Shown here: in pieces, positions 1 through 64,000 of the stretch
How positions within the stretch are numbered: position 1 is the first letter of the stretch
Layout: each line of letters starts with the position of its first letter
Source: Halichondria panicea
Lineage: Eukaryota; Porifera; Demospongiae; Suberitida; Halichondriidae
Assembly: GCF_963675165.1 (NCBI RefSeq)
Contig: NC_087382.1
Location: 7,488,315-7,552,314, forward strand
Length of the DNA stretch: 64,000 nucleotides
Direction: 5' to 3'
Program-made: the position numbers and the translations under genes
The notes under the pieces: model-generated
Databases searched by the model: none
Told to the model about the DNA's origin: nothing
Seen by the model: only the letters and a program-made list of their open reading frames with translations

Positions 1-3000
1 AACCTCAGTGGCACTAAGATTTTGCTGCATGTCATTGGTGTTGTTAGCAATATCATCAAAAGCAAAAGGTTCTACAATTAGCTGCGTGTTAGCTGGGGTA
101 GTGCCTATGGAAGAATTGGTTTTAATTGCTGTAAGTGCAGCACTATCAAGCATGAACCGAAGAACCACCAAAGCTCCCAATGCTGGGGCACCATTGATGT
201 CAACAATTACACTACCTCCCAAGCCAACATTGAAGGAACCATCCTGGTTGGTAATGCTAAAGTTGGCACTAGCGATGGTCGAAACAAACACTGGTTCTGA
301 GAAGGTAATAAGAACCTGGTTTGCGTCAAGATCAAGAGTGAAAGACTGGATTTGAGGTGCACGTGTGTCACTAGTGACGTTTCTTGCTTGCTGGGCAAAG
401 GAGGAGTTGATCTCTGATACGGCGTTATCGAAAAGATCTTCAATGGCTATAGACGCTACTGAAATAAAGGTATTATCAATAGAGCTAGCAAACGAGGCTA
501 ACTTTAGCAAATGAGCATCAGCATTCAGTTGGACACTGAGGATCGCAGCGTCATTGGGAGGAGGGGTAGAGCTAGAGGTAAGAGATACCATGCCACCACC
601 AGAAGCAGTAGACTGCAAAGATATTTCTGCAGGATTGAATGTGTCAACACTCACAGGTTCATCGAATACAAGTGTGAGGATGTCGTCGGAGAGATCCAGC
701 TCGAAGGCAACTAACTCCGGTCCAGTCATATCGGTAATGAACTGCAACAACTGGTGCTGATTTCGGTGCATGGCTGGATCATATGCTCTGATAGGCATTG
801 AGGCTAAATCTGCAACAAAGGAGGAGGTGAAAACAGGCACACAGTCGGTTGTTGAAGAGCAAAGACCAGCATTAAGCTTGATTTCATCCAAATCCTCATC
901 GGACACACGAAAGCTGACCACATCACTCAAGATGCAGTTAAAGGCAGTGCTACAATTGCCTCCTGTCAAGCCAACAGCTTCACCACTGGCAGGAACTGGA
1001 AAGTCATTCTGTAGCAGTAGGTCAGTGAAGTTGAACGTGCTTACATTAACTACCTCTGTGAAGCTGAAGGTGAGCATACCTTGATCAAGATCAAACACAA
1101 CAAAACTAGCAAGCTCTGGAGGCAAAGAATCTGGCACATTTCCATCAATAGCAGTACCCGCCGTGATATCGACAGTAAGTTCTACTGCAGAATTATCAAC
1201 AATACCAGTACCCGTATCAAAATACACAAATGTGTCAGTGATTGAGGTGCCAAAGGTGGCATCAGTTTTGATGGCAATCTGTAGTTGATTACCTATAGGA
1301 CAGGTGACTGTCATGGCAGTAGCATCAAATACTGCATTGCCAGCAAGAGAAAAAGCCGTAGCAAAACCATTTGAACTTGATGCAAGGAAAATCCTCGAGC
1401 AATTGATACTAGCACTAAGAAGTGCTGGATCAATACCAGTGAAGGTCAACGTCAAAGTATTTGCGTTTAGATCCAAAGTATGAGATACCGTCAACGTTGG
1501 TTGAGCACCTAATGATTAGATTTGGATGTATATCATTGTGTAATATTACTGGCTCCTCTCATAATATTTACCAATATTATTAAGACAATCATGCATGATA
1601 TTAATTTTGTAGCCGCTGAACATGTGCAAGAACCACAAGTAAGTAATACAGTTATTATTTTTCTGGTAACCATGAAAACCAAGTACAATGAATATATTAA
1701 TTTTATATTCATTGGTATAATAATCATGTGTATAATTAGCCTCCCTTCACAAGGCCTCAACAAGGAGGCCTGCTACTAACTGCTAGCGCATACGCAAAAT
1801 TATTGGACAATTTTCCCGTAAAGTTTCCCATTAAACAGAAATTTTACCAGAAAAAATATCCTGAATCTGAATAAGTATACAGACAAAGCAAATTCATAAT
1901 ATGCACAGAGCTATAATATTATAGCTAGCTATAGCTAGAGACAGAGCTGTACATTTGGTTGCAGCAGCTATATTTCTTTCTGATAGAGTCTACACTAGCA
2001 CCTAATACATGAACAACGGGTATATAATTATGCAAAATAGTTCAATTTCACGAAGGTTAGTAGCAGATGGGCGTGGCCTGTCCATATACGTCCATATAGG
2101 CTATTGTCAGCCTTCACTCCGTTCAGATGATTGTCATCCACACTGTTGCAGGCTTGTGAGTCGTTTGTTAACATAGCAGGCTAAGGGTAGCTATTAGAAT
2201 GCTATCAGATAGGCTAGAAACCTTTGCAATCGAACTTCTATCTACTTCCGTTCGTTGTGACGTTATTGTTTTACTGAGCATATACAATGTTATCCAAATT
2301 ACCCAGTTTCAGGGTATTATAGGTAGCGCATGCGCAAACAGTTGATACCAGGCCCATCTTCAGTGTGGCCTGGAATCGAGGCTAGTGTATAATATAATAT
2401 ACCATGTGCTCCAAACTGAAAATCAACACATCTGAACAGAATTATGATCTCCTACAACATGTTATTAGCGTGCGCACCAGAAGATGTTATCAATCTAGTA
2501 ATTATTTAGTTATAATTATCACTTCTTTATAATTAGAGCAGTGAAATTTAACTGCATTATAGCTTCTCTTGATTATCACCTTATTGCATGCATGAACTAG
2601 AAATACCGTAAAATTGCTTGTCACAATTAAGAAATGGCACAAGGGCAAATAACATTATGAACTTAATCATGACCGGGGCACACGCATGATAATATTATGT
2701 GCACACAACCCTATACTATTTGGGTAGTTGTGGCCAACCCCACACACGCAGGAGGGCTATATAATTATGTTTTGTCCCACTACAGAAAACCTAACAGTGT
2801 TCACTCGGGAACCTTAAAACTCCGAGTCGAGCTTACTGTATTCTTCCAGAGATGCGGCAACAGCTCCAGGCCATGCAGATCTACGCTACACTTAAACACG
2901 CTAACAATGCAATTGTGATGCAGATCTACGCTATACACTTAAATGCATGTAAACGAATCTTCAACATTAAATTAAAGGCCATGATGGCTCGCGTGTCTTC

Positions 3001-3928
3001 CCTTGGTCATTGACAAAAACTTCTAGAAGTGTTAGAACAGTCAAAGTGCTGGTCATATACTTCTCCTTATAGCTCTACAATTATAGCTATGATAATTATT
3101 GTCACAGGCTAGCTGCGGTGTCATTCTAATTTTTCACCCTGAAACCTAAATTTGTCTTCGTATAGCTAGCATTCAGGCCTATAATTATGAAGCCATGCAG
3201 AATAATTGCCAGGCGCTATACTGTGCCTCAAGCGGGACAGGAGGGCATAAAAGAGTACTCTCTTGACCTGGTGACGTGTATTGTGCTGATATCCAATACT
3301 CAACCCTTTATTTTACAATTGGGTTTGGCCACACCCAACTACTAACCCCACACACACAAACAGACAAAGAGGGTGGACTCACTGCATTATCAAAGTATGA
3401 GGTTCCAGGAAGCCATGTATAATCACAAGCTACACCCACTTTTATGAACAAGCTGTAACAAGAGGCTACAAGCACTATACATGTTGCTATTATATGCAAC
3501 AGCTGAAGCAAATTAAACCATGAGTCCACCCCCTTGCCTCACACACATCACCTACTTGACATAGTCGCTAGAGCGAGGAGAGTGAATATGACCAACTGGA
3601 GATGGCTGGTAGAGCTCATCTTGGGGGTGGAACTGTATAGAAATTGAGCAGATGAGATATAGTCACAAAACAAAAATAGCTGACCAGTAAGATCTAAGAT
3701 CTATAGATCACATAGACTAGCTCAGTCTGTTTTAGATTTCAGCCCATATCAAATAAAACATAAAGCTTGTATAGATCTAGCTACAGAAAAATTGTATGAG
3801 TGTTAGTTCTTATTCCGGCTACATTTATCTTTGCTGAGCACTGCCTTGCAGCTAGCGCTACTGATGAGTAAGGTACTTACTCTAAGCACTCACCTTGGAC
3901 TTGGTGACAAAGCCCAACGCCGCCCCAT
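1..3928 (-). CDS. Secreted SbsA/Big-like repeat protein, 5' part (partial, three exons)
   Basis: A gene entering from the left edge, read as join(3928..3894, 3632..3556, 1508..<1). Exon 1 ends in a strong donor (AAG|GTGAGT). Exon 2 follows an acceptor TTTCTATACAG and ends TCAA|GTAGGT. Exon 3 follows CATTAG and stays open for 1.5 kb to the window edge. Phases agree: the single A left by exon 2 completes AGT with exon 3. The product starts at Met 3928 or, more simply, at the in-frame Met at 3619, whose first 21 residues form a signal peptide (hydrophobic core LVIFTLLALA) with likely cleavage before QPTLTV. Exon 3 encodes about four units of the same family as the giant gene at 7062: a Cys-containing first unit, a second with the two-residue insertion (SFVVFDLDQG) and loop LCSSTTDC, then two more with FDEPV and FSEPV. 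N-glycosylation sequons are common. Likely a secreted matrix or surface glycoprotein; function unknown. The repeat-coding exon is certain, the exon joins are inference. Confidence 0.8.
1509..3555 (-). other. Inferred intron 2 of the left-edge repeat gene
   Basis: About 2 kb of AT-rich non-coding sequence between donor GTAGGT (3555) and acceptor TTAG (1509). It holds one copy of the TACCAGGCC...GGCCTGGAAT family at 2323-2385 and an AT palindrome around 1909-1935. Short open frames on either strand here have no recognisable content. I see no RNA gene. Confidence 0.55.
2323..2385 (+). repeat. Dispersed short element, copy 1 (GCGCATGCGC / ACCAGGCC family)
   Basis: The motif order GCGCATGCGC, about 15 bases, TACCAGGCC, a short loop, GGCCTGGAATCGAGGCT is shared with 5496-5564 and 5723-5788 on the same strand and 4955-5022 on the opposite strand. 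The CCAGGCC/GGCCTGG arms can fold into a hairpin. It codes for nothing and probably represents the end of a small mobile element. Confidence 0.6.
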
Positions 3929-4954
3929 CTTTGATCCTTTTCTGTGAGTTTCACGAACTAATCTTGTCCACAGCTCTTGAAATGGGGGCGGGGCTGCTCA
4001 AATTGGGTTCAATAGCAATAGCAATCGGAGTTTTAGCAGTGAAGAACACTCAGAGAAAGACTTGGGAAGAAGCTTCTTCTTGGCAAATAGGGAGGTAACG
4101 TGACCCTAGGCTATAATTCTATGTACAATAGGCGGGATGTCTTCTATGAATGTTTAGCAGTAGCCATGGAAAGGGGTGGAAAAACAAGTGTCATGCGGCT
4201 GATTTACTGATATTCATGAAGCCACGGTATGTGACACTCCATGCGATTGGCTCAAAGGTTAGTGGTGGGTGGATGTAAAAAGTGGGCAGGTCGGTATTTG
4301 TTTGCTCTAGCAACAGCCAAACATTGCGCTAACCATTTTGAATATTCTTACCAAAGTGTGCCCCTTGCATAGGAACTCTCTATCGAGACGTACACTGCAG
4401 AAAGATTATAAAGACCATCGTTCGTGCTTATCCTTTACTTGCTGGATTTCAGCAATGAGTTTTTAACAATCAGTGAGTCATTATAATGTATGGATAAAGT
4501 ATTTTAAGATACATAGCTCTAGTTGAATCAATTGGTATACAAATTCTAACGATTGCTTAAACTTTTAAACTGACTAGTTATCCTGTAAGCTGACATGCAT
4601 TTCAGCATAAACATTGAATGTAGATGTAGTGTATATTTATTTGATGTATGTATGACCATGAATGTCTATATAATCACAAACTTATAGCTACCAGTGTAAT
4701 TTCAATGGGATTAACACTAACTGGTGAGAGTATTATAGGCTTTCCTAATTACTCTTCAGACACTGGTTTGACCCTTTGTAAATAATACATAGTTTGGATG
4801 GAACTCTGTGCCAAGCCAAATCGTGTATAGAAAAAGGTGTATAGTTTTGTAGAAAGAAAGCTTTTAAATTACCTAAGAAGACAACTCAACACTAGTCATT
4901 TTACCAGGTTCCGTCGATGAACAAAATTTCCACTCCAGGTTACCTATACGTACC

Positions 4955-5564
4955 TAGCCTTGATTCAAGGCCGATTAAAATACGGCCTGGTACCTATTGC
5001 ATGGTGATAGGTACGCATGTGTTAGTTTATTTACCAGAATCTGAGGAATCCCCTTTTTCTTTCACTCTTCTATTTTCTATCTATGTACATCATCTGCACT
5101 CTGTTGTTGCGTTGTTCCAGAAGGCTTTCACACTAGTCTGAAGCCAGAAGAGGCTCTCATATACCTCTATGACGGCTGTATGGTCAGGATGTCTTAGCTT
5201 GGATGTGTACAGTCTATGAGAAGTGTATGGTGCCTCTTTACTGCTACTTGGGAAGACAACCTGACTATAGGACGATCGTAGATGATAGCCTCTTTTGTTT
5301 TTATACTAGTGTTCAAGCCTCTACACCAACGCAATAGATTGCATAAGCCACAGCTTCACAGAACTCAGTCATGGAGATAAAGTATTACGGAACATAAATT
5401 ATTCTTAGTAAATGAACTAATAAATTATTATTGACGGTATAATTTACTAAGGTTTTACGTTCGTAGTACGATTACCCATATTCTGTGTAATTTAAAGCGC
5501 ATGCGCACTATCACTCTTTCAATAGGTACCAGGCCGTATTTTAATCGGCCTTGAATCGAGGCTG
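4955..5564. repeat. Inverted pair of the ACCAGGCC element (possible MITE)
   Basis: The arm at 4955-4998 is the reverse complement of 5521-5564 with 42 of 44 bases matching. Weaker similarity extends inward to about 5022 and 5496 (GTGATAG and GCGCATGCGC-like segments). The 470 bases between carry no recognisable gene. It is either one element with long terminal inverted repeats or two inverted insertions of the same short family. I see no clear target-site duplication. Confidence 0.65.
5496..5564 (+). repeat. Dispersed short element, copy 3 (right arm of the inverted pair)
   Basis: Begins with GCGCATGCGC at about 5498 and continues into AATAGGTACCAGGCCG and CGGCCTTGAATCGAGGCT. Same motif order as 2323-2385. 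Confidence 0.6.
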
Positions 5565-5722
5565 ACCTATATACCTATCATGCAATATTTTAAATCTGTA
5601 TAATTTATACTATAATTATGTAACAACATCATTGAAGTACCAATTTGGGTATTGGTACACCCACTCTGCATGGTTTTACACCCTTGTATAATCAATTAAT
5701 AACCTTTACAATTGATTGATTT

Positions 5723-5788
5723 CACACGTGTGCAAACAGTGGAATACCAGGGCCTCTTCTCAGGGGCCTGGAATCAAGGTTGCACAAT
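5723..5788 (+). repeat. Dispersed short element, copy 4
   Basis: CACACGTGTGCAAACAGTGG, then ATACCAGGGCC, a short loop and GGGGCCTGGAATCAAGGTTG. It is the most diverged of the four copies, with the leading palindrome changed from GCGCATGCGC to CACACGTGTG. It abuts the mariner-like element at 5806. Confidence 0.5.
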
Positions 5789-5805
5789 GCAGGGCCGTAG
5801 CAGGT

Positions 5806-6539
5806 TACCGTAGAAACTGGATTATTAGCGCTACTCGATTATAAGCGTATCTTTATTTTAAGCGCATGCTCAACTGCAGGCTTTTTATACTCGAATTGAA
5901 GCGCTTTTCCAATTATGCGAAGGTTATTAGTGTAATTTTAGAATTGATTCAGCTAATTTTGTTTATCTATGAGCTATAGTTAGCTTGTTACGACAAACGT
6001 ACCGTGCATGATAGCTATCTGTAAGGACTCTCTTTTTATACTCGAATTGAAGCGCTTTTTCAATTATGCGAAGGTTATTAGTGTAATTTTAGAATTGATT
6101 CAGCTAATTTTGTTTATCTATGAGCTATAGTTAGCTTGTTACGACAAACGTACCGTGCATGATAGCTATCTGTAAGGACTCTCTGGGCATGCTGTTACCT
6201 TGTTTGATCATGCTGAGAGAATGTGAGACATGGATGAGGTCCTTTTATTCCAAGTTCCTGGTCAATATGAATGTTTTTATAATAATTATGAATTTAAATG
6301 AACTGTAAAATGAACTGTAACATAATAGTATGATATAGATCCAGTTAGGGTTGCCTGCTTGCCTTGCTTGCTCACTTTCTAGCCAGCTTGCGAGTCGAGT
6401 GAGCTCTCATCACAGAGACATCTGGTTGCTGGGTGGGGCTAAAAATGACTGCATTATAGGCGCATTCTCGAATATAAGCGTATAGAGCTCTGCTATTGAC
6501 CCTAAAAGCGCATGCGCTAATAATCCAGTTTCTACGGTA
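5806..6539. mobile_element. Mariner-like miniature inverted-repeat element (MITE)
   Basis: Perfect 26-base terminal inverted repeats at 5806-5831 and 6514-6539. Excluding the outer TA on each side, the ends read CCGTAGAAACTGG and CCAGTTTCTACGG, so the flanking TA fits the target duplication typical of Tc1/mariner transposition. At about 730 bp and with no transposase frame it must be non-autonomous. Inside lies a recent 151-bp tandem duplication (5881-6182). Element boundaries are directly visible; superfamily assignment rests on the TA only. Confidence 0.75.
5881..6182 (+). repeat. 151-bp tandem duplication inside the MITE
   Basis: 5881-6031 and 6032-6182 are near-identical. The difference I see is TTTTCC versus TTTTTC near base 28 of each copy. 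This points to a recent duplication or replication slippage within the element. Confidence 0.85.
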
Positions 6540-7061
6540 TGCCCTAACCACTTTTCAGAGTACTTGCATGGGTTAATGTGTAAAACAAAAGGGCATTGCC
6601 ATACACACATACATGTGGATTACTACCTTATAGTCATTCTGAAATGATTTTTGATAAATACGCTATCAGTGTGTACACATCATAATCAGGGGGTGTAGTT
6701 CCTCAAACAATTTTGTGGCGCTTCTTTGCATAGCCGGACTGTTCTCCACTTGCTTGCTACGGCCTCGCAATGTCATGTACTTGCAATGATCATTACCACC
6801 ATTTCTATACAATCATGATAATTATTCATAATGATTATACCAATTTGGATCAGTGTCAATAATAGTTATTATTTTTTCAGTAAATTGAATGCTATAAAGG
6901 AAGCTATAATGTAACAGCAGGGGAAGCACTTAGATTAATGTGTATTGAGTGCAATTATGTGCAATAATGAGACTGAGTATACTTGCATTACTTGATTTGT
7001 TATAGACCTTGCATTGAAAATGTGTTATGTAATTGTAGGACTGGGCAAAGTATAAAGTGAA

Positions 7062-7145
7062 ATGCTGAAAAACAGACGTAGTTCACTTCACATCATGTTA
7101 GGGCAAGCCATAGCCCTCCTATCCTTTGTGGTGATAGTTAGCTCT
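7062..7145 (+). other. Signal peptide of the giant repeat protein
   Basis: Basic start (KNRR), a hydrophobic core (AIALLSFVVIV) and small residues SS before Gln 29 give a typical secretory signal with predicted cleavage after residue 28. No second hydrophobic stretch follows, so the product should be secreted rather than anchored. Confidence 0.8.
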
Positions 7146-10100
7146 CAAGACTCAAACCTGGTAGACCAGATTGTTGTACAACTCGGAGATGAAGATCTAA
7201 ACAGTATCAAGAGCGGTGATTTGTGTTCCGATGATGAAGATTGCTATCTTACCTTCATGCCTGATGCTATTAGAGATGTTGTGAATAGGGCTATAGCAGG
7301 TACTAGTAGAGACCAGTGCTTCAAAGTTGACGGCTTCACACCTGACATGTCAGCACCCGAGCTCACTAGCTTTGAAGAGATGGACTTGGACAGTGGGTTG
7401 CTTACACTTATATTCTCTGAAGTTGTTCGTACGACATCTGTGAACTTCACTGCTGTGAGCCTCCAGTCGACCTTTGACACTTCGGGTTCGGTATACACAC
7501 TAACACCAGGTATGGTACTTGGCCCACTTTTCTCGACTATGGTATCTCTTCAACTGAATGAGTTCGACATAAACGAGTTGAAACGAATCAATCAGATTTG
7601 CACAAGCTTGTCTAACTGTTGGATTTTCTTCACACAGGAATTCATACAGGATGTAGCTGGAAATAATATCATGGGGCTGGTCAATGGAGACATCTCTCTC
7701 ACAAGGCGTGCTCTCAGAGTTCCTGGAGATATAACTCTTCCAAATATTGTTGCTTACGATGTGGATTTGGACGCAGAAGAAGTTACTTTCTACTTTGATG
7801 AGGTTGTAGATCGTAGCACATTTGATATAACGAGAGTTGTGTTTAGCTCATCGGCAAATGTATCTGTCAACTACATGCTAACCAATGCACGACATCTCAC
7901 CACAGAAGTGGCTGTGACTAGCTTCACCATTCTTTTGGACGAGGAGGACGTCTTGAATCTAAAAGCAATTGACAATTTTTTTACCAACGTCAATGATACA
8001 TTCCTCTCTCATAGTGACCAGCTTATTGATGATCAGTTTGGTAATAGTATCGATCCACGTGTCATAGGAGAAGATGCTTTGCAAGTGAGGAACTTTACTC
8101 GAGACCGAACAGCTCCCGTTTTTCTTGCTTTCGACATACTGGATGTTGATGCTGATCGTATACAACTGAGTTTTGATGAGCCTGTAGATTTACAGTCAAT
8201 TAATGCTAGTAGAATTATTTTGAGGTCAGCCCCACTCACAGATACCTCTGCTATCAGTATCCCGCTTACTAGCATCAGTAGTTCAAGGTATACTTCCAAT
8301 GATAGACTCTCGGTTGAGATATTTTTCAGTGATGAAGACATTCGTGCGATCAAACTAGAGCCTTTGATCGCCACTAGTTCTGCAAATAGCTACATATATC
8401 TTCTCGCTGGAGCTATTTTTGATGTAGCAGGCAATAGTATAGATTTATCTCCTATTGCTCAACAAGCTGTAACTCATCTCATAGATACCCGTGGCCCCGA
8501 GTTAGTTTTCTTTAGCCTGAATCTAACAAGTAGCATCTTGTTTCTATCGTTCAATGATATCGTTAATGTGAATACACTTGATGTCAGAGAGATTACTATA
8601 CAGCCAGACAGCACAGGTGTATCCACAAGTACATACACACTCACCAACAGTACCAGCTCCTCTCTCAATGGCTTTGAAGTCTTAATTGAACTTTCTGAGT
8701 ATGACACTAACGGAATCAAAGCATTACCAGGCCTTGCATCAAATGCCAACAATACATTTATATCTCTCACGGCAGGTTCACTGATGGATATTTTTGGAGC
8801 CAATATTATCTCTGTGCTTCCGACAGATGCATTTCTTGCAAGTGAGTTTTTCCAGGATCTAATTTCGCCTGAGCTTAGATTCTTTGGCCTGGACTTCAAT
8901 CGAGAAACACTTTCTTTATCTTTTACGGAGATTGTGGATGCCAACTCATTCGATGTTTCCTTAGTGTCACTCCAAAATTCCCCAGCAGCTGCAACTAGGA
9001 TTTACCAACTAACGGGAGGTTCCATTGTGAGCAATAGATACAGTACCAACTTTGAGATCGAGTTAACTCGAGATGACCTCAATACTATCAAGCTGTATAC
9101 TGACCTAGCTATTAGCCAGGATACAACGTACATTAGCTTTCCTCGAGCAACTATTGTGGATGCTAACAACAATAACGTTGCTGAAATATTGCCAGGGTCA
9201 GCCACAATTGTGACCAATCTAGTTCTTGATACCACTGCTCCTATCCTTAGATCGTTTGATTTTGATTTGAACATCGGACAATTAGTAATAACTTTTGATG
9301 AAACAGTGAATGCAATGACATTTCAGCCTGATCAGATAGTAATACAATCTGCTGATACAATATCGTCTCCCAGTTCATATTTCACTCTTACTGGTGGAAG
9401 CAACTCTCTTGAGAATTCTCCCATTATAACAGTGAACATTACCACTTCTGATTTGAACGCCATTAAACAGAATCTCGAGTTTGGAACAGCCTCTAGTAAC
9501 ACATACATCTCACTAACAGATATGGTGGTAGAGGATATGAGAACCAATCCATTTGTAACTATGTCTGCAATCCAAGTGACATCATTTGTTGAAGACATTA
9601 CAAGCCCAACTCTCAGTTCCTTCATCCTTGACTTGAACGTAGGATTACTGAACCTCACATTTTCTGAAACTGTTGATTCAACAACTCTCCAAATTCCTGC
9701 TATAAATCTTGTTGCTAGCAGTAGTGCCAACACCTCTGATCAGATTTATACTCTCAGCATTGGACCCTATCCCAATGGATCCATAAGTCTGAGTCCCAAC
9801 TCTACAGACATCGTCATCAATTTAGGAAGGCATGATTTAGATGAGATAAAACGTCTTGTTTTGCTTGGTATAGATGTAAATACCACCTTCATAGTCATCA
9901 CAAATGAGACAATTTTAGATATGAGTGGGAATGCAGTTGCACCGATTGCCTCAGCTATGCCTCTTCAAGCATCATTTGTAGTTGAAGACATTACACCACC
10001 AGAGCTTGCAGCATTTTCTCTAGATATAAATAATGGCTTCCTAAGGCTCACATTTTCAGAGACAGTGAATGCATCTTCTCTTAGTGTTGCTGGCATCAGT

Positions 10101-13100
10101 TTGCTTTCAAACTTTACGATTACCAGTGAAGAAACGTACACCCTTATGGATAGTATCGTGAAATCAGAAGACAACTTTGTTATTGAGATCCAAATCGGTG
10201 AAGAAGATCTTAACTTGATTAAATATAGACCTATTCTAGCCGCTGATGAGACAAGCATTTATATTCAGTTGGCATCCGATACCGTACTGGATATGAGCAA
10301 CAATGCATATGTGAACAGTACAAACATCCTGCCAATTACTTCCGACACACTTGTCCCTGACACTACTCAGCCTAATATTACTGATTTTTCGCTCGATCTT
10401 GATCTTGGAATATTGACACTGACTTTCAATGAAGTAGTTAACACGTCCACTCTTATTCTCAATACCATCACATTGCAAAGCCTGGATAGTTCACTTTCAA
10501 CTGATTTTATGCTGACTGGTGGCAATTTATCTGGTCCTAACATCTTTCCTGGACATCCACCAGTTTTGAACATCACAATTCTTATCGATGATTTGAATTC
10601 AATTAAAAGGCTTACTGACCTTGCAGTTGATTTTTCAACAACTTTTCTTTCCATCCCAGACGGTGCTGTCTCTGATCTCGCACCATTTCCGAATGATTTG
10701 CTAGGAATATCACCTGATAATGCTTTGCAAGTTGCTAACTTTACTAGTGATCAAACGTCTCCTGAGCTCCTTTACTTCAACCTGAATTTAACATCAGAAG
10801 AGCTGCTTTTGGTATTCACTGAAACAGTTGATATAAGCTTGTTGAATGTATCGCAAATTACTCTTCAATCTGCAAGGGATTTTTCAAGCTCCAGTCAGAA
10901 CTATACTCTGGAAACAAGCTTTGCTCCCTCTACCGTCGATGACACGAATATACTTATATCTCTAGAAGACGTTGATTTGAATGAGATTAAACTTCGTGAC
11001 TCACTTTGTACAGCTCCTTCAAACTGTTTTATCTCACACACAGTCTCCACTATCAGAGATATGAACGATAATCTAGTAGTTGAAGTTTCTGATACCCAGG
11101 CAGAAATGGTTCGTGAATTTGCTGCTGATATAATCCGACCCAAATTGCTAAGCTTCGATCTCAATAACGATTTAGGAACTCTAACTTTGTTCTTCTCAGA
11201 AGCTGTTAATGTGCAAACCCTCAATATTTCCAGCATTGGACTCTACGCTTTCCCTGAAGCCAATACTAGCGACACTGTACAAGTTTTAACTCCTGGGATT
11301 TTCCCTGATTATACTGACACGCAGAGTAACAATGGATTGATGATAATCCTTAGGTTAGGATTTGCAGATTTGTTCGATATCCAGCGAAAACGAGGCCTTG
11401 CAACAGATGATGGTAATACTTTCTTGAAAATTTCTACTGGTGCTATATTGGACATGAATGGCATTGGGTTGATTGGAATTGAAGGGAATGAGTCTATTAA
11501 TGTCTCACGCTTTGAAGAAGATGCCACTCCCCCCCAGCTGCTTGACGCCATCTTAGATGTGAATTTGGGCCTATTGAGCCTAACGTTCGATGAGACAGTC
11601 AACGTGCGTGTACCACCGTTTGCACCTGATGCTATTGTTCTGCTCACTGTAAACGAAACGCAGACATTGCCTCAGATTACCTTATCAGCAATATCAGTAG
11701 TTCAAGAGAATGATGATCCCATAGTAAATATAACACTCACAAAGCCAGACCTCGACGAGCTCAAACTGTTTGTCGATTTAGGTACTGAAGTCAGTAACAC
11801 CTATGTTCACCTAATGCTGGGTGCTGTGCTGGACAATTCCATTAATCTACCTGGAGGAGGAAATGCAATAGAAGCTGTCACTATTCAAGTATCTGATGTC
11901 GTAGAAGACACCACACCCCCTATACTTGAAGCATTCGAAGTTGACCTCAATAGCGGTCTTCTTATCTTGTACTTCAATGAACCTGTGAATGGAAGCACTG
12001 TCAATTTTGGTGCAATTACATTCCAGAATGCGGAAATGCAGCAGAATGTTACTTCAACCTTTACTCTTGATAATGGAACTGTTGCGGATATTGGTGGCAC
12101 ACTGAATGGTCTAATGTTAACGGTGAATCTCACAACAATGAATTTCAATGACATCAAATTCCGAGATACTCTCCTTGTATCTAATGACACATCGTTTATT
12201 GTTGTAACTACCGATCTTGTTCGCGATATGGCTGGCAACCAACTTCTACCACCAGTTATTCCTCTGCAAGCATCAGCTGTAATTCTTGATTCTGATAATC
12301 CAAATTTGGCGCTCTTTGAACTGGACATGGATCTTGGTATTGTAACATTGATATTTGATGAGCCAGTGAATATTTCCACCCTATCTGTTACAGAGATAAC
12401 ACTTCAGCAAGAACCAGTGATAGGTATCAACACAACAATGCTACAGTTGAGTGGTAGTGAAGTGCTCACTGATAGCAATGGTTTGGTTGTCATGTTCAGG
12501 ATTTTGGAGTCTGATTTGAACGAGCTCAAACGTTTGCAAATAGGCTCAGCACCTGTGACCTCTTTTGTTACCTTATCAGCTGACACTGTTGTAGATATTA
12601 CTGGGAATGCTGTGAATGCGGTAACTGTTGGTAGAGGAGTGTCGACATTCTCACCAGATGTGAACAAGCCTGTTCTCACTCGATTCGATCTCAACTTGAC
12701 ATCTGAAGTACTTACCTTGTATTTCTCTGAAACTGTTCGAGCTAGATCTTTGGTAGTAGCTGAGCTAACATTAGAGGATGCTACTAATACAGTTATACTT
12801 CCTTTGACTAGTTCCAGTACTGGAATAAGCAATGATGGTACTGAAATCGATGTCCTGCTCGGTTTGAATGACCTCAATCAGATTAAACTATTGGAAGCAC
12901 TTGCAACTGGTGTGGAAAACACTTATCTTTCCTACACCTCTGCCACCATATCTGACATGGTAGGTAATGCTTTGGAAAACAGCTCCATTTCAACTCCCCT
13001 TCGTGTTACTAACTATACAGCAGACATGATAAGTCCTGAACTGCTTAACTTTGTTTTGGATCTCACGAATGAGACATTGATTTTGTCTTTCTCAGAAACT

Positions 13101-16100
13101 GTGAATGCTTCTAGTTTCAATCCAACATCGATCACGATTCAAGGCAGTGCCGTAATTGCAGATTCCTTTGTGACTTTGAGAGATGGTGTAGTTGGTGCCA
13201 ACAGTGACATACTTACGGTAATGCTTTTCACTAACGACTTAAATCAGCTAAAAGTTTATCTTAATTTAGCAACGGATGAGCCGAACACATTCATCTCTTT
13301 TGATTCTATGATGGTATCAGATATGAATAACAATCTTATTGTTGAAATTTTTAACAGCTCTGCCCGTGAAGCTGTCTTGTTCCTTGATGACACGATACAG
13401 CCAGAATTGGATAGTTTTGATCTCAACCTAAATAATTGTGTCCTGACTTTGAACTTTTCCGAGACTGTATCTGCACCATCACTGGATGTCACAACTATCG
13501 TGCTTCAAGATGATACCAATTCAACCAACTGTTACACTTTGACCTCAGGAACAGTCCAGACTGAGAATTCTTCTATAATCGAGGTTACTATCTCCAAGTA
13601 CGACAAAAACCTAATAAATGAGAGATTCACCCTAGCAACTGGACTTAGTGATACATATATCAGCTTAGGAATGAATGCAATAGAGGATATGAATGGAAAT
13701 AGAAATACTGAAATTCTCAAGGACTCTGCTATTCCTGTCAGTGTGTTCACTCCTGATACAACTTCCCCTGCAATGGTCAACTTCACTCTTGATCTCAACA
13801 ACAGTGTAATAGTGTTCCTATTTACAGAAACAGTGGATGTGAGTACCATCAACTTCACAACCATTACTATAATCAGTGACCGTTACAATACAAGCGTCAA
13901 TACTACTGAATACACTCTCACAAGTGGCTTTGTGTCTCAACGGAACTTCACGGATGTGACTGTAACACTTGTCGCAGATGATTTGAATGCGATAAAAGCT
14001 GACCTAATGCTTACTACCAGCATTGACAATACATTCATATCATTTACCAGTGATCTCATTGAAGACATGCATGGGAACGCAATCAATGACATTCCAAAAT
14101 CTGGGGCTGTTCTAGCTTATGACTACATTGAGGATACCACTCAACCAATGTTGCAATCTTTCGGGCTGAATTTAACTTCGGATATTCTTAGCCTTTCATT
14201 TGATGAGACGATAAGTGCGGCTACCTTTAGTGCATCTTCATTCACTTTGTCCAATTATCCTGGCAGCTCTGTGTTTTATACCCTCACACAAAGTGAGCTT
14301 ACCTCAGCAACTGATTCGACTGAGATTTTCATTCAGTTGTCGTATGTAGATGCCAATGAGATTAAACGGCTTCCACTAGCAACATCACCAAATGATACCT
14401 ACTTATCGATTGGTCCTCTGGCCATTCAAGACACCAGTGGTAACGTATTAACCGAAATATTACAAAATGAGGCTGTATCAGTAATCGGATTCTATGCAGA
14501 TAATGTTAACCCTACACTACTTTCATTCAATTTTAACGTAAGTAGTGGTGAGATCATGCTGACATTTTCTGAAACAGTAAATGCTTCGACCTTGATGATT
14601 ACTGGGTTCACACTGCAATCTACTAGTAACAGATCCACACTGATCAACTCAGAAGGAGTGTATCAGTTAACATCTTACTCCACTTCTTCAGAAGCAAACA
14701 GCCACATTATTATGATAACAGTTGAAGCATTTGACTTAAACCTCATAAAAAGAGACACTACCCTGGCTATTTCCAATGAGACTATTTACATATCTGTGCT
14801 GTTCGGTTCTGTGGAGGATATGAACGGGAATTCATTGGAAGCCATTTCTTCAGAATCTTCCCAACGTGTCTTGGAATTCACAGATGATTTCATTGCACCA
14901 GAAATATTTGCATTCAACTTGTATTTGAATCCAGGAACTGAAAATCTTGTACTCGAGCTTGTATTCTCAGAAACTGTCAATGCTTCATCAGTACAGCCCA
15001 CAGAGTTCACATTCAGTAACAGTCAGAATGGTACCAACATCTTTGTTCTTACCGGTGGAAACGTGTCCTCTCTTGACTCAACTGTGGTTCAAATATATGT
15101 TCTCCCTGCTGACTTAAGAAGCATCAGACTTCTTGATGGAAATCTGCTACTCACACTTCCAGAGACTTCCTACTTATCTCTTTCCTCAGCAGCTCTCTTT
15201 GACATGGCTGACAATTTTGTAGTACCAGTTCTTCCTGGTGATAGACTTTTGAACATCAATGGCTCTAATGCAGACTTGAATCCACCAGTTCTGCAATCCT
15301 TCATTCTTGATTTGGATGTTGGATCATTCTTTTTGACATTTTCAGAGCCTGTATACGATTTTGAATTTAGGCCCACAAATCTGACAATTCATAATGGGCA
15401 AGATGTCAGTTTTAATTCTACTCTGGGATCTTATTACACTCTTAGTGGTGGTGTTGCTCAGAATCTGCCTGCTATGGAGAATGTTATTGAAGTGAAGATT
15501 ACTGAAAATGACTTTAATGAGATTGCTAAGATTACAGACCTGGCTATGTCGGTAAACACATCCTATGTATCAATTACACGGGGAATCACGATTGATATAT
15601 CAGAAAATGAAGCTAGATTTATATCGCCCGATAATGCACTTCGAGCTGAACAACTAATTTTGGATATGACAGATCCTATACTCAGAGCATTTGAAGTGAA
15701 CCTCACTTCCGAAATCCTAACCTTCTTCTTCTCTGAGACAATAAATTCAGAATCTGTCGACACTACGATGTTCACTTTTCAAAACAGCATAAGCTCTGCT
15801 ACTCTCTTTTATACACTCAGAAGCAGTACTGTGCTCACTCAAAATTCTCCCGAATTGAGGATCCAGCTCTCAGAAGTAGACATCAATGGCATCAAGCTTA
15901 TCGATGGTCTCTTAACATCTTCCACTGATACTTTCTTGTCAGTGGATAGGGAGGCTCTCATGGACATGACAGGAAATGAACTAACTGATATATTTCCCAC
16001 CAATGCTTTGCCGGTGCAGTCATTCTTCGGTGACACAATTAGTCCTCAATTGGTGAACTTCACAATTGATCTGGATCTAGGTGTACTCCTTTTCTCATTC

Positions 16101-19100
16101 GATGAAACTGTCAGAGAAACAACGTTGGATGCCACAAAGATCACATTGTTTAGCTCCAGCAATAACTCGGAGCACAACCTCACTCTATCAAATGGTTTCA
16201 GTAATACAGACAACAGCAACATGTTGAGTATTTCTTTGAGTTTAGTAAACCTTAATGAACTGAAACGATTGCCATTTTGCACAGATGCAAGTGATTGTTT
16301 CCTTTCATTCACGGAGGACCTAGTGCTTGATATGATTGGACTCCCTGTGATTGAGGTCACAGCAGAATTGGCTCTTAGCCCAAATAGTTTTGTGCCAGAC
16401 ACTACCTCTCCTGAACTAGCTAGTTTCCTGCAGCTGGATTTCAACCTTGAAACTGTGACACTACAGTTTTCTGAGACCCTCAACATTGACACAGTAAACC
16501 TGGCTGACATTACATTCCAAAGCTTGTTCACTGATGCCTTAGATTCTGTATCATTGACAGGTGGAAGTGTCCCTGATCAAAACACTTCCACCATTGTCGT
16601 ACAGCTTGGTCAAGCTGATTTAGATTCTTTAAAGCAAGAGTCACTCGTCTGCTCCATCAGAGGAAACTGCTATGTGTCACTCACCTCTCAGTTTGCTGAA
16701 GACATGAATGGAAATCGTGTGGTTGCTGTAGAGCAGGAATTCCCAGGATTCCTTGTTATGGATTTTGTTCGTGATCTGATCCAACCCAATCTGATTGCTT
16801 TTGACCTCAACCTGGCAGCTGGCACTCTTGTTCTTGAATTCAGTGAGCCTATTGACTACACTTCCATCGACTTTTCAGCTCTACAACTTCAAGGAGTCTA
16901 TGACACTTTCAATACTACAGGCTTGGTTATTTTCCCACTCTCAGAGAGGCAGACAGTTATATCTTTGAGTACGAGATCAGTTCTCGTGACCTTAGTCACT
17001 GCAGACGTTGAACGGCTGAAAGCTTCTCGTTACTTCGTTGACAGAAACTCAACCTTTATAGCTATTCTTTCCACTGCTGTGAGTGACATTGCTTTTTTCC
17101 CAAATTCCATCAAGGAGATCAATGAAACCGATGCGCTTCAAGTTCGTAACTTCACTGGAGATGTTGATGGTCCTATTCTCTCTTCATTTGAGCTCAATTA
17201 CATCACAAATCAGCTATTACTAATGTTTAATCAACCTGTGCTTGTGACATCATTTGATTTCACACAAATATCTTTCAGCTCAGTATCTATTCCCCAAATG
17301 GGAGATGAGGTGTACACGCTTACTGGTGGTGAAGTAGTAAACACAGATTCAAATTTTGTTGGCTTGATGGATGTAAATATTTTTCTAAATCAACAAGATA
17401 TTACAGCACTAAAGTCTTCACTCACTCTAGCAACAGACGTGACTAATACATATATCACTATCACGAATGAAACGGTCTTGAACACGTTTGGGGAAAGAAA
17501 TATGCAAACTGACGGACTTCGAGCTATGAGCATTGTTTCAGATCCGACCCTTTCTCCTGTAAGGCTCTCCACATTCACGCTTGATATGAACACTGGTGTG
17601 ATTGAACTCACTTTCACTGATGTTGTGAGGAGCAGCACATTTGATCCAACTGCAGTAGTCATACAATCTGCTGCTTTCTCTAATGAGGAAGAGAGATTTC
17701 GACTCTCAGCTGATAGTATCTCATCAAGTCCTGATGGATTCTCACTACTAGTAAACTTGAGTGCAACAGATCTGAATTCTCTTAAGACCTTGCCAAGTCT
17801 GGCAACTGGCAACAATACCTCTTACCTCACTATTCAAGCATCTGCAGTTGAAGATGTCTTTGAGACGAACATAATTGCTATCACTAATGGCAGAGCTCGT
17901 CAAGCTAGTGGGTATGTAAGAGATTCTATTTCTCCAATGCTGAATGAATTTACCCTCGATTTGAACAAGGGTCAAATTACATTGACCTTTTCGGAATCTG
18001 TAGATGCTAATACACTTCAGCTTGATAGCATCTCTTTGCAGAGCGAACTGAATAGCTCTAATGCTGAGGTATGGTACGTTAATTCCACAGACACAGAGGT
18101 GGAATTGCCATCACTACTTGAAATCAGGCTCACTCTAACTCCAGACAACCTCAACAAGCTTAAGCAATTTCCTAATGTTGGTACTAATGTTAACAATACC
18201 TACATAGTTATTGCTGAGAATGGAGTTCTCGACTTTGCCGAAAATTCTTACAATGACTCTACCCCACTAATTGCTGCACGTGTCATTCCAGACACCACCC
18301 CACCTGAGTTGGTTCAGTTCGATCTTAACTTAGACACTGGCAGCCTCACTTTGACATTCAGTGAGACAGTAAATGCATCATCAATCAACGTGAATGGTTT
18401 CACTTTTCAAGAAGCAGAAACATATCGAACTGGTGAAGTTGTTATACTGCAATCCTCTGTGCCAATGCTAACAAACGCACCTTCGATAGTCATTCCACTC
18501 TCCCTTGGTGATCTCAACACATTAAAACAGACACTGACAGTTGCTACAAACCGCAGTAATACATACCTAACAGTCTCAGAAGATGCATTCTTTGATATGA
18601 GCTCTCTTCCTGGGGTACCTATTCTGGACACAGCTGCTCTGCAAGTCACAACCTTTACTCAGGATATTACACTACCAAGACTTGTATCATTTGGTCTGAA
18701 TTTAACGACGGACACTCTCACTTTGTACTTCTCAGAGACTGTGGATGTATCAACATTGGATGCTACTGAGATCACTCTTCACAGTATGCAGGCCAATGGC
18801 TCTTCTGTATCTCTGTCTGGCGGTTTCTCTACATCTCTGGATGGACCTGTAGTGAAAATAATTGTCCCAACCATTGACTTGAATGTCATCAAACTGAATG
18901 AAGACTTTGCCACTACTGCTGATAATATTTACTTGTCATTGACTTCAGCAACTATTGAGGACACTGATGAAAATGCTGTCTCTGCTATTGAGCCTTTTGA
19001 TCCAATGTTAATCGATCCCCTCGAGTTCTATCCAGATTTAACATCACCTGAACTCCTTTCGTTTGTATTTGATGCAGACTCTGGTATTATCACACTTACC

Positions 19101-22100
19101 TTTGATGAAGTGATTAGAGTTTCCACACTAAACATTTCTGGAATAATACTTCAAAGTGCACTATTTGCTTACGTTGAGCATCGTCTAACTAGTGGCTACG
19201 TGAATGGCAGTGGAAATGGCGTTTCCATTCAAGTGAAGCTTTCTGGTTATGATAGGAACAGGCTCAAGTCTTTACCTGGGTTAGCTATTGATATATCTAC
19301 TACATGGATTAGAGTGGATGATATTTTGTTTGAAGATATGAACAGCAATTTGCTTGCGCCTATATCTCCATCTGATGCCATACAAGCTTCTCTTTACACC
19401 CAAGATCAATCATCGCCTAGCTTATTGAGCTATGAAGTGGATCTGAACACTTCAATGATAAGCTTGACTTTTTCGGAGACCGTTGATGCTCGAACATTTA
19501 ATGTAACAGGGCTCACTCTATTGAGTAATGCATCAGGAAATGCCGTAAGGTACCAGCTCATTTCAAGCACTTCATCTACAGAAAATGTGATCAGTGTGAA
19601 TGTTTTCCTGAGTAGAGAAGACTCCAATGGTATTAAAGCACTAAATGGCCTTGCAACATCTGAAAATGACACATACTTAGCTATTGATGGCTTCCTTGTT
19701 CAAGACGTCGATGGGAACTTTGTTGCTGGATTTGCTGATGTTGATGCTCGTCCAGTTTCAGGTTTCACTGCTGACATGGTCCCTCCTATTTTGGAACAGT
19801 TCACTTTCGATGCCAATTTGGGTCAGCTGATATTTAGTTTCAGTGAAACTGTGGATGCTAGCTCATTCAATGTCTCACAAATTGTACTGCAAAGCTCAAG
19901 TCTCAGAAATGAGTCATTTGTGTACACTCCAAACAATGGGACCATTCTTACCTCATACAGTCCACTTGTTACAATTCAGTTATCTAGAGAGGACCAGAAT
20001 ATAATTAAGCAGATATCAACTTTAGCTACAACTGAGAATAACACCTTCATTAGCTTCACAAATATGAGTGTGACAGACACGTTTGGAAATCAGGTGACTC
20101 CTGTTGACGAAAATGAAGCGTTTGGTCCTGCAGCTTACATTCCTGACATCACTGCTCCTGAATTGGAAGCTTTTGAGCTGGATATAGATTCGGGAGAGCT
20201 TCTGCTTTTCTTTTCTGAAACTGTTAATGCCATGAGTATTAGACTGGGTTCAATTACTGTGCAAGGTTCTCCAGGAAATAGCACAAATTTCCACACATTG
20301 ACTGCAGAGACTGCATCCACTGACAATTCCCCTATACTCACTGTGTACTTGAGTGATCTGGACCTGAACTCCATCAAACTGGATCGTACTCTTGCAACCT
20401 CTATTGACAACACTGCTCTTGCAATAAAAACCACTGCTATTGAAGATATCTTTGGTAATCAAGTCATTGAAACTTCGATCAATGCTTCTAGCTTTACCAA
20501 TGACACTACCCGTCCAAATCTGATTTCTTGGTACCCAGTGCTCAATGACAGTCAGCTCTTCCTCATATTTGATGAAGTGGTTGAAAGAGATTCTCTCACT
20601 TTACCATCACTCACATTGCAGTCTGTGCTCGACATAACATTCAATGCTTCACTGAATGTGTCCGATGCTGCCTTTGATATATTTACATTGCAAGGTGGAA
20701 GCTCTGCAAGCACAGATGGTCTACAAATAATCATCAAATTGACAGAAGCTGACCTGAATATCATTCAGCAAATGATTCTACTTTTACGTTCAGAAAGTTC
20801 TTCCTTCATCAGTCTCAATGGTACATTTATTCAGGATATGAATGAGAATCCTATTGAGGTTATACCAACCAATGATGCCTTTCCCGCTGTTGACTTCTTT
20901 GAAGATACTGTACAACCTTACTTGAGGGACTTCTGGATTGATGTGAACTCTGGAAATTTAACACTATCCTTCTCTGAAACTGTTGATGCCTCATCTTTCA
21001 TTATTGGCGGAATTGTTATTCAAAATCAATTCAATGTTTCCTTAAGTGGAGGTTATGATTACATGCTAACATCAGGCAATCTATATTCAAATAACGGCCC
21101 TATACTTGAGATCCAGCTGTCAAGAGAAGATCAAAATGAACTCAAACGACTTGGGATTGCAAGAAGTGCTTTTCACACCTGGTTAACTTTGGATTCAATT
21201 ACAGTGTCTGATATCGAAGAGAACTTGTTGATTTCATTGGATGATGCTTTAACAGCAAGACAGGTGTCAATAAGCAACTACATAGTCGATACTACTGCAC
21301 CTGTTCTTGAAAATTTTGACATTGACCTCACTGCTAACGTTTTGACTATGTACTTTAGTGAAACAGTAAGAGCAAGTACTTTGAACGTGACACAAATCAC
21401 CTTACTCAACGAGCCAGATGGTATTTCATATACTCTCACCAATGTTAGTGTTTTCAGGGACAACAATCTTGAGAATATAACCGTCGATCTTGGCCTAGAT
21501 GATCTCAATGAAATCAAGCGTATATCAGCTTTGGCTGTTGATGAAAATACAACCTTTATCAGTATAACGTCTAACACAATCCTAGATATGAAAAACAACT
21601 GGAATACAGAAATCACAGCAGCTAATTCACTGCCTGTCAATGCCTTCACTCCTGATACCATCCCCCCTGAATTGCTGAAATTCGATTTCAATCTGACCTC
21701 TAATCAGTTGATTTTGTATTTCTCTGAGACTGTGAATGCAACAAGTCTTGACGCAACTCAAATTACTTTGCAGAATTCTCACAATAACACTGATATGTAC
21801 TACCGTCTAACAGGTGGCTACTCAGTTTTAGGGGACGACCCTGTCATTATTCTGTCCCTGCTCAACGAAGACTTGAATGTTGTCAAGCAGTTACTAACTT
21901 TGGCAACTGGTCCGAGCAACACCTACCTATCCTTCACTATGCAAACCATCTCTGATATGTTTGGTATTCGTGTGGCGCCAATACCATTTGAGGCGTCAGT
22001 AATGGTCACTGATTTCCTTGGTGATACTATTCGACCAGAGCTTCGTAGGTTCGACTTGGACTTGAATGCTGCCACATTGACGTTATACTTCTCGGAAACT

Positions 22101-25100
22101 GTCAATTCACTATCACTTTTGACTACTAGTATAACTCTTCAAGACGAGTCAACTGCTGCCAATAGCTATCAATTGGTAGATGGATATACAGAGAGTATTA
22201 ATCAGTCCGTGATTGTGGTGAATATATTGACAACTGACTTGAATGAACTAAAGAAGAACACTAGCATAGCTACAATGCCAGAAAATTCTTTCATTGTTAT
22301 AACTAGCTTGCTTATTGAGGATATGAGTGGGAATTCAGTCTTGGAAATAATTGATACTGATGCTTTGAATATTACGATTCATATCCCAGATACCACTCCT
22401 CCATTCTTAGTCAGCTGGAATCTAGACATGGATGTTGGAAGAATTAGCATGACTTTCTCAGAAACTGTTAATGCTTATACCTTTGATCCATCGGCAATAA
22501 CAATCCAAGCCACATCTTTCGTGGGTGCTTTAGATTTTGCCTCTCTAACGTATACTCTACTTGGAGGTAGCTCTACAGAGGAAAATAGTACTGTGGTTGA
22601 GTTTGATATCCTTCGTGATCTCACAGAAGCTGTGGATGACTTGAATCAACTGAAGAACAACACAGAAATTGCAACATCTCTTTCTGACACATACATCTCC
22701 TTCCCTTCTGATTTACTATTGGACATGAACGGTATTGCAATCGTCCCACTGAATAATGGTGATGCTCAACCAGTACAAAACTTCACTAATGATACGACGT
22801 CTCCACTTTTGTACGCATTTGACATTGATATGAATACAGGGGAGCTAATACTAACTTTTGATGAAGTGCTAAATCGAAGTACACTAACTCTCACTAGTTT
22901 CACAATCCAACAAGAACCTAACGCACTAGTGCCTACTCTAGTCAACGAGACATTCTTGAATGGCAGAGTAATTCTAGAAGTTGAAAGAAATCTGTCGAAT
23001 GTGGTTCTGAACTACACATTGACAGGAGGGACAGTAGGCAATTGGAATGACCAAATTATCCGAATTCGTCTCAATTTTGCTGATCTCAATAGAATCAAAC
23101 GGCTTGAACTATGCACGGATATGAATGAAGTGAACGATTGTTTCATCAGATTCACTCAAAATGTTTTTGACGATATGAATGGTAATTCAGTGACACCTAT
23201 AGATACCTTTGATGCAAGAATGGCTAGAATTTACATACCAGATGATACATCACCAGCGTTGATGGATTTCGTAGGATTTAACCTAGTCACAAATAGAGTT
23301 CGAATAGAGTTTACTGAGACTGTTAATGTGAGTACCTTTGATCCAACTCAAATAACTTTTCAAAGATGGACCTACGATGATAGCAATCGAACGAATGTAC
23401 CTTTCGAGATGTACACACTCACTGAAGGAACAGATATCACCGAAATAAATGACATAACAGTTGAATTCACGCTAGTTGTTGAAGATCTCAATGTTATCAA
23501 GCAAAGGGAAGAACTCTGTGTCATTGATCGAAATTGTTTTATTAGGTTTACTTCTACGGTGGTGAGAGACATGGCCAATAACAATGCTTTCAGGCTCGAT
23601 GACTCTTTAGCTGCCCTACTAACTGAGTTTCCTACGATCTATGTAGAAGACAGAGTCTCACCGATCTTAGTGTCTTTCAACTTGGATATGGATAATGGGA
23701 ATTTGTCTTTGACCTTCGATGAAACTGTTTCATACACTGATTTCAGATCAACTGCAATCACATTGCTTAGTGCTCAGTTTAATGAAACAGAAAGCATTAG
23801 TCTAAGTGATAAACAGAGCATTACCAATCTTGACTGGGTGTACATTATATTGACGATCACAAATGAAGACCTGATGGTATTGAAATCACTTGACGAGCTA
23901 GCGACATCTGTAAATGACACTTGGTTGGAAAATAGAGCTAGTCTAATTGAAGATCAGAACGGTATTGCTGCAGCTGTCAGAGACTCCACTAACAGGCTAC
24001 AAGTGTCTAATTTGCTACCAGATGTTACTTCTCCAACACTCACAGATTTCAATTTCCATTTAGGGACGAAAATTATCACCTTGATTGCAGACGAACCAAT
24101 CTACTTGCCCTCTGTTCGTCCAGAACTGATTGCTATTATTTCCAGTTCTAATATTTCTGCATCTGGTACTACCTTCTACCGACTAACTAGTGGCAAGGTG
24201 TCGTATGAAATGCCTGAAGTTTACATGAAACGTCGAGTAAATATCTTACTCACCGACGAAGACTTGTTCCATATCCAACTCAACAATGGTCTTGCAACAG
24301 AATCTTCAAACACTTATCTGTCTATTGAGAATGGTACCTACACGGACATGTTTGGAAATGTAGTACTGGAAGTCCCAGATACAAATGCACGTCCGGTGAA
24401 TATGTACGAGGGTGATGATGAAAGAGTAAAACTACTTATGTTCACCATTGATTTAGACACTGGTACACTTGATCTAACGTTTGATGATACTATTGAAGCT
24501 GTAACGTTTGTGCCATCTGGGATCACACTCATAAATGATCCTTACAATATCACAACAACATACACTTTCACTGACGAGACATACACAAACTCTACAAATG
24601 GATACACACTGCACATCATTCTATCACAGGTTGATCTGAACAACATCAAAAACGATCTCAGTCTTGCTACTAGCCGCAACAACACTTTCCTTTTAACTGC
24701 TCCACCTCCGAATGTCCCTATATCTGATACATCCAGCTTACCTCTCGAACCAGTTATCATTGGCCTTCAAGCCGAAAACTTCACAGAGGATTCATCAAGA
24801 CCACATTTGATGTACTTTGACTTAGATCTCAATGAGGGTACCATTTCTCTCAACTTCAATGAAACAGTAAGAGCAAGAACTCTGAACGTGACAAATATTG
24901 TCATTGGTAGCAGTGAGAATTTTACAACAGCTTCTTTTACTCTTCAACTCACTGGAGGAAATTCTACCCAGACAGATTCTACTTTAATTGTTGTGACCCT
25001 TCTTACAGAGGATCTTAATGAGCTGAAGCGAATCACTCCTGGCTTAGCTACTAATATGAATGATACTTATGTTGCTTTCAATAATGAAACACTTCTCGAT

Positions 25101-28100
25101 TTGAACATGAATATCGTCGTTGAAATCGCTGAAGAAAGTGCTATGAAGGTTAGACTTGTTATTCCAGATAGAACCTTCCCTACCCTGGTATCGTTTGACC
25201 TCAACCTTTCCACTGAAGAACTTGTTCTAACCTTCGATGAAACAGTTGATGCGTCCACATTCAATATCAATGGCTTCACACTAGTCTCTTCTCAAACCAT
25301 TTCAGCTTCATCCTATACACTGCAGAATGGTACATCCACTCTAAACGATTCAACCATCATCATAGTTTCACTTGACTTTGACGATTTGAATATGATCAAG
25401 GGTATTAGGGATCTAGCATTTTCAAATCAGAGTTCTTATGCTTCTATTGAGCCAGTTTTAGTTGAGGATATGAGCATGAATGCAGTGAATACGATCTCAG
25501 TACCAGCAGCACTTTTAGTGACAAACTACACTGAGGATCTAGTTAATCCGGTACTCGTGTCCTTTGACGTTGATTTGAATGTTGATATGGTACTACTGAC
25601 ATTCTCTGAAACAATTCGACCTGAAACACTGGATATCACATCCATCACGTTTGTGGATGCTTTAGACACAGTGAATAGAACCGGCAGTTACAGGTTGACC
25701 AGTACAAACCAATCGTATGATGATACCAGATTTGTGACAATCACACTTAATAAAGAGGACTCGGATGAAATCCGTAGGCTTGAAAATATTCTCACTTTCA
25801 ATAACAACACCTTCATTGTTGTGAGCAATGAAACAATTCGAGATATGAATCTGAATCCTCTTGAACCTACAGTTCTCCAAGTTACATTTCTCCAACGAGA
25901 CTTCATTGACCCTTCTTTTGTGTCATTCGACCTTGATTTGAATATTGGACATCTTTCACTATTGTTTTCTGAGACAGTCAGGGCAGTCACTTTGGATGCT
26001 ACTCAGATCACACTTCACGGCAATGCTTCTCAATCCTATACACTGACTGGTGGCAACTCAATATATGGGGATAATACTACCATTGTCGTTCAATTGACAG
26101 ATAGGGATTTGAATGCACTAAAGAGAATGGAGCAAGTAGCTACTGATGTGAACAACACACTTATCTCTCTGACTGCTGCAACTATCGAGGATATGAATAC
26201 TAACAGAGTGATGCAAATTCTAGGAATGGATGCAGTACTTGCTTCTGACTTTATCACCGATACGACCAGGCCAGATCTTGATGGCTATAACTTTGATTTT
26301 GACATGGGCATCATTGAGCTTACATTCTCTGAAACCGTTAGAGTATCTACTCTCACAACAGATCAATTTACTCTCCATAGCTCATTCAATGATAGCATCA
26401 CAGCTTATTCTTCCTACAACTTAAGCTTATCAAGCTATGTGATCTCAACAAACCACCATATTGTCCACTTACAGATGAGCAATGAAGACTTGAATTCTAT
26501 CAAGAAGCTGACAACTCTAGCAATCAGTCGAGATACAACCTATATCACAATAACAAGTATCTCAGTGAGTGACATGTTTGCTAATGAGGTCAATCCAATC
26601 AGCCTCAATGAATCTTTCACCCCTCACAACTATACTGAAGATATGACACCTCCGATGCTTGAAACATTCAGCTTAAATTTGAATACAATGCAGCTGATTT
26701 TAACATTCGATGAGACAGTGAATGCAAGTACCCTGAATATATCTGGCATAACTTTGCAATCTGACTTCTTCGACTTCCCCGGTAACTCTCACAGACTATT
26801 CTCAGTCTTGACTACAACCTCTTCTCTTAACCAGCCGAAAATTGTGATAGATATAGCTCGTGAAGACCTCAATGCTATCAAGTTGATCACTGAGCTGGCC
26901 ACAACCATCAACAACACGTACATCTCAATTGAGGGAAGTATTATTATGGATATGGTTGGAATACCTGTTGTAGACGTATCACCAAACAATGCACGACCAG
27001 CCTCAGCCTTTGAACGAGATACGTTTGGACCAGTTTTGCTCAGTTTCAACCTCAACTTAACTTCAGAGATTCTATCCCTCACATTTGATGAATCTGTCAA
27101 TGCAAGTAGTGTCGATTTATCACTCCTCATCTTGATACCTTATGAGAATGCGAGCTTATCTGAAGGAGTTTCTTTCATGGATGGTGTAGTGTTCTCCCAA
27201 GACTCGCACGAAATTGATATCATGATAGAATTTGATCAACTCAGTCTTATAAAGTTAGACACTGCACTCGCGACAGATAATGATACTACTTATCTTTTTG
27301 TTCGAGCTGACACTGTTCGTGATCTTTCTCTGGACCAGAATGGTATTATTGAAACAGTACAACTTGTCAATATGCTCTACTCAGACATGACTTCTCCTCG
27401 TCTACTGAACTTCGAGGTTGACTTAAGTGGTGGTTTTATCATTTTGAACTTTGATGAACCAGTTGACAGTGGCACTCTTGATCCAACTGCTGTTGTCTTG
27501 CAATCAGTTCAGTCTCTAGTGAATGAATCTTTTTATGGTCTCACTGGTGGTAATGTAACATTCAACATAAATGGAGCTCAGCAAAGAATTTACGTGTCTG
27601 AAGATGACCTCAATGCAATCAAGCAAGATGAGACCCTGCTGAGAAATGCTAGCACGACATATTTGAGTTTCTCTTCCGATCTTGTGAGCGATATGAATGG
27701 CAATAGTCTTGTCCTCATTTCAACTGCTGATGCTCTTAATGTTAATGCCAGTATGTTCATTGACGACAATGTCCGTCCTAGACTAAACAGTTTTGACCTA
27801 GACATGAACACTGGCATTATAACTCTACATTTCTCCGAGACAGTTGATGTATCGACTCTAATAATCAACCAGCTCACTATACAGCTTATGTCATCAGTCA
27901 TGAATCCAGTGCATGCATATGTACTGACTAGTGGCTACTTGGTGTCTGCAATCAACGATGTATCGGTAGATGTTCAGATAACAGATATCAATCTCAATGA
28001 GATAAAGAGGAGAAGTATTGCATTAACTCGACCGACAACTTGGCTCACATTCAGCGATGATACCATTCGCGATATGGTTGGAGAATATGCACATGGTCTC

Positions 28101-31100
28101 TTTGATGGTGTGAATGCTGAGCTTGTTGATACATACACACCTGATACTGCCAACATCTCTCTTGTGTACTTTGATCTCGACATGACTTCCGAGTTTCTTA
28201 CTCTATTCTTTTCAGAAGCAATCAGTACAGTAACTCCACTGGATGTGACTCAGCTAACACTGCAGTCAAGATCAAATATCTCTCTTGAAGTAACGGAGGA
28301 GTATACACTTACAACTAGAAGTCGTATATTCCCAACAACTGGTTCAGTGGTTATTGCGGAGGCTCTCTTCAGTGGCAGTGGGTTTGGACTGGGGTCAGGT
28401 GTACAACCTTTTAACATCACAGATTTTTCATCATCCGATAGTCGATATGTTGTGGTAAAGTTGTCCACTCAAGATTTGAACGAAATCAAGAAACTGACGG
28501 ATCTGGCTACTCAAAACAGATTCCACACCTATCTATCAATATCAGACATGCTGGTTGTGGATACATTTAACAACTACAATGTACCAATTTCCCCAGAAAC
28601 AGCAGTGATTACAAGAGCCTTTGAACGTGATACCACTCCACCTGAGCTAGATAGCTTTGACTTCAATCTCTCGACTGATCAGATAACTTTCGTTTTTTCT
28701 GAAACTGTGAATGTATTAACTTTCAATGCTTCCAAGTTTTTCATACATTCTTCACCTTTAGTTTCGACAGGAGAGTCTTACCAACTGTTTGGTGGTATGC
28801 TACTAACAGGAAACGGTCCCGTTCAGATCTATCAACTAAGCTTTGATGATGCCAATCTCATCAGAAACTTTCGTCAACTGGCATTTTCTGATGCTTCCAC
28901 CTTCATCACTGTATTGGAAGATGGCATTAAGGACATGGAGGAAAACCCATTGATAGGCACCAGCCTGAATGTTGAATTGTTCACAAATGATTTTGTGAGC
29001 CCAAATCTGACTGACTACCATCTCGATGTTGACAGTGGTCTGCTTGCATTCACATTCACAGAAACTGTTAATGTAACCACTATTGATCCATCAAGTTTCA
29101 CATTCTTCAGTGCACAGAACGAAAATGCCACCCACTATACTCTAACTGGAGGAAATGTGGTATTGTTTGAATCTCCCATTGTAACATTCCTGGTGTCCGA
29201 TTTTGATCTCAATGAAATCAAGCTGCTTTCTGATCTAGCAACAGGAACAGACAACACGTTCCTCTCTATTGAGAGCACTGGTATTGCTGACAGGAATGAA
29301 AATAGTGTTAGAGAAATTTCACCTAGTAATGCACAACCAACTCAACAATTCACTGCAGACACAACGTCACCAGTTTTAGTTCAGTTCACTCTAGATGCTG
29401 ATTCTGGATTGATTAATCTGACTTTCTCTGAAGTGGTTAACGTAACTTCATTTGATCCCACAGCCATTACATTGCAGGCTGATTCCTTAGGACCACTCAC
29501 AAACAGATCATACACTCTTACTGGTGGCTCAGTCTTAGGAGGGAACTCAAAGTTTGTAGAGTTGTCTTTGTCAGCAAATGACCTCAATAATATCAAACTG
29601 CTGCCAGAGCTTGGGGTTTCTGAAGTCAATACTTATCTAACCCAGAGAGAAGTTGTACGAGACATGAATAGAAATTTTGTTGTTGGTGTATTCCCACCAC
29701 AATCTATAAATGCCACGCTTGTGATAAACGACGGTACTAATCCATCACTTATGTACTTTGACATTGATCTTGATGAAGGCTTGCTGACACTGGTGTTTGA
29801 CGAGACTGTTAGTAGATCCACTATAGATCTCACACAGATAACCCTTGTCTCAGAAAACATCACAGCTTTAAATGAAAACATAACAGTTCTTACCTTGACT
29901 GGCGGTGTTTCTCCTTCTGCTGATGGACCTCAAATAGTCATTGAGTTTTCTTTTGAAGATCTCAATGCATTAAAAATACTACCTCTTTGTGCTTACGACA
30001 TGCTTGGCGCCGACTGCCACCTGTGGCTCACAACTACCACTGTTTCTGACATGGATGGAAATGCGTTGTCTGTTCCTCCATATCCCACTCAGCCAAGAGT
30101 CTATACACCGGATACAACACCCCCTGTGTTGGTCTCCTTCACAGAATTCAACTACACTGATGAAACATTTACATTGACATTCTCAGAAGCTGTTGATTTC
30201 TCCACACTAGATGTCACTGAGATGTCATTCCAAACATTCTTCGCTTTGTTACCAGAAGAAGGAGCCATTACTCTTACTGGAGGAACAATTTCAGGTGTAG
30301 ACTCACACATAATGAGAGTATCTATCACAACTCCTGATATAGACTTAATTAAGACTCACCCAACTCTGTGCTTTAGACGGAATACGTGCTGGCTGGTACT
30401 CACTCGTTTGACAATTCAAGATAATGCAGCTAACAGAGTGCAAGCTGTTGACAATATGAATGCCGAGTACTCTCAGATTTTTGTTCCTGATGAGCGGAGT
30501 CCAGTATTAGACTATTTTGATTTTTCTGTCCAAACCCAATCGCTGACTCTGTATTTCAGTGAGCCTGTAGATACTGAATTGTTTGATCCAAGTGCCATCA
30601 CTCTGTTGAGCATGATGAATGCACCGCTATCTGAGCAGGTTCCTTTGACTGGTGGTAGAACAGATAGTGTGAATGGACGCGAGGTAGTCCTTCTCTTTTC
30701 TCAAACCGACATTCAGAGTATCAAAGCTGCTCTTTTGTTCTTGAAATCCCAGAACAACACTTTCATGGCGTTTACTTCAACTCTGATAACAGACACTGCT
30801 CATGCTATGAATCCAGTAGTTCCAATAACTATAGCTGATGCCGTTCAAGTCAGAATGTACGAAACAGATATCCTTGGCCCATATATAATTGACTCAAATT
30901 TAGATCTTGACCAAGACCGTCTCATTCTTACTTTTAATGAGCCTATACTTGTGAGCAGTCTAAACTTTAGCCGCATTATTCTCCAGTCTGCAAGTGATTT
31001 TCCGATGGTTGAACTGGTTCTGAATCCTGGAGTGCTTAGTGCAAATTCTGTGGATGGTACCCAAACTATCACAATCAACCTGTCTCCTCAAGATTTGGTA

Positions 31101-34100
31101 ATACTGAAAGTGAGTCAAGACATTGCTACAGGTGAGGCAGACAGTTACATCACGGTTCTAGATGGAGCTATAACTGATACTGCTGGAATTGAGAATATAG
31201 AGCAACTTCATCCGATTCAACAGTTTACTCCTGACGCAAGGCGTACATCTTTCAATTCTTTCAGTCTTGATTTGGATGAGGGCATTCTCTCATTGACATT
31301 TGACGACATTATTGACACAGATACTTTCAATCCAACCGGAGTGATCATACAAAATGCTATTTTTAGAGCTCCAAATATATTTTATGCTCTTACATTCGGG
31401 TCAATGACAACATCCATTGATGGTTATGTGGTGAATGTTACTCTCTCTGATGTGGACTTTGATGAGCTCAAGAGCAATCCTGATCTAGCAACTGAGACAG
31501 CAAACACTTGGCTTACAGTGTCTGCTTCTACCATCATTGATATCTATGGTAGAAATGTACTTGCGACTACCAATGGAAATGCAAAGATGGTGACCTTGTT
31601 TATTCCAGACAGCACCAGACCAAGATTGGAGAGTTTCATATTGGATTTGAACTCAAATATGCTCATTATCGTTTACTCTGAGGCAGTTTTGGAAGGTTCT
31701 TTCACTGTAAATAGCGTGCAATTGCTTAGTGAAGAGACATCTGCTAATGCAAGTATCCTTACTCTCGATTCAACAACACCATTTGTGTCCATAAATGTGA
31801 CTACTATTGCCATTGAGCTGCTTCAATCTGAAGTCAACATGCTCACTGAAGACCCATTTATTGCAACTAACATCAACAACACATATTTAAGCCTTTTCAA
31901 TGCATCAATCTACGATACTGATCAAAACCCAGCTGAAGAAACTTCTATACCTATTCAAGCAACAGCAGTCATACCAGACACTGTACAACCAATACTAGTT
32001 GAAACTAGATTGGATCTTAATGCTGAGGTCCTTTATCTACTGTTCTCGGAAACTGTGAACGCACAATCCCTTGATCCTACTCAAATTACACTGCAAAGCT
32101 CGTTCTTTGTATCTTCATCCTCTGAGCAATACTCACTCACCGGAGGTAGCCCTTCTACTCAGAACATGAATGAAGTTTTTGTAAACTTGACAAGAAATGA
32201 TACCAATGTTTTGCAGCAGCTTCCACTCATAGCCACTAGCCCTGACAATACATACCTGACTGTAACTAGTGCACTTGTTGTAGATGTAAGTGGCAACAAC
32301 AATGTTCCAGTTGAGAATGGAATGGCAATCCAGGTTGCAAACTTTACTGCGGATAGAATGGGACCTCAACTAGACAGCTTCTCTATTGATTTCACTTCAG
32401 AACAGCTCACCTTATACTTCACTGAAACAGTTAGTGCTGCTTCATTTGACTTGTCTCAATTTGTGATTCAGTCTTCACGATTTTTTCCTGATCGGAGCTA
32501 CTCTTTGACTGGAGGTGTTGCCATATCTCCAGACGGACCTATGAGTACCATTATACTTACTAGAGCCGATCTCAATCAACTTAAGCGTTACAATGACTTG
32601 GCTACTAACATGTCAGACACCTTCCTTTCTCTTACTGGTGGTTCTGTTACAGATACCTTCAATAACTTTGTTGTTGAGGTTGAAAACACAATGGCCATAC
32701 AAACTTCCAGCTTTGTAGGGGACATAGTTGATCCAACATTGGAGAGCTTTGATCTGGACATGGATCTTGGTATTATTACGTTATCTTTCTCAGAAACAGT
32801 GAATGTGGCTCTTCTTGATCCGCTTCAACTAACGCTTGGAAGTTCTCAGTTCCAACCGGCAGAGTCGTACACACAGACTGGAGGTACATATTCCATGCTG
32901 CCTTCACCTGTGGTAGTTATAACATTGTCCATGGAAGACCTCAACACACTCAAGTATCTTCGTACTGTTGCTTCTTCTACACAAACGTATGTGTCGACTA
33001 CGAGAACCTTTGTATCGGATGTCAGTGGAAATGAGGTTGTGGAGATTCCAGCAACTAATGGTTTACAAGTGTCCGGATTCTTTCCCGATATAACATCACC
33101 AGTATTGGAAACCTTTGATCTAGATATTGATAGCGGAATACTTACACTTTCTTTCTCTGAAACTGTGATGGCAAGTTCTCTGAATACTAAAGAAGTCACT
33201 ATTCTATCTGGGCCCAATACTGCCTCTTTCAGGACACTAGTTGGAGGCAACGTGTCTTCCAATGACTCTACAGTGCTCACTGTAATGCTTGATCCTACTG
33301 ATCTGAATAGCATTAAGAGGCAACCTGATTTAGCAGTATCAAGCAACTCAACTTTCATCAGCATTTCAAACATGTCAGTAACAGACATGAACCTAAACTA
33401 TATTGAGGCTATTAATGCATCATCTCCCCTTCCTGTATCAAACTACACTGGAGATGTTACACCACCTGCATTGGTCAGCTTCTACCTAGACTTGGGGTCT
33501 AGTGTTTTGGTGCTGACGTTCACAGAGACCGTCAATTTAAGCTCATTCGATCCTACTCAGTTAACACTACAGAATGCGGGAAGTGTTGAATTGAACACTT
33601 CAGAGTATTACACACTAACTGGAGGAAGTCTGCTAAATTTTACGAACGATCCCGTGCTGACCTTCATGCTCTCTATAGAAGATACCAATGCTATTAAGGC
33701 ACGCGGAGAACTAGCTACACTGGCATTAAATACTTTTATCAGTTTTACACCCGAGCTGATTCGAGATATGACTGGATTGAGAGCTGCAGAACGTTCTAAC
33801 ACTAGTGCTGAGCGTATCTCTGAAGACAATTTGATCCCAGACATGGCAGGACCTTTCTTGATTCAGTTTAATTTTGATGCCAACACAGGACTCATAAGTC
33901 TAGAGTTTGATGAAACCATAAACCCTGACACTTTAAGACCAAGACGACTTATTTTGCGATCAAATGACATGAATAACACCGTTGGCTATGAAGAGTACCG
34001 TCTGACTGATGCTATTGTGCTTAGCAATGTTTCAAATACTCTAGTGTTTATGTTGCCTCCAGCTGATCTCAGAGTGATAAAGACCTTAGAAACACTCGCA

Positions 34101-37100
34101 AGTACACCAAACAACACGTTCCTTTTGCTTAGAAGCAATGCTATAAGGGACACCGCTGCAATAGCGAATAGTGCAGTAGAAAGGCTTGTTCAAGTGACAA
34201 ATTACACTTTCGATCAAAGTGGACCCAGAATACTCTCGTTCTCAGCTGATCTCACTGCCGGCATAGTGACTTTGAACTTCGATGAGCCAGTCCTTGTGAC
34301 TTCTCTGGATGCAACTGGATTAACTGCTATTTCTGGTCCAAACTCTGACATGCGATACACCCTAACTGGTGGGCTCACAACTTCTTTCAACAATTTTGAG
34401 CTCATTTTGGAATTGAGCACGCTGGATCTGAATGTAATCAAGCAAATGGAAGGTCTCTGGACCAATGAAAATAACACTTTCATCAGCGTTGCTGCTCACT
34501 TCATTTCAGATTCTACCCCCCAAACATCGCAGAGCATTCCAAATCCCGTCGTGCCTATTTTGATTAGTGACCCATTGATGACTGATTTGCTTATTACCGA
34601 TAGTAATGCACCAATTCTAGACAGTTTTGATCTAGACATGAACATGGGGCTATTTGTCCTCCATTTCTCCGAGACAATAAACATCACCACTTTCAAATTC
34701 ACTAGTCTCAGATTCCAGGAATTTTCTAACATATTTCTCATTCCTTCACCGGCATTCTATACGCTAACTAGTGGTACTTTAATATCTACAACTGATGTAT
34801 CGGATGTTATCATAATGTTCGACAGGGTTGACCTCAATGCTATCAAAGCACTCGAAATTGGTAACACTCCTCAGAGATCGTATTTGGTGATTGATGAAAA
34901 CACTGTCCGTGATCAGAATGGAAACAGAAATGTGCCTCGTCTTAATGGTGTAAATGCTCTCCTAGTGGATATGTACCTAGCTGATCAAATTGGTCCAGTT
35001 TTGGAAACTTTTCAATTGGATCTCAATGCAAGTGTGCTGACATTATACTTTGATGAGACAGTCCGTGTTTCAACTCTGATGGTGACACAAATAAGTTTGC
35101 TCAGCTACAACTCCACAGTTGAATATAGTCTAACCAGTAGCAGTGTTGCCCTTCCAACCTCACTAAATGCACCATTCCTCAGGATTGGCATCAGCGAATT
35201 TGATAGTAACAATATCAAGCGGTTTACTGAGCTTGCAACTGATGACAATAACACGTTCATTGCTGTCGACATCCTTGCAATAGAAGATATGGTTGACAAT
35301 ACAGTGCAGGAAATCTTACCGGATAGAAACTTCCAAGTGGAAACATTCACTGCAGATTTTGTCTCACCTGTCTTAAGGGAATTCGAAATCAATTTAACAT
35401 CTGATATACTAACGCTTTCTTTTTCAGAAACTGTACAAGTTAGTACTTTGGACCCCACACAGATTACTATTTTCAACAGGGATAATTCTGAGAGTTATAC
35501 TCTCACAAATGGAAGTATCGGTCACGGTGATGACCCAATTGTCGAAATTAATCTTGTGAGAGAAGACCTAAATAAACTGAAGCAGCAAACTAACTTGGCT
35601 ACAAAAATTGATGACACCTATATCTCTATCACAAACACTACCGTGCAAGACATGAACGAAAACTTTGTGGTTCCAATCGATATGGATGATAGCATTCCTG
35701 TATCTGTGTTTACAGAAGATAGAATAGATCCAGTACTTGAGTCTTTCAACTTGGACATTGATGGGTCAGTTTTAACACTGTTCTTTTCTGAAACGGTTAA
35801 TACTAGTAGCCTTGATACTAGTGTCATCAGGATACAAGATTTCTCTTCATCGAACAACTTCTACATACTGCAGCAAAGCCTCACCAAAACTAACAATGAA
35901 CCAATTGTTGTTGTGAACATTTCGAAGTATGACCTGGAGAATATCAAGCGCAACTTCAATTTGGCAGTTGATAACACTACCACTTACATATCGTTTCCAG
36001 TCACACTTGTCCGAGATATGTTTAGAAATAATGTTGTGGAGGTTCAAAATTCATCTGCTTTGAATGTGGATGTTTTTACAGAAGACACAACTCAGCCAAT
36101 TCTTGAGAATTACAACTTGGACATGAATTTGGGAATATTTACTCTTACTTTCTCTGAGACAGTGAATACTGAGACATTCGATCCAACTAGTATTCTATTC
36201 CAACCTGACATATCAGTAAACCAGAATGATCCGTTCCTAGTGTTCAGGTTAACAAGTGGAGAGTCATCTATGATAAACTCAACACTGATTCAGTTCAACA
36301 TAACTGTCGCAGATCTGAATGCTCTCAAGTACCGTTACCTTTTAGTGACAAATGAGAACAATACATTCATTTCCGTCACAAGCAGTCTTGTTAGTGACAT
36401 GAATAGCAACAGTATAGTAGCAATTAATAACAGCCACGCTCAAATGGTGACCAACTATACTCAGGACACAACAGAACCTACGCTTATTTCGTGGTCCATG
36501 GATATGAACATGGGACTAATGACACTTACATTTGATGAGACAATGAACCAATTGTCACTGGATCCCCTTGAGTTCAATCTCCAAGATGCCAGTCCACCAC
36601 TCCTGGACATTCACAACTTGACTGGTGGCGATTATTTATCGGACAACAGCACTATTATCGTATTTGTGTTCTCAATTTCAGACTTGAACGAAATCAAACG
36701 AAAACAACTGTGCACAGATGTTCTTATGGAAAATGATTGTTACCTTTCCTTCACCAATGTCTCGATTGAGGATATGAATGGAAATGCAATTGTGCCTCAA
36801 AATATGAATAACTCGCAGATTGCCAATGATTATATTCCGGACATTACCAACCCAATGCTTGTGACATTTGTTGAGCTAAATTTAACATCAGAGATACTGA
36901 CTCTAGAATTTGACGAAACTGTAAATATAACCAGCTTCAGAATCACAGATTTGATTCTTGAAAGCTTCAATCATGATGTAGCTAGTGTTACTTCTCTGCA
37001 GCTCACTGGCCCTATGTTTCCAATAACAATGGAACCAAGTACTATCATAGAAATTCAACTGTCATTGTTCGATTTGAATCTCCTCAAGCAAGACACTGGT

Positions 37101-40100
37101 CTATGCACTCAAGCTTCTACCCCGAACTGTTACATAGAGTTCCAATCCACTCTAGTCTTGGATATGGCCATGAACTCAGTTGAACCAGTCAACATCAATG
37201 GAACTCCAACTTCTGGTGACACTTTTGTGACGTCTACCACTTTAATTCCTGACACCGTTAGACCAAACCTTGTCAACTTTTCGATTGACCTTGATATGAA
37301 CAATATCACACTTACCTTTGACGAGACTGTTGATTTAGCCACCTTTGATGCCTCTGGAATAACCATACAAAACAGTATGGAGAACTCAACTGAAATGTAT
37401 ACACTTACAGGAGGAAGAATAGTGTCCACGTACAACTGGATTTATTTGAATTTTGAACTTACATTCGTTGACGTAATTGCGCTGAAGTACATGGAAAATC
37501 TAGCTACCAATGTCACTGACACATTCATTTCAATAGCCCCTCAAACTATCAGTGACATGAATGCCAATCCAATTGTAACTATTTCAACCAATGAATCAAA
37601 ACAAGCATACAGTTACGAATCAGACATCACACCCCCTGTGCTACAGTTTTTTACTTTCGACTTGCAAAGTGATGAACTGTTCCTCACCTTCAGTGAACCG
37701 GTTCGATTGAGTACCACCAACCTTATCGGTATATCTTTGCAGGGATCAGCAAACTCTACTCCATCTAGCGTTCCTGTTGTTACCCTCACTGGTGGTGAGG
37801 TTGAGTATGCATCTATCGACAAATCTGTGATAGTAGTCAATGTCACCAATGTTGATATGAGAACGATAAAGTCGACCAGCGGTTTGGCGAATAGCATCAT
37901 TGGCGGATTTGAACCGATTGACACCTACCTCACAATTCAAGGGGGATCCATTTTGGACACTGCTGGTAATGAGGTGATAGAGATACCATCCTCTCAAGGA
38001 ATTGAAATCACAGACATTAACGTCGATGCTCTTCAGCCAAGACTGGATGCATTTGATATAGACCTCAACATAGGCACACTAACTCTGTACTACGATGATG
38101 TTGTCGATCAAACTTCTTTGATGACACCTCAGCTAACCCTCCATAATCAGTCACTCATCATGAACAACAACCAATTCACTTTAACTGGTGGTGGCACAAC
38201 ACAAACAGCCCATGATTATTTTACTGTCATTAACTTCTCCTTCGATGACCTGAATGATATCAAAAGAAATGAAGGACTTGCGACATCAATCAACAACACT
38301 TACATATCACATACACGTGATTTGATTGGTGATGAACGTGGCTTGCGGATATCACCAATTCCAAGGGTGTCTATTGAAGGAGCAGTGCAAGTAAGAGATT
38401 TTATTGAAGACACCACTTCACCTGAGTTGAGCTCATTCACACTCAACATGGACCTGGGAGTATTGTACCTCTACTTCAGTGAAACTGTCAGAGGCAATAC
38501 ACTCAACATCAGCTTGATTACCTTTCAGCATGTCATGAATACCACACTGGAAGTCGAGCCCTCCTTCAATGAGACACAGTCGGAGATTAAATATCTGTAC
38601 CCAAGTGATATCCTTCACTATACACTCATGACAAGTTCTCACAATGAATTAATCGACAATCCTCTAATCATTGTCGATATATCAAAGTCTGATCTTGATG
38701 AACTCAAGCGAATCTTTGGCCTGGCAATCTCAGCGAACACTACGTACATAACATACCCTGAAACTCTAATAGATGATATGAACAGGAACAAGGTACTACC
38801 AATACCAACAACGAATGCACAGGCAGCCTCAAACTTTATAGAAGATAGCACTCCACCATTGCTTGTTGCCTGGAGCCTAGACATGAACTCAGGAATGATC
38901 TATCTCTCATTCTCAGAGACAATGAACACTGAGTCGCTCGATGTAAGTCAGCTTTTAATTCAATCCAATTCAAACTTAACTGTTGGATATTCACTAACTG
39001 GAGGCAACAGCACACAAAATGATGGCTTGTTTATCGAAGTGTGGATAACTAGCAGAGATTTGAACGAAATTAAACGTATCGAAGAAATAGCCACGTCCGT
39101 TAACAATACCTACCTATCATTTGACAGCCTTTTGATTGAGGACATGAATTTTGTTCCCATCGTTCAACGACCAACTACATTTGCCTTGCAAGCCAACAAC
39201 TTCACTGAGGATGTTATACAACCTGAGCTAATCTCTTTTGATCTGGACATGGACTCAGATACCTTGTTCCTCACTTTTTCCGAAACTGTGGATGCCAGTA
39301 CAATCTCGCTATTGTCTATCACCATGTTAGACTTCGCGAACTCGTCTGATGAGTACAGTGTGTACACATTGACTGGTGGAAACTCAACATCACTTGATTC
39401 CACATATATTAATATCACATTCAGTAAGACTGACTCAGATGAGATCCGACGACTGTACAATCTTGCGATTTCTGCTAACAGTACATACCTGACCATCGAA
39501 CACGGAGGAATACTAGACACGAATGCCAACAATGTCACAATGATCAGTATGGCGTCGCCATTGATGGTCAAGGAATTCATTCCCGATACAACTGAGCCAT
39601 ATCTCGTATCCTTTGATTTGGACTTCAACAGCAACCAACTGTTCCTGACATTCTCAGAGACCATAGACATTACTACCTTCAATGAGCAAGAAATCACTCT
39701 CATTAGTACGAACAATAACGGATCCACTTACGAAGTGTTTGCCATTACAGGTGGTTCATTCTCCATTGAAAATTCTACGGATATTGTTCTCAACATGACC
39801 ATTGAAGACACCAATCGTATTAAGCAGCTGCTCTCATTAGCAGTGTCAATGAACACAACATATCTATCCTTTACTTCAGACTTGGTGAGAGATATGGTTG
39901 GGAATAACGTGACAGAACTGCTTTGCCAAGACGTGCTCTCCTGTAATGCAACGCTAGTGAATATATATACTGAAGATACAACAAGACCAGTGCTTCTCAG
40001 GCACAACTTCAACGTAACATCAGAAGTATTGACTCTTTTCTTCTCTGAAACTGTAAACTCCTCTTCACTAGATGTCTCACAGATTTCTCTCCAACAGATT

Positions 40101-43100
40101 CCCAGCTATTCACTGGGCGACACACTCACGTTTATTTTCTCTCCATCAAGCAGCTTCACCACTTCACCAAACAGTGATGTCATTCTGGTGGATATTGGAC
40201 TGTCTGATCTGAATGAGATAAAGAGAATCCGAGGTCTAGCTACAGGAGCAAATACAACATTCATTGTCATCACAAATACAACGGTCAATGACATGAGCTC
40301 TTACCCAGTGGAGGAGATTTTGGTGTCTTCAGCACAGCAAGTTGCCATCTTCACTAATGATTTCATCTCACCCGAACTCGAAGCATTTCAGCTTGATATC
40401 GATACTTCTCTACTAGTGCTCAACTTTACTGAGACAATTGACATTCTCAGCTTGAACATTAGTGAGATCACCTTCGTGCCTCATCCATCCTCCTACTTTG
40501 AGAATCAGACATACACTCTAACCGCTGGAGTACCACCTAGGTACTCTTCCACCAACTCGTCAGATTCAAACTCTGTAGTGATTAACATTGGCAATGAAGA
40601 TCTGAACTCAATCAAAAGAATCAAAGATTTAGCTCAGCAGGTGAACTCTACATTTATTAAACTTTCTTCAGAAGCGATTTCTGACATGTTTGGAAATGGT
40701 CTTGTACCGGTTGTAAGGGAGGCCGATATCTATGTAGCTGATATAAGTCCACCTGAACTATTGGCATGGACCCTCAACTTGACATCAGAATTGCTCATAT
40801 TCACATTTGACGAGACTGTGGATGTAAGTACACTGAATATTACGTTCTTGTTGCTCAGCTCAGAAATAACATCAGAAAGTGTGACCTCAGCCTCAGGCAG
40901 TGGTAGGATATCCGGATCTGGGAGTGGATCAGCAATGGCAACGTTGGAAATTGATACTCCATCACTCTATACTTTGACCAACTTTGATAGTATTTCGCAA
41001 ATCGATGATCCAATCGTGACCATCTACCTAACTGACAATGATCTCCACCAGATCAAGCTTATGAGAGGCCTGGCAAGCACAGCTAACAATACTGTACTCA
41101 CAGTAGGGCTTGCAGCTTTGTATGACAACTCTCTACTACCAAATTCTATCTTGGAGGTAACTCAAGCTGTTGAAACATTTGTGCCGGACAAGATCCAGCC
41201 AATGCTTTTAAATTTCACTGTTGATATAAACCTTGGTACACTAACGTTGAGATTTGATGAGCCAGTCGATCGTTCCACTTTTGATCCTACTGGTTTGACT
41301 CTTCAACGATCTCAAACTTTCTTGAATCTTCAACAAAAGCTAAGGCTCACCGGTGGATTCTCTGATAGCACTGACGGTTTGGTGATTGTGATACGAATAA
41401 CAATTGATGATCTCAATGAGCTGAAAAGGAAGGACATGCTGTTTACAAGTATTGACACTTCTTACCTCACAATCGATAGATTCTTTATCAGTGACATGGC
41501 AGGGAATACAATCACACCAATATTAGATGGTCAAGCTCTGCAGGCAATTCGGTATAGAAATGATACCAACATGCCTTTTTTGACTTTTTATAGCCTGAAC
41601 ATGGACAATGGGTTGCTCGCACTAACGTTCTTTGAAACAGTGAATGTGTCTTCATTCAATGTGAACCAGTTGACTCTTCAGAGATATCCGAATGCCATTC
41701 CACTGAGCCAATTAACTCTAAATAGCAGTAGCCTTATATCTTTGGAGGACAGCACGATTGTGTACGTGCAGATCTCCGACAATGATCTGAACGAGCTCAA
41801 GACTAGAGAAATTGCTGATAACAAAACAACTGCATGGCTTGTTTTCCCACAAACTCTTGTTAAAGACATGAATATGCAAGATGTTGTAGAGCTTGAAAAT
41901 GGAATGTCGGCAGCAATGGTGACCAACTATACAGCAGATACAACTCGACCAACCCTTGTATCATATATTTTGGACTTGAACGAAGGTACAATCCTCCTAA
42001 CATACTCTGAGTCTGTTGATGTTCGAGGAACTCTAGTAGTTGAAGAGCTTGCACTACAAAATACCCGTCGTATCAATCGAGACATTGACGGGTTTAACTA
42101 TCTCATGTTGACACAGAGCAGTGTAAGTATTGATGAAAACCGACCGATATTCACGATACGCTTAAGCCTGGTTGACCTCAATGCACTAAAGCAGAGGCCA
42201 ATGCTTGGAACAAATGTCAATAACACCTTCATCAGCTACGGCTCCAACTTTATCCGCGATACTGTAGGAAATGAAGTAGTTTCCATTCCTTCTACAATTG
42301 GATTTATGGCAGACACAGTATTCATTGATATTGTAAGACCTGAGCTAAATACATTTGAACTCGATATGAGCTTGGAAATTCTCACCCTCGTATTCTCAGA
42401 AACGGTCGATATTTCCAGCTTCGATCTGTCACAGTTCACACTAGTGAGCTCTCCTTCTGCTGTTAGAGAGAACATACAGTCACACACACTCACTAGTGGA
42501 GCCATTCTATCTATGGATGGGCCTGTAGTGAATATTGATCTGAGTACACCTGACGTAAACCGAATCAAAGAGCTGAACGAGTTGGCTGTGAGTACAAATA
42601 GTACATATTTGGTGGTCAGTATGACTGCTTTGGTTGACATGATTGGTCTACCTGTGGTACCGTACGAATATATCGATCCTCTACTTGTCGATATCTTCAT
42701 TCCTGATTTTATCCAGCCTAGACTTGTGTCGTATAGTCTCAATTTGGATGGTTCAGCAGTGTTGATTCTAACATTTAGTGAGACAGTCAACGTGAATACC
42801 TTGGATGTGACTCAAGTCACCCTGCAAGATGACACCACTGCTAATTTTCTGTATACTCTCCGCAGTAGCAGTTTCCTTAGTACTAACACCACTGTTATAG
42901 TAATCGATCTCTCATCTGAAGATTCTAACAATGTGAATAGGATTTTGAACCTTGCAACTTCGTCTGAAAACACATATCTCACATTTACTGAATTGCTAAT
43001 AATGGATATGAATAGCAACTCCATTATTCCAATTTCTGATACATCAGCAGTACCTGTACTCCAGTATACTCCAGACACGACAAGTCCAGAAATTGTTGCA

Positions 43101-46100
43101 TTTGCACTTGATCTTACGACTGAGAGTATGTCTTTTACATTCTCAGAAACAGTCCTAGCATCAAGTTTCGACCCAACAGCTCTCACTATCCAGAACTTTG
43201 TGACCTCCACTCGTGATGGACAGTACACTCTGACCGGTGGATCAGTTCGCCAGCAGGACAATACTTCTGTCTATTTGCAGCTGATTTTTGAAGATGTGAA
43301 CATGCTGAAACAACTCGAGAATATTGCAACCTCCACCAACAATACCTTCATCACCTTCACAGCTGGTCTGGTAACAGATACAAACAACAATGAAATCATT
43401 CCATTGGTGAATGGAGAAGGTCTACAAGGGCGCTTTGCAGGAGATGAGATCGCTCCACAGTTACTCTCTTTTGTAGTTGATCTGAATCGTGGTCTGCTGT
43501 TCTTGAACTTCAGTGAAGCTGTCAACATCTCTTCCCTCAGGCCAGTAGATATCATTTTACAAGACTGTTGCCAAGATTGCAAATTTGGCAGCACTGAAAG
43601 TGGTAGCACTCAGCTAGTGTCCAGTGGAGGCATGAGTGGTAGTGGTCAAATTTTTCTTAGTGGAAGTAGCAGTGGAAGTGGCAGTGGAAGCGGCAGTGGA
43701 ATCATGGACCCTTCTTCATTCTGTAATATGTCTGACTATCTCTACACATTGACTGGTGGTGAATGCACTGATGAGCAAAATACTAGGTTTGTTTGTGAAG
43801 TGAGTGACTTTGACTTGAATGAGATCAAGCGACTGCCACTATGTGTGTTCAACAACCAAGGGCAGGATTGCTGCTTAGCTTTTCAGAATCAGTCGATAAC
43901 AGATCAATCTGGAACTCCTATCAATAGTTCCGTTTTTGAAGGCTGCGGATTCACTGTAACACAGTTTGTCCCTGATGTTAATCTCCCGTATTTAGTGGAA
44001 TTCACTCACATGAACTTAGACTCAAGAATTTTGACTATCACTTTCAATGAAACCATTAATGCAAAAACAATCGATTCCACACAGATCACTCTGCAGTCCT
44101 TTTATAGGAATGCCCAGTTCTCTCACACTCTTGTGGGAGGACAGGTATTGACAAATGACAGTACAATTGTCATGATTTCACTAACTAGTGAAGACCTGTT
44201 TGAAATACAGAGACAAAGAGGACTGTGTTCTGACATCAACAACTGTTGGATCTCAATAACCGATAGATTTGTGCTAGACATGTCAGACAATAGGAATGTA
44301 GAAGTACCAACTAGCAATGCTAAAGATGCTCTCAGGTTCACAGATGACTTCAGCAGGCCACAACTAGTTGCCTTTGATCTAAATCTTGATGATGATACTC
44401 TGACCCTATCATTTGGCGAGACTGTTGCTTCGTCTTCTTTTGATCCAACTGGTGCTATTATTCTAAACGCACGCTCTGACAGTGCCCTCTATGTACAACT
44501 AACTGGAGGTAGTACAACCAGCCCTGATGGCCAAGAAATAATCGTCAACCTTTTGACAGTTGATACCAATATGATCAGAGCCTCTGATGAGATTGGCACA
44601 ACTCTGAACAATACTTTCATATCCATCACAGACAACCTCATCACAGATGCTGTACGAAGAAATCCGAATCCTGTACTGAACATCAGTTTCACAGAAGCAC
44701 TTCAAATTAGCCGATTAGTTGAAGACAACCAGTCACCTCGACTGTTATCATTTGCTGTAGACTTCGTGCAGGATGTGATTTCTTTGACCTTTAATGAGCC
44801 AGTTCGTGTCTCTTCCATTCGATACGAAACTATAACTATTCTCTCTGAGCCGTCTATCAATGCTGTTGATGCTTACAACCTAACTGGTGGTCGTAACACA
44901 ATAGCTGCAAACATGAATGGTACAATGGTTCTAACTGGTCATCTAGAGCCAGTTGATGTAAGATATTTCAAATTATCAACTCTTCTTGCTACATCCATCG
45001 TCGATACATGGCTTAGTATTCAAGCTGGTGGCATCAATGACATGGCAGGCAATTTCTTAATTGGCATACCTATCAATTTATCTCTACCTGCCTCCTCATT
45101 TGTGGCTGATACAATGCAGACATCTCTGATTGGTTTCACTGTAGACATGAATCTTGGTCTCTTGCACCTCACATTCGATGACATTGTGGATGCAAGCACA
45201 TTCTTCCCAAGGGCTCTGACTCTGCAGAATGAGAGCTTCAGTAATGAACGGGATGTAGTTCAACTGTCACCAACGAGTTTTACTGAGAGTCAAGATGGCT
45301 ACTTCATAACTGTGAACATATCTGTGGATGACTTGAACGCAATAAAACTAAATGACAATCTTGCAACTGGGTTAAGTAATGTCTACCTATCAATGCAAGC
45401 AGAGGCATTTGATGATAACTTTGGTAGAGACGTTGTGGCAGTAACTGCTCATGAAGCTAGGCAAGCTGATAATTTCACTGAGGATACCACTTCTCCGGTG
45501 TTAGTCTCGTTCGAGTTCAATGTAGACAGTGGATCAATTTCTCTGTTCTTTGACGAAACTGTAAGAGCAAATACGATCAATGAAGATGTCATCATTCTTC
45601 AAAATGCTCAAAATATTTCAGTTGTAACAGTGTCACAGCAACTCTCTGGAGCTAACTCTTCACAAGAAGACTCAACATTGATAACTGTGTATTTGTCAGA
45701 AGACGACTTGAACATGGTCAAAGCATTCACAGACCTGGGAACTATTGAAAGTAATACCTTCATTTCCTTCAGCTCAAGCCTTATCAGAGATATAAACAAT
45801 AATTCGGTCGTATCTCTACCAGTAGAAAGTGCACTACAAACATCACGACTGTATCCCGATGACACTTCTCCGCAAATTGTATCATTCATACTTGACCTGA
45901 CTGCAGAGTTAATCCATATCACATTCAGTGAAACCATCATGGCTAACTCTACTATGATCCCAGAATTCTCTCTTCAGGGTAGCCCGTCAAGGCAAGACTT
46001 TAGAGTGCTTCAGGACAGCACCCACTCACTTCTCGACTTCAAAGTGCTCACAATATACTTAGGAATCAATGACTTGAATGAGATCAAGCGACTTACGTCA

Positions 46101-49100
46101 GTTGGAACTAACATCAACAACACTTATCTTACTGCCACAACATTGGCTATCCAAGACATGAATGTCAATCCACTTGTACCTACATTACCATCTCTAGCCT
46201 TGAGAGCATCAATGTTTACATCGGATTCTATCCTTCCTACGCTACTGGGATTCAACTTAAATCTGTCTTCGGAGATACTGACCCTGTCTTTCTCTGAAAC
46301 AGTGCGAGCTTCAACACACTCTGTTTCTCTCTACACCATTCAGTCAAGCATGAGCTTGGCTAACTCAGTGCAATATTACTCGTTGACAGGCGGCATCTCA
46401 CAGCATTATGACAGTCATGTTATTGAAGTGGAACTGACGACTCCAGATCTGAACGAACTTAAGAGGCTGGTGTATCTTGCAATCAACAACGAGACTACAT
46501 TCCTATCAGTTGATAGTGATGCAATCTTTGACATGAACAACAATCCTCTAGTTTCTGTATTGGAGGAATCTGCATTACCTGTCTCACTATTCCATGAAGA
46601 TATCATCGATCCTGAGTTACTGTCATTCAACTTGGACATGAACAGTGGTATACTGACACTAATGTTCTCGGAAACAGTTCAAATAAGTACGTTTGGCATC
46701 ATGCAAATATACTTTCAAGATTTTGCAAGGAGTGTGGATAATTACAGGCTTTCAAACAATAGCTATACTAACAACTCTGACTCAGCAATTGTTGTTATCC
46801 AGCTGCACTCAGTTGACTTAAACGAAATGAAGAGACTGTACACACTTGCGATAGATAACTCAAGCGCTTTCATTTCTTTCAATGATCAACTGGTACAAGA
46901 TATGAACGAGAATAGTATTGTGCCTATTTCAAACGATGAAGCACAGCTAGTTACTATATTTGTTTCTGATCAAACACGTCCAACTCTTGCAATGTTCGAT
47001 CTCAACCTAAACAGCAGCGAACTGCGTCTTGTTTTCAGTGAAACAGTCAATAGAGAGTCACTTGATGTGGAATCTATTACAATACAGAATTCTGACTTAC
47101 TACTAGGGTCCCTCCAGTTGACGCAATCTAGTGAATCTTCCTCTCGAAACGATACCTATATCATAATTGACATTGGTTTGTATGACCTCAACAACTTGAA
47201 ACGGCTGACTGAAGTAGCAATATCAAGAAACACAACTTATCTCTCTTTGAACTCCACAGCTATCAATGACATGAATGAGAATGCAATTCTTCAGATTCCA
47301 GGCTTCATGGCTCTGCAAGTATCTAGCTTTGTACAGGATGAAATTCGGCCAATGTTGCAAGCATTCAGCCTGGACATTGATGCTGGAATTCTACGATTGT
47401 TCTTCTCCGAGACAGTGAATGCCTCTTCATTAAATGTATCTGCCATAACGTTGCAGTCCTCAATGACCATCTTAGCAGAAGAAAGCTATAGACTACAGGA
47501 TGGCATTTCACCAGAGCTGACAAATACCAACAGCTCAGATGATGCAACCCTCACTGTACTCATAGGATCAATCGACCTAAATCTAATCAAGGCTAACTAT
47601 CTTCTTGCTAACTCTAACGTGACAATTTTCCTTTCCTTGAGTGTGTACGCTGTTATTGATATGGTTGATCTGCCAAATGAGCCTATTTTGGAAAATATGG
47701 CTGTGCAGGTGGCAGAGTTCATTGAAGACACCTCACAACCACTACTCCTTGGATATACTCTCAACCTCACTTCAGAAGAGCTTGTTCTAACATTTGACGA
47801 GACAGTCAATACTGGCAGTTTTGAAATAACGCAGTTAACTCTGCACTCAACACAAAACATCACAGTTGGCTCCTACATGATGCTAACAGATACAAGATTA
47901 GTGTCAATGATGAACAGCACAGTTGTGACAGTAACATTTGGTCAAGATGACCTCAACTTTATCAAGCTAGATACTGAACTAGCAACTGCAGATAATAACA
48001 CCTATCTCACAGTCACTTCTCAAGCAATCCAGGATATGGCACTCATTCCTAACCCATTGTTACCAACCACTCTACAAGCAGAAATATTTGAAGCTGATCT
48101 AGTGAATCCACAGCTCATATCATTTGTTGTGGACATGAATGTCGGTGTACTGATTCTAAACTTTGACGAACCTGTCAATTCAAGTTCTCTGAATCCAACA
48201 GGATTTAGTCTTCTCTCAGAGAGGAATGTGTCTCTATCCATGATGATGAGTGCAAATGCTACAAATGATACATCTGGAAATGACACGAGCACCTTTGAAG
48301 CTATTTCTACCTTTACGCTGACTGGTGGTGCCACTAACAGTAGCAATGGCCTACAAATCACTCTCTACTTCACAAATGATGACTTGAATGCAATCAAAGA
48401 AGATGAAGATTTATACACGAGCAACTTAACATCATATTTGTCAGTAAATGAATTTGCGATAGCTGACATGAATGACAACCTACTGACTGAATTAAACTCC
48501 TTTGAAGCCCTGCAAACAGCCATGTATGTCAGTGATACCACATCACCTCTTGTTCTCAGTTTTGATCTGGACATGGATGAAGGAATTCTTACCTTGAGCT
48601 TTGCTGAGACTGTGAATGTAACATCTACAATGTTTGATGGGATTGTCCTGCAAAGAAGTTCAAATGTAACAACAGCAAGTTATTCATACATGCTAACCGG
48701 TGGTCAGCTAACAATGATGGAAAACGGCTTGGTCGCTGTGATACAGATCTCTCTTGAAGATCTCAATGAGGTCAAACGTCGCAGGATAGCCTTGTCCCCA
48801 AATACAACATGGTTAGCAATAGAGGAGGCAACACTGCTTGATATGAGTGATCGGCCACTTCAACCTCTATTGAATGGACTGAATACCATTATCGTCACAA
48901 ACTATACCTCTGACACTACTCCTCCAGTGTTGGACTCCTTCACCCTTGACCTTGATTCTGGAGTAATCACACTTTTCTTCTCAGAGACTGTCGTCACTAT
49001 GACATTTAACGTGACGTTTACCACTTTCCAAGATACTGCTAATGGTAGTAACTCTTTCAGTCATGTCATGCTCACCAACTCAAGCTATGTCAATGGCACC

Positions 49101-52100
49101 TCCTATCATATTATCCCAATCGTACTCGGTCTGGATGACTTAAACACGATTAAACAAGAGCCATACTTGGCCACTAGTCAAAACAACACATTCCTTTCGT
49201 TTTACAGTGATCTGGTTGAGGATATCTTTGGTAACAACATTCTTACCGTTCTACAAAATGATTCTATCCAAGCATCTGAATTTTCTCAAGATATCACCCG
49301 TCCTCAACTTGAGGCCTATGATCTTGACATGGACTCGAGGAGGCTAGTACTGAGATTCTCAGAAACAGTGAATGCCTCATCACTGCAAGTTGATGGGATC
49401 ACTGTCATCAGTGACCCTTCAGTTACCGAGAGATACATGCTCGATTCTAGCACACTGGTACTCATTTACAGCCCAGAAATTGTAGTCACCATATCCAGTG
49501 AAGATTTCAACGCTATTAAAACTCTAACAGCATTGGCAACAAATGAAAATGATACCTTCCTTGCTATTGAGATGTTTACCATTACAGACATGGCAGGCAA
49601 TTTCGTAGTAAATATCAGTGAGACTGAGCCTTTGAGAGTGAGTCGATACATCAAAGACCTTCAACCTCCAGAGCTCACTAGCTTCAACTTGGACATGGAC
49701 AGTGTTGTACTCTCTCTAACTTTCTCAGAAACTGTTAATGTGAGCAGTATTGACTACACTGCAATTACAATCCTGAATCCAGATGCTCCATATCTATCGT
49801 ACACTTTGTTGAGTGGTGAAACAATTTCTCTCAATGGACCGCAGATTGTCATACAGATAACGAAAATTGACGAAGATAATATCAAGAGAATAAACAACCT
49901 TGCCACAGAGATGAATAATACATACATCTCAAGTACATCTGAGCTGATTGCAGATATGGATGATAACACCATTCTTAATATCTCCTCATTTGATCCTCTC
50001 AAGGTTGCCAACTTCACTCCGGACACCACACTCCCAGCACTTATCTCATTCGATCTCAACCTCGATGCTAACAATGTCACTCTTGTCTTCTCAGAGACTG
50101 TAAATGCTAGTACCTTGGATATTATGGGAATATCATTCCAAAGCCAAAGCAGTTTTGCTGTGAATGCAACTACTTCATATAGTCTTACCAACAGCATTGT
50201 TCAACCAGTTTCCAATGATCCCATTGTGAGCATTCAACTGAGTCGATCAGATAGAGACAACTTTAAAGAGCTCATTGCTCTGGCGGTGGACATGAATACC
50301 ACCTTTGTTGTGCTAGCTGAAGGAGTGGTTTTGGATATGGTTAGTCTTCCTATTCGTGCAATCAATGAAACTGGTGCTCAGCTGGTACAAACGTACACAA
50401 TGGACATGACATCACCATACTTGGAAAGTTTCAGCTTAGACTTGAGTGCAGAGATCCTTTCATTGAACTTCTCAGAACCTATACTCATTAGTACACTCGA
50501 TGTATCAGACATAAGCTTTCACAGCAGAATGTCAAGTAGTAGCTACACACTAACTGGAGGTATTGTTGTGAATGTACGTCACAGCTCCTATCTGATGATC
50601 ACACTCTCCACAAGTGATCTGAATGCAATCAAAGTGAACACTGACCTTGCTACCAGTATCAACAACACCTACATTACTTTCACTGAAGCACTGGGTGAAG
50701 ACACATCATCAAATACAATCTCAGCACTTTTAGATCCGGTGCGAGCAGACAGTTTCACAGAAGATTTGGTTAAACCGACCCTCCTGAGTTTTGAACTGGA
50801 CTTGACCTCTGAAGTATTGATACTGTCTTTCTCAGAGAGCGTTAATGTAGAGAGCATACATCTACCCAGCTTTAGCTTTTTATCGACCCACAATGAGAGT
50901 GTGCCTGAGTTCACATTTAGCTCTAGCAGTTATACCAATAGTGGAAATGGCGATGTGATAGTTGTCATGATTAGTCTGTCAGACCTGAATCGCCTCAAAG
51001 CTAATCCATTTGTTGCTGCAAGTAATGATACAACATTTCTCTCAGTGCTAGAGTCTGCAATTATTGATATGAATAATAATTCTATTGTAGCAATTCCATT
51101 GTCTGCTGCTTTGCCTGTTGCTGTGTACACACCAGACCTACTTGAACCTGCACTTCTTTCATTCGAATTGAATATGAACGAAGAAATCTTGACACTTTCC
51201 TTCTCTGAAACTGTCAACGCATCATCACTAAGAGTTGAAGAGATAGTACTACAATCAATATCAACATCACCTTTGGTTTCTGTAACATTAACTGATGCTG
51301 TGAGTGTATCATCGGAATACGACCCCGTTATTATTATAACTTTGACAAGAATCGATTTGGATAGACTTAAGAGCTTGACTGACCTGGCAACATCTGTGAA
51401 TGATACCTTTATATCTTTGAGTGCTTCTACTATTCAAGATATATTCAATAATCCAGTAGTTGAAATTTCACCAACTGATGCTCTTCAATCTTCACTCTAC
51501 ATTGCAGATGCTACACTACCTCAGCTCAGTAATTACGACCTCGACATTGATGCTGGAATTTTAACAATGTACTTTTCCGAGTCAGTTGCAGTGGACAGTT
51601 TTGATCCCACTGGAATCACAGTTCTTTCCAGTGCTGTACAAGACAGTGGTACCTCATACTACACTCTACGAGACCGTCCTGACAATAGTATCAATGTTGT
51701 AAACAGTGAGTCGACTGTAGTGTCATTTGAATTTTCAGTGTTCGATTTTAACAACATCAAAGCTATTGTACAGTTAGCCACTTCTGCCAGCAATACTTTC
51801 CTCTCAACCGACATGACCACAATTAAGGATCAAACAGGTAATAACATCACTGTGATTCCTGTAACTGATGCTCATCCAGTGAATAACTACACGATGGACA
51901 CAACATGCCCCGTACTAAGCTCTGTATCACTAGATCTAAATGCTGGAGTACTGTTGCTTACATTCAATGAGCCTGTGAATACCAGCACATTTAATCCCAC
52001 AATGGTTTCCATCTTCAATGAAGAGAGCATTGCTCCAGTAGAGCAATATACACTACAGACTGCAATGTACACGGAAATGGTGTATGTGACCGAATTACCT

Positions 52101-55100
52101 CTCTATCTATCCGAATATGATTTGAACCTCCTTAAAGCAAACAAAAATCTTGGAACAACGATTTCCGATACTTATGTATATCTCACTGAGCTGGCAATTG
52201 ATGATGCAGCTATGAATGCTTACTGCAATGATACACTGCCGCTTCAAGCCACTAATGTCACTTTTGACATCACACCACCTCGTGTACTAAACTTCACCTT
52301 GGATCTCACAAGTGAAGTGCTCATTCTAACATTTTCAGAAACTGTTCAGCTACCATTGGATGTAACAAGCATTACTATTCAAGCTAGACCTGAAGATCTT
52401 AGCAGTGGTAGTGCGACGGCAAGTGGTAGTGCGACGGCAAGTGGTAGTGTGACGGCAAGTGGTAGTGCACCGGCAAGTGGAAGTGGCTTGAATATGATTA
52501 TTGAGGAAGCTATTCCTATGCATACTTTGACTGGGGGAGTATCAAACATCAACTACACTACAGAACCTCATATTGTTATTGTGGACCTGATAACTATGGA
52601 TCTCAATATCATCAAGTTTGATACAGAGCTTGCTGTGTCACCACAAACATCATTCATCTCTATATCCAGTGAACTGGCCAGAGATTACGGCCTTACTCCC
52701 AATGATGTGATTGCCATTCCACCTTATGAAACACTTGAAGCAAGTAGCTATATTCCTGACACTGTATCTCCACAAGTGGTTTCGATAAATCTTGATATGG
52801 ATGCTGGAATTCTACGCTTCACCATGTCTGAAGTTGTCAATATTACTTCATTTGAAGTGACAGAAATAGTGATTCAGTCAATGCCATCGATCTTCAATTC
52901 CGCATTTTACCAGCTACAAAACAGTGCTGCTACTATGACCAGCTTAACTGAAGTAACTGTTGAACTTTCCGACGAAGACATTAATAGCATAAAACAAATC
53001 ACAGATCTGGCTACTACCATAGATAACACTTACATCAGTTTCAACTCTGATCTTGTTCGTGATATGTTTGAGAATAGAATTGTTAACACTTCTGGAATAA
53101 ATACTGCTGGTTACAATGAAGATTCAAGTCCGCCCATCTTGGTGAGTTTCGCTCTAGATCTATCAACTGAAGTGCTCACTTTAACATTTGATGAGACCGT
53201 GAATGCAAGTTCTTTGATTGCCACTAGAATACAATTCAGCTCAGACCTGTTTAGCTCTGATTTACTCCCTGTAACGAGTGGCACGGTGTCAACAATAGAC
53301 TCAACTGTTATTGAAATTTTGTTGATTGATGAAGATCTACACAACATCAAACGTAATCTAAATCTTGCAACAAGCCTTAACAACACATGTCTCACCTTTC
53401 TTGCACTTGGTGTCCGGGACTTATCGACTCTTGAAACTGGAAATTTAGAGACAAGTCTTTGTGCTTCTTCATTTGCAGGAGATTTTGTTCGACCGAAACT
53501 TCTACGATTTGTTGTTGATCTGAACAGTGAAATTCTCATTCTGAACTTTGATGAGCCTGTTGACACTGCTAAAGTAAATTTGACTTTTGTAACCTTACAA
53601 TCATCACAAACCATTGGGCCTACAGTTGAAGAATTTACCCTCACGGGGGGAAATGTATCGTCTATCAATCTTCTTCAAGTAACAGTCGGTCTTAATGTAG
53701 AAGATCTCAATGGTATCAAACAAAACCTCCGATTGTTTAGAGATGCAGAATCATCTTACCTCAGATTGGAAGCTGACTTCATCAGTGATCTGAACAATAA
53801 CTCCATCGTGTCGATTAACGAGTCATTCGCTCTTGCAGCATCATTGCCATTTGTAGACGATTCCACTCGACCAATGCTACAGGCCTTTGATATCAATATG
53901 GACAATGGATATCTGACACTGTACTTCTCAGAGACTGTTGATGTTTCAACACTTGACATAACTCAGATTACACTTCAGGTGGACTCTGGTGTAAATGAAC
54001 CACTAGACGAGCATACACTGCTGGATGCTAATATAGTCAGTCTTAATGCACCTATTGTTAATATCGAATTGTCAAATGAAGATCTGAATATTCTCAAGAC
54101 CAGGAGAATCGGCCGTACACCAGCATCAACATGGATAGCAATCACCAATGCCACTGTGATGGACATCACTCAGCAGTCAGTTGTACCTGTCCTGAATGGT
54201 ATCAACAGTATAAACGTTAACACGTACACACCGGATAGGACATCTCCTGTGCTATCATCTTTCTCATTAGATCTCACCTTAAATACGCTGACCCTGTCAT
54301 TCTCTGAAACTATACACACAACAACTCTGAACATAGCAGAAATAACACTATCCTCTGCCCCAGCAACTTTATCTCAAGATTTGATGTATACACTAACACC
54401 AGTTAGTATGTCAGTTAGCGGTGACTTCCCAGAGATTACGATCAATTTGCACAGAAATGACCTCAATGAGTTGAAAAGAAGAACTAGCCTGACTGTTTCA
54501 AATACCACCACATACATTTCCATATCAAGTTTTGCCATCAATGATACATTCGGTAATCCTATCACTGAAATACTGCTCTCAGATGCCTTACCAGTCACTA
54601 AATTCACTGAAGACACTATACCAGCAGTGTTTGAAATGTTTGAGCTCGATTTGGACCAAGGGACAATCACACTCTTCATTGACGAAACTGTCAATACATC
54701 TACTTTGATTACCACTGGTATCACTCTTCTTTCTAGCTCCACACAACCAGCACCCGAAAGTTACCAGTTAGAATTTGTTCATGACAATGTGACTGCACCC
54801 TCTAACATTATCACCATCACATTAGCCAATAATGACTTGAATGAAATAAAAGTCCGACAAGTTGATTCACAAACCATTGAAGATATGAATGGAAATCTTA
54901 TCACACCCTCACCGATCGTACGGATAAGGGTAAATGGTTTCACTGAAGATACTACACCACCTGAGCTATTGACATTCAATATCGACATGGATAGTGGTGA
55001 GCTAAGGATCAACTTTAACGAGGCCATTTTGAGCAGCAGTCTCCAGTTTAACCATTTCGCTCTCATCAACAACGAGACATTTGTTCCCACGCCTGTTGAC

Positions 55101-55319: not shown

Positions 55320-56224
55320 CTGAACATGAACCCTAAAACAGACTTATATATATTGATAGAGCTAGAACTTGTAGCATGTAGCAATAGTGACGTTATAAGT
55401 TTTATGACCATACAATTTATAATGTGCTTGTAATTATATTGGTATTATAATCGTAAGAAGTTTATGAGTACCAGTATATATACCATGTACTACTATACCT
55501 CGATCATAGAATGGTGTGAGATAGTCTATTAGCTGTATATATAGGAGTACATAATTCAAACCGTCAAAACTGATTGACACATAGTAATAAGTAATGTGTA
55601 ATACTTTAAGGGTATATGGTCAGATCTAGACTCTCTTGTCACTAGCTCGATAGCACTAGGTCAATAGGGGGCTGTCTGCTGATGACTTAATTGCCCCCCC
55701 CCCCCCAATGCACATGCTGGCTGATCTTGGAGAGAAAGAAAAAAATCTTGGAGAGCGAACGACAGTCTGCACCCTGATCCATCCCATGGTGGTTCTGTAG
55801 GGCTGATCCCATTTGTAAACAGGCCAATTTCTTGTAGGTGGAGGTAGCAGTACGTCCAAGGCCCCCAGTGCTTGGCAGGATGAGAGGAGTGAATTAAGGT
55901 AGAGTTTTTATATATATCTCTGATTCTTTGTTCTTTTTTATGTTTTCGTGCTAGGTTGTGGAAAGTTGGTGCTGCCTGTTTGCAGGGGCCTACAGGTTGA
56001 ATACTCTCTGCTTCCCCAAAAAAGCATCTGCTGGCACCATCTTGCATTGTGTGTTGGCAGATGCACCCGAAAGAATTAATTTCGCCACTAATTGTGGCAA
56101 ACTTTTGATTGGCCATGAAGTCTCCTTGTCAGTCGCTTTTTTTTTTTTTTTTTTTTTTTTGTCAGTCGCGCTAGTTTGCGCATGTGTAGTGGTACAAGAC
56201 ACTCACAAGGTACTCACCTACAAG
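55320..56224. other. Intergenic region between giant gene and kinase gene
   Basis: No gene I can support. It carries a run of C at about 55691-55706 and a 24-T tract bounded by direct repeats (listed separately). A 151-codon minus-strand open frame (56116-55661) has no family I recognise and is unsupported. No standard AATAAA signal stands out shortly after the giant gene's stop. Confidence 0.5.
56128..56169. repeat. 24-base poly(T) flanked by 9-bp direct repeats
   Basis: GTCAGTCGC at 56128-56136, T24 at 56137-56160, and GTCAGTCGC again at 56161-56169. This is what a retrotransposed poly(A) tail with its target-site duplication would look like on the minus strand, although nothing recognisable beyond the tail was inserted. 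Replication slippage is an alternative. Confidence 0.6.
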
Positions 56225-57612
56225 ATGGCTAGAATCACAGCTCCCGAATTGGAGCAGTTCATAGTCGCTACAGTTGAGTTGACTGGACGTGTACTAGGAG
56301 CAGGTGCTTATGGTAGTGTGGAGGAGGTGGAGATACCTGGAGCAACCGTAGCTGCCAAGAAATTGCACCAACAGCTTGTCAACCTGGGCTCTCCACGACA
56401 GGTAGATCTAGATCTATCTGATCTATATCTGTTTTTATAGCTACTAGCGCTATTCAGGCTGATTTTCCCCCACAGGTTGAGAAATGGGTGACTGATTTCG
56501 TGGAGGAGTGTAAGCTGATGAGCCAGCTCCGTCACCCTCACGTAGTACAGTTCCTGGGGGTGAGCTATCTCCCTGGAGCCCAACTCCCCGTCCTACTGAT
56601 GGAGAAGCTACAAACCAGCCTTGACAACCTTCTAGAAACCAGCCCCAACATTCCTATTGACTTCAAAGTGCACCTTCTGACGGGGACTGGCCGAGGGGTG
56701 GTCTATCTGCACAGCCGCACTCCACCCATTGCCCATCGTGATCTGTCCGCCAAGAACATTCTAGTTGATAACGGTCTCAATGCCAAGATAGCAGACTTGG
56801 GTGTTTCTAGGATTGTGAACATTCAGCCTGGCCGGCTAGCTGCCTCGATGACTCAAATGCCAGGCACTGGTGTGTACATGCCACCAGAGGCAGCTCAAGA
56901 GGAAGGGGTCACACGATACAACACTGCCATAGACATATTTTCCTTTGGTGTGGTATCTCTCTTCACACTGACACAAACCTTCCCCAAAGATCTCAAACCT
57001 GCAACATATCATGATCCAGTTACTAGGAGGATTGTTGGCCGATCAGAAATCGAACGCCGTGAAGAGTACATAATGCCAATGAAAACAGCTCTTGGTGAGA
57101 CCCACCCCCTAGTCCAGTTGACCCTCGCTTGCCTGGAGTATGTATCTAAAGATCGACCATCTGCTGTGGTGGTGTTGAGAGGATTGGAGGAGGTTGGAAC
57201 AACACTCCCTCAGAACTGCACCCAGACCAAGCTGGAACTGATTCAACAGGTTTCTGTGATGGAAGAAGAGATACAGCATAAACAAGCTCAAATTGACGCA
57301 AACAAAGCACTCCACCTGGAGGAAATTGAACAAAGGGATGTTGGAATCAATCAACTTCAGAGAGAAATTTTTGAAATATCATGTCAATTAAATGCAAAAG
57401 ATGCTCAAAACACTCGATTACAAGCATCTAACGATCGTCTTCAAGCTGAGAAACGAGAGCAAGTTCGTGGACTGGAAGAACTGACCACTCTCCAACAAGA
57501 GCAGTTGGAAGTTCAACGCAGAGAAATTGATAATCTCTCCAGTTCAGTACAGATACAGCCTCTGGAGGATACACCCAAGGGCTCAGGACAGAGAGAGGTG
57601 ACTATTGTGTGA
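56225..57612 (+). CDS. TKL-like protein kinase with C-terminal coiled coil (two exons; probably continues into Kelch exon)
   Basis: join(56225..56401, 56476..57612) gives 437 residues. The 74-bp intron has donor CAG|GTAGAT and acceptor CCCCCACAG, phase 0. Kinase motifs by residue: glycine loop LGAGAYGSV 24-32, candidate VAIK lysine in VAAKK (45), HRDLSAKN with catalytic Asp 148, DLG (Asp 167) in place of DFG, MPPEA 195-199, DIFSFGVV 212-219. Residues 310-415 are heptad-like, rich in E, Q, L and K. A cytosolic TKL-family Ser/Thr or Tyr kinase is expected; substrate unknown. The frame stops at 57612, but a good donor GAG|GTGACT (57597/57598) is in phase with an exon at 57861 carrying Kelch blades, so the kinase-only product may be an intron-retained form. 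All catalytic residues are present apart from the DFG Phe to Leu change. Confidence 0.87.
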
Positions 57613-57860
57613 GAGGGGAGTGTAGATATGTCTTGCCTTGTAGAAATAACATGGTTGAAGTGCTTTAATTGACATGTATGTCTTGCCTTGTAGAAACAAC
57701 ATGGTTGAAGTGTTTTAATTTTAATTAACATGTTTTAACTACCATACATTTGCTGGACTGGGATAACAATTTAGGTGTGGCATTATAATGCGGCAATAAC
57801 ACAGTCTTGTTTGCACCATTCCTTCTAATTATAGTGTTGTCAACAATTCTATTTTTATAG
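57598..57860 (+). other. Inferred intron joining kinase/coiled coil to Kelch exon
   Basis: Donor GAG|GTGACT at 57598 and acceptor CTATTTTTATAG ending at 57860, with phase 0 on both sides. It contains a 50-bp tandem duplication (57627-57676, then 57677 to about 57722; unit starts TATGTCTTGCCTTGTAGAAA). Confidence 0.6.
57627..57722 (+). repeat. 50-bp tandem duplication
   Basis: Two copies beginning TATGTCTTGCCTTG, 50 bases apart, differing at a few bases. Non-coding, in the inferred intron. Confidence 0.75.
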
Positions 57861-57920
57861 ACAACCACAAACAAATCCACAAGGGCTGTTACAACCACAA
57901 ACAAACCCATAAGAGCTGTT
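57861..57920 (+). repeat. 30-bp tandem duplication in the Kelch exon linker
   Basis: Two copies of ACAACCACAAACAAA plus 15 more bases (57861-57890, 57891-57920). They encode the duplicated Thr/Asn/Lys linker that separates coiled coil from Kelch blades. Confidence 0.8.
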
Positions 57921-58833
57921 GATTCGAGCACTGGAAACGAATTGCTACCACACAAGTCAGCCACGCTACAACCAACTGTTCCTACTGCCATTACTTTCAT
58001 CTGGATAAGATGCAAGAACATACCAGAGGAGATGATTGCGTTCGATCAACCTGTGGCTAGCAACGGGAAGCTGTACATTAGAGGCTGGAGTAACGGGACT
58101 AGGACTGTGCTAGTGTACACACCAGATCAGGAGAGCTGGGGTAAGCTGCCTCCTCCAGTGATGCACTTCACCATAGCAACACTGAGAGGTCGACTACTAG
58201 TGGTCGGAGGTGAGGACAAGTCTACTCATGAGAAAACGAATACCATCCTAATGGGTCCAGTCACTTCCCCACATGCCAAATGCATTAACTTTTCCAAAAG
58301 TTATTGTATATCAGAACCATCTGATCGTTATCAGTGGATATGACTCAAACGACACTAAGATAGCTGAAGTGAACATTCTGAACACAAGCAACAAATGGAT
58401 CACAGCCGAACCACTTCCCAGCACTGATGATGACTACAGCACTTGCCTAATTCGAGACACACTGTATCTTGTAGGTCAAGAAACTAAGAAAGTGTTTCGA
58501 GCTCATGTGCCCTCCCTCATATCACAAGCCAGTTCTGGCATGTGGGAATCTGTCACAAGTGTGCCATTCTATTGGTCGTCTCCCATTGCCATTTGCAACA
58601 CCCTCCTGACAGTGGGGGGTAGTGTTAAAGAGCGAGGAGGTAACGCTATCTCAAACATCCATCTGTACGATCCCACTAAAGACCAGTGGACACAATGTGG
58701 TGACCTTCCCGAGGAAATGTACTGTTGTCATTGCATTGAATTATCTGGCAAACTGTATGTACTTGGTGGTGGAATTGGTTTCACCCCTATCAGTTCTGTG
58801 TACACATCAATTACACATGCGATGCACTTGTAG
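57861..58833 (+). pseudogene. Kelch-repeat region, frameshifted (3' part of the kinase gene)
   Basis: Starts after the acceptor at 57860 with a duplicated 10-residue linker (TTTNKSTRAV / TTTNKPIRAV), then IPEEMIAFDQPV and Kelch-type blades: NGKLYIRGW, WGKLPPPVMHFTIATLRGRL, LLVVGGEDK. This frame runs through NTI near 58249. From 58252 the next blade continues in the +1 frame (WVQSLPHMPNALTFPK, LIVISGYDSN, then WITAEPLP, LTVGGSVKERGG, WTQCGDLPEEMYCCHCIEL, LYVLGGGIG) to TAG at 58833. About eight residues expected between blades are also missing, so a small deletion plus frameshift has occurred, or the assembly is wrong here. Kelch blades form a beta-propeller for protein binding; fused to kinase and coiled coil it would act as the substrate- or partner-recruiting end. 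Fusion to the kinase is inferred from phase and order. Confidence 0.65.
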
Positions 58834-58972
58834 TTAGAATTCCTTGTGATATAAATTTTTTATTGGGGCGAGCGAAGCGAGTCCCTATCTAGTCTTCAAC
58901 GTTGTGATTCTGTCTGTCTGTCTCTGTATGTATTTTTGCAATTTTGTCTGTGTGTGTATGTGTGCACATGGA
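58834..58972. other. Short spacer with GCGAGCGAAGCGAG motif
   Basis: Downstream of the Kelch stop lies GGGGCGAGCGAAGCGAGTCC (about 58864-58883), a small imperfect palindrome, followed by TG/CTGT-rich simple sequence. No gene seen. Confidence 0.4.
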
Positions 58973-59042
58973 CCGGTGTCATAAAATTTTGGGCCCCCCC
59001 CCGGGCCTAGAATTTTAAAATTTTAAAAATTTTGGGCCCCGC

Positions 59043-59096
59043 CTAGAATATTAACAGTTTAGGCACCCCAGGGGTCCAAACTGTTAACATTCTAGG
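59043..59096. repeat. Hairpin inside the 58973-60004 element
   Basis: CCTAGAATATTAACAGTTT pairs with AAACTGTTAACATTCTAGG around a short CACCCCAGGGGTC-like loop, with about one mismatch. Probably part of the nested terminal structure of the element. Confidence 0.65.
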
Positions 59097-59689
59097 CCCC
59101 CCCTCTTCTGCTATCCTTTTCTGCACAAAGTCAAAGAGATATAATAATATGGTAAGGTTAGCTCTATTAGTTGACAAAGCATCAAAGAGACTGCATGCAT
59201 GCAAAGACTCTGTATCAAAGTAGCAAAAATGTTTGCATTATTATTCTATCATGGAATTCAAAGTGAAGGAAGATTTACCTTTTAAGTTACTCATGCTTTA
59301 CCTATAAGAGTTAAATACTTTGATGCAGCTCTGAAATGTTGGATCTGCCTGTAAGACAATCGATGTTGTTGCATAGCTATTGCCATAATTATTTGCAACT
59401 TCATGCTTACTTTCTCAGCCAAATTTCAGGACAAAAAAGTATAAAGCACACAATTTCAGTGCAAGGACAACAATTCATATCTTCCTCCATGTTTTCCTAT
59501 ACATAGAAGATGTAAATTGTTGTGGGGATGCTCCAATAGCATCACTGGCTCAGCTCTCAAGTAATGTGGAATCATAGATAGAAGTCAAGCGAGAAACTGT
59601 TGTATCATGGTGGAATCACAATAGCAGTTTCCTTTCGGGACAAGGATAATCTTGGACAGTCCTGACCAATTCGGGACAGTTGGCACCTA

Positions 59690-59843
59690 TGTGCTTCGTG
59701 CTGCATGAGGCCTGATTCATAGAATGACATGGTGCAGTGTGCTGGCTGTGAGACCAGTGGTATACTACTGTACATGCATGAAATGTGTGTGTGTGAGGAG
59801 AGCTGCATTCAGTAACTGGCACTGCATAGACTGTGAAGACCAT
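59690..59843 (+). pseudogene. Decayed PHD-finger fragment
   Basis: One frame reads CASC, then RPDS, a stop codon, NDMVQCAGCE. Shifting frame, it continues YYCTCMKC and, after a gap, SNWHCIDCED. The spacing of Cys pairs, the MVQC-x-x-C step and the final WHCIDC match a PHD zinc finger (C4HC3 type) broken by one stop and at least one frameshift. No intact ORF. It probably came in with a captured host or transposon gene. Confidence 0.45.
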
Positions 59844-60004
59844 AGAAGATGTATTGGTGTATTGAGAATGCACTGTCACATAATGTTACCGCTGTTGTGC
59901 TGTTAATGGGGGGCCTAAAATTTTAAGAGGGGGCCTAAAATGTTAAAATTCTAGGCTCGGGGTGGGCCCAATCTCATGGGGGGCCTAAAATTTTACGACA
60001 CCGG

Positions 60005-61065
60005 CACGATATTTGTTTTTTGTACTTGTGACCTTTTACCAACTTTTAGGTGAAAGCTGTGCATGGGCACAAGAGCTAGCTAACAATCAGATGAAGGCTC
60101 AGACAAGACACAGAGACTCTTGAAGCTACAAGCACGCCTACAGCAGGTCAGAGCAACTCAGATGGAGACCTTCTGAGCCTGAGATCACACAGGCACGCCT
60201 GCAGGAGGTAACAGCAGCTTACTTGCCATGTTTTACTTACAAGTCTTGTGTTTTTTGATAATAAACCTGCTAGCTCGACAGGACAACACAGAGACCAGAC
60301 ACTACGACATCTCAGATGGAGGCACCTTTTTACAACATTAACAGGTTAGAGCAGCTTTTACTTGCCAAGAATTGTTCACAGTACATGGTAATACTTGTTT
60401 ATTTAATGCCTTGTAGACTATAAACCGGAGTCCAGCAAGAAACAGTACATTGTGATAATATCTCCTTCCTCCAGTCCTAACCTTCTCCTCCTTATAAGTT
60501 TTACAGACACATCTTTCCCTATGTTGTGTAAAATGTTGGGCCATATTTATTATTGATAACATGATAAACTTTCACTCATAGATATACGTTTCACTATGAT
60601 TGGATGCAACTTTGGGGTTAGAGCAGTTCAAGAAGGGCTGCCTTGTTTAATAGATGAACTGGAATCTATCATCCTGTATGCTGATGTTCCTGGGCTGGCT
60701 ATCACCATTGTAAAGTAGACATGCAACTGCATGGGCCACATTCATGTGTGCTTTCTTGTACTTGAGTCCAGAAGGAGTTGTTGTGGTAACCTTCATTTTC
60801 CAGACTTCCTGTTAGGCTGTCACCCAGTTCTTTTGCTGTATTAAATGGCTAGCATAGAAATCGTATAACCCATGCAGATGCACAATTCGCGCACGCTCGC
60901 CCTAAACATGCTCTGCATGCTTCTAGTACATGTATATGTGCATAATTATGTACGATAATTCGGTTTTAAGACTCATGATTCTTTACCAACTTCTACGTGA
61001 TTGTTGGTGCATGCACACAATAACCAGGAGCTTTGAGGAGATGGGACACAGAGCTCTTGGCAACA
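60005..61065. other. Intergenic, with diverged copies of a dispersed repeat
   Basis: Copies at about 60025-60190 and 60976-61135 share TTTACCAACTT, GCATG, CACAGAG, CTCTTG, CAGATCAGAGCAGCTCAGATG-like and GAGGTCACACAG-like segments in the same order. A shorter third copy lies at about 60278-60328. The right copy overlaps the 3' end of the minus-strand membrane-protein exon. No independent gene seen. Confidence 0.5.
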
Positions 61066-61791
61066 TCAGAACGCTTGAAGCAGATCAGAGCAGCTCAGAT
61101 GAACCATCGTGAGGTCACACAGCCACCTGCAACAGCTCACAGCATCTGACTCGTCTACTACCTCAAGTAATTCATCATCATTGTTTTCATTGGCTACAAG
61201 CTGATACATTTCCCGGCCATTGTTTGCTCGTCGAAGTCTGGTGTCTGTACGAACAGCTCCTACGCTCCTTATGATGTCCTCCATTTTCAGCCATGTATTG
61301 CTCTTCTTGAGTACGAATTGGTAAAAATGGTAGCAGAGTGTTATTGCAAAGATGATACAGTATATAGCCATCGAAGTATTGGCTAGTGCTGACTGATCTT
61401 TCAAGGTATCTTTGACATAGGAGGTGCCAAATGCTAGAAAAGCAACATTGAGTAGATAGAGAGTTTCGAGGGAATCACAGAATTTGTTTTTGTACAAACG
61501 ATTATTCAATTTCCATCCGATCATCCCAACAGATAGAACCCCGGAACATAATAATAGAGAGGTGTCTGGATCGTGCATGGCAGCTACTACATTATGAGCA
61601 ATCATTGTCAAAAGAAGCAGTCCCACCCAGTAGCGATGTTTGGGAGTGAATGGAGCACGGTACACATCCATGAAACCATCGTATTTCACATTTTTAGTCC
61701 ACTTCATGAGCTTCCAGTTTGAGCAGCGAGTAAACCATTGTCCAAAGAAGAGTAGTACAGTGTACAATCCACCAGCAATGAGGATTATGGG
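61066..61791 (-). CDS. Multi-span membrane protein, C-terminal exon (partial)
   Basis: Exon of 241 codons on the minus strand, opening at 61791 after acceptor TTTTTATACCAAGGTATAG, phase 0; an in-frame stop precedes it, so earlier exons must lie to the right. Five hydrophobic segments at about residues 1-17, 53-72, 78-94, 107-126 and 138-160, separated by a conserved-looking MDVYRAPFTPKHRYWVGLL step between spans 1 and 2, then a basic/acidic cytoplasmic tail (REMYQLVANENNDDELLEV). From memory this APFTPKHRYWxGLLLL module closes large multidomain surface proteins in sponges and other early animals; I cannot name the family. The tail after residue 210 could instead be spliced out at GAG|GTAGTA (61162/61161): beyond that point the sequence is a dispersed repeat, giving an odd Cys-rich end (SCCRWLCDL). 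Confidence 0.75.
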   Translation of the reverse strand, partial: PIILIAGGLYTVLLFFGQWFTRCSNWKLMKWTKNVKYDGFMDVYRAPFTPKHRYWVGLLLLTMIAHNVVAAMHDPDTSLLLCSGVLSVGMIGWKLNNRLYKNKFCDSLETLYLLNVAFLAFGTSYVKDTLKDQSALANTSMAIYCIIFAITLCYHFYQFVLKKSNTWLKMEDIIRSVGAVRTDTRLRRANNGREMYQLVANENNDDELLEVVDESDAVSCCRWLCDLTMVHLSCSDLLQAF

Positions 61792-61920
61792 CTATACCTT
61801 GGTATAAAAAGTCACAATTCATGAATATAATTAAACTTCTATAATGAGGGTATAGGCATCAATATTATGGTTACATTCCATTCCAATAAGTGTACGTACG
61901 CATGGAGTGTAACATATAAT
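61792..61920. other. Short AT-rich stretch between membrane exon and satellite
   Basis: Holds the acceptor region of the membrane-protein exon. No other feature seen. Confidence 0.4.
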
Positions 61921-63555
61921 TATGTCACTACTGTAACAACTGTAACACCAGTCACCACTGTAACAACTGTAACACATGTCACCACTGTAACAACTGTAAC
62001 ATCTGTCAACATTGTAACAACTGTAACAATTGTAACAACTGTAACAACTGTAACACTTGTCACCACTGTAACGCTAGTCACCACTGTAACAAGTGTAACA
62101 TCTGTCAACACTGTAACAACTGTAACACATGTCACCAATGCAACACATGTCACCACTGTAACGCTAGTCACCACTGTAACAACTGTAACATCTGTCAACA
62201 CTGTAACAACTGTAACACATGTCACCAATGCAACACATGTCACCACTGTAACAACTGTAACACTAGTCACCACTGTAACACATGTCACCACTGTAACGCT
62301 AGTCACCACTGTAACAACTGTAACACTAGTCACAACTGTAACAACTGTAACACTTATCACCACTGTAACAACTGTAACACATGTCACCAATGCAACACAT
62401 GTCACCACTGTAACGCTAGTCACCACTGTAACAACTGTAACACATGTCACCACTGTAACAACTGTAACATCTGTCAGCACTGTAACAATTGTAACAACTG
62501 TAACAACTGTAACACCAGTCACCACTGTAACAACTGTAACGCTAGTCACCACTGTAACAACTGTAACACTTGTCACCACTGTAACACTAGTCACAAGTGT
62601 AACAACTGTAACACTTGTCACCACTGTAACAACTGTAACACCAGTCACCACTGTAACAACTGTAACACCAGTCACCACTGTAACAACTGTAACACTTGTC
62701 ACCACTGTAACACTAGTCACAACTGTAACAACTGTAACACTTGTCACCACTATAACAACTGTAACACATGTCACCAATGCAACACATGTCACCACTGTAA
62801 CGCTAGTCACCAATGCAACACACGTCACCACTGTAACAACTGTAACACCAGCCACCACTGTAACACCAGTCACAACTGTAACAACTGTAGCACTTGTAAC
62901 ACTAGTCACAAATGTAACAACTGTCAACTGTAACACATGTCACCAATGCAACACATGTCACCACTGTAACAACTGTAACGCTAGTCACCACTGTAACAAC
63001 TGTAACACTTGTCACCACTGTAACACTAGTAACAACTGTAACAACTGTAACACCAGTCACCACTGTAACAACTGTAACACTTGTCACCACTGTAACACTA
63101 GTCACAAGTGTAACAACTGTAACACTTGTCACCACTGTAACAACTGTAACACCAGTCACCACTGTAACAACTGTAACACTTGTCACCACTGTAACACTAG
63201 TCACAACTGTAACAACTGTAACACTTGTCACCACTGTAACAACTGTAACACATGTCACCAATGCAACACATGTCACCACTGTAACGCTAGTCACCAATGC
63301 AACACACGTCACCACTGTAACAACTGTAACACCAGCCACCACTGTAACACCAGTCACAACTGTAACAACTGTAGCACTTGTAACACTAGTCACAAATGTA
63401 ACAACTGTCAACTGTAACACATGTCACCAATGCAACACATGTCACCACTGTAACAACTGTAACACTAGTCACCACTGTAACAACTGTAACATCTGTCACC
63501 ACTGTAACAACTGTAACACATGTCACCAATGCAACACACGTCACTACTGTAACAC
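61921..63555 (+). repeat. 9/27-bp satellite array, forward orientation
   Basis: Built from 9-mers GTAACAACT, GTAACACNN and GTCACCACT in near-regular triplets. A higher-order copy is visible: the variant junction AACAACTGTCAACTGTAAC recurs at about 62918 and 63402, 484 bases apart, with one 27-bp unit difference inside. Because 9 is a multiple of three, several frames on both strands stay open (VTTVTT-like or HHCNNC-like), but these are artefacts of the repeat. Confidence 0.95.
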
Positions 63556-63596
63556 TTTAGTCTGGCACCACTATAGACTATAAGTACTATAAGAAC

Positions 63597-64000
63597 TAGT
63601 GTTACAGTTGTTGCATGTGTTACAGTGGTGACATGTGTTACAGTGGTGGCATGTTGTTACAGTTGTGACTAGTGTTACAGTTGTTACAGTGGTGACTGGT
63701 GTTACAGTTGTTACAGTTGTGACTAGTGCTACAGTTGTTAGAGTGGTGACTAGCGTTACAGTTGTTACAGTTGTGACAAGTGTTACAGTTGTTACAGTGG
63801 TGACTAGCGTTACAGTTGTTACAGTTGTGACTAGTGTTACAGTTGTTAGAGTGGTGACTAGCGTTACAGTTGTTACAGTTGTGACAAGTGTTACAGTTGT
63901 TAGAGTGGTGACTAGCGTTACAGTTGTTACAGTTGTGACTAGTGTTACAGTTGTTACAGTGGTGACAAGTGTTACAATTGTTACAGTGGTGACTAGTGTT
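63597..64000 (-). repeat. Same satellite in inverted orientation (continues past edge)
   Basis: GTTACAGTTGTTACAGTGGT-type repeats are the reverse complement of the left array. About 45 bases of non-satellite spacer (63552-63596, containing CTATAGACTATAAGTACTAT) separate the arms. The two arms could pair over at least 400 bases. Confidence 0.92.

Follow-up and report, generated by a model that had tools for sequence, protein, structure and literature searches.

Several very large proteins and surface lattices offer points of comparison for the sponge locus described here. Titin is an intracellular muscle protein with Ig and FN3 domains, a kinase and higher-order repeats; the large exon of MUC16 falls within the range of about 17–22 kb of the familiar long exons, PKZILLA-1 has 45,212 amino acids, a larger Omnitrophota open reading frame has 85,804, and the sponge aggregation factors are secreted sponge glycoproteins characterised by Calx-beta and Wreath domains. 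The human titin gene has 363 exons, the largest of 17,106 bp, with a spliced length of 114 kb and a protein of 38,138 amino acids (PMC12198301). An Omnitrophota frame of 39,678 amino acids has been described, and the giant frames of Omnitrophota and Chlorobium are, like the sponge arrays, uninterrupted, with proposed surface or adhesion roles; they carry few annotated domains and are mostly poorly conserved (PMC10066038), in contrast to the sponge arrays, whose order is conserved. The bacterial S-layer protein SbsB forms lattices through calcium-dependent assembly (PMC12175726). Among the literature matches listed we found no report on these sponge genes, and the main text of a survey of huge proteins makes no mention of sponge, Porifera or exon (PMC11573180).

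The window analysed here is a stretch of 64,000 nucleotides from Halichondria panicea (G000:C6:7488315-7552314; genome of 131 Mb in 39 contigs, C6 of 7.59 Mb). With a probability of roughly two in three, we read its gene A as encoding a secreted protein of 1.76 MDa with 133 S-layer-type Ig-like domains from one exon of 48,258 bp, a member of an old sponge family with the sisters B and C/D, which would be translated whole and act as a metal-stiffened fibre. Like titin, the array is a chain of individually conserved Ig-like domains of megadalton size; unlike the many-exon titin, it occupies a single giant exon, begins with a leader peptide and uses a different domain type.

Gene A lies on the forward strand at 7062–55319 and comprises 16,085 codons from ATG to the stop TAG, as read from the open reading frame list, the translation and the unit HMM. 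The stop-to-stop frame covers 7056–55316 (16,087 codons), the window contains no N, and given the frame's own codon-position composition it would stay free of stops with a probability of about 10^-188, so that the 16,085 uninterrupted codons claimed in an earlier note are confirmed. Its claim that the unit structure is consistent to the end holds equally: an HMM of 123 positions, made from 37 seed units, places 133 units along A, spaced by a median of 124 residues, and leaves no gap above 26 residues. What it called an intact signal peptide is supported as a leader peptide (MLKNRRSSLHIMLGQAIALLSFVVIVSSQ, 7062–7148, forward strand) read by eye from the translation, and a hydrophobic leader ahead of a matching first unit is also present in P0129, Dysidea P0130 and P0001, in the last behind a longer predicted start. 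The exon had further been put at about twice the longest familiar ones; it does exceed the largest exon of titin, at a ratio of 2.8 (17,106 bp, PMC12198301). It is also real as an exceptional exon, but the record at this locus belongs to the neighbouring gene B, with 124,667 bp.

Within 1.2 kb 3′ of the stop of A there is no AATAAA or ATTAAA, and neither Rfam at gathering thresholds nor a tRNA scan gave any hit in the window. Tandem repeat search (TRF) across the 48 kb of A returned two minisatellites only; these are Ser-Gly/Ala-rich and lie at window positions 43659–43701 and 52404–52485. Downstream of A, at 56422–58830 on the forward strand, a protein kinase frame (Pkinase E 8.9e-28) is followed by Kelch repeats (Kelch_1 E 4e-9). 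A tandem array of 27/45/72 bp occupies 61923–64000, with long open frames on both strands and a reverse orientation beyond 63653, and Pfam found no family in its forward frame. About 10 kb downstream of A, a frame of 1,482 codons on the reverse strand (L028:1368-5813) carries Chlamydia PMP-type repeats (E 8.9e-18).

The units of the array are old and have diverged widely while retaining a small set of residues. Best-hit identity, computed for 602 units in four frames (for D, 9,654 of 10,065 codons entered the count), reaches 51.2% at most, with a median of 38.9%; these figures refer to the 568 units with a best hit longer than 80 residues. Residues D1, P5, F23, E25, D73 and D101 are near-invariant, although the invariance of D1 is partly built in, as the seeds were cut at that residue. 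Position 25 is E or D in 564 of 580 units and D101 is kept in 566 of 578. Losses of E25, D101 and N105 tend to coincide in the same unit (odds ratios 50, 30 and 9.7, with only 12–16 units without E25 or D101); co-loss of D73 and D101 is not significant (p 0.26). Three of 15 control pairs gave p < 0.05, one of them p 0.001, with odds ratios of 0.4–3.9 overall, and the p values are optimistic because the units are related. Cysteine occupies HMM position 90 in 78 of 577 units, often as a C..C pair when inspected by eye (LCTSRSNCWI in the kin of P0129, for example), and these units are possibly a disulphide sub-type. The array proteins also show an excess of N-glycosylation sequons and a strong negative charge, which together with the leader would fit a secreted matrix protein.

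Traces of how the arrays grew are clearest in B, where mean unit-to-unit scores peak at offsets of 23, 46, 69, 92, 115, 138, 161, 184 and 207 (46.7–54.0 bits, the mean being 33.3 with sd 4.0); this clear 23-unit higher-order period shows that blocks of 23 units were duplicated long ago. A has a mild rise at offsets 19, 38 and 76 (48.0–50.4 against 43.5, sd 2.6) and its maximum, 51.0, at offset 100, so that a 19-unit higher-order period is weak at best. Growth by tandem duplication within the exon, as the earlier note proposed, may therefore be retained for the origin of the array but not for its present state, in which the order is largely frozen.

The fold model points to an S-layer-type Ig-like fold for the array unit. 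The name comes from the VIA-align table on that model, which contains no ions, and the absence of other families from the fold tables carries little weight; the Foldseek ranking, mostly antibody with some titin Ig pairs at TM-scores of 0.16–0.33, played no part in the naming. The S-layer proteins SbsC and SbsB (Big_5) share the Ig-like fold with the unit but have 14% identity to it, and the sponge arrays differ further in having 133–335 units per chain and in being animal genes with introns. Big_5 (PF13205) gave no genome match at E ≤ 0.001 and none over the cut-off in Pfam, with the control positive in 5 of 14 genomes; among 114 unit pairs, 25 match it weakly at E ≤ 1 (the best at 1.6e-5), and several relatives carry PF13205 in the database. 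The unit profile found nothing significant among PDB sequences (best E 0.19), the first 3,000 and last 2,999 residues of A matched no Pfam family at E ≤ 1, and the best 25 of 36 NCBIfam families showed only scattered weak matches. The titin I-set Ig, FN3 and kinase domains were found neither in the two ends of A nor among the best 25 of 45 families in 114 of 132 unit pairs.

The relatives of A identified so far are sponge proteins wherever their source is named. Three protein searches, each on a limited range of protein size, gave 10, 217 and 68 hits, and with the best 120 of the 217 examined they amounted to 196 distinct proteins; the named sources include Ephydatia muelleri, Geodia barretti, Dysidea avara and Corticium candelabrum, all Porifera and of two classes. 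No relative was found among viral contigs. All 196 proteins were compared unit by unit, and those matching in at least 4 units, with 60% or more of adjacent units in step, were taken as strictly collinear: 20 of them cover 15,421 of the 16,085 residues of A, 37 cover 40,760 of 41,557 in B, 5 cover 6,034 of 6,172 in C and 21 cover 10,013 of 10,065 in D. The gap at 7851–8498 of A is bridged by the less strictly collinear P0135, and that at 7577–8238 of B is spanned by P0172 and P0194, which fall below the collinearity rule. P0129 (7,888 amino acids, 52% identity) follows units 1–65 of A with 65 of 65 in register, and P0132 and P0133 match the second half as far as the C-terminus, where A ends in GCRQVDA, P0133 in GCRQVDT, Dysidea P0131 in GCRRL and Corticium P0156 in GCR. 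In Dysidea P0130, 41 of 52 units stand at offset 0; P0131, P0132 and P0133 each fall on at least two offsets, and the offsets of Corticium P0156 shift, indicating that some units were gained, lost or mis-cut. Given this shared order the array is old and largely frozen, and the family of A, B and C/D, whose unit order is common to other sponges, is an old one as well. The alignment supports the further proposal of the earlier note that selection keeps the frame open, and with it a reading of A as one exon for one protein; that A is a real and conserved gene can be said with strong confidence.

The same relatives bear on the possibility that the array is a polyprotein or is made in pieces, with internal promoters, alternative splicing or proteolysis giving shorter mature proteins and no full-length fibre. 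Their arrays are split over several frames, the longest of about 8,000 amino acids, stopping inside the array where A and B do not, some with intron-like read-through (P0129 ...TLLSGVSGKC), and the C/D paralogue keeps a GT-AG intron, so the family tolerates breaks. The ends of P0178, P0179, P0180 and P0182 share a border at B 28921, with starts at 22535–22598. P0146 and P0160 run through the break points of other relatives and P0135 is uninterrupted where P0129 breaks; some of the breaks may be sequencing errors. As the frames break in the relatives but not here, intron loss may have contributed to the uninterrupted array; equally, the introns may have been gained in the relatives. The frames of the database relatives reach at most 7,987 amino acids, an apparent ceiling of the database above which longer ones may be missing, and we therefore make no claim on exon size in other sponges. 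Within the aligned parts of A an unrecognised intron of at least 60 bases is unlikely, because runs of at least 20 residues present in the gene and absent from the aligned relative number none in A, none in C, one (28 residues long) in B and three (20–21 residues long) in D. Shorter products are thus an unlikely outcome on balance, as unit order and both ends are conserved and argue that the pieces belong together.

The neighbouring gene B diverges from A and is larger. Its frame of 41,557 codons spans G000:C6:7365159-7489829, to the left of A, with a probability of no stop of about 10^-440. The giant exon, of 335 units and a predicted 124,667 bp overall, enters the window with its 5′ part at 1–1508 on the reverse strand and runs on to C6:7365156. 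It is preceded by a predicted intron 1 at 1509–3555 (GT at 3555–3554, AG at 1510–1509, phase 1) and a predicted exon 1 at 3556–3619 bearing the leader MSSTSHLQLVIFTLLALATMS, both on the reverse strand; this exon was the one candidate to pass an ad hoc filter of leader and donor thresholds with phase 1 required, and another donor was rejected because the phase did not fit. The read-through of P0141 echoes the B acceptor (FYLGAQPSL against SLGAQPTL in B). The predicted protein has 41,576 residues, of which exon 2 alone accounts for 4.48 MDa. At the 3′ end of B a splice donor was considered and rejected: the ending YNLTGN has its counterpart YTLRGN in P0139 and P0025 and is therefore likely the C-terminus. 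Between A and B lies a divergent region of 3.4 kb (3620–7061, with coordinates from the A translation and the B exon reading), which contains a tandem duplication of 2 × 151 bp at 5881–6184 (99% match). Beyond the 3′ end of B, at about 7361–7363 kb of G000:C6 on the reverse strand, a glutamine-synthetase-like frame was recognised by eye.

Gene C/D, at C6:2.38–2.43 Mb, consists of frames of 6,172 and 10,065 codons with a GT-AG intron between them, predicted from sequence, whose flanks join within one unit; its candidate leader exon has the same phase as that of B, and the corresponding predicted introns are both of phase 1. After 134 units it continues into TIG (E 8.2e-19) and Calx-beta (E 3.5e-7) domains in D, an ending that recalls the sponge aggregation factors and Calx-beta proteins, whereas Calx-beta was found neither by Pfam in the two ends of A nor in any listed genome match inside A. 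The other listed genome matches lie in frames of 61–486 codons. Genome-wide, Calx-beta has at least 151 matches (150 of 645 candidates scored), whose short frames often break off in the middle of a domain, and about a dozen nearly equal-scoring Calx-beta domains stand in a row at G000:C2:272025-277757. A genome search in which residues 1–500 of A served as the query gave 120 matches, all on C6 and confined to two loci (of 253 candidates, 86 were scored), and a second query gave 133, again at these two (86 of 235 scored); the genome thus holds at least two array loci, and further ones are possible since only part of the candidates were scored.

These data also weigh on whether the arrays could be decayed or unexpressed relics that are open by chance. 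One NCBI record, P0112 (longest contig 3,425 bases), is 99.7% identical to B 2780–3825, so that this species, or one very close to it, may already be represented in a database by a fragment. The record is silent on DNA versus RNA, which leaves room for a relic. Set against this are the vanishing chance of either frame being free of stops, the near-invariant acidic residues and the conserved C-termini; P0142, moreover, is named as a complete open reading frame of 7,575 amino acids in the style of a transcript assembly, and by its name suggests that such frames are transcribed elsewhere. We regard a relic as highly improbable. No more credible is a false giant frame formed by the wrong joining of repeats, an error to which tandem arrays are classically prone: neither A nor B contains any 30-mer twice, and unit best-hit identity stays at or below 51%, so that collapse or expansion of A by long reads is hardly possible. 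Contigs of other organisms moreover show the units in matching order and, taken together, cover A and B. A bacterial symbiont S-layer protein or adhesin on a contaminating contig, suggested by the fold being that of bacterial S-layer proteins, can be practically dismissed given a contig of 7.59 Mb within a genome of 131 Mb, a neighbour and a paralogue with predicted GT-AG introns, the kinase and Kelch frame downstream of A, and relatives that are sponges where named.

Returning to A as a secreted fibre, its transcript would be translated whole and the chain exported via the leader peptide. The acidic border residues D1, E25 and D101, with N105, may bind a divalent metal, probably Ca2+; a metal site at the unit border is our own reading of the conservation and co-loss of these positions. 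Metal binding there would stiffen the chain into a fibre, which at an assumed 4–4.5 nm per unit, the length of similar domains, would measure about 0.6 µm for A and about 1.4 µm for B, long enough to bridge cells or to span the matrix. The calcium-dependent lattices of SbsB are the nearest precedent for such a site (PMC12175726). Since each unit has kept its individuality through sponge evolution, position-specific partners are suggested rather than a plain spacer. We also offer, tentatively and with rather more doubt than confidence, a broader proposal: that B, whose exon exceeds the 114 kb of spliced human titin (PMC12198301), would be the longest coding exon known and its product of 41,576 residues the largest animal protein, and that A, B and C/D would be single-molecule, metal-stiffened extracellular cables, up to more than 1 µm long, that build sponge tissue, each unit an address kept since before two sponge classes split. 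"Longest" is meant here in comparison with the familiar large exons, no table of exon-size records having been found.

Should they be translated whole, these genes would raise the upper bounds on the size of exons and of animal proteins, and would probe how an mRNA of 48 to 125 kb, nearly free of introns, is transcribed, exported and translated and its product secreted. Genes of this kind may be concealed by annotation: the counterpart of A in Dysidea avara appears as two separate "uncharacterized" models, one for each half, of 6,345 and 7,581 amino acids, on contigs of equal stated size. The arrays may represent an unrecognised class of sponge matrix fibre built from a bacterial S-layer domain type, and as such would bear on the cohesion of early animal cells.

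Follow-up and report, generated by a model that had tools for sequence, protein, structure and literature searches.

Introduction

Rulers built from super-repeats are known in muscle, with titin and nebulin as examples. The C-zone super-repeat of titin, a protein of about 34,000-36,000 aa, is thought to set the spacing of MyBP-C. The aggregation factors of sponges have Calx-beta domains and a Wreath domain. The parts of two accounts of titin used here describe position-specific conservation in the C-zone at few positions, 1 and 7 (PMC10665226), and two zones of unlike period, with 6 x 7 and 11 x 11 domains (PMC7427331). The window analyzed here, 64,000 nucleotides of the Halichondria panicea contig NC_087382.1 (positions 7,488,315 to 7,552,314, forward strand), contains a giant open frame, W16, that by the tests made follows a titin-like logic in another domain family.

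Results

The W16 gene and its repeat unit

The features of W16 and of two related genes are collected in Table 1. In the genome, ten matches to the Wnt family (none in 14 control genomes) indicate an animal, as Wnt is not known outside animals, and base composition and gene style suggest a sponge. The full units of W16, as delimited by HMM, are about 123 residues long and are preceded by a half unit at aa 31-94. An in-frame TAA begins nine bases 5' of the ATG (by eye), and the product is likely secreted, to judge from its sequence; it has 382 N-glycosylation sequons, whereas 20 shuffles averaged 268. The stop codon follows unit u126, and W16 lacks a C-terminal kinase such as that of titin. A kinase frame at 56488-57612, downstream of W16, seems to belong to a separate gene.

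Table 1. Features of W16, G41 and the third gene (window positions unless preceded by C6)
Feature	Position	Strand	Remarks
W16, uninterrupted open frame	7062..55319	+	16,085 aa; 126 full units by HMM
Likely signal peptide of W16	7062..7151	+	aa 1-30; from the translation, by eye
Node 1 of W16, u0-u4	7152..8855	+	half ordinal-1 unit u0 first
u5-u23	8856..16031	+	19 units; fits to the 18- and 23-unit cycles both not above shuffles
Block 1, u24-u41	16032..22790	+	2,253 aa; node 16032-17921
Block 2, u42-u59	22791..29729	+	2,313 aa; node 22791-24788
Block 3, u60-u77	29730..36464	+	2,245 aa; node 29730-31607
Block 4, u78-u95	36465..43442	+	2,326 aa; node 36465-38408
Block 5, u96-u113	43443..50402	+	2,320 aa; node 43443-45482
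u114-u125, incomplete last block	50403..54947	+	Cys-loop and Asp marks both missing; u122-u124 agree with ordinals 13-15
u126, terminal ordinal-1-like unit	54948..55316	+	three Cys; stop next
G41 giant exon start, 23-unit super-repeat	1..1508	-	whole stop-free frame C6:7365159-7489829; acceptor ATTAG|GTGCTC read
Candidate signal-peptide exon of G41	3556..3619	-	in phase, reads through into giant exon, as read from the sequence
Third gene	C6:2.381-2.433 Mb		10,065 and 6,172 stop-free codons in its two giant exons

The predicted model of a single unit (pLDDT 97.0) had as its closest solved fold residues 258-358 of SbsC, with a middling Z of 9.4 that may reflect merely a common arrangement (2.6 Å; 101 of 124 residues aligned), so that by this predicted model an SbsC-like Ig fold covers most of the domain. 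Foldseek placed SbsC at ranks 1-2 for the single unit, with an E value of only 0.008. The commonest Pfam match was Big_5 (PF13205), which was found in 7 of the 70 units scanned (best E 0.0012); no Big_5 match above the curated cut-off was seen, and a stretch of the third gene reached 14.2 of the 23.6 bits. Searches of Pfam, NCBIfam and PDB sequences with the scanned parts, including 70 of the 126 units taken singly, gave no family above cut-off for the unit. Two stretches of W16 (2,972 of 16,085 aa) matched no Pfam family at E <= 1 and contained no Calx-beta domain, and neither I-set nor fn3 was present among 25 of the 27 Pfam families that matched the 70 units. Foldseek gave strings of Ig-like domains as the best matches to a five-domain model (pLDDT 92.8, pTM 0.75), at TM-scores that were low. 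The first of them, 8q6t_I, comes from the cardiac thick filament, and a chain named titin (8bnq) appeared at ranks 26 and 39.

An 18-unit super-repeat in W16

The earlier note had described five consecutive 18-unit super-repeats in the array, and these were recovered as units 24-113, at the coordinates claimed, with 18 units and 2,245-2,326 aa in each block. The identity between units of the same ordinal was 0.337, as against 0.302 after shuffling of the units (10,000 shuffles; maximum 0.311; z 14.6), and chance was excluded as the source of period 18 because none of the 10,000 shuffles reached the observed value. When periods from 3 to 45 were scanned with 300 shuffles each, 18 scored best (13.9), followed by 36 (10.3), 9 (9.9), 6 (6.8) and 12 (3.6), and among unit lags 1-79 the four highest means were those of lags 72, 36, 18 and 54. 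The 18-unit signal survived removal of the marker features that the earlier note had listed (z 8.0), and likeness within ordinals exceeded that across ordinals at all 18 of them, not at the node alone. A self dot-plot, which had been expected to show off-diagonals about 2,300 residues apart, did have offsets 2325, 2338 and 4558-4565 among its best 60, but offsets of about 122-125 and their multiples led, and block lengths vary; unit lags were clearer than residue offsets.

On a tree of the units, same ordinals clustered, with 48 ordinal changes as against 74.0 ± 2.0 after shuffling, and 17 of the 30 cherries joined units of the same ordinal, as compared with 2 that joined adjacent units. Neighbors did not group (runs of neighbors scored 74 versus 74.0 shuffled), which rules out growth neighbor by neighbor. 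Since same-ordinal units cluster and neighbors do not, whole blocks must have been duplicated after single units had diverged, as had been proposed, and the middle of W16 therefore grew through repeated duplication of an 18-domain block. We infer a long-range physical period of about 2,300 residues.

The block duplications are old: synonymous sites have nearly reached saturation, and the 48 kb of W16 contain no exact 30-mer more than once. The blocks are about 34% identical over aligned residues and about two substitutions per site apart in a block tree that splits {1,3} from {2,4,5} (SH-aLRT 99.8); therefore, two blocks may have been moved together on at least one occasion. Giant repetitive genes are prone to misassembly, but at this identity, and with no repeated 30-mer, it is implausible that an assembler collapsed or expanded the array, and together with the outcome of the 10,000 shuffles this makes misassembly or a chance pattern an extremely unlikely explanation of the super-repeat.

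A five-unit node in W16

The node, with which each of the five blocks begins, consists, in order, of a Cys-loop unit, a Cys-loop unit with a one-residue insertion, two further units (in W16 the second of them, ordinal 4, mostly has Pro after the Glu) and a unit with a Glu-to-Asp change. The assignment of Cys pairs to ordinals 1 and 2 was borne out by 12 of the 13 Cys-loop units among the 126 (u1, 24, 25, 42, 43, 60, 61, 78, 79, 96, 97 and 126), the exception being u10. The insertion described for ordinal 2 is indeed present there, but it is one residue long, not two, and it is not exclusive, occurring also in u3 and u94; the motif could be located in 123 units, and 8 of these have the insertion. 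The DD or TD strand reported at ordinal 5 corresponds to a Glu-to-Asp change (DD, TD or ND) in u28, 46, 64, 82 and 100, and also in u4; Glu is kept in 119 of the 126 units, the others being these six Asp units and u27 (Gln). Outside the node, the loop of ordinal 13 has a bulky residue in place of the Ala of most units, and in the Trp-type ordinal 14 the loop reads TW or AW in four of the five blocks but SY in u73 (both by eye).

The pattern extends beyond the five blocks, since it begins 5' of 16032 with a sixth node (u0-u4) and ends 3' of 50402 with u126. In this sixth node, u0 has three Cys, u1 is a Cys-loop unit with the one-residue insertion, u2 and u3 follow, and u4 reads FNDIV. The C-terminal units u114-u126 match the 18-unit cycle only when gapped (2 of 300 shuffles as high; z 2.4 in a second test).

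The node in two further genes

The divergently oriented neighbor of W16, G41, has an open frame of 41,557 codons with 335 units and a super-repeat of 23 units (z 43.6); period 18 is therefore specific to W16. The excess was positive in each of the 15 windows, taken 23 units wide, although the final window was short and weak (here and below, counts of 15 include an incomplete 15th copy with its half unit). All but one of the 51 Cys-loop units of G41 fall on ordinals 1 (13/15 copies), 2 (11/15), 13 (12/15) or 14 (14/14), and ordinals 1-5 of W16 match G41 ordinals 1-5 and 13-17 (run score 0.67; maximum of 200 permutations 0.43). The nodes of G41 are thus alternately 12 and 11 domains apart, with spacers of 7 and 6 units, as compared with 13 in W16. 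Units 323-324 of G41 belong to a node without Cys. Residues other than Glu occupy column 25 in 52 of the 335 units; ordinals 5 and 17 account for 27 of these and ordinal 18 for another 10.

Homology of the spacers of the two genes (13 = 7 + 6) was not accepted: mapping A was reached by 0.38 of random draws, and mapping B, although reached by only 0.037, was the best of 13 cyclic shifts. The start of W16 was also rejected as a continuation of the 23-unit cycle, with z 3.0 when node units were included and 0.1 without them; the values for the 18-unit cycle were 3.3 and -0.3.

The third gene carries the W16-type unit, and its nodes have the order Cys-loop (n), Cys-loop (n+1) and Asp (n+4), at u9/10/13 in G6, where unit n+3 holds a long SG-rich insert, and at u7/8/11 in G10. 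No super-period was found by a lag test of its 118 units (lag 18, z 0.7; lag 23, z 1.8); the best lag was 2 (z 3.4; 95% shuffle limit 3.1). Three TIG stretches lie at its 3' end, where one Calx-beta domain was also matched (28.7 bits; cut-off 27). Taken together, the five-unit node is common to all three genes found.

Over these genes, Cys is present at 86-95% of 37-38 node units and at 1-2% of 392 others, and Asp25 at 89% and 3%, respectively; of the 38 nodes, 29 in G41 and five in W16 were placed by the period and that at u0 by its Cys pair, whereas the three of the third gene were chosen by Cys or Asp marks and are in this respect circular.

Discussion

We infer, with a probability of roughly 0.6, that W16 is a giant secreted filament-like protein of Ig-like (SbsC/Big_5-type) domains with regularly spaced docking nodes. 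Its domains would form an extended extracellular string on which the nodes would serve, at even intervals, for the docking or cross-linking of a putative partner, and the length of the block would set their spacing, by analogy with the titin C-zone and MyBP-C. At the titin value of about 4 nm per domain, nodes would lie about 72 nm apart on W16 and, in alternation, about 48 and 44 nm apart on G41. Several observations count against docking nodes. Node spacing differs between the paralogues (18 versus 12/11), and therefore no single lattice suits both; the spacer ordinals also retain some likeness, as plain duplication would leave; register is lost wholly or partly in the 19 units that follow the first node and in the 13 units at the C-terminus; the nodes of the third gene stand singly, without a super-period; and G41 has a node without Cys and non-Glu residues at column 25 outside nodes.

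The super-repeat might instead be a mere footprint of unequal crossing-over, in which chance duplications of 18 units left a period without physical role. We consider this the less probable reading: it agrees with the likeness within all 18 ordinals beyond the node, the different period of G41, the ends of the W16 array out of register and the lack of a period in the third gene, but the node is present in all three genes and has been kept at residues that are rare elsewhere. Retention of these residues despite about two substitutions per site and near saturation of synonymous sites points to selection on the node. The insertion of at least two residues at ordinal 10 in 14 of the 15 copies of G41 also speaks against a mere footprint, but it could also have been inherited.

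It is more doubtful that the nodes are covalent or folding features, that is, disulfide-stapled loops resistant to unfolding, or processing sites, with the period marking mechanical segments. The most specific node residues are indeed a Cys pair around one loop, and when all ordinals are used this Cys-bracketed loop and the FSETV strand hold the most ordinal information per column; nevertheless, ordinals 4 and 5 bear marks other than Cys, and once the node ordinals are omitted the information is no longer focused in the Cys-bracketed loop.

An improbable extension would make W16 and G41 an extracellular ruler pair with a shared node at differing fixed spacings (18; 12 and 11), whose chains dock end to end to complete one Ig fold, or which were split from one array by inversion. 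G41 breaks off halfway through a node-first domain (13th ordinal), of which it has the first half, and W16 opens with the second half of such a domain; with 4 nm for each domain, the filaments would be roughly 0.5 (W16) and 1.3 (G41) micrometers long. Ancestral fission by inversion is kept only as part of this ruler-pair proposal because half units at the borders of exons are not unusual, the third gene having a mid-unit intron at LTG|G, a matching place, and a break of the open frame within its first unit. Fission is further weakened by the apparent start of each of the three genes close to a node (the third by eye).

An organization comparable to that of the muscle super-repeat proteins but with longer periods, in a giant that is probably secreted and belongs to a seemingly muscle-less animal, would mean that the duplication of domains in hierarchical steps evolved independently, starting from a bacterial-type Ig fold. 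Because the node is shared but its spacing differs from gene to gene, the ruler idea can be tested: it predicts the position and spacing of a partner. By its frame, the product of G41 would rank among the longest animal proteins when set against the length of titin. No published account of these giant proteins was recognized in the literature searched, which does not show their absence from print.

Among known proteins, the S-layer protein SbsC (PDB 4uic, 2ra1 and 4uj6) has the fold nearest to the W16 unit, but it shares 13% identity with it and is a bacterial cell-surface lattice protein without a giant super-repeated tandem array; the bacterial Ig-like domain Big_5 has a model of 105 positions, as against about 123 aa for the unit. 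The parallel with A-band titin drawn in the earlier note holds for the super-repeat architecture but, by the tests made, not for the family, the unit being SbsC/Big_5-like rather than I-set or FnIII. Both proteins have tandem Ig-like domains in long super-repeats, with domains at the same position most alike, as lags, shuffles and tree indicate for W16. Further parallels are that conservation specific to position is confined to a few positions and that two different periods occur. Titin, in contrast, is intracellular and made of I-set and FnIII domains, whereas W16 looks secreted, and blocks of 18 (W16) or 23 (G41) domains with a five-domain node are unlike those of titin.

Period and origin of the super-repeat in W16

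An HMM trained on W16's own repeats split this protein into 126 full units of ~123 aa and one half unit at aa 31-94 (numbered u0-u126). Units u24-u113 form five blocks of 18 units (2253, 2313, 2245, 2326 and 2320 aa), whose outer borders coincide with those proposed in the earlier note. The pattern, however, extends past these blocks, with u0-u4 making a sixth node, i.e. the marker group at places (ordinals) 1-5 of a block (a Cys-loop unit, a Cys-loop unit with an insertion, two further units and a Glu-to-Asp unit), and with u126 resembling ordinal 1. The register of u5-u23 was not above shuffles (z -0.3 against an 18-cycle and 0.1 against a 23-cycle), and that of u114-u126 was gapped (2 of 300 shuffles as high; z 2.4 in a separate test). 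The ordinal-2 insertion was found in all six nodes (u1, 25, 43, 61, 79 and 97), but it comprises one residue rather than the two previously described, and it is not exclusive to that ordinal, being carried also by u3 and u94.

The 18-unit super-repeat is correct. Same-ordinal pairs in the blocks showed a mean identity of 0.337, versus 0.302 ± 0.0024 (maximum 0.311) in 10,000 unit shuffles, and unit lags of 72, 36, 18 and 54 gave the four highest means among lags 1 to 79. Likeness was higher within than across ordinals in 18 of 18 cases, with the smallest gap at ordinal 3 (0.296 versus 0.286). The nearest neighbour had the same ordinal for 27 of the 90 block units by identity and 36 by BLOSUM score, and was the adjacent unit for one and none, respectively. 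The period signal was also observed without ordinals 1, 2, 5, 13 and 14 (z 8.0, 65 units), with ordinals 6-18 only (z 8.6, 65 units), and with the latter minus 13 and 14 (z 4.4, 55 units).

On a maximum likelihood (ML) tree of the 90 units, compared with 2,000 label shuffles, ordinals required 48 changes versus 74.0 ± 1.96 (minimum 64; 17 for perfect grouping), runs of five neighbours 74 versus 74.0, and block labels 61 versus 55.1. Same-ordinal units made up 17 of 30 cherries and adjacent units two, and ordinals 1, 4, 5 and 14 formed complete five-member clades. The clustering by ordinal anticipated in the earlier note was thus recovered, with a grouping far from perfect, and this tree and the same-ordinal identity support well the origin of the W16 middle through block duplication. 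These duplications are old, because end branches of the concatenated block tree reach ~1 substitution per site, third bases at shared four-fold codon boxes agree in 32.5% of comparisons within ordinals versus 31.1% of those between ordinals, and the W16 sequence contains no exact 30-mer more than once. The block tree separated {1, 3} from {2, 4, 5} (SH-aLRT 99.8), which makes duplication of two blocks at once possible.

A node shared by neighbouring giant genes

The window spans C6:7488315-7552314 in a 131.5-Mb assembly, whose Wnt matches indicate an animal. The divergent neighbouring gene G41 contains 335 units, with at most 180 aa between the starts of adjacent ones. They repeat with a period of 23 (the same-ordinal score was 1.183, versus 0.991 ± 0.004 for 300 shuffles, giving z 43.6; in 104 of 335 units, versus 13.6 expected, the nearest neighbour had the same ordinal), and ordinal 10 is marked by an insertion of at least two residues in 14 of 15 copies. 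The frame terminates in a half unit followed by a stop, and no additional units were noticed in open frames within 2.6 kb beyond it.

All but one of the 51 Cys-loop units of G41 lie on ordinals 1 (13/15 copies), 2 (11/15), 13 (12/15) or 14 (14/14). The Glu-to-Asp change occupies ordinals 5 (13/15) and 17 (13/14) and, off-node, most copies of ordinal 18 and scattered units. The W16 x G41 ordinal cross-matrix displayed two clear diagonals, W16 1-5 with G41 1-5 and, stronger, with 13-17; therefore, the G41 period reads as 23 = 5 + 7 + 5 + 6 and that of W16 as 18 = 5 + 13. Residue frequencies were compared between the node (37-38 units for each ordinal) and 392 other units. Cys86 and Cys92 were present in 86-95% of the units at ordinals 1 and 2 versus 1-2% of the others, whereas Pro26 reached 58% at ordinal 3 and 92% at ordinal 4 (10% in the others) and Asp25 89% at ordinal 5 (3% in the others). 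The finding thus exceeds the earlier note: two adjacent giants differ in super-period and have a node in common.

Unit u10, in the first part of the array, is the sole Cys-loop unit of W16 outside ordinals 1 and 2, and an FNEP form follows three units later in u13; u10-u13 are perhaps a degraded extra node. The third gene, made of the same unit and also on contig C6, has two nodes with the geometry of those in W16 and G41, and u37-u41 of its giant exon G10, judged by eye, are perhaps a degraded one. A lag test found no super-period in this gene, whose tail carries three TIG stretches and one Calx-beta match.

Features of the window and contig C6 (131.5-Mb assembly)
Feature	Position	Strand	Details
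W16 uninterrupted open frame	window 7062-55319	+	16,085 aa
W16 u10-u13	window 10749-12287	+	
W16 u96	window 43443-43973	+	ordinal 1, block 5
SG-rich inserts of W16	window 40908 (u89), 43668 (u96), within 52266-52757 (u119)	+	pattern search
G41 stop-free frame	C6:7365159-7489829, begins at window 1508	-	41,557 codons
Candidate signal-peptide exon of G41	window 3619-3556	-	GT/AG junction to giant exon keeps phase, reads through
Third gene (loci L014-L020)	C6:2381001-2433500	-	two giant exons; GT/AG intron between them, phase kept at LTG/G
Protein kinase gene	window 56488-57612	+	directly 3' of W16; Pkinase 96.4 bits
Open frame	window 61867-63417	+	516 aa

Fold and secretion

AlphaFold2 models reached pLDDT 97.0 and pTM 0.89 for a single unit, and 92.8 and 0.75 for five units. 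Foldseek's own scoring gave no match with E < 0.001 for the single unit; a second look at its listed matches placed SbsC 258-358 nearest (Z 9.4). Big_5 was the Pfam family with the largest number of matching units (7 of 70 scanned, best E 0.0012). The structure search likened the five-unit model to chains of Ig-like domains, the top match being a cardiac thick filament chain, with low TM-scores. Ordinal information peaked in both W16 and G41 at columns 80-93 (the loop from the DLNxIK helix to the next strand) and 23-27 (the FSETV strand), and was spread more evenly when node ordinals were excluded.

W16 begins with a likely signal peptide, contains 382 sequons where shuffles average 268, and carries SG-rich inserts, which suggests from its sequence a secreted glycoprotein. 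Such inserts, possible glycosaminoglycan or O-glycan sites, occur in the third gene too, and none was found in G41 by the same pattern. In u96, a unit of 177 aa with ten Cys, the SG-rich insert is long.

The kinase gene apparently contains an intron, with a possible upstream exon near window 56226. The 516-aa frame sits within strong GC and AT skew and had no Pfam match at E 0.001.

Discussion

The super-repeat might be only the footprint of unequal crossing-over, an explanation that we consider less likely than the following one. Because the node is conserved despite saturation and across genes, we regard it as a putative docking or cross-linking site, which would recur at fixed distances along the chain. 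By analogy with titin, W16 would then be a secreted, ruler-like scaffold with regularly spaced nodes, a reading to which, as a whole, we assign a probability of roughly 0.6. In the titin C-zone, the 11-domain super-repeat matches the 43-nm spacing of MyBP-C (PMC7427331) and conservation is concentrated at positions 1 and 7 (PMC10665226). Distances in W16 and G41 assume titin's ~4 nm per domain. Although the tests made place W16 outside the titin family, the super-repeat organization of W16 and G41 is of the kind known from titin.
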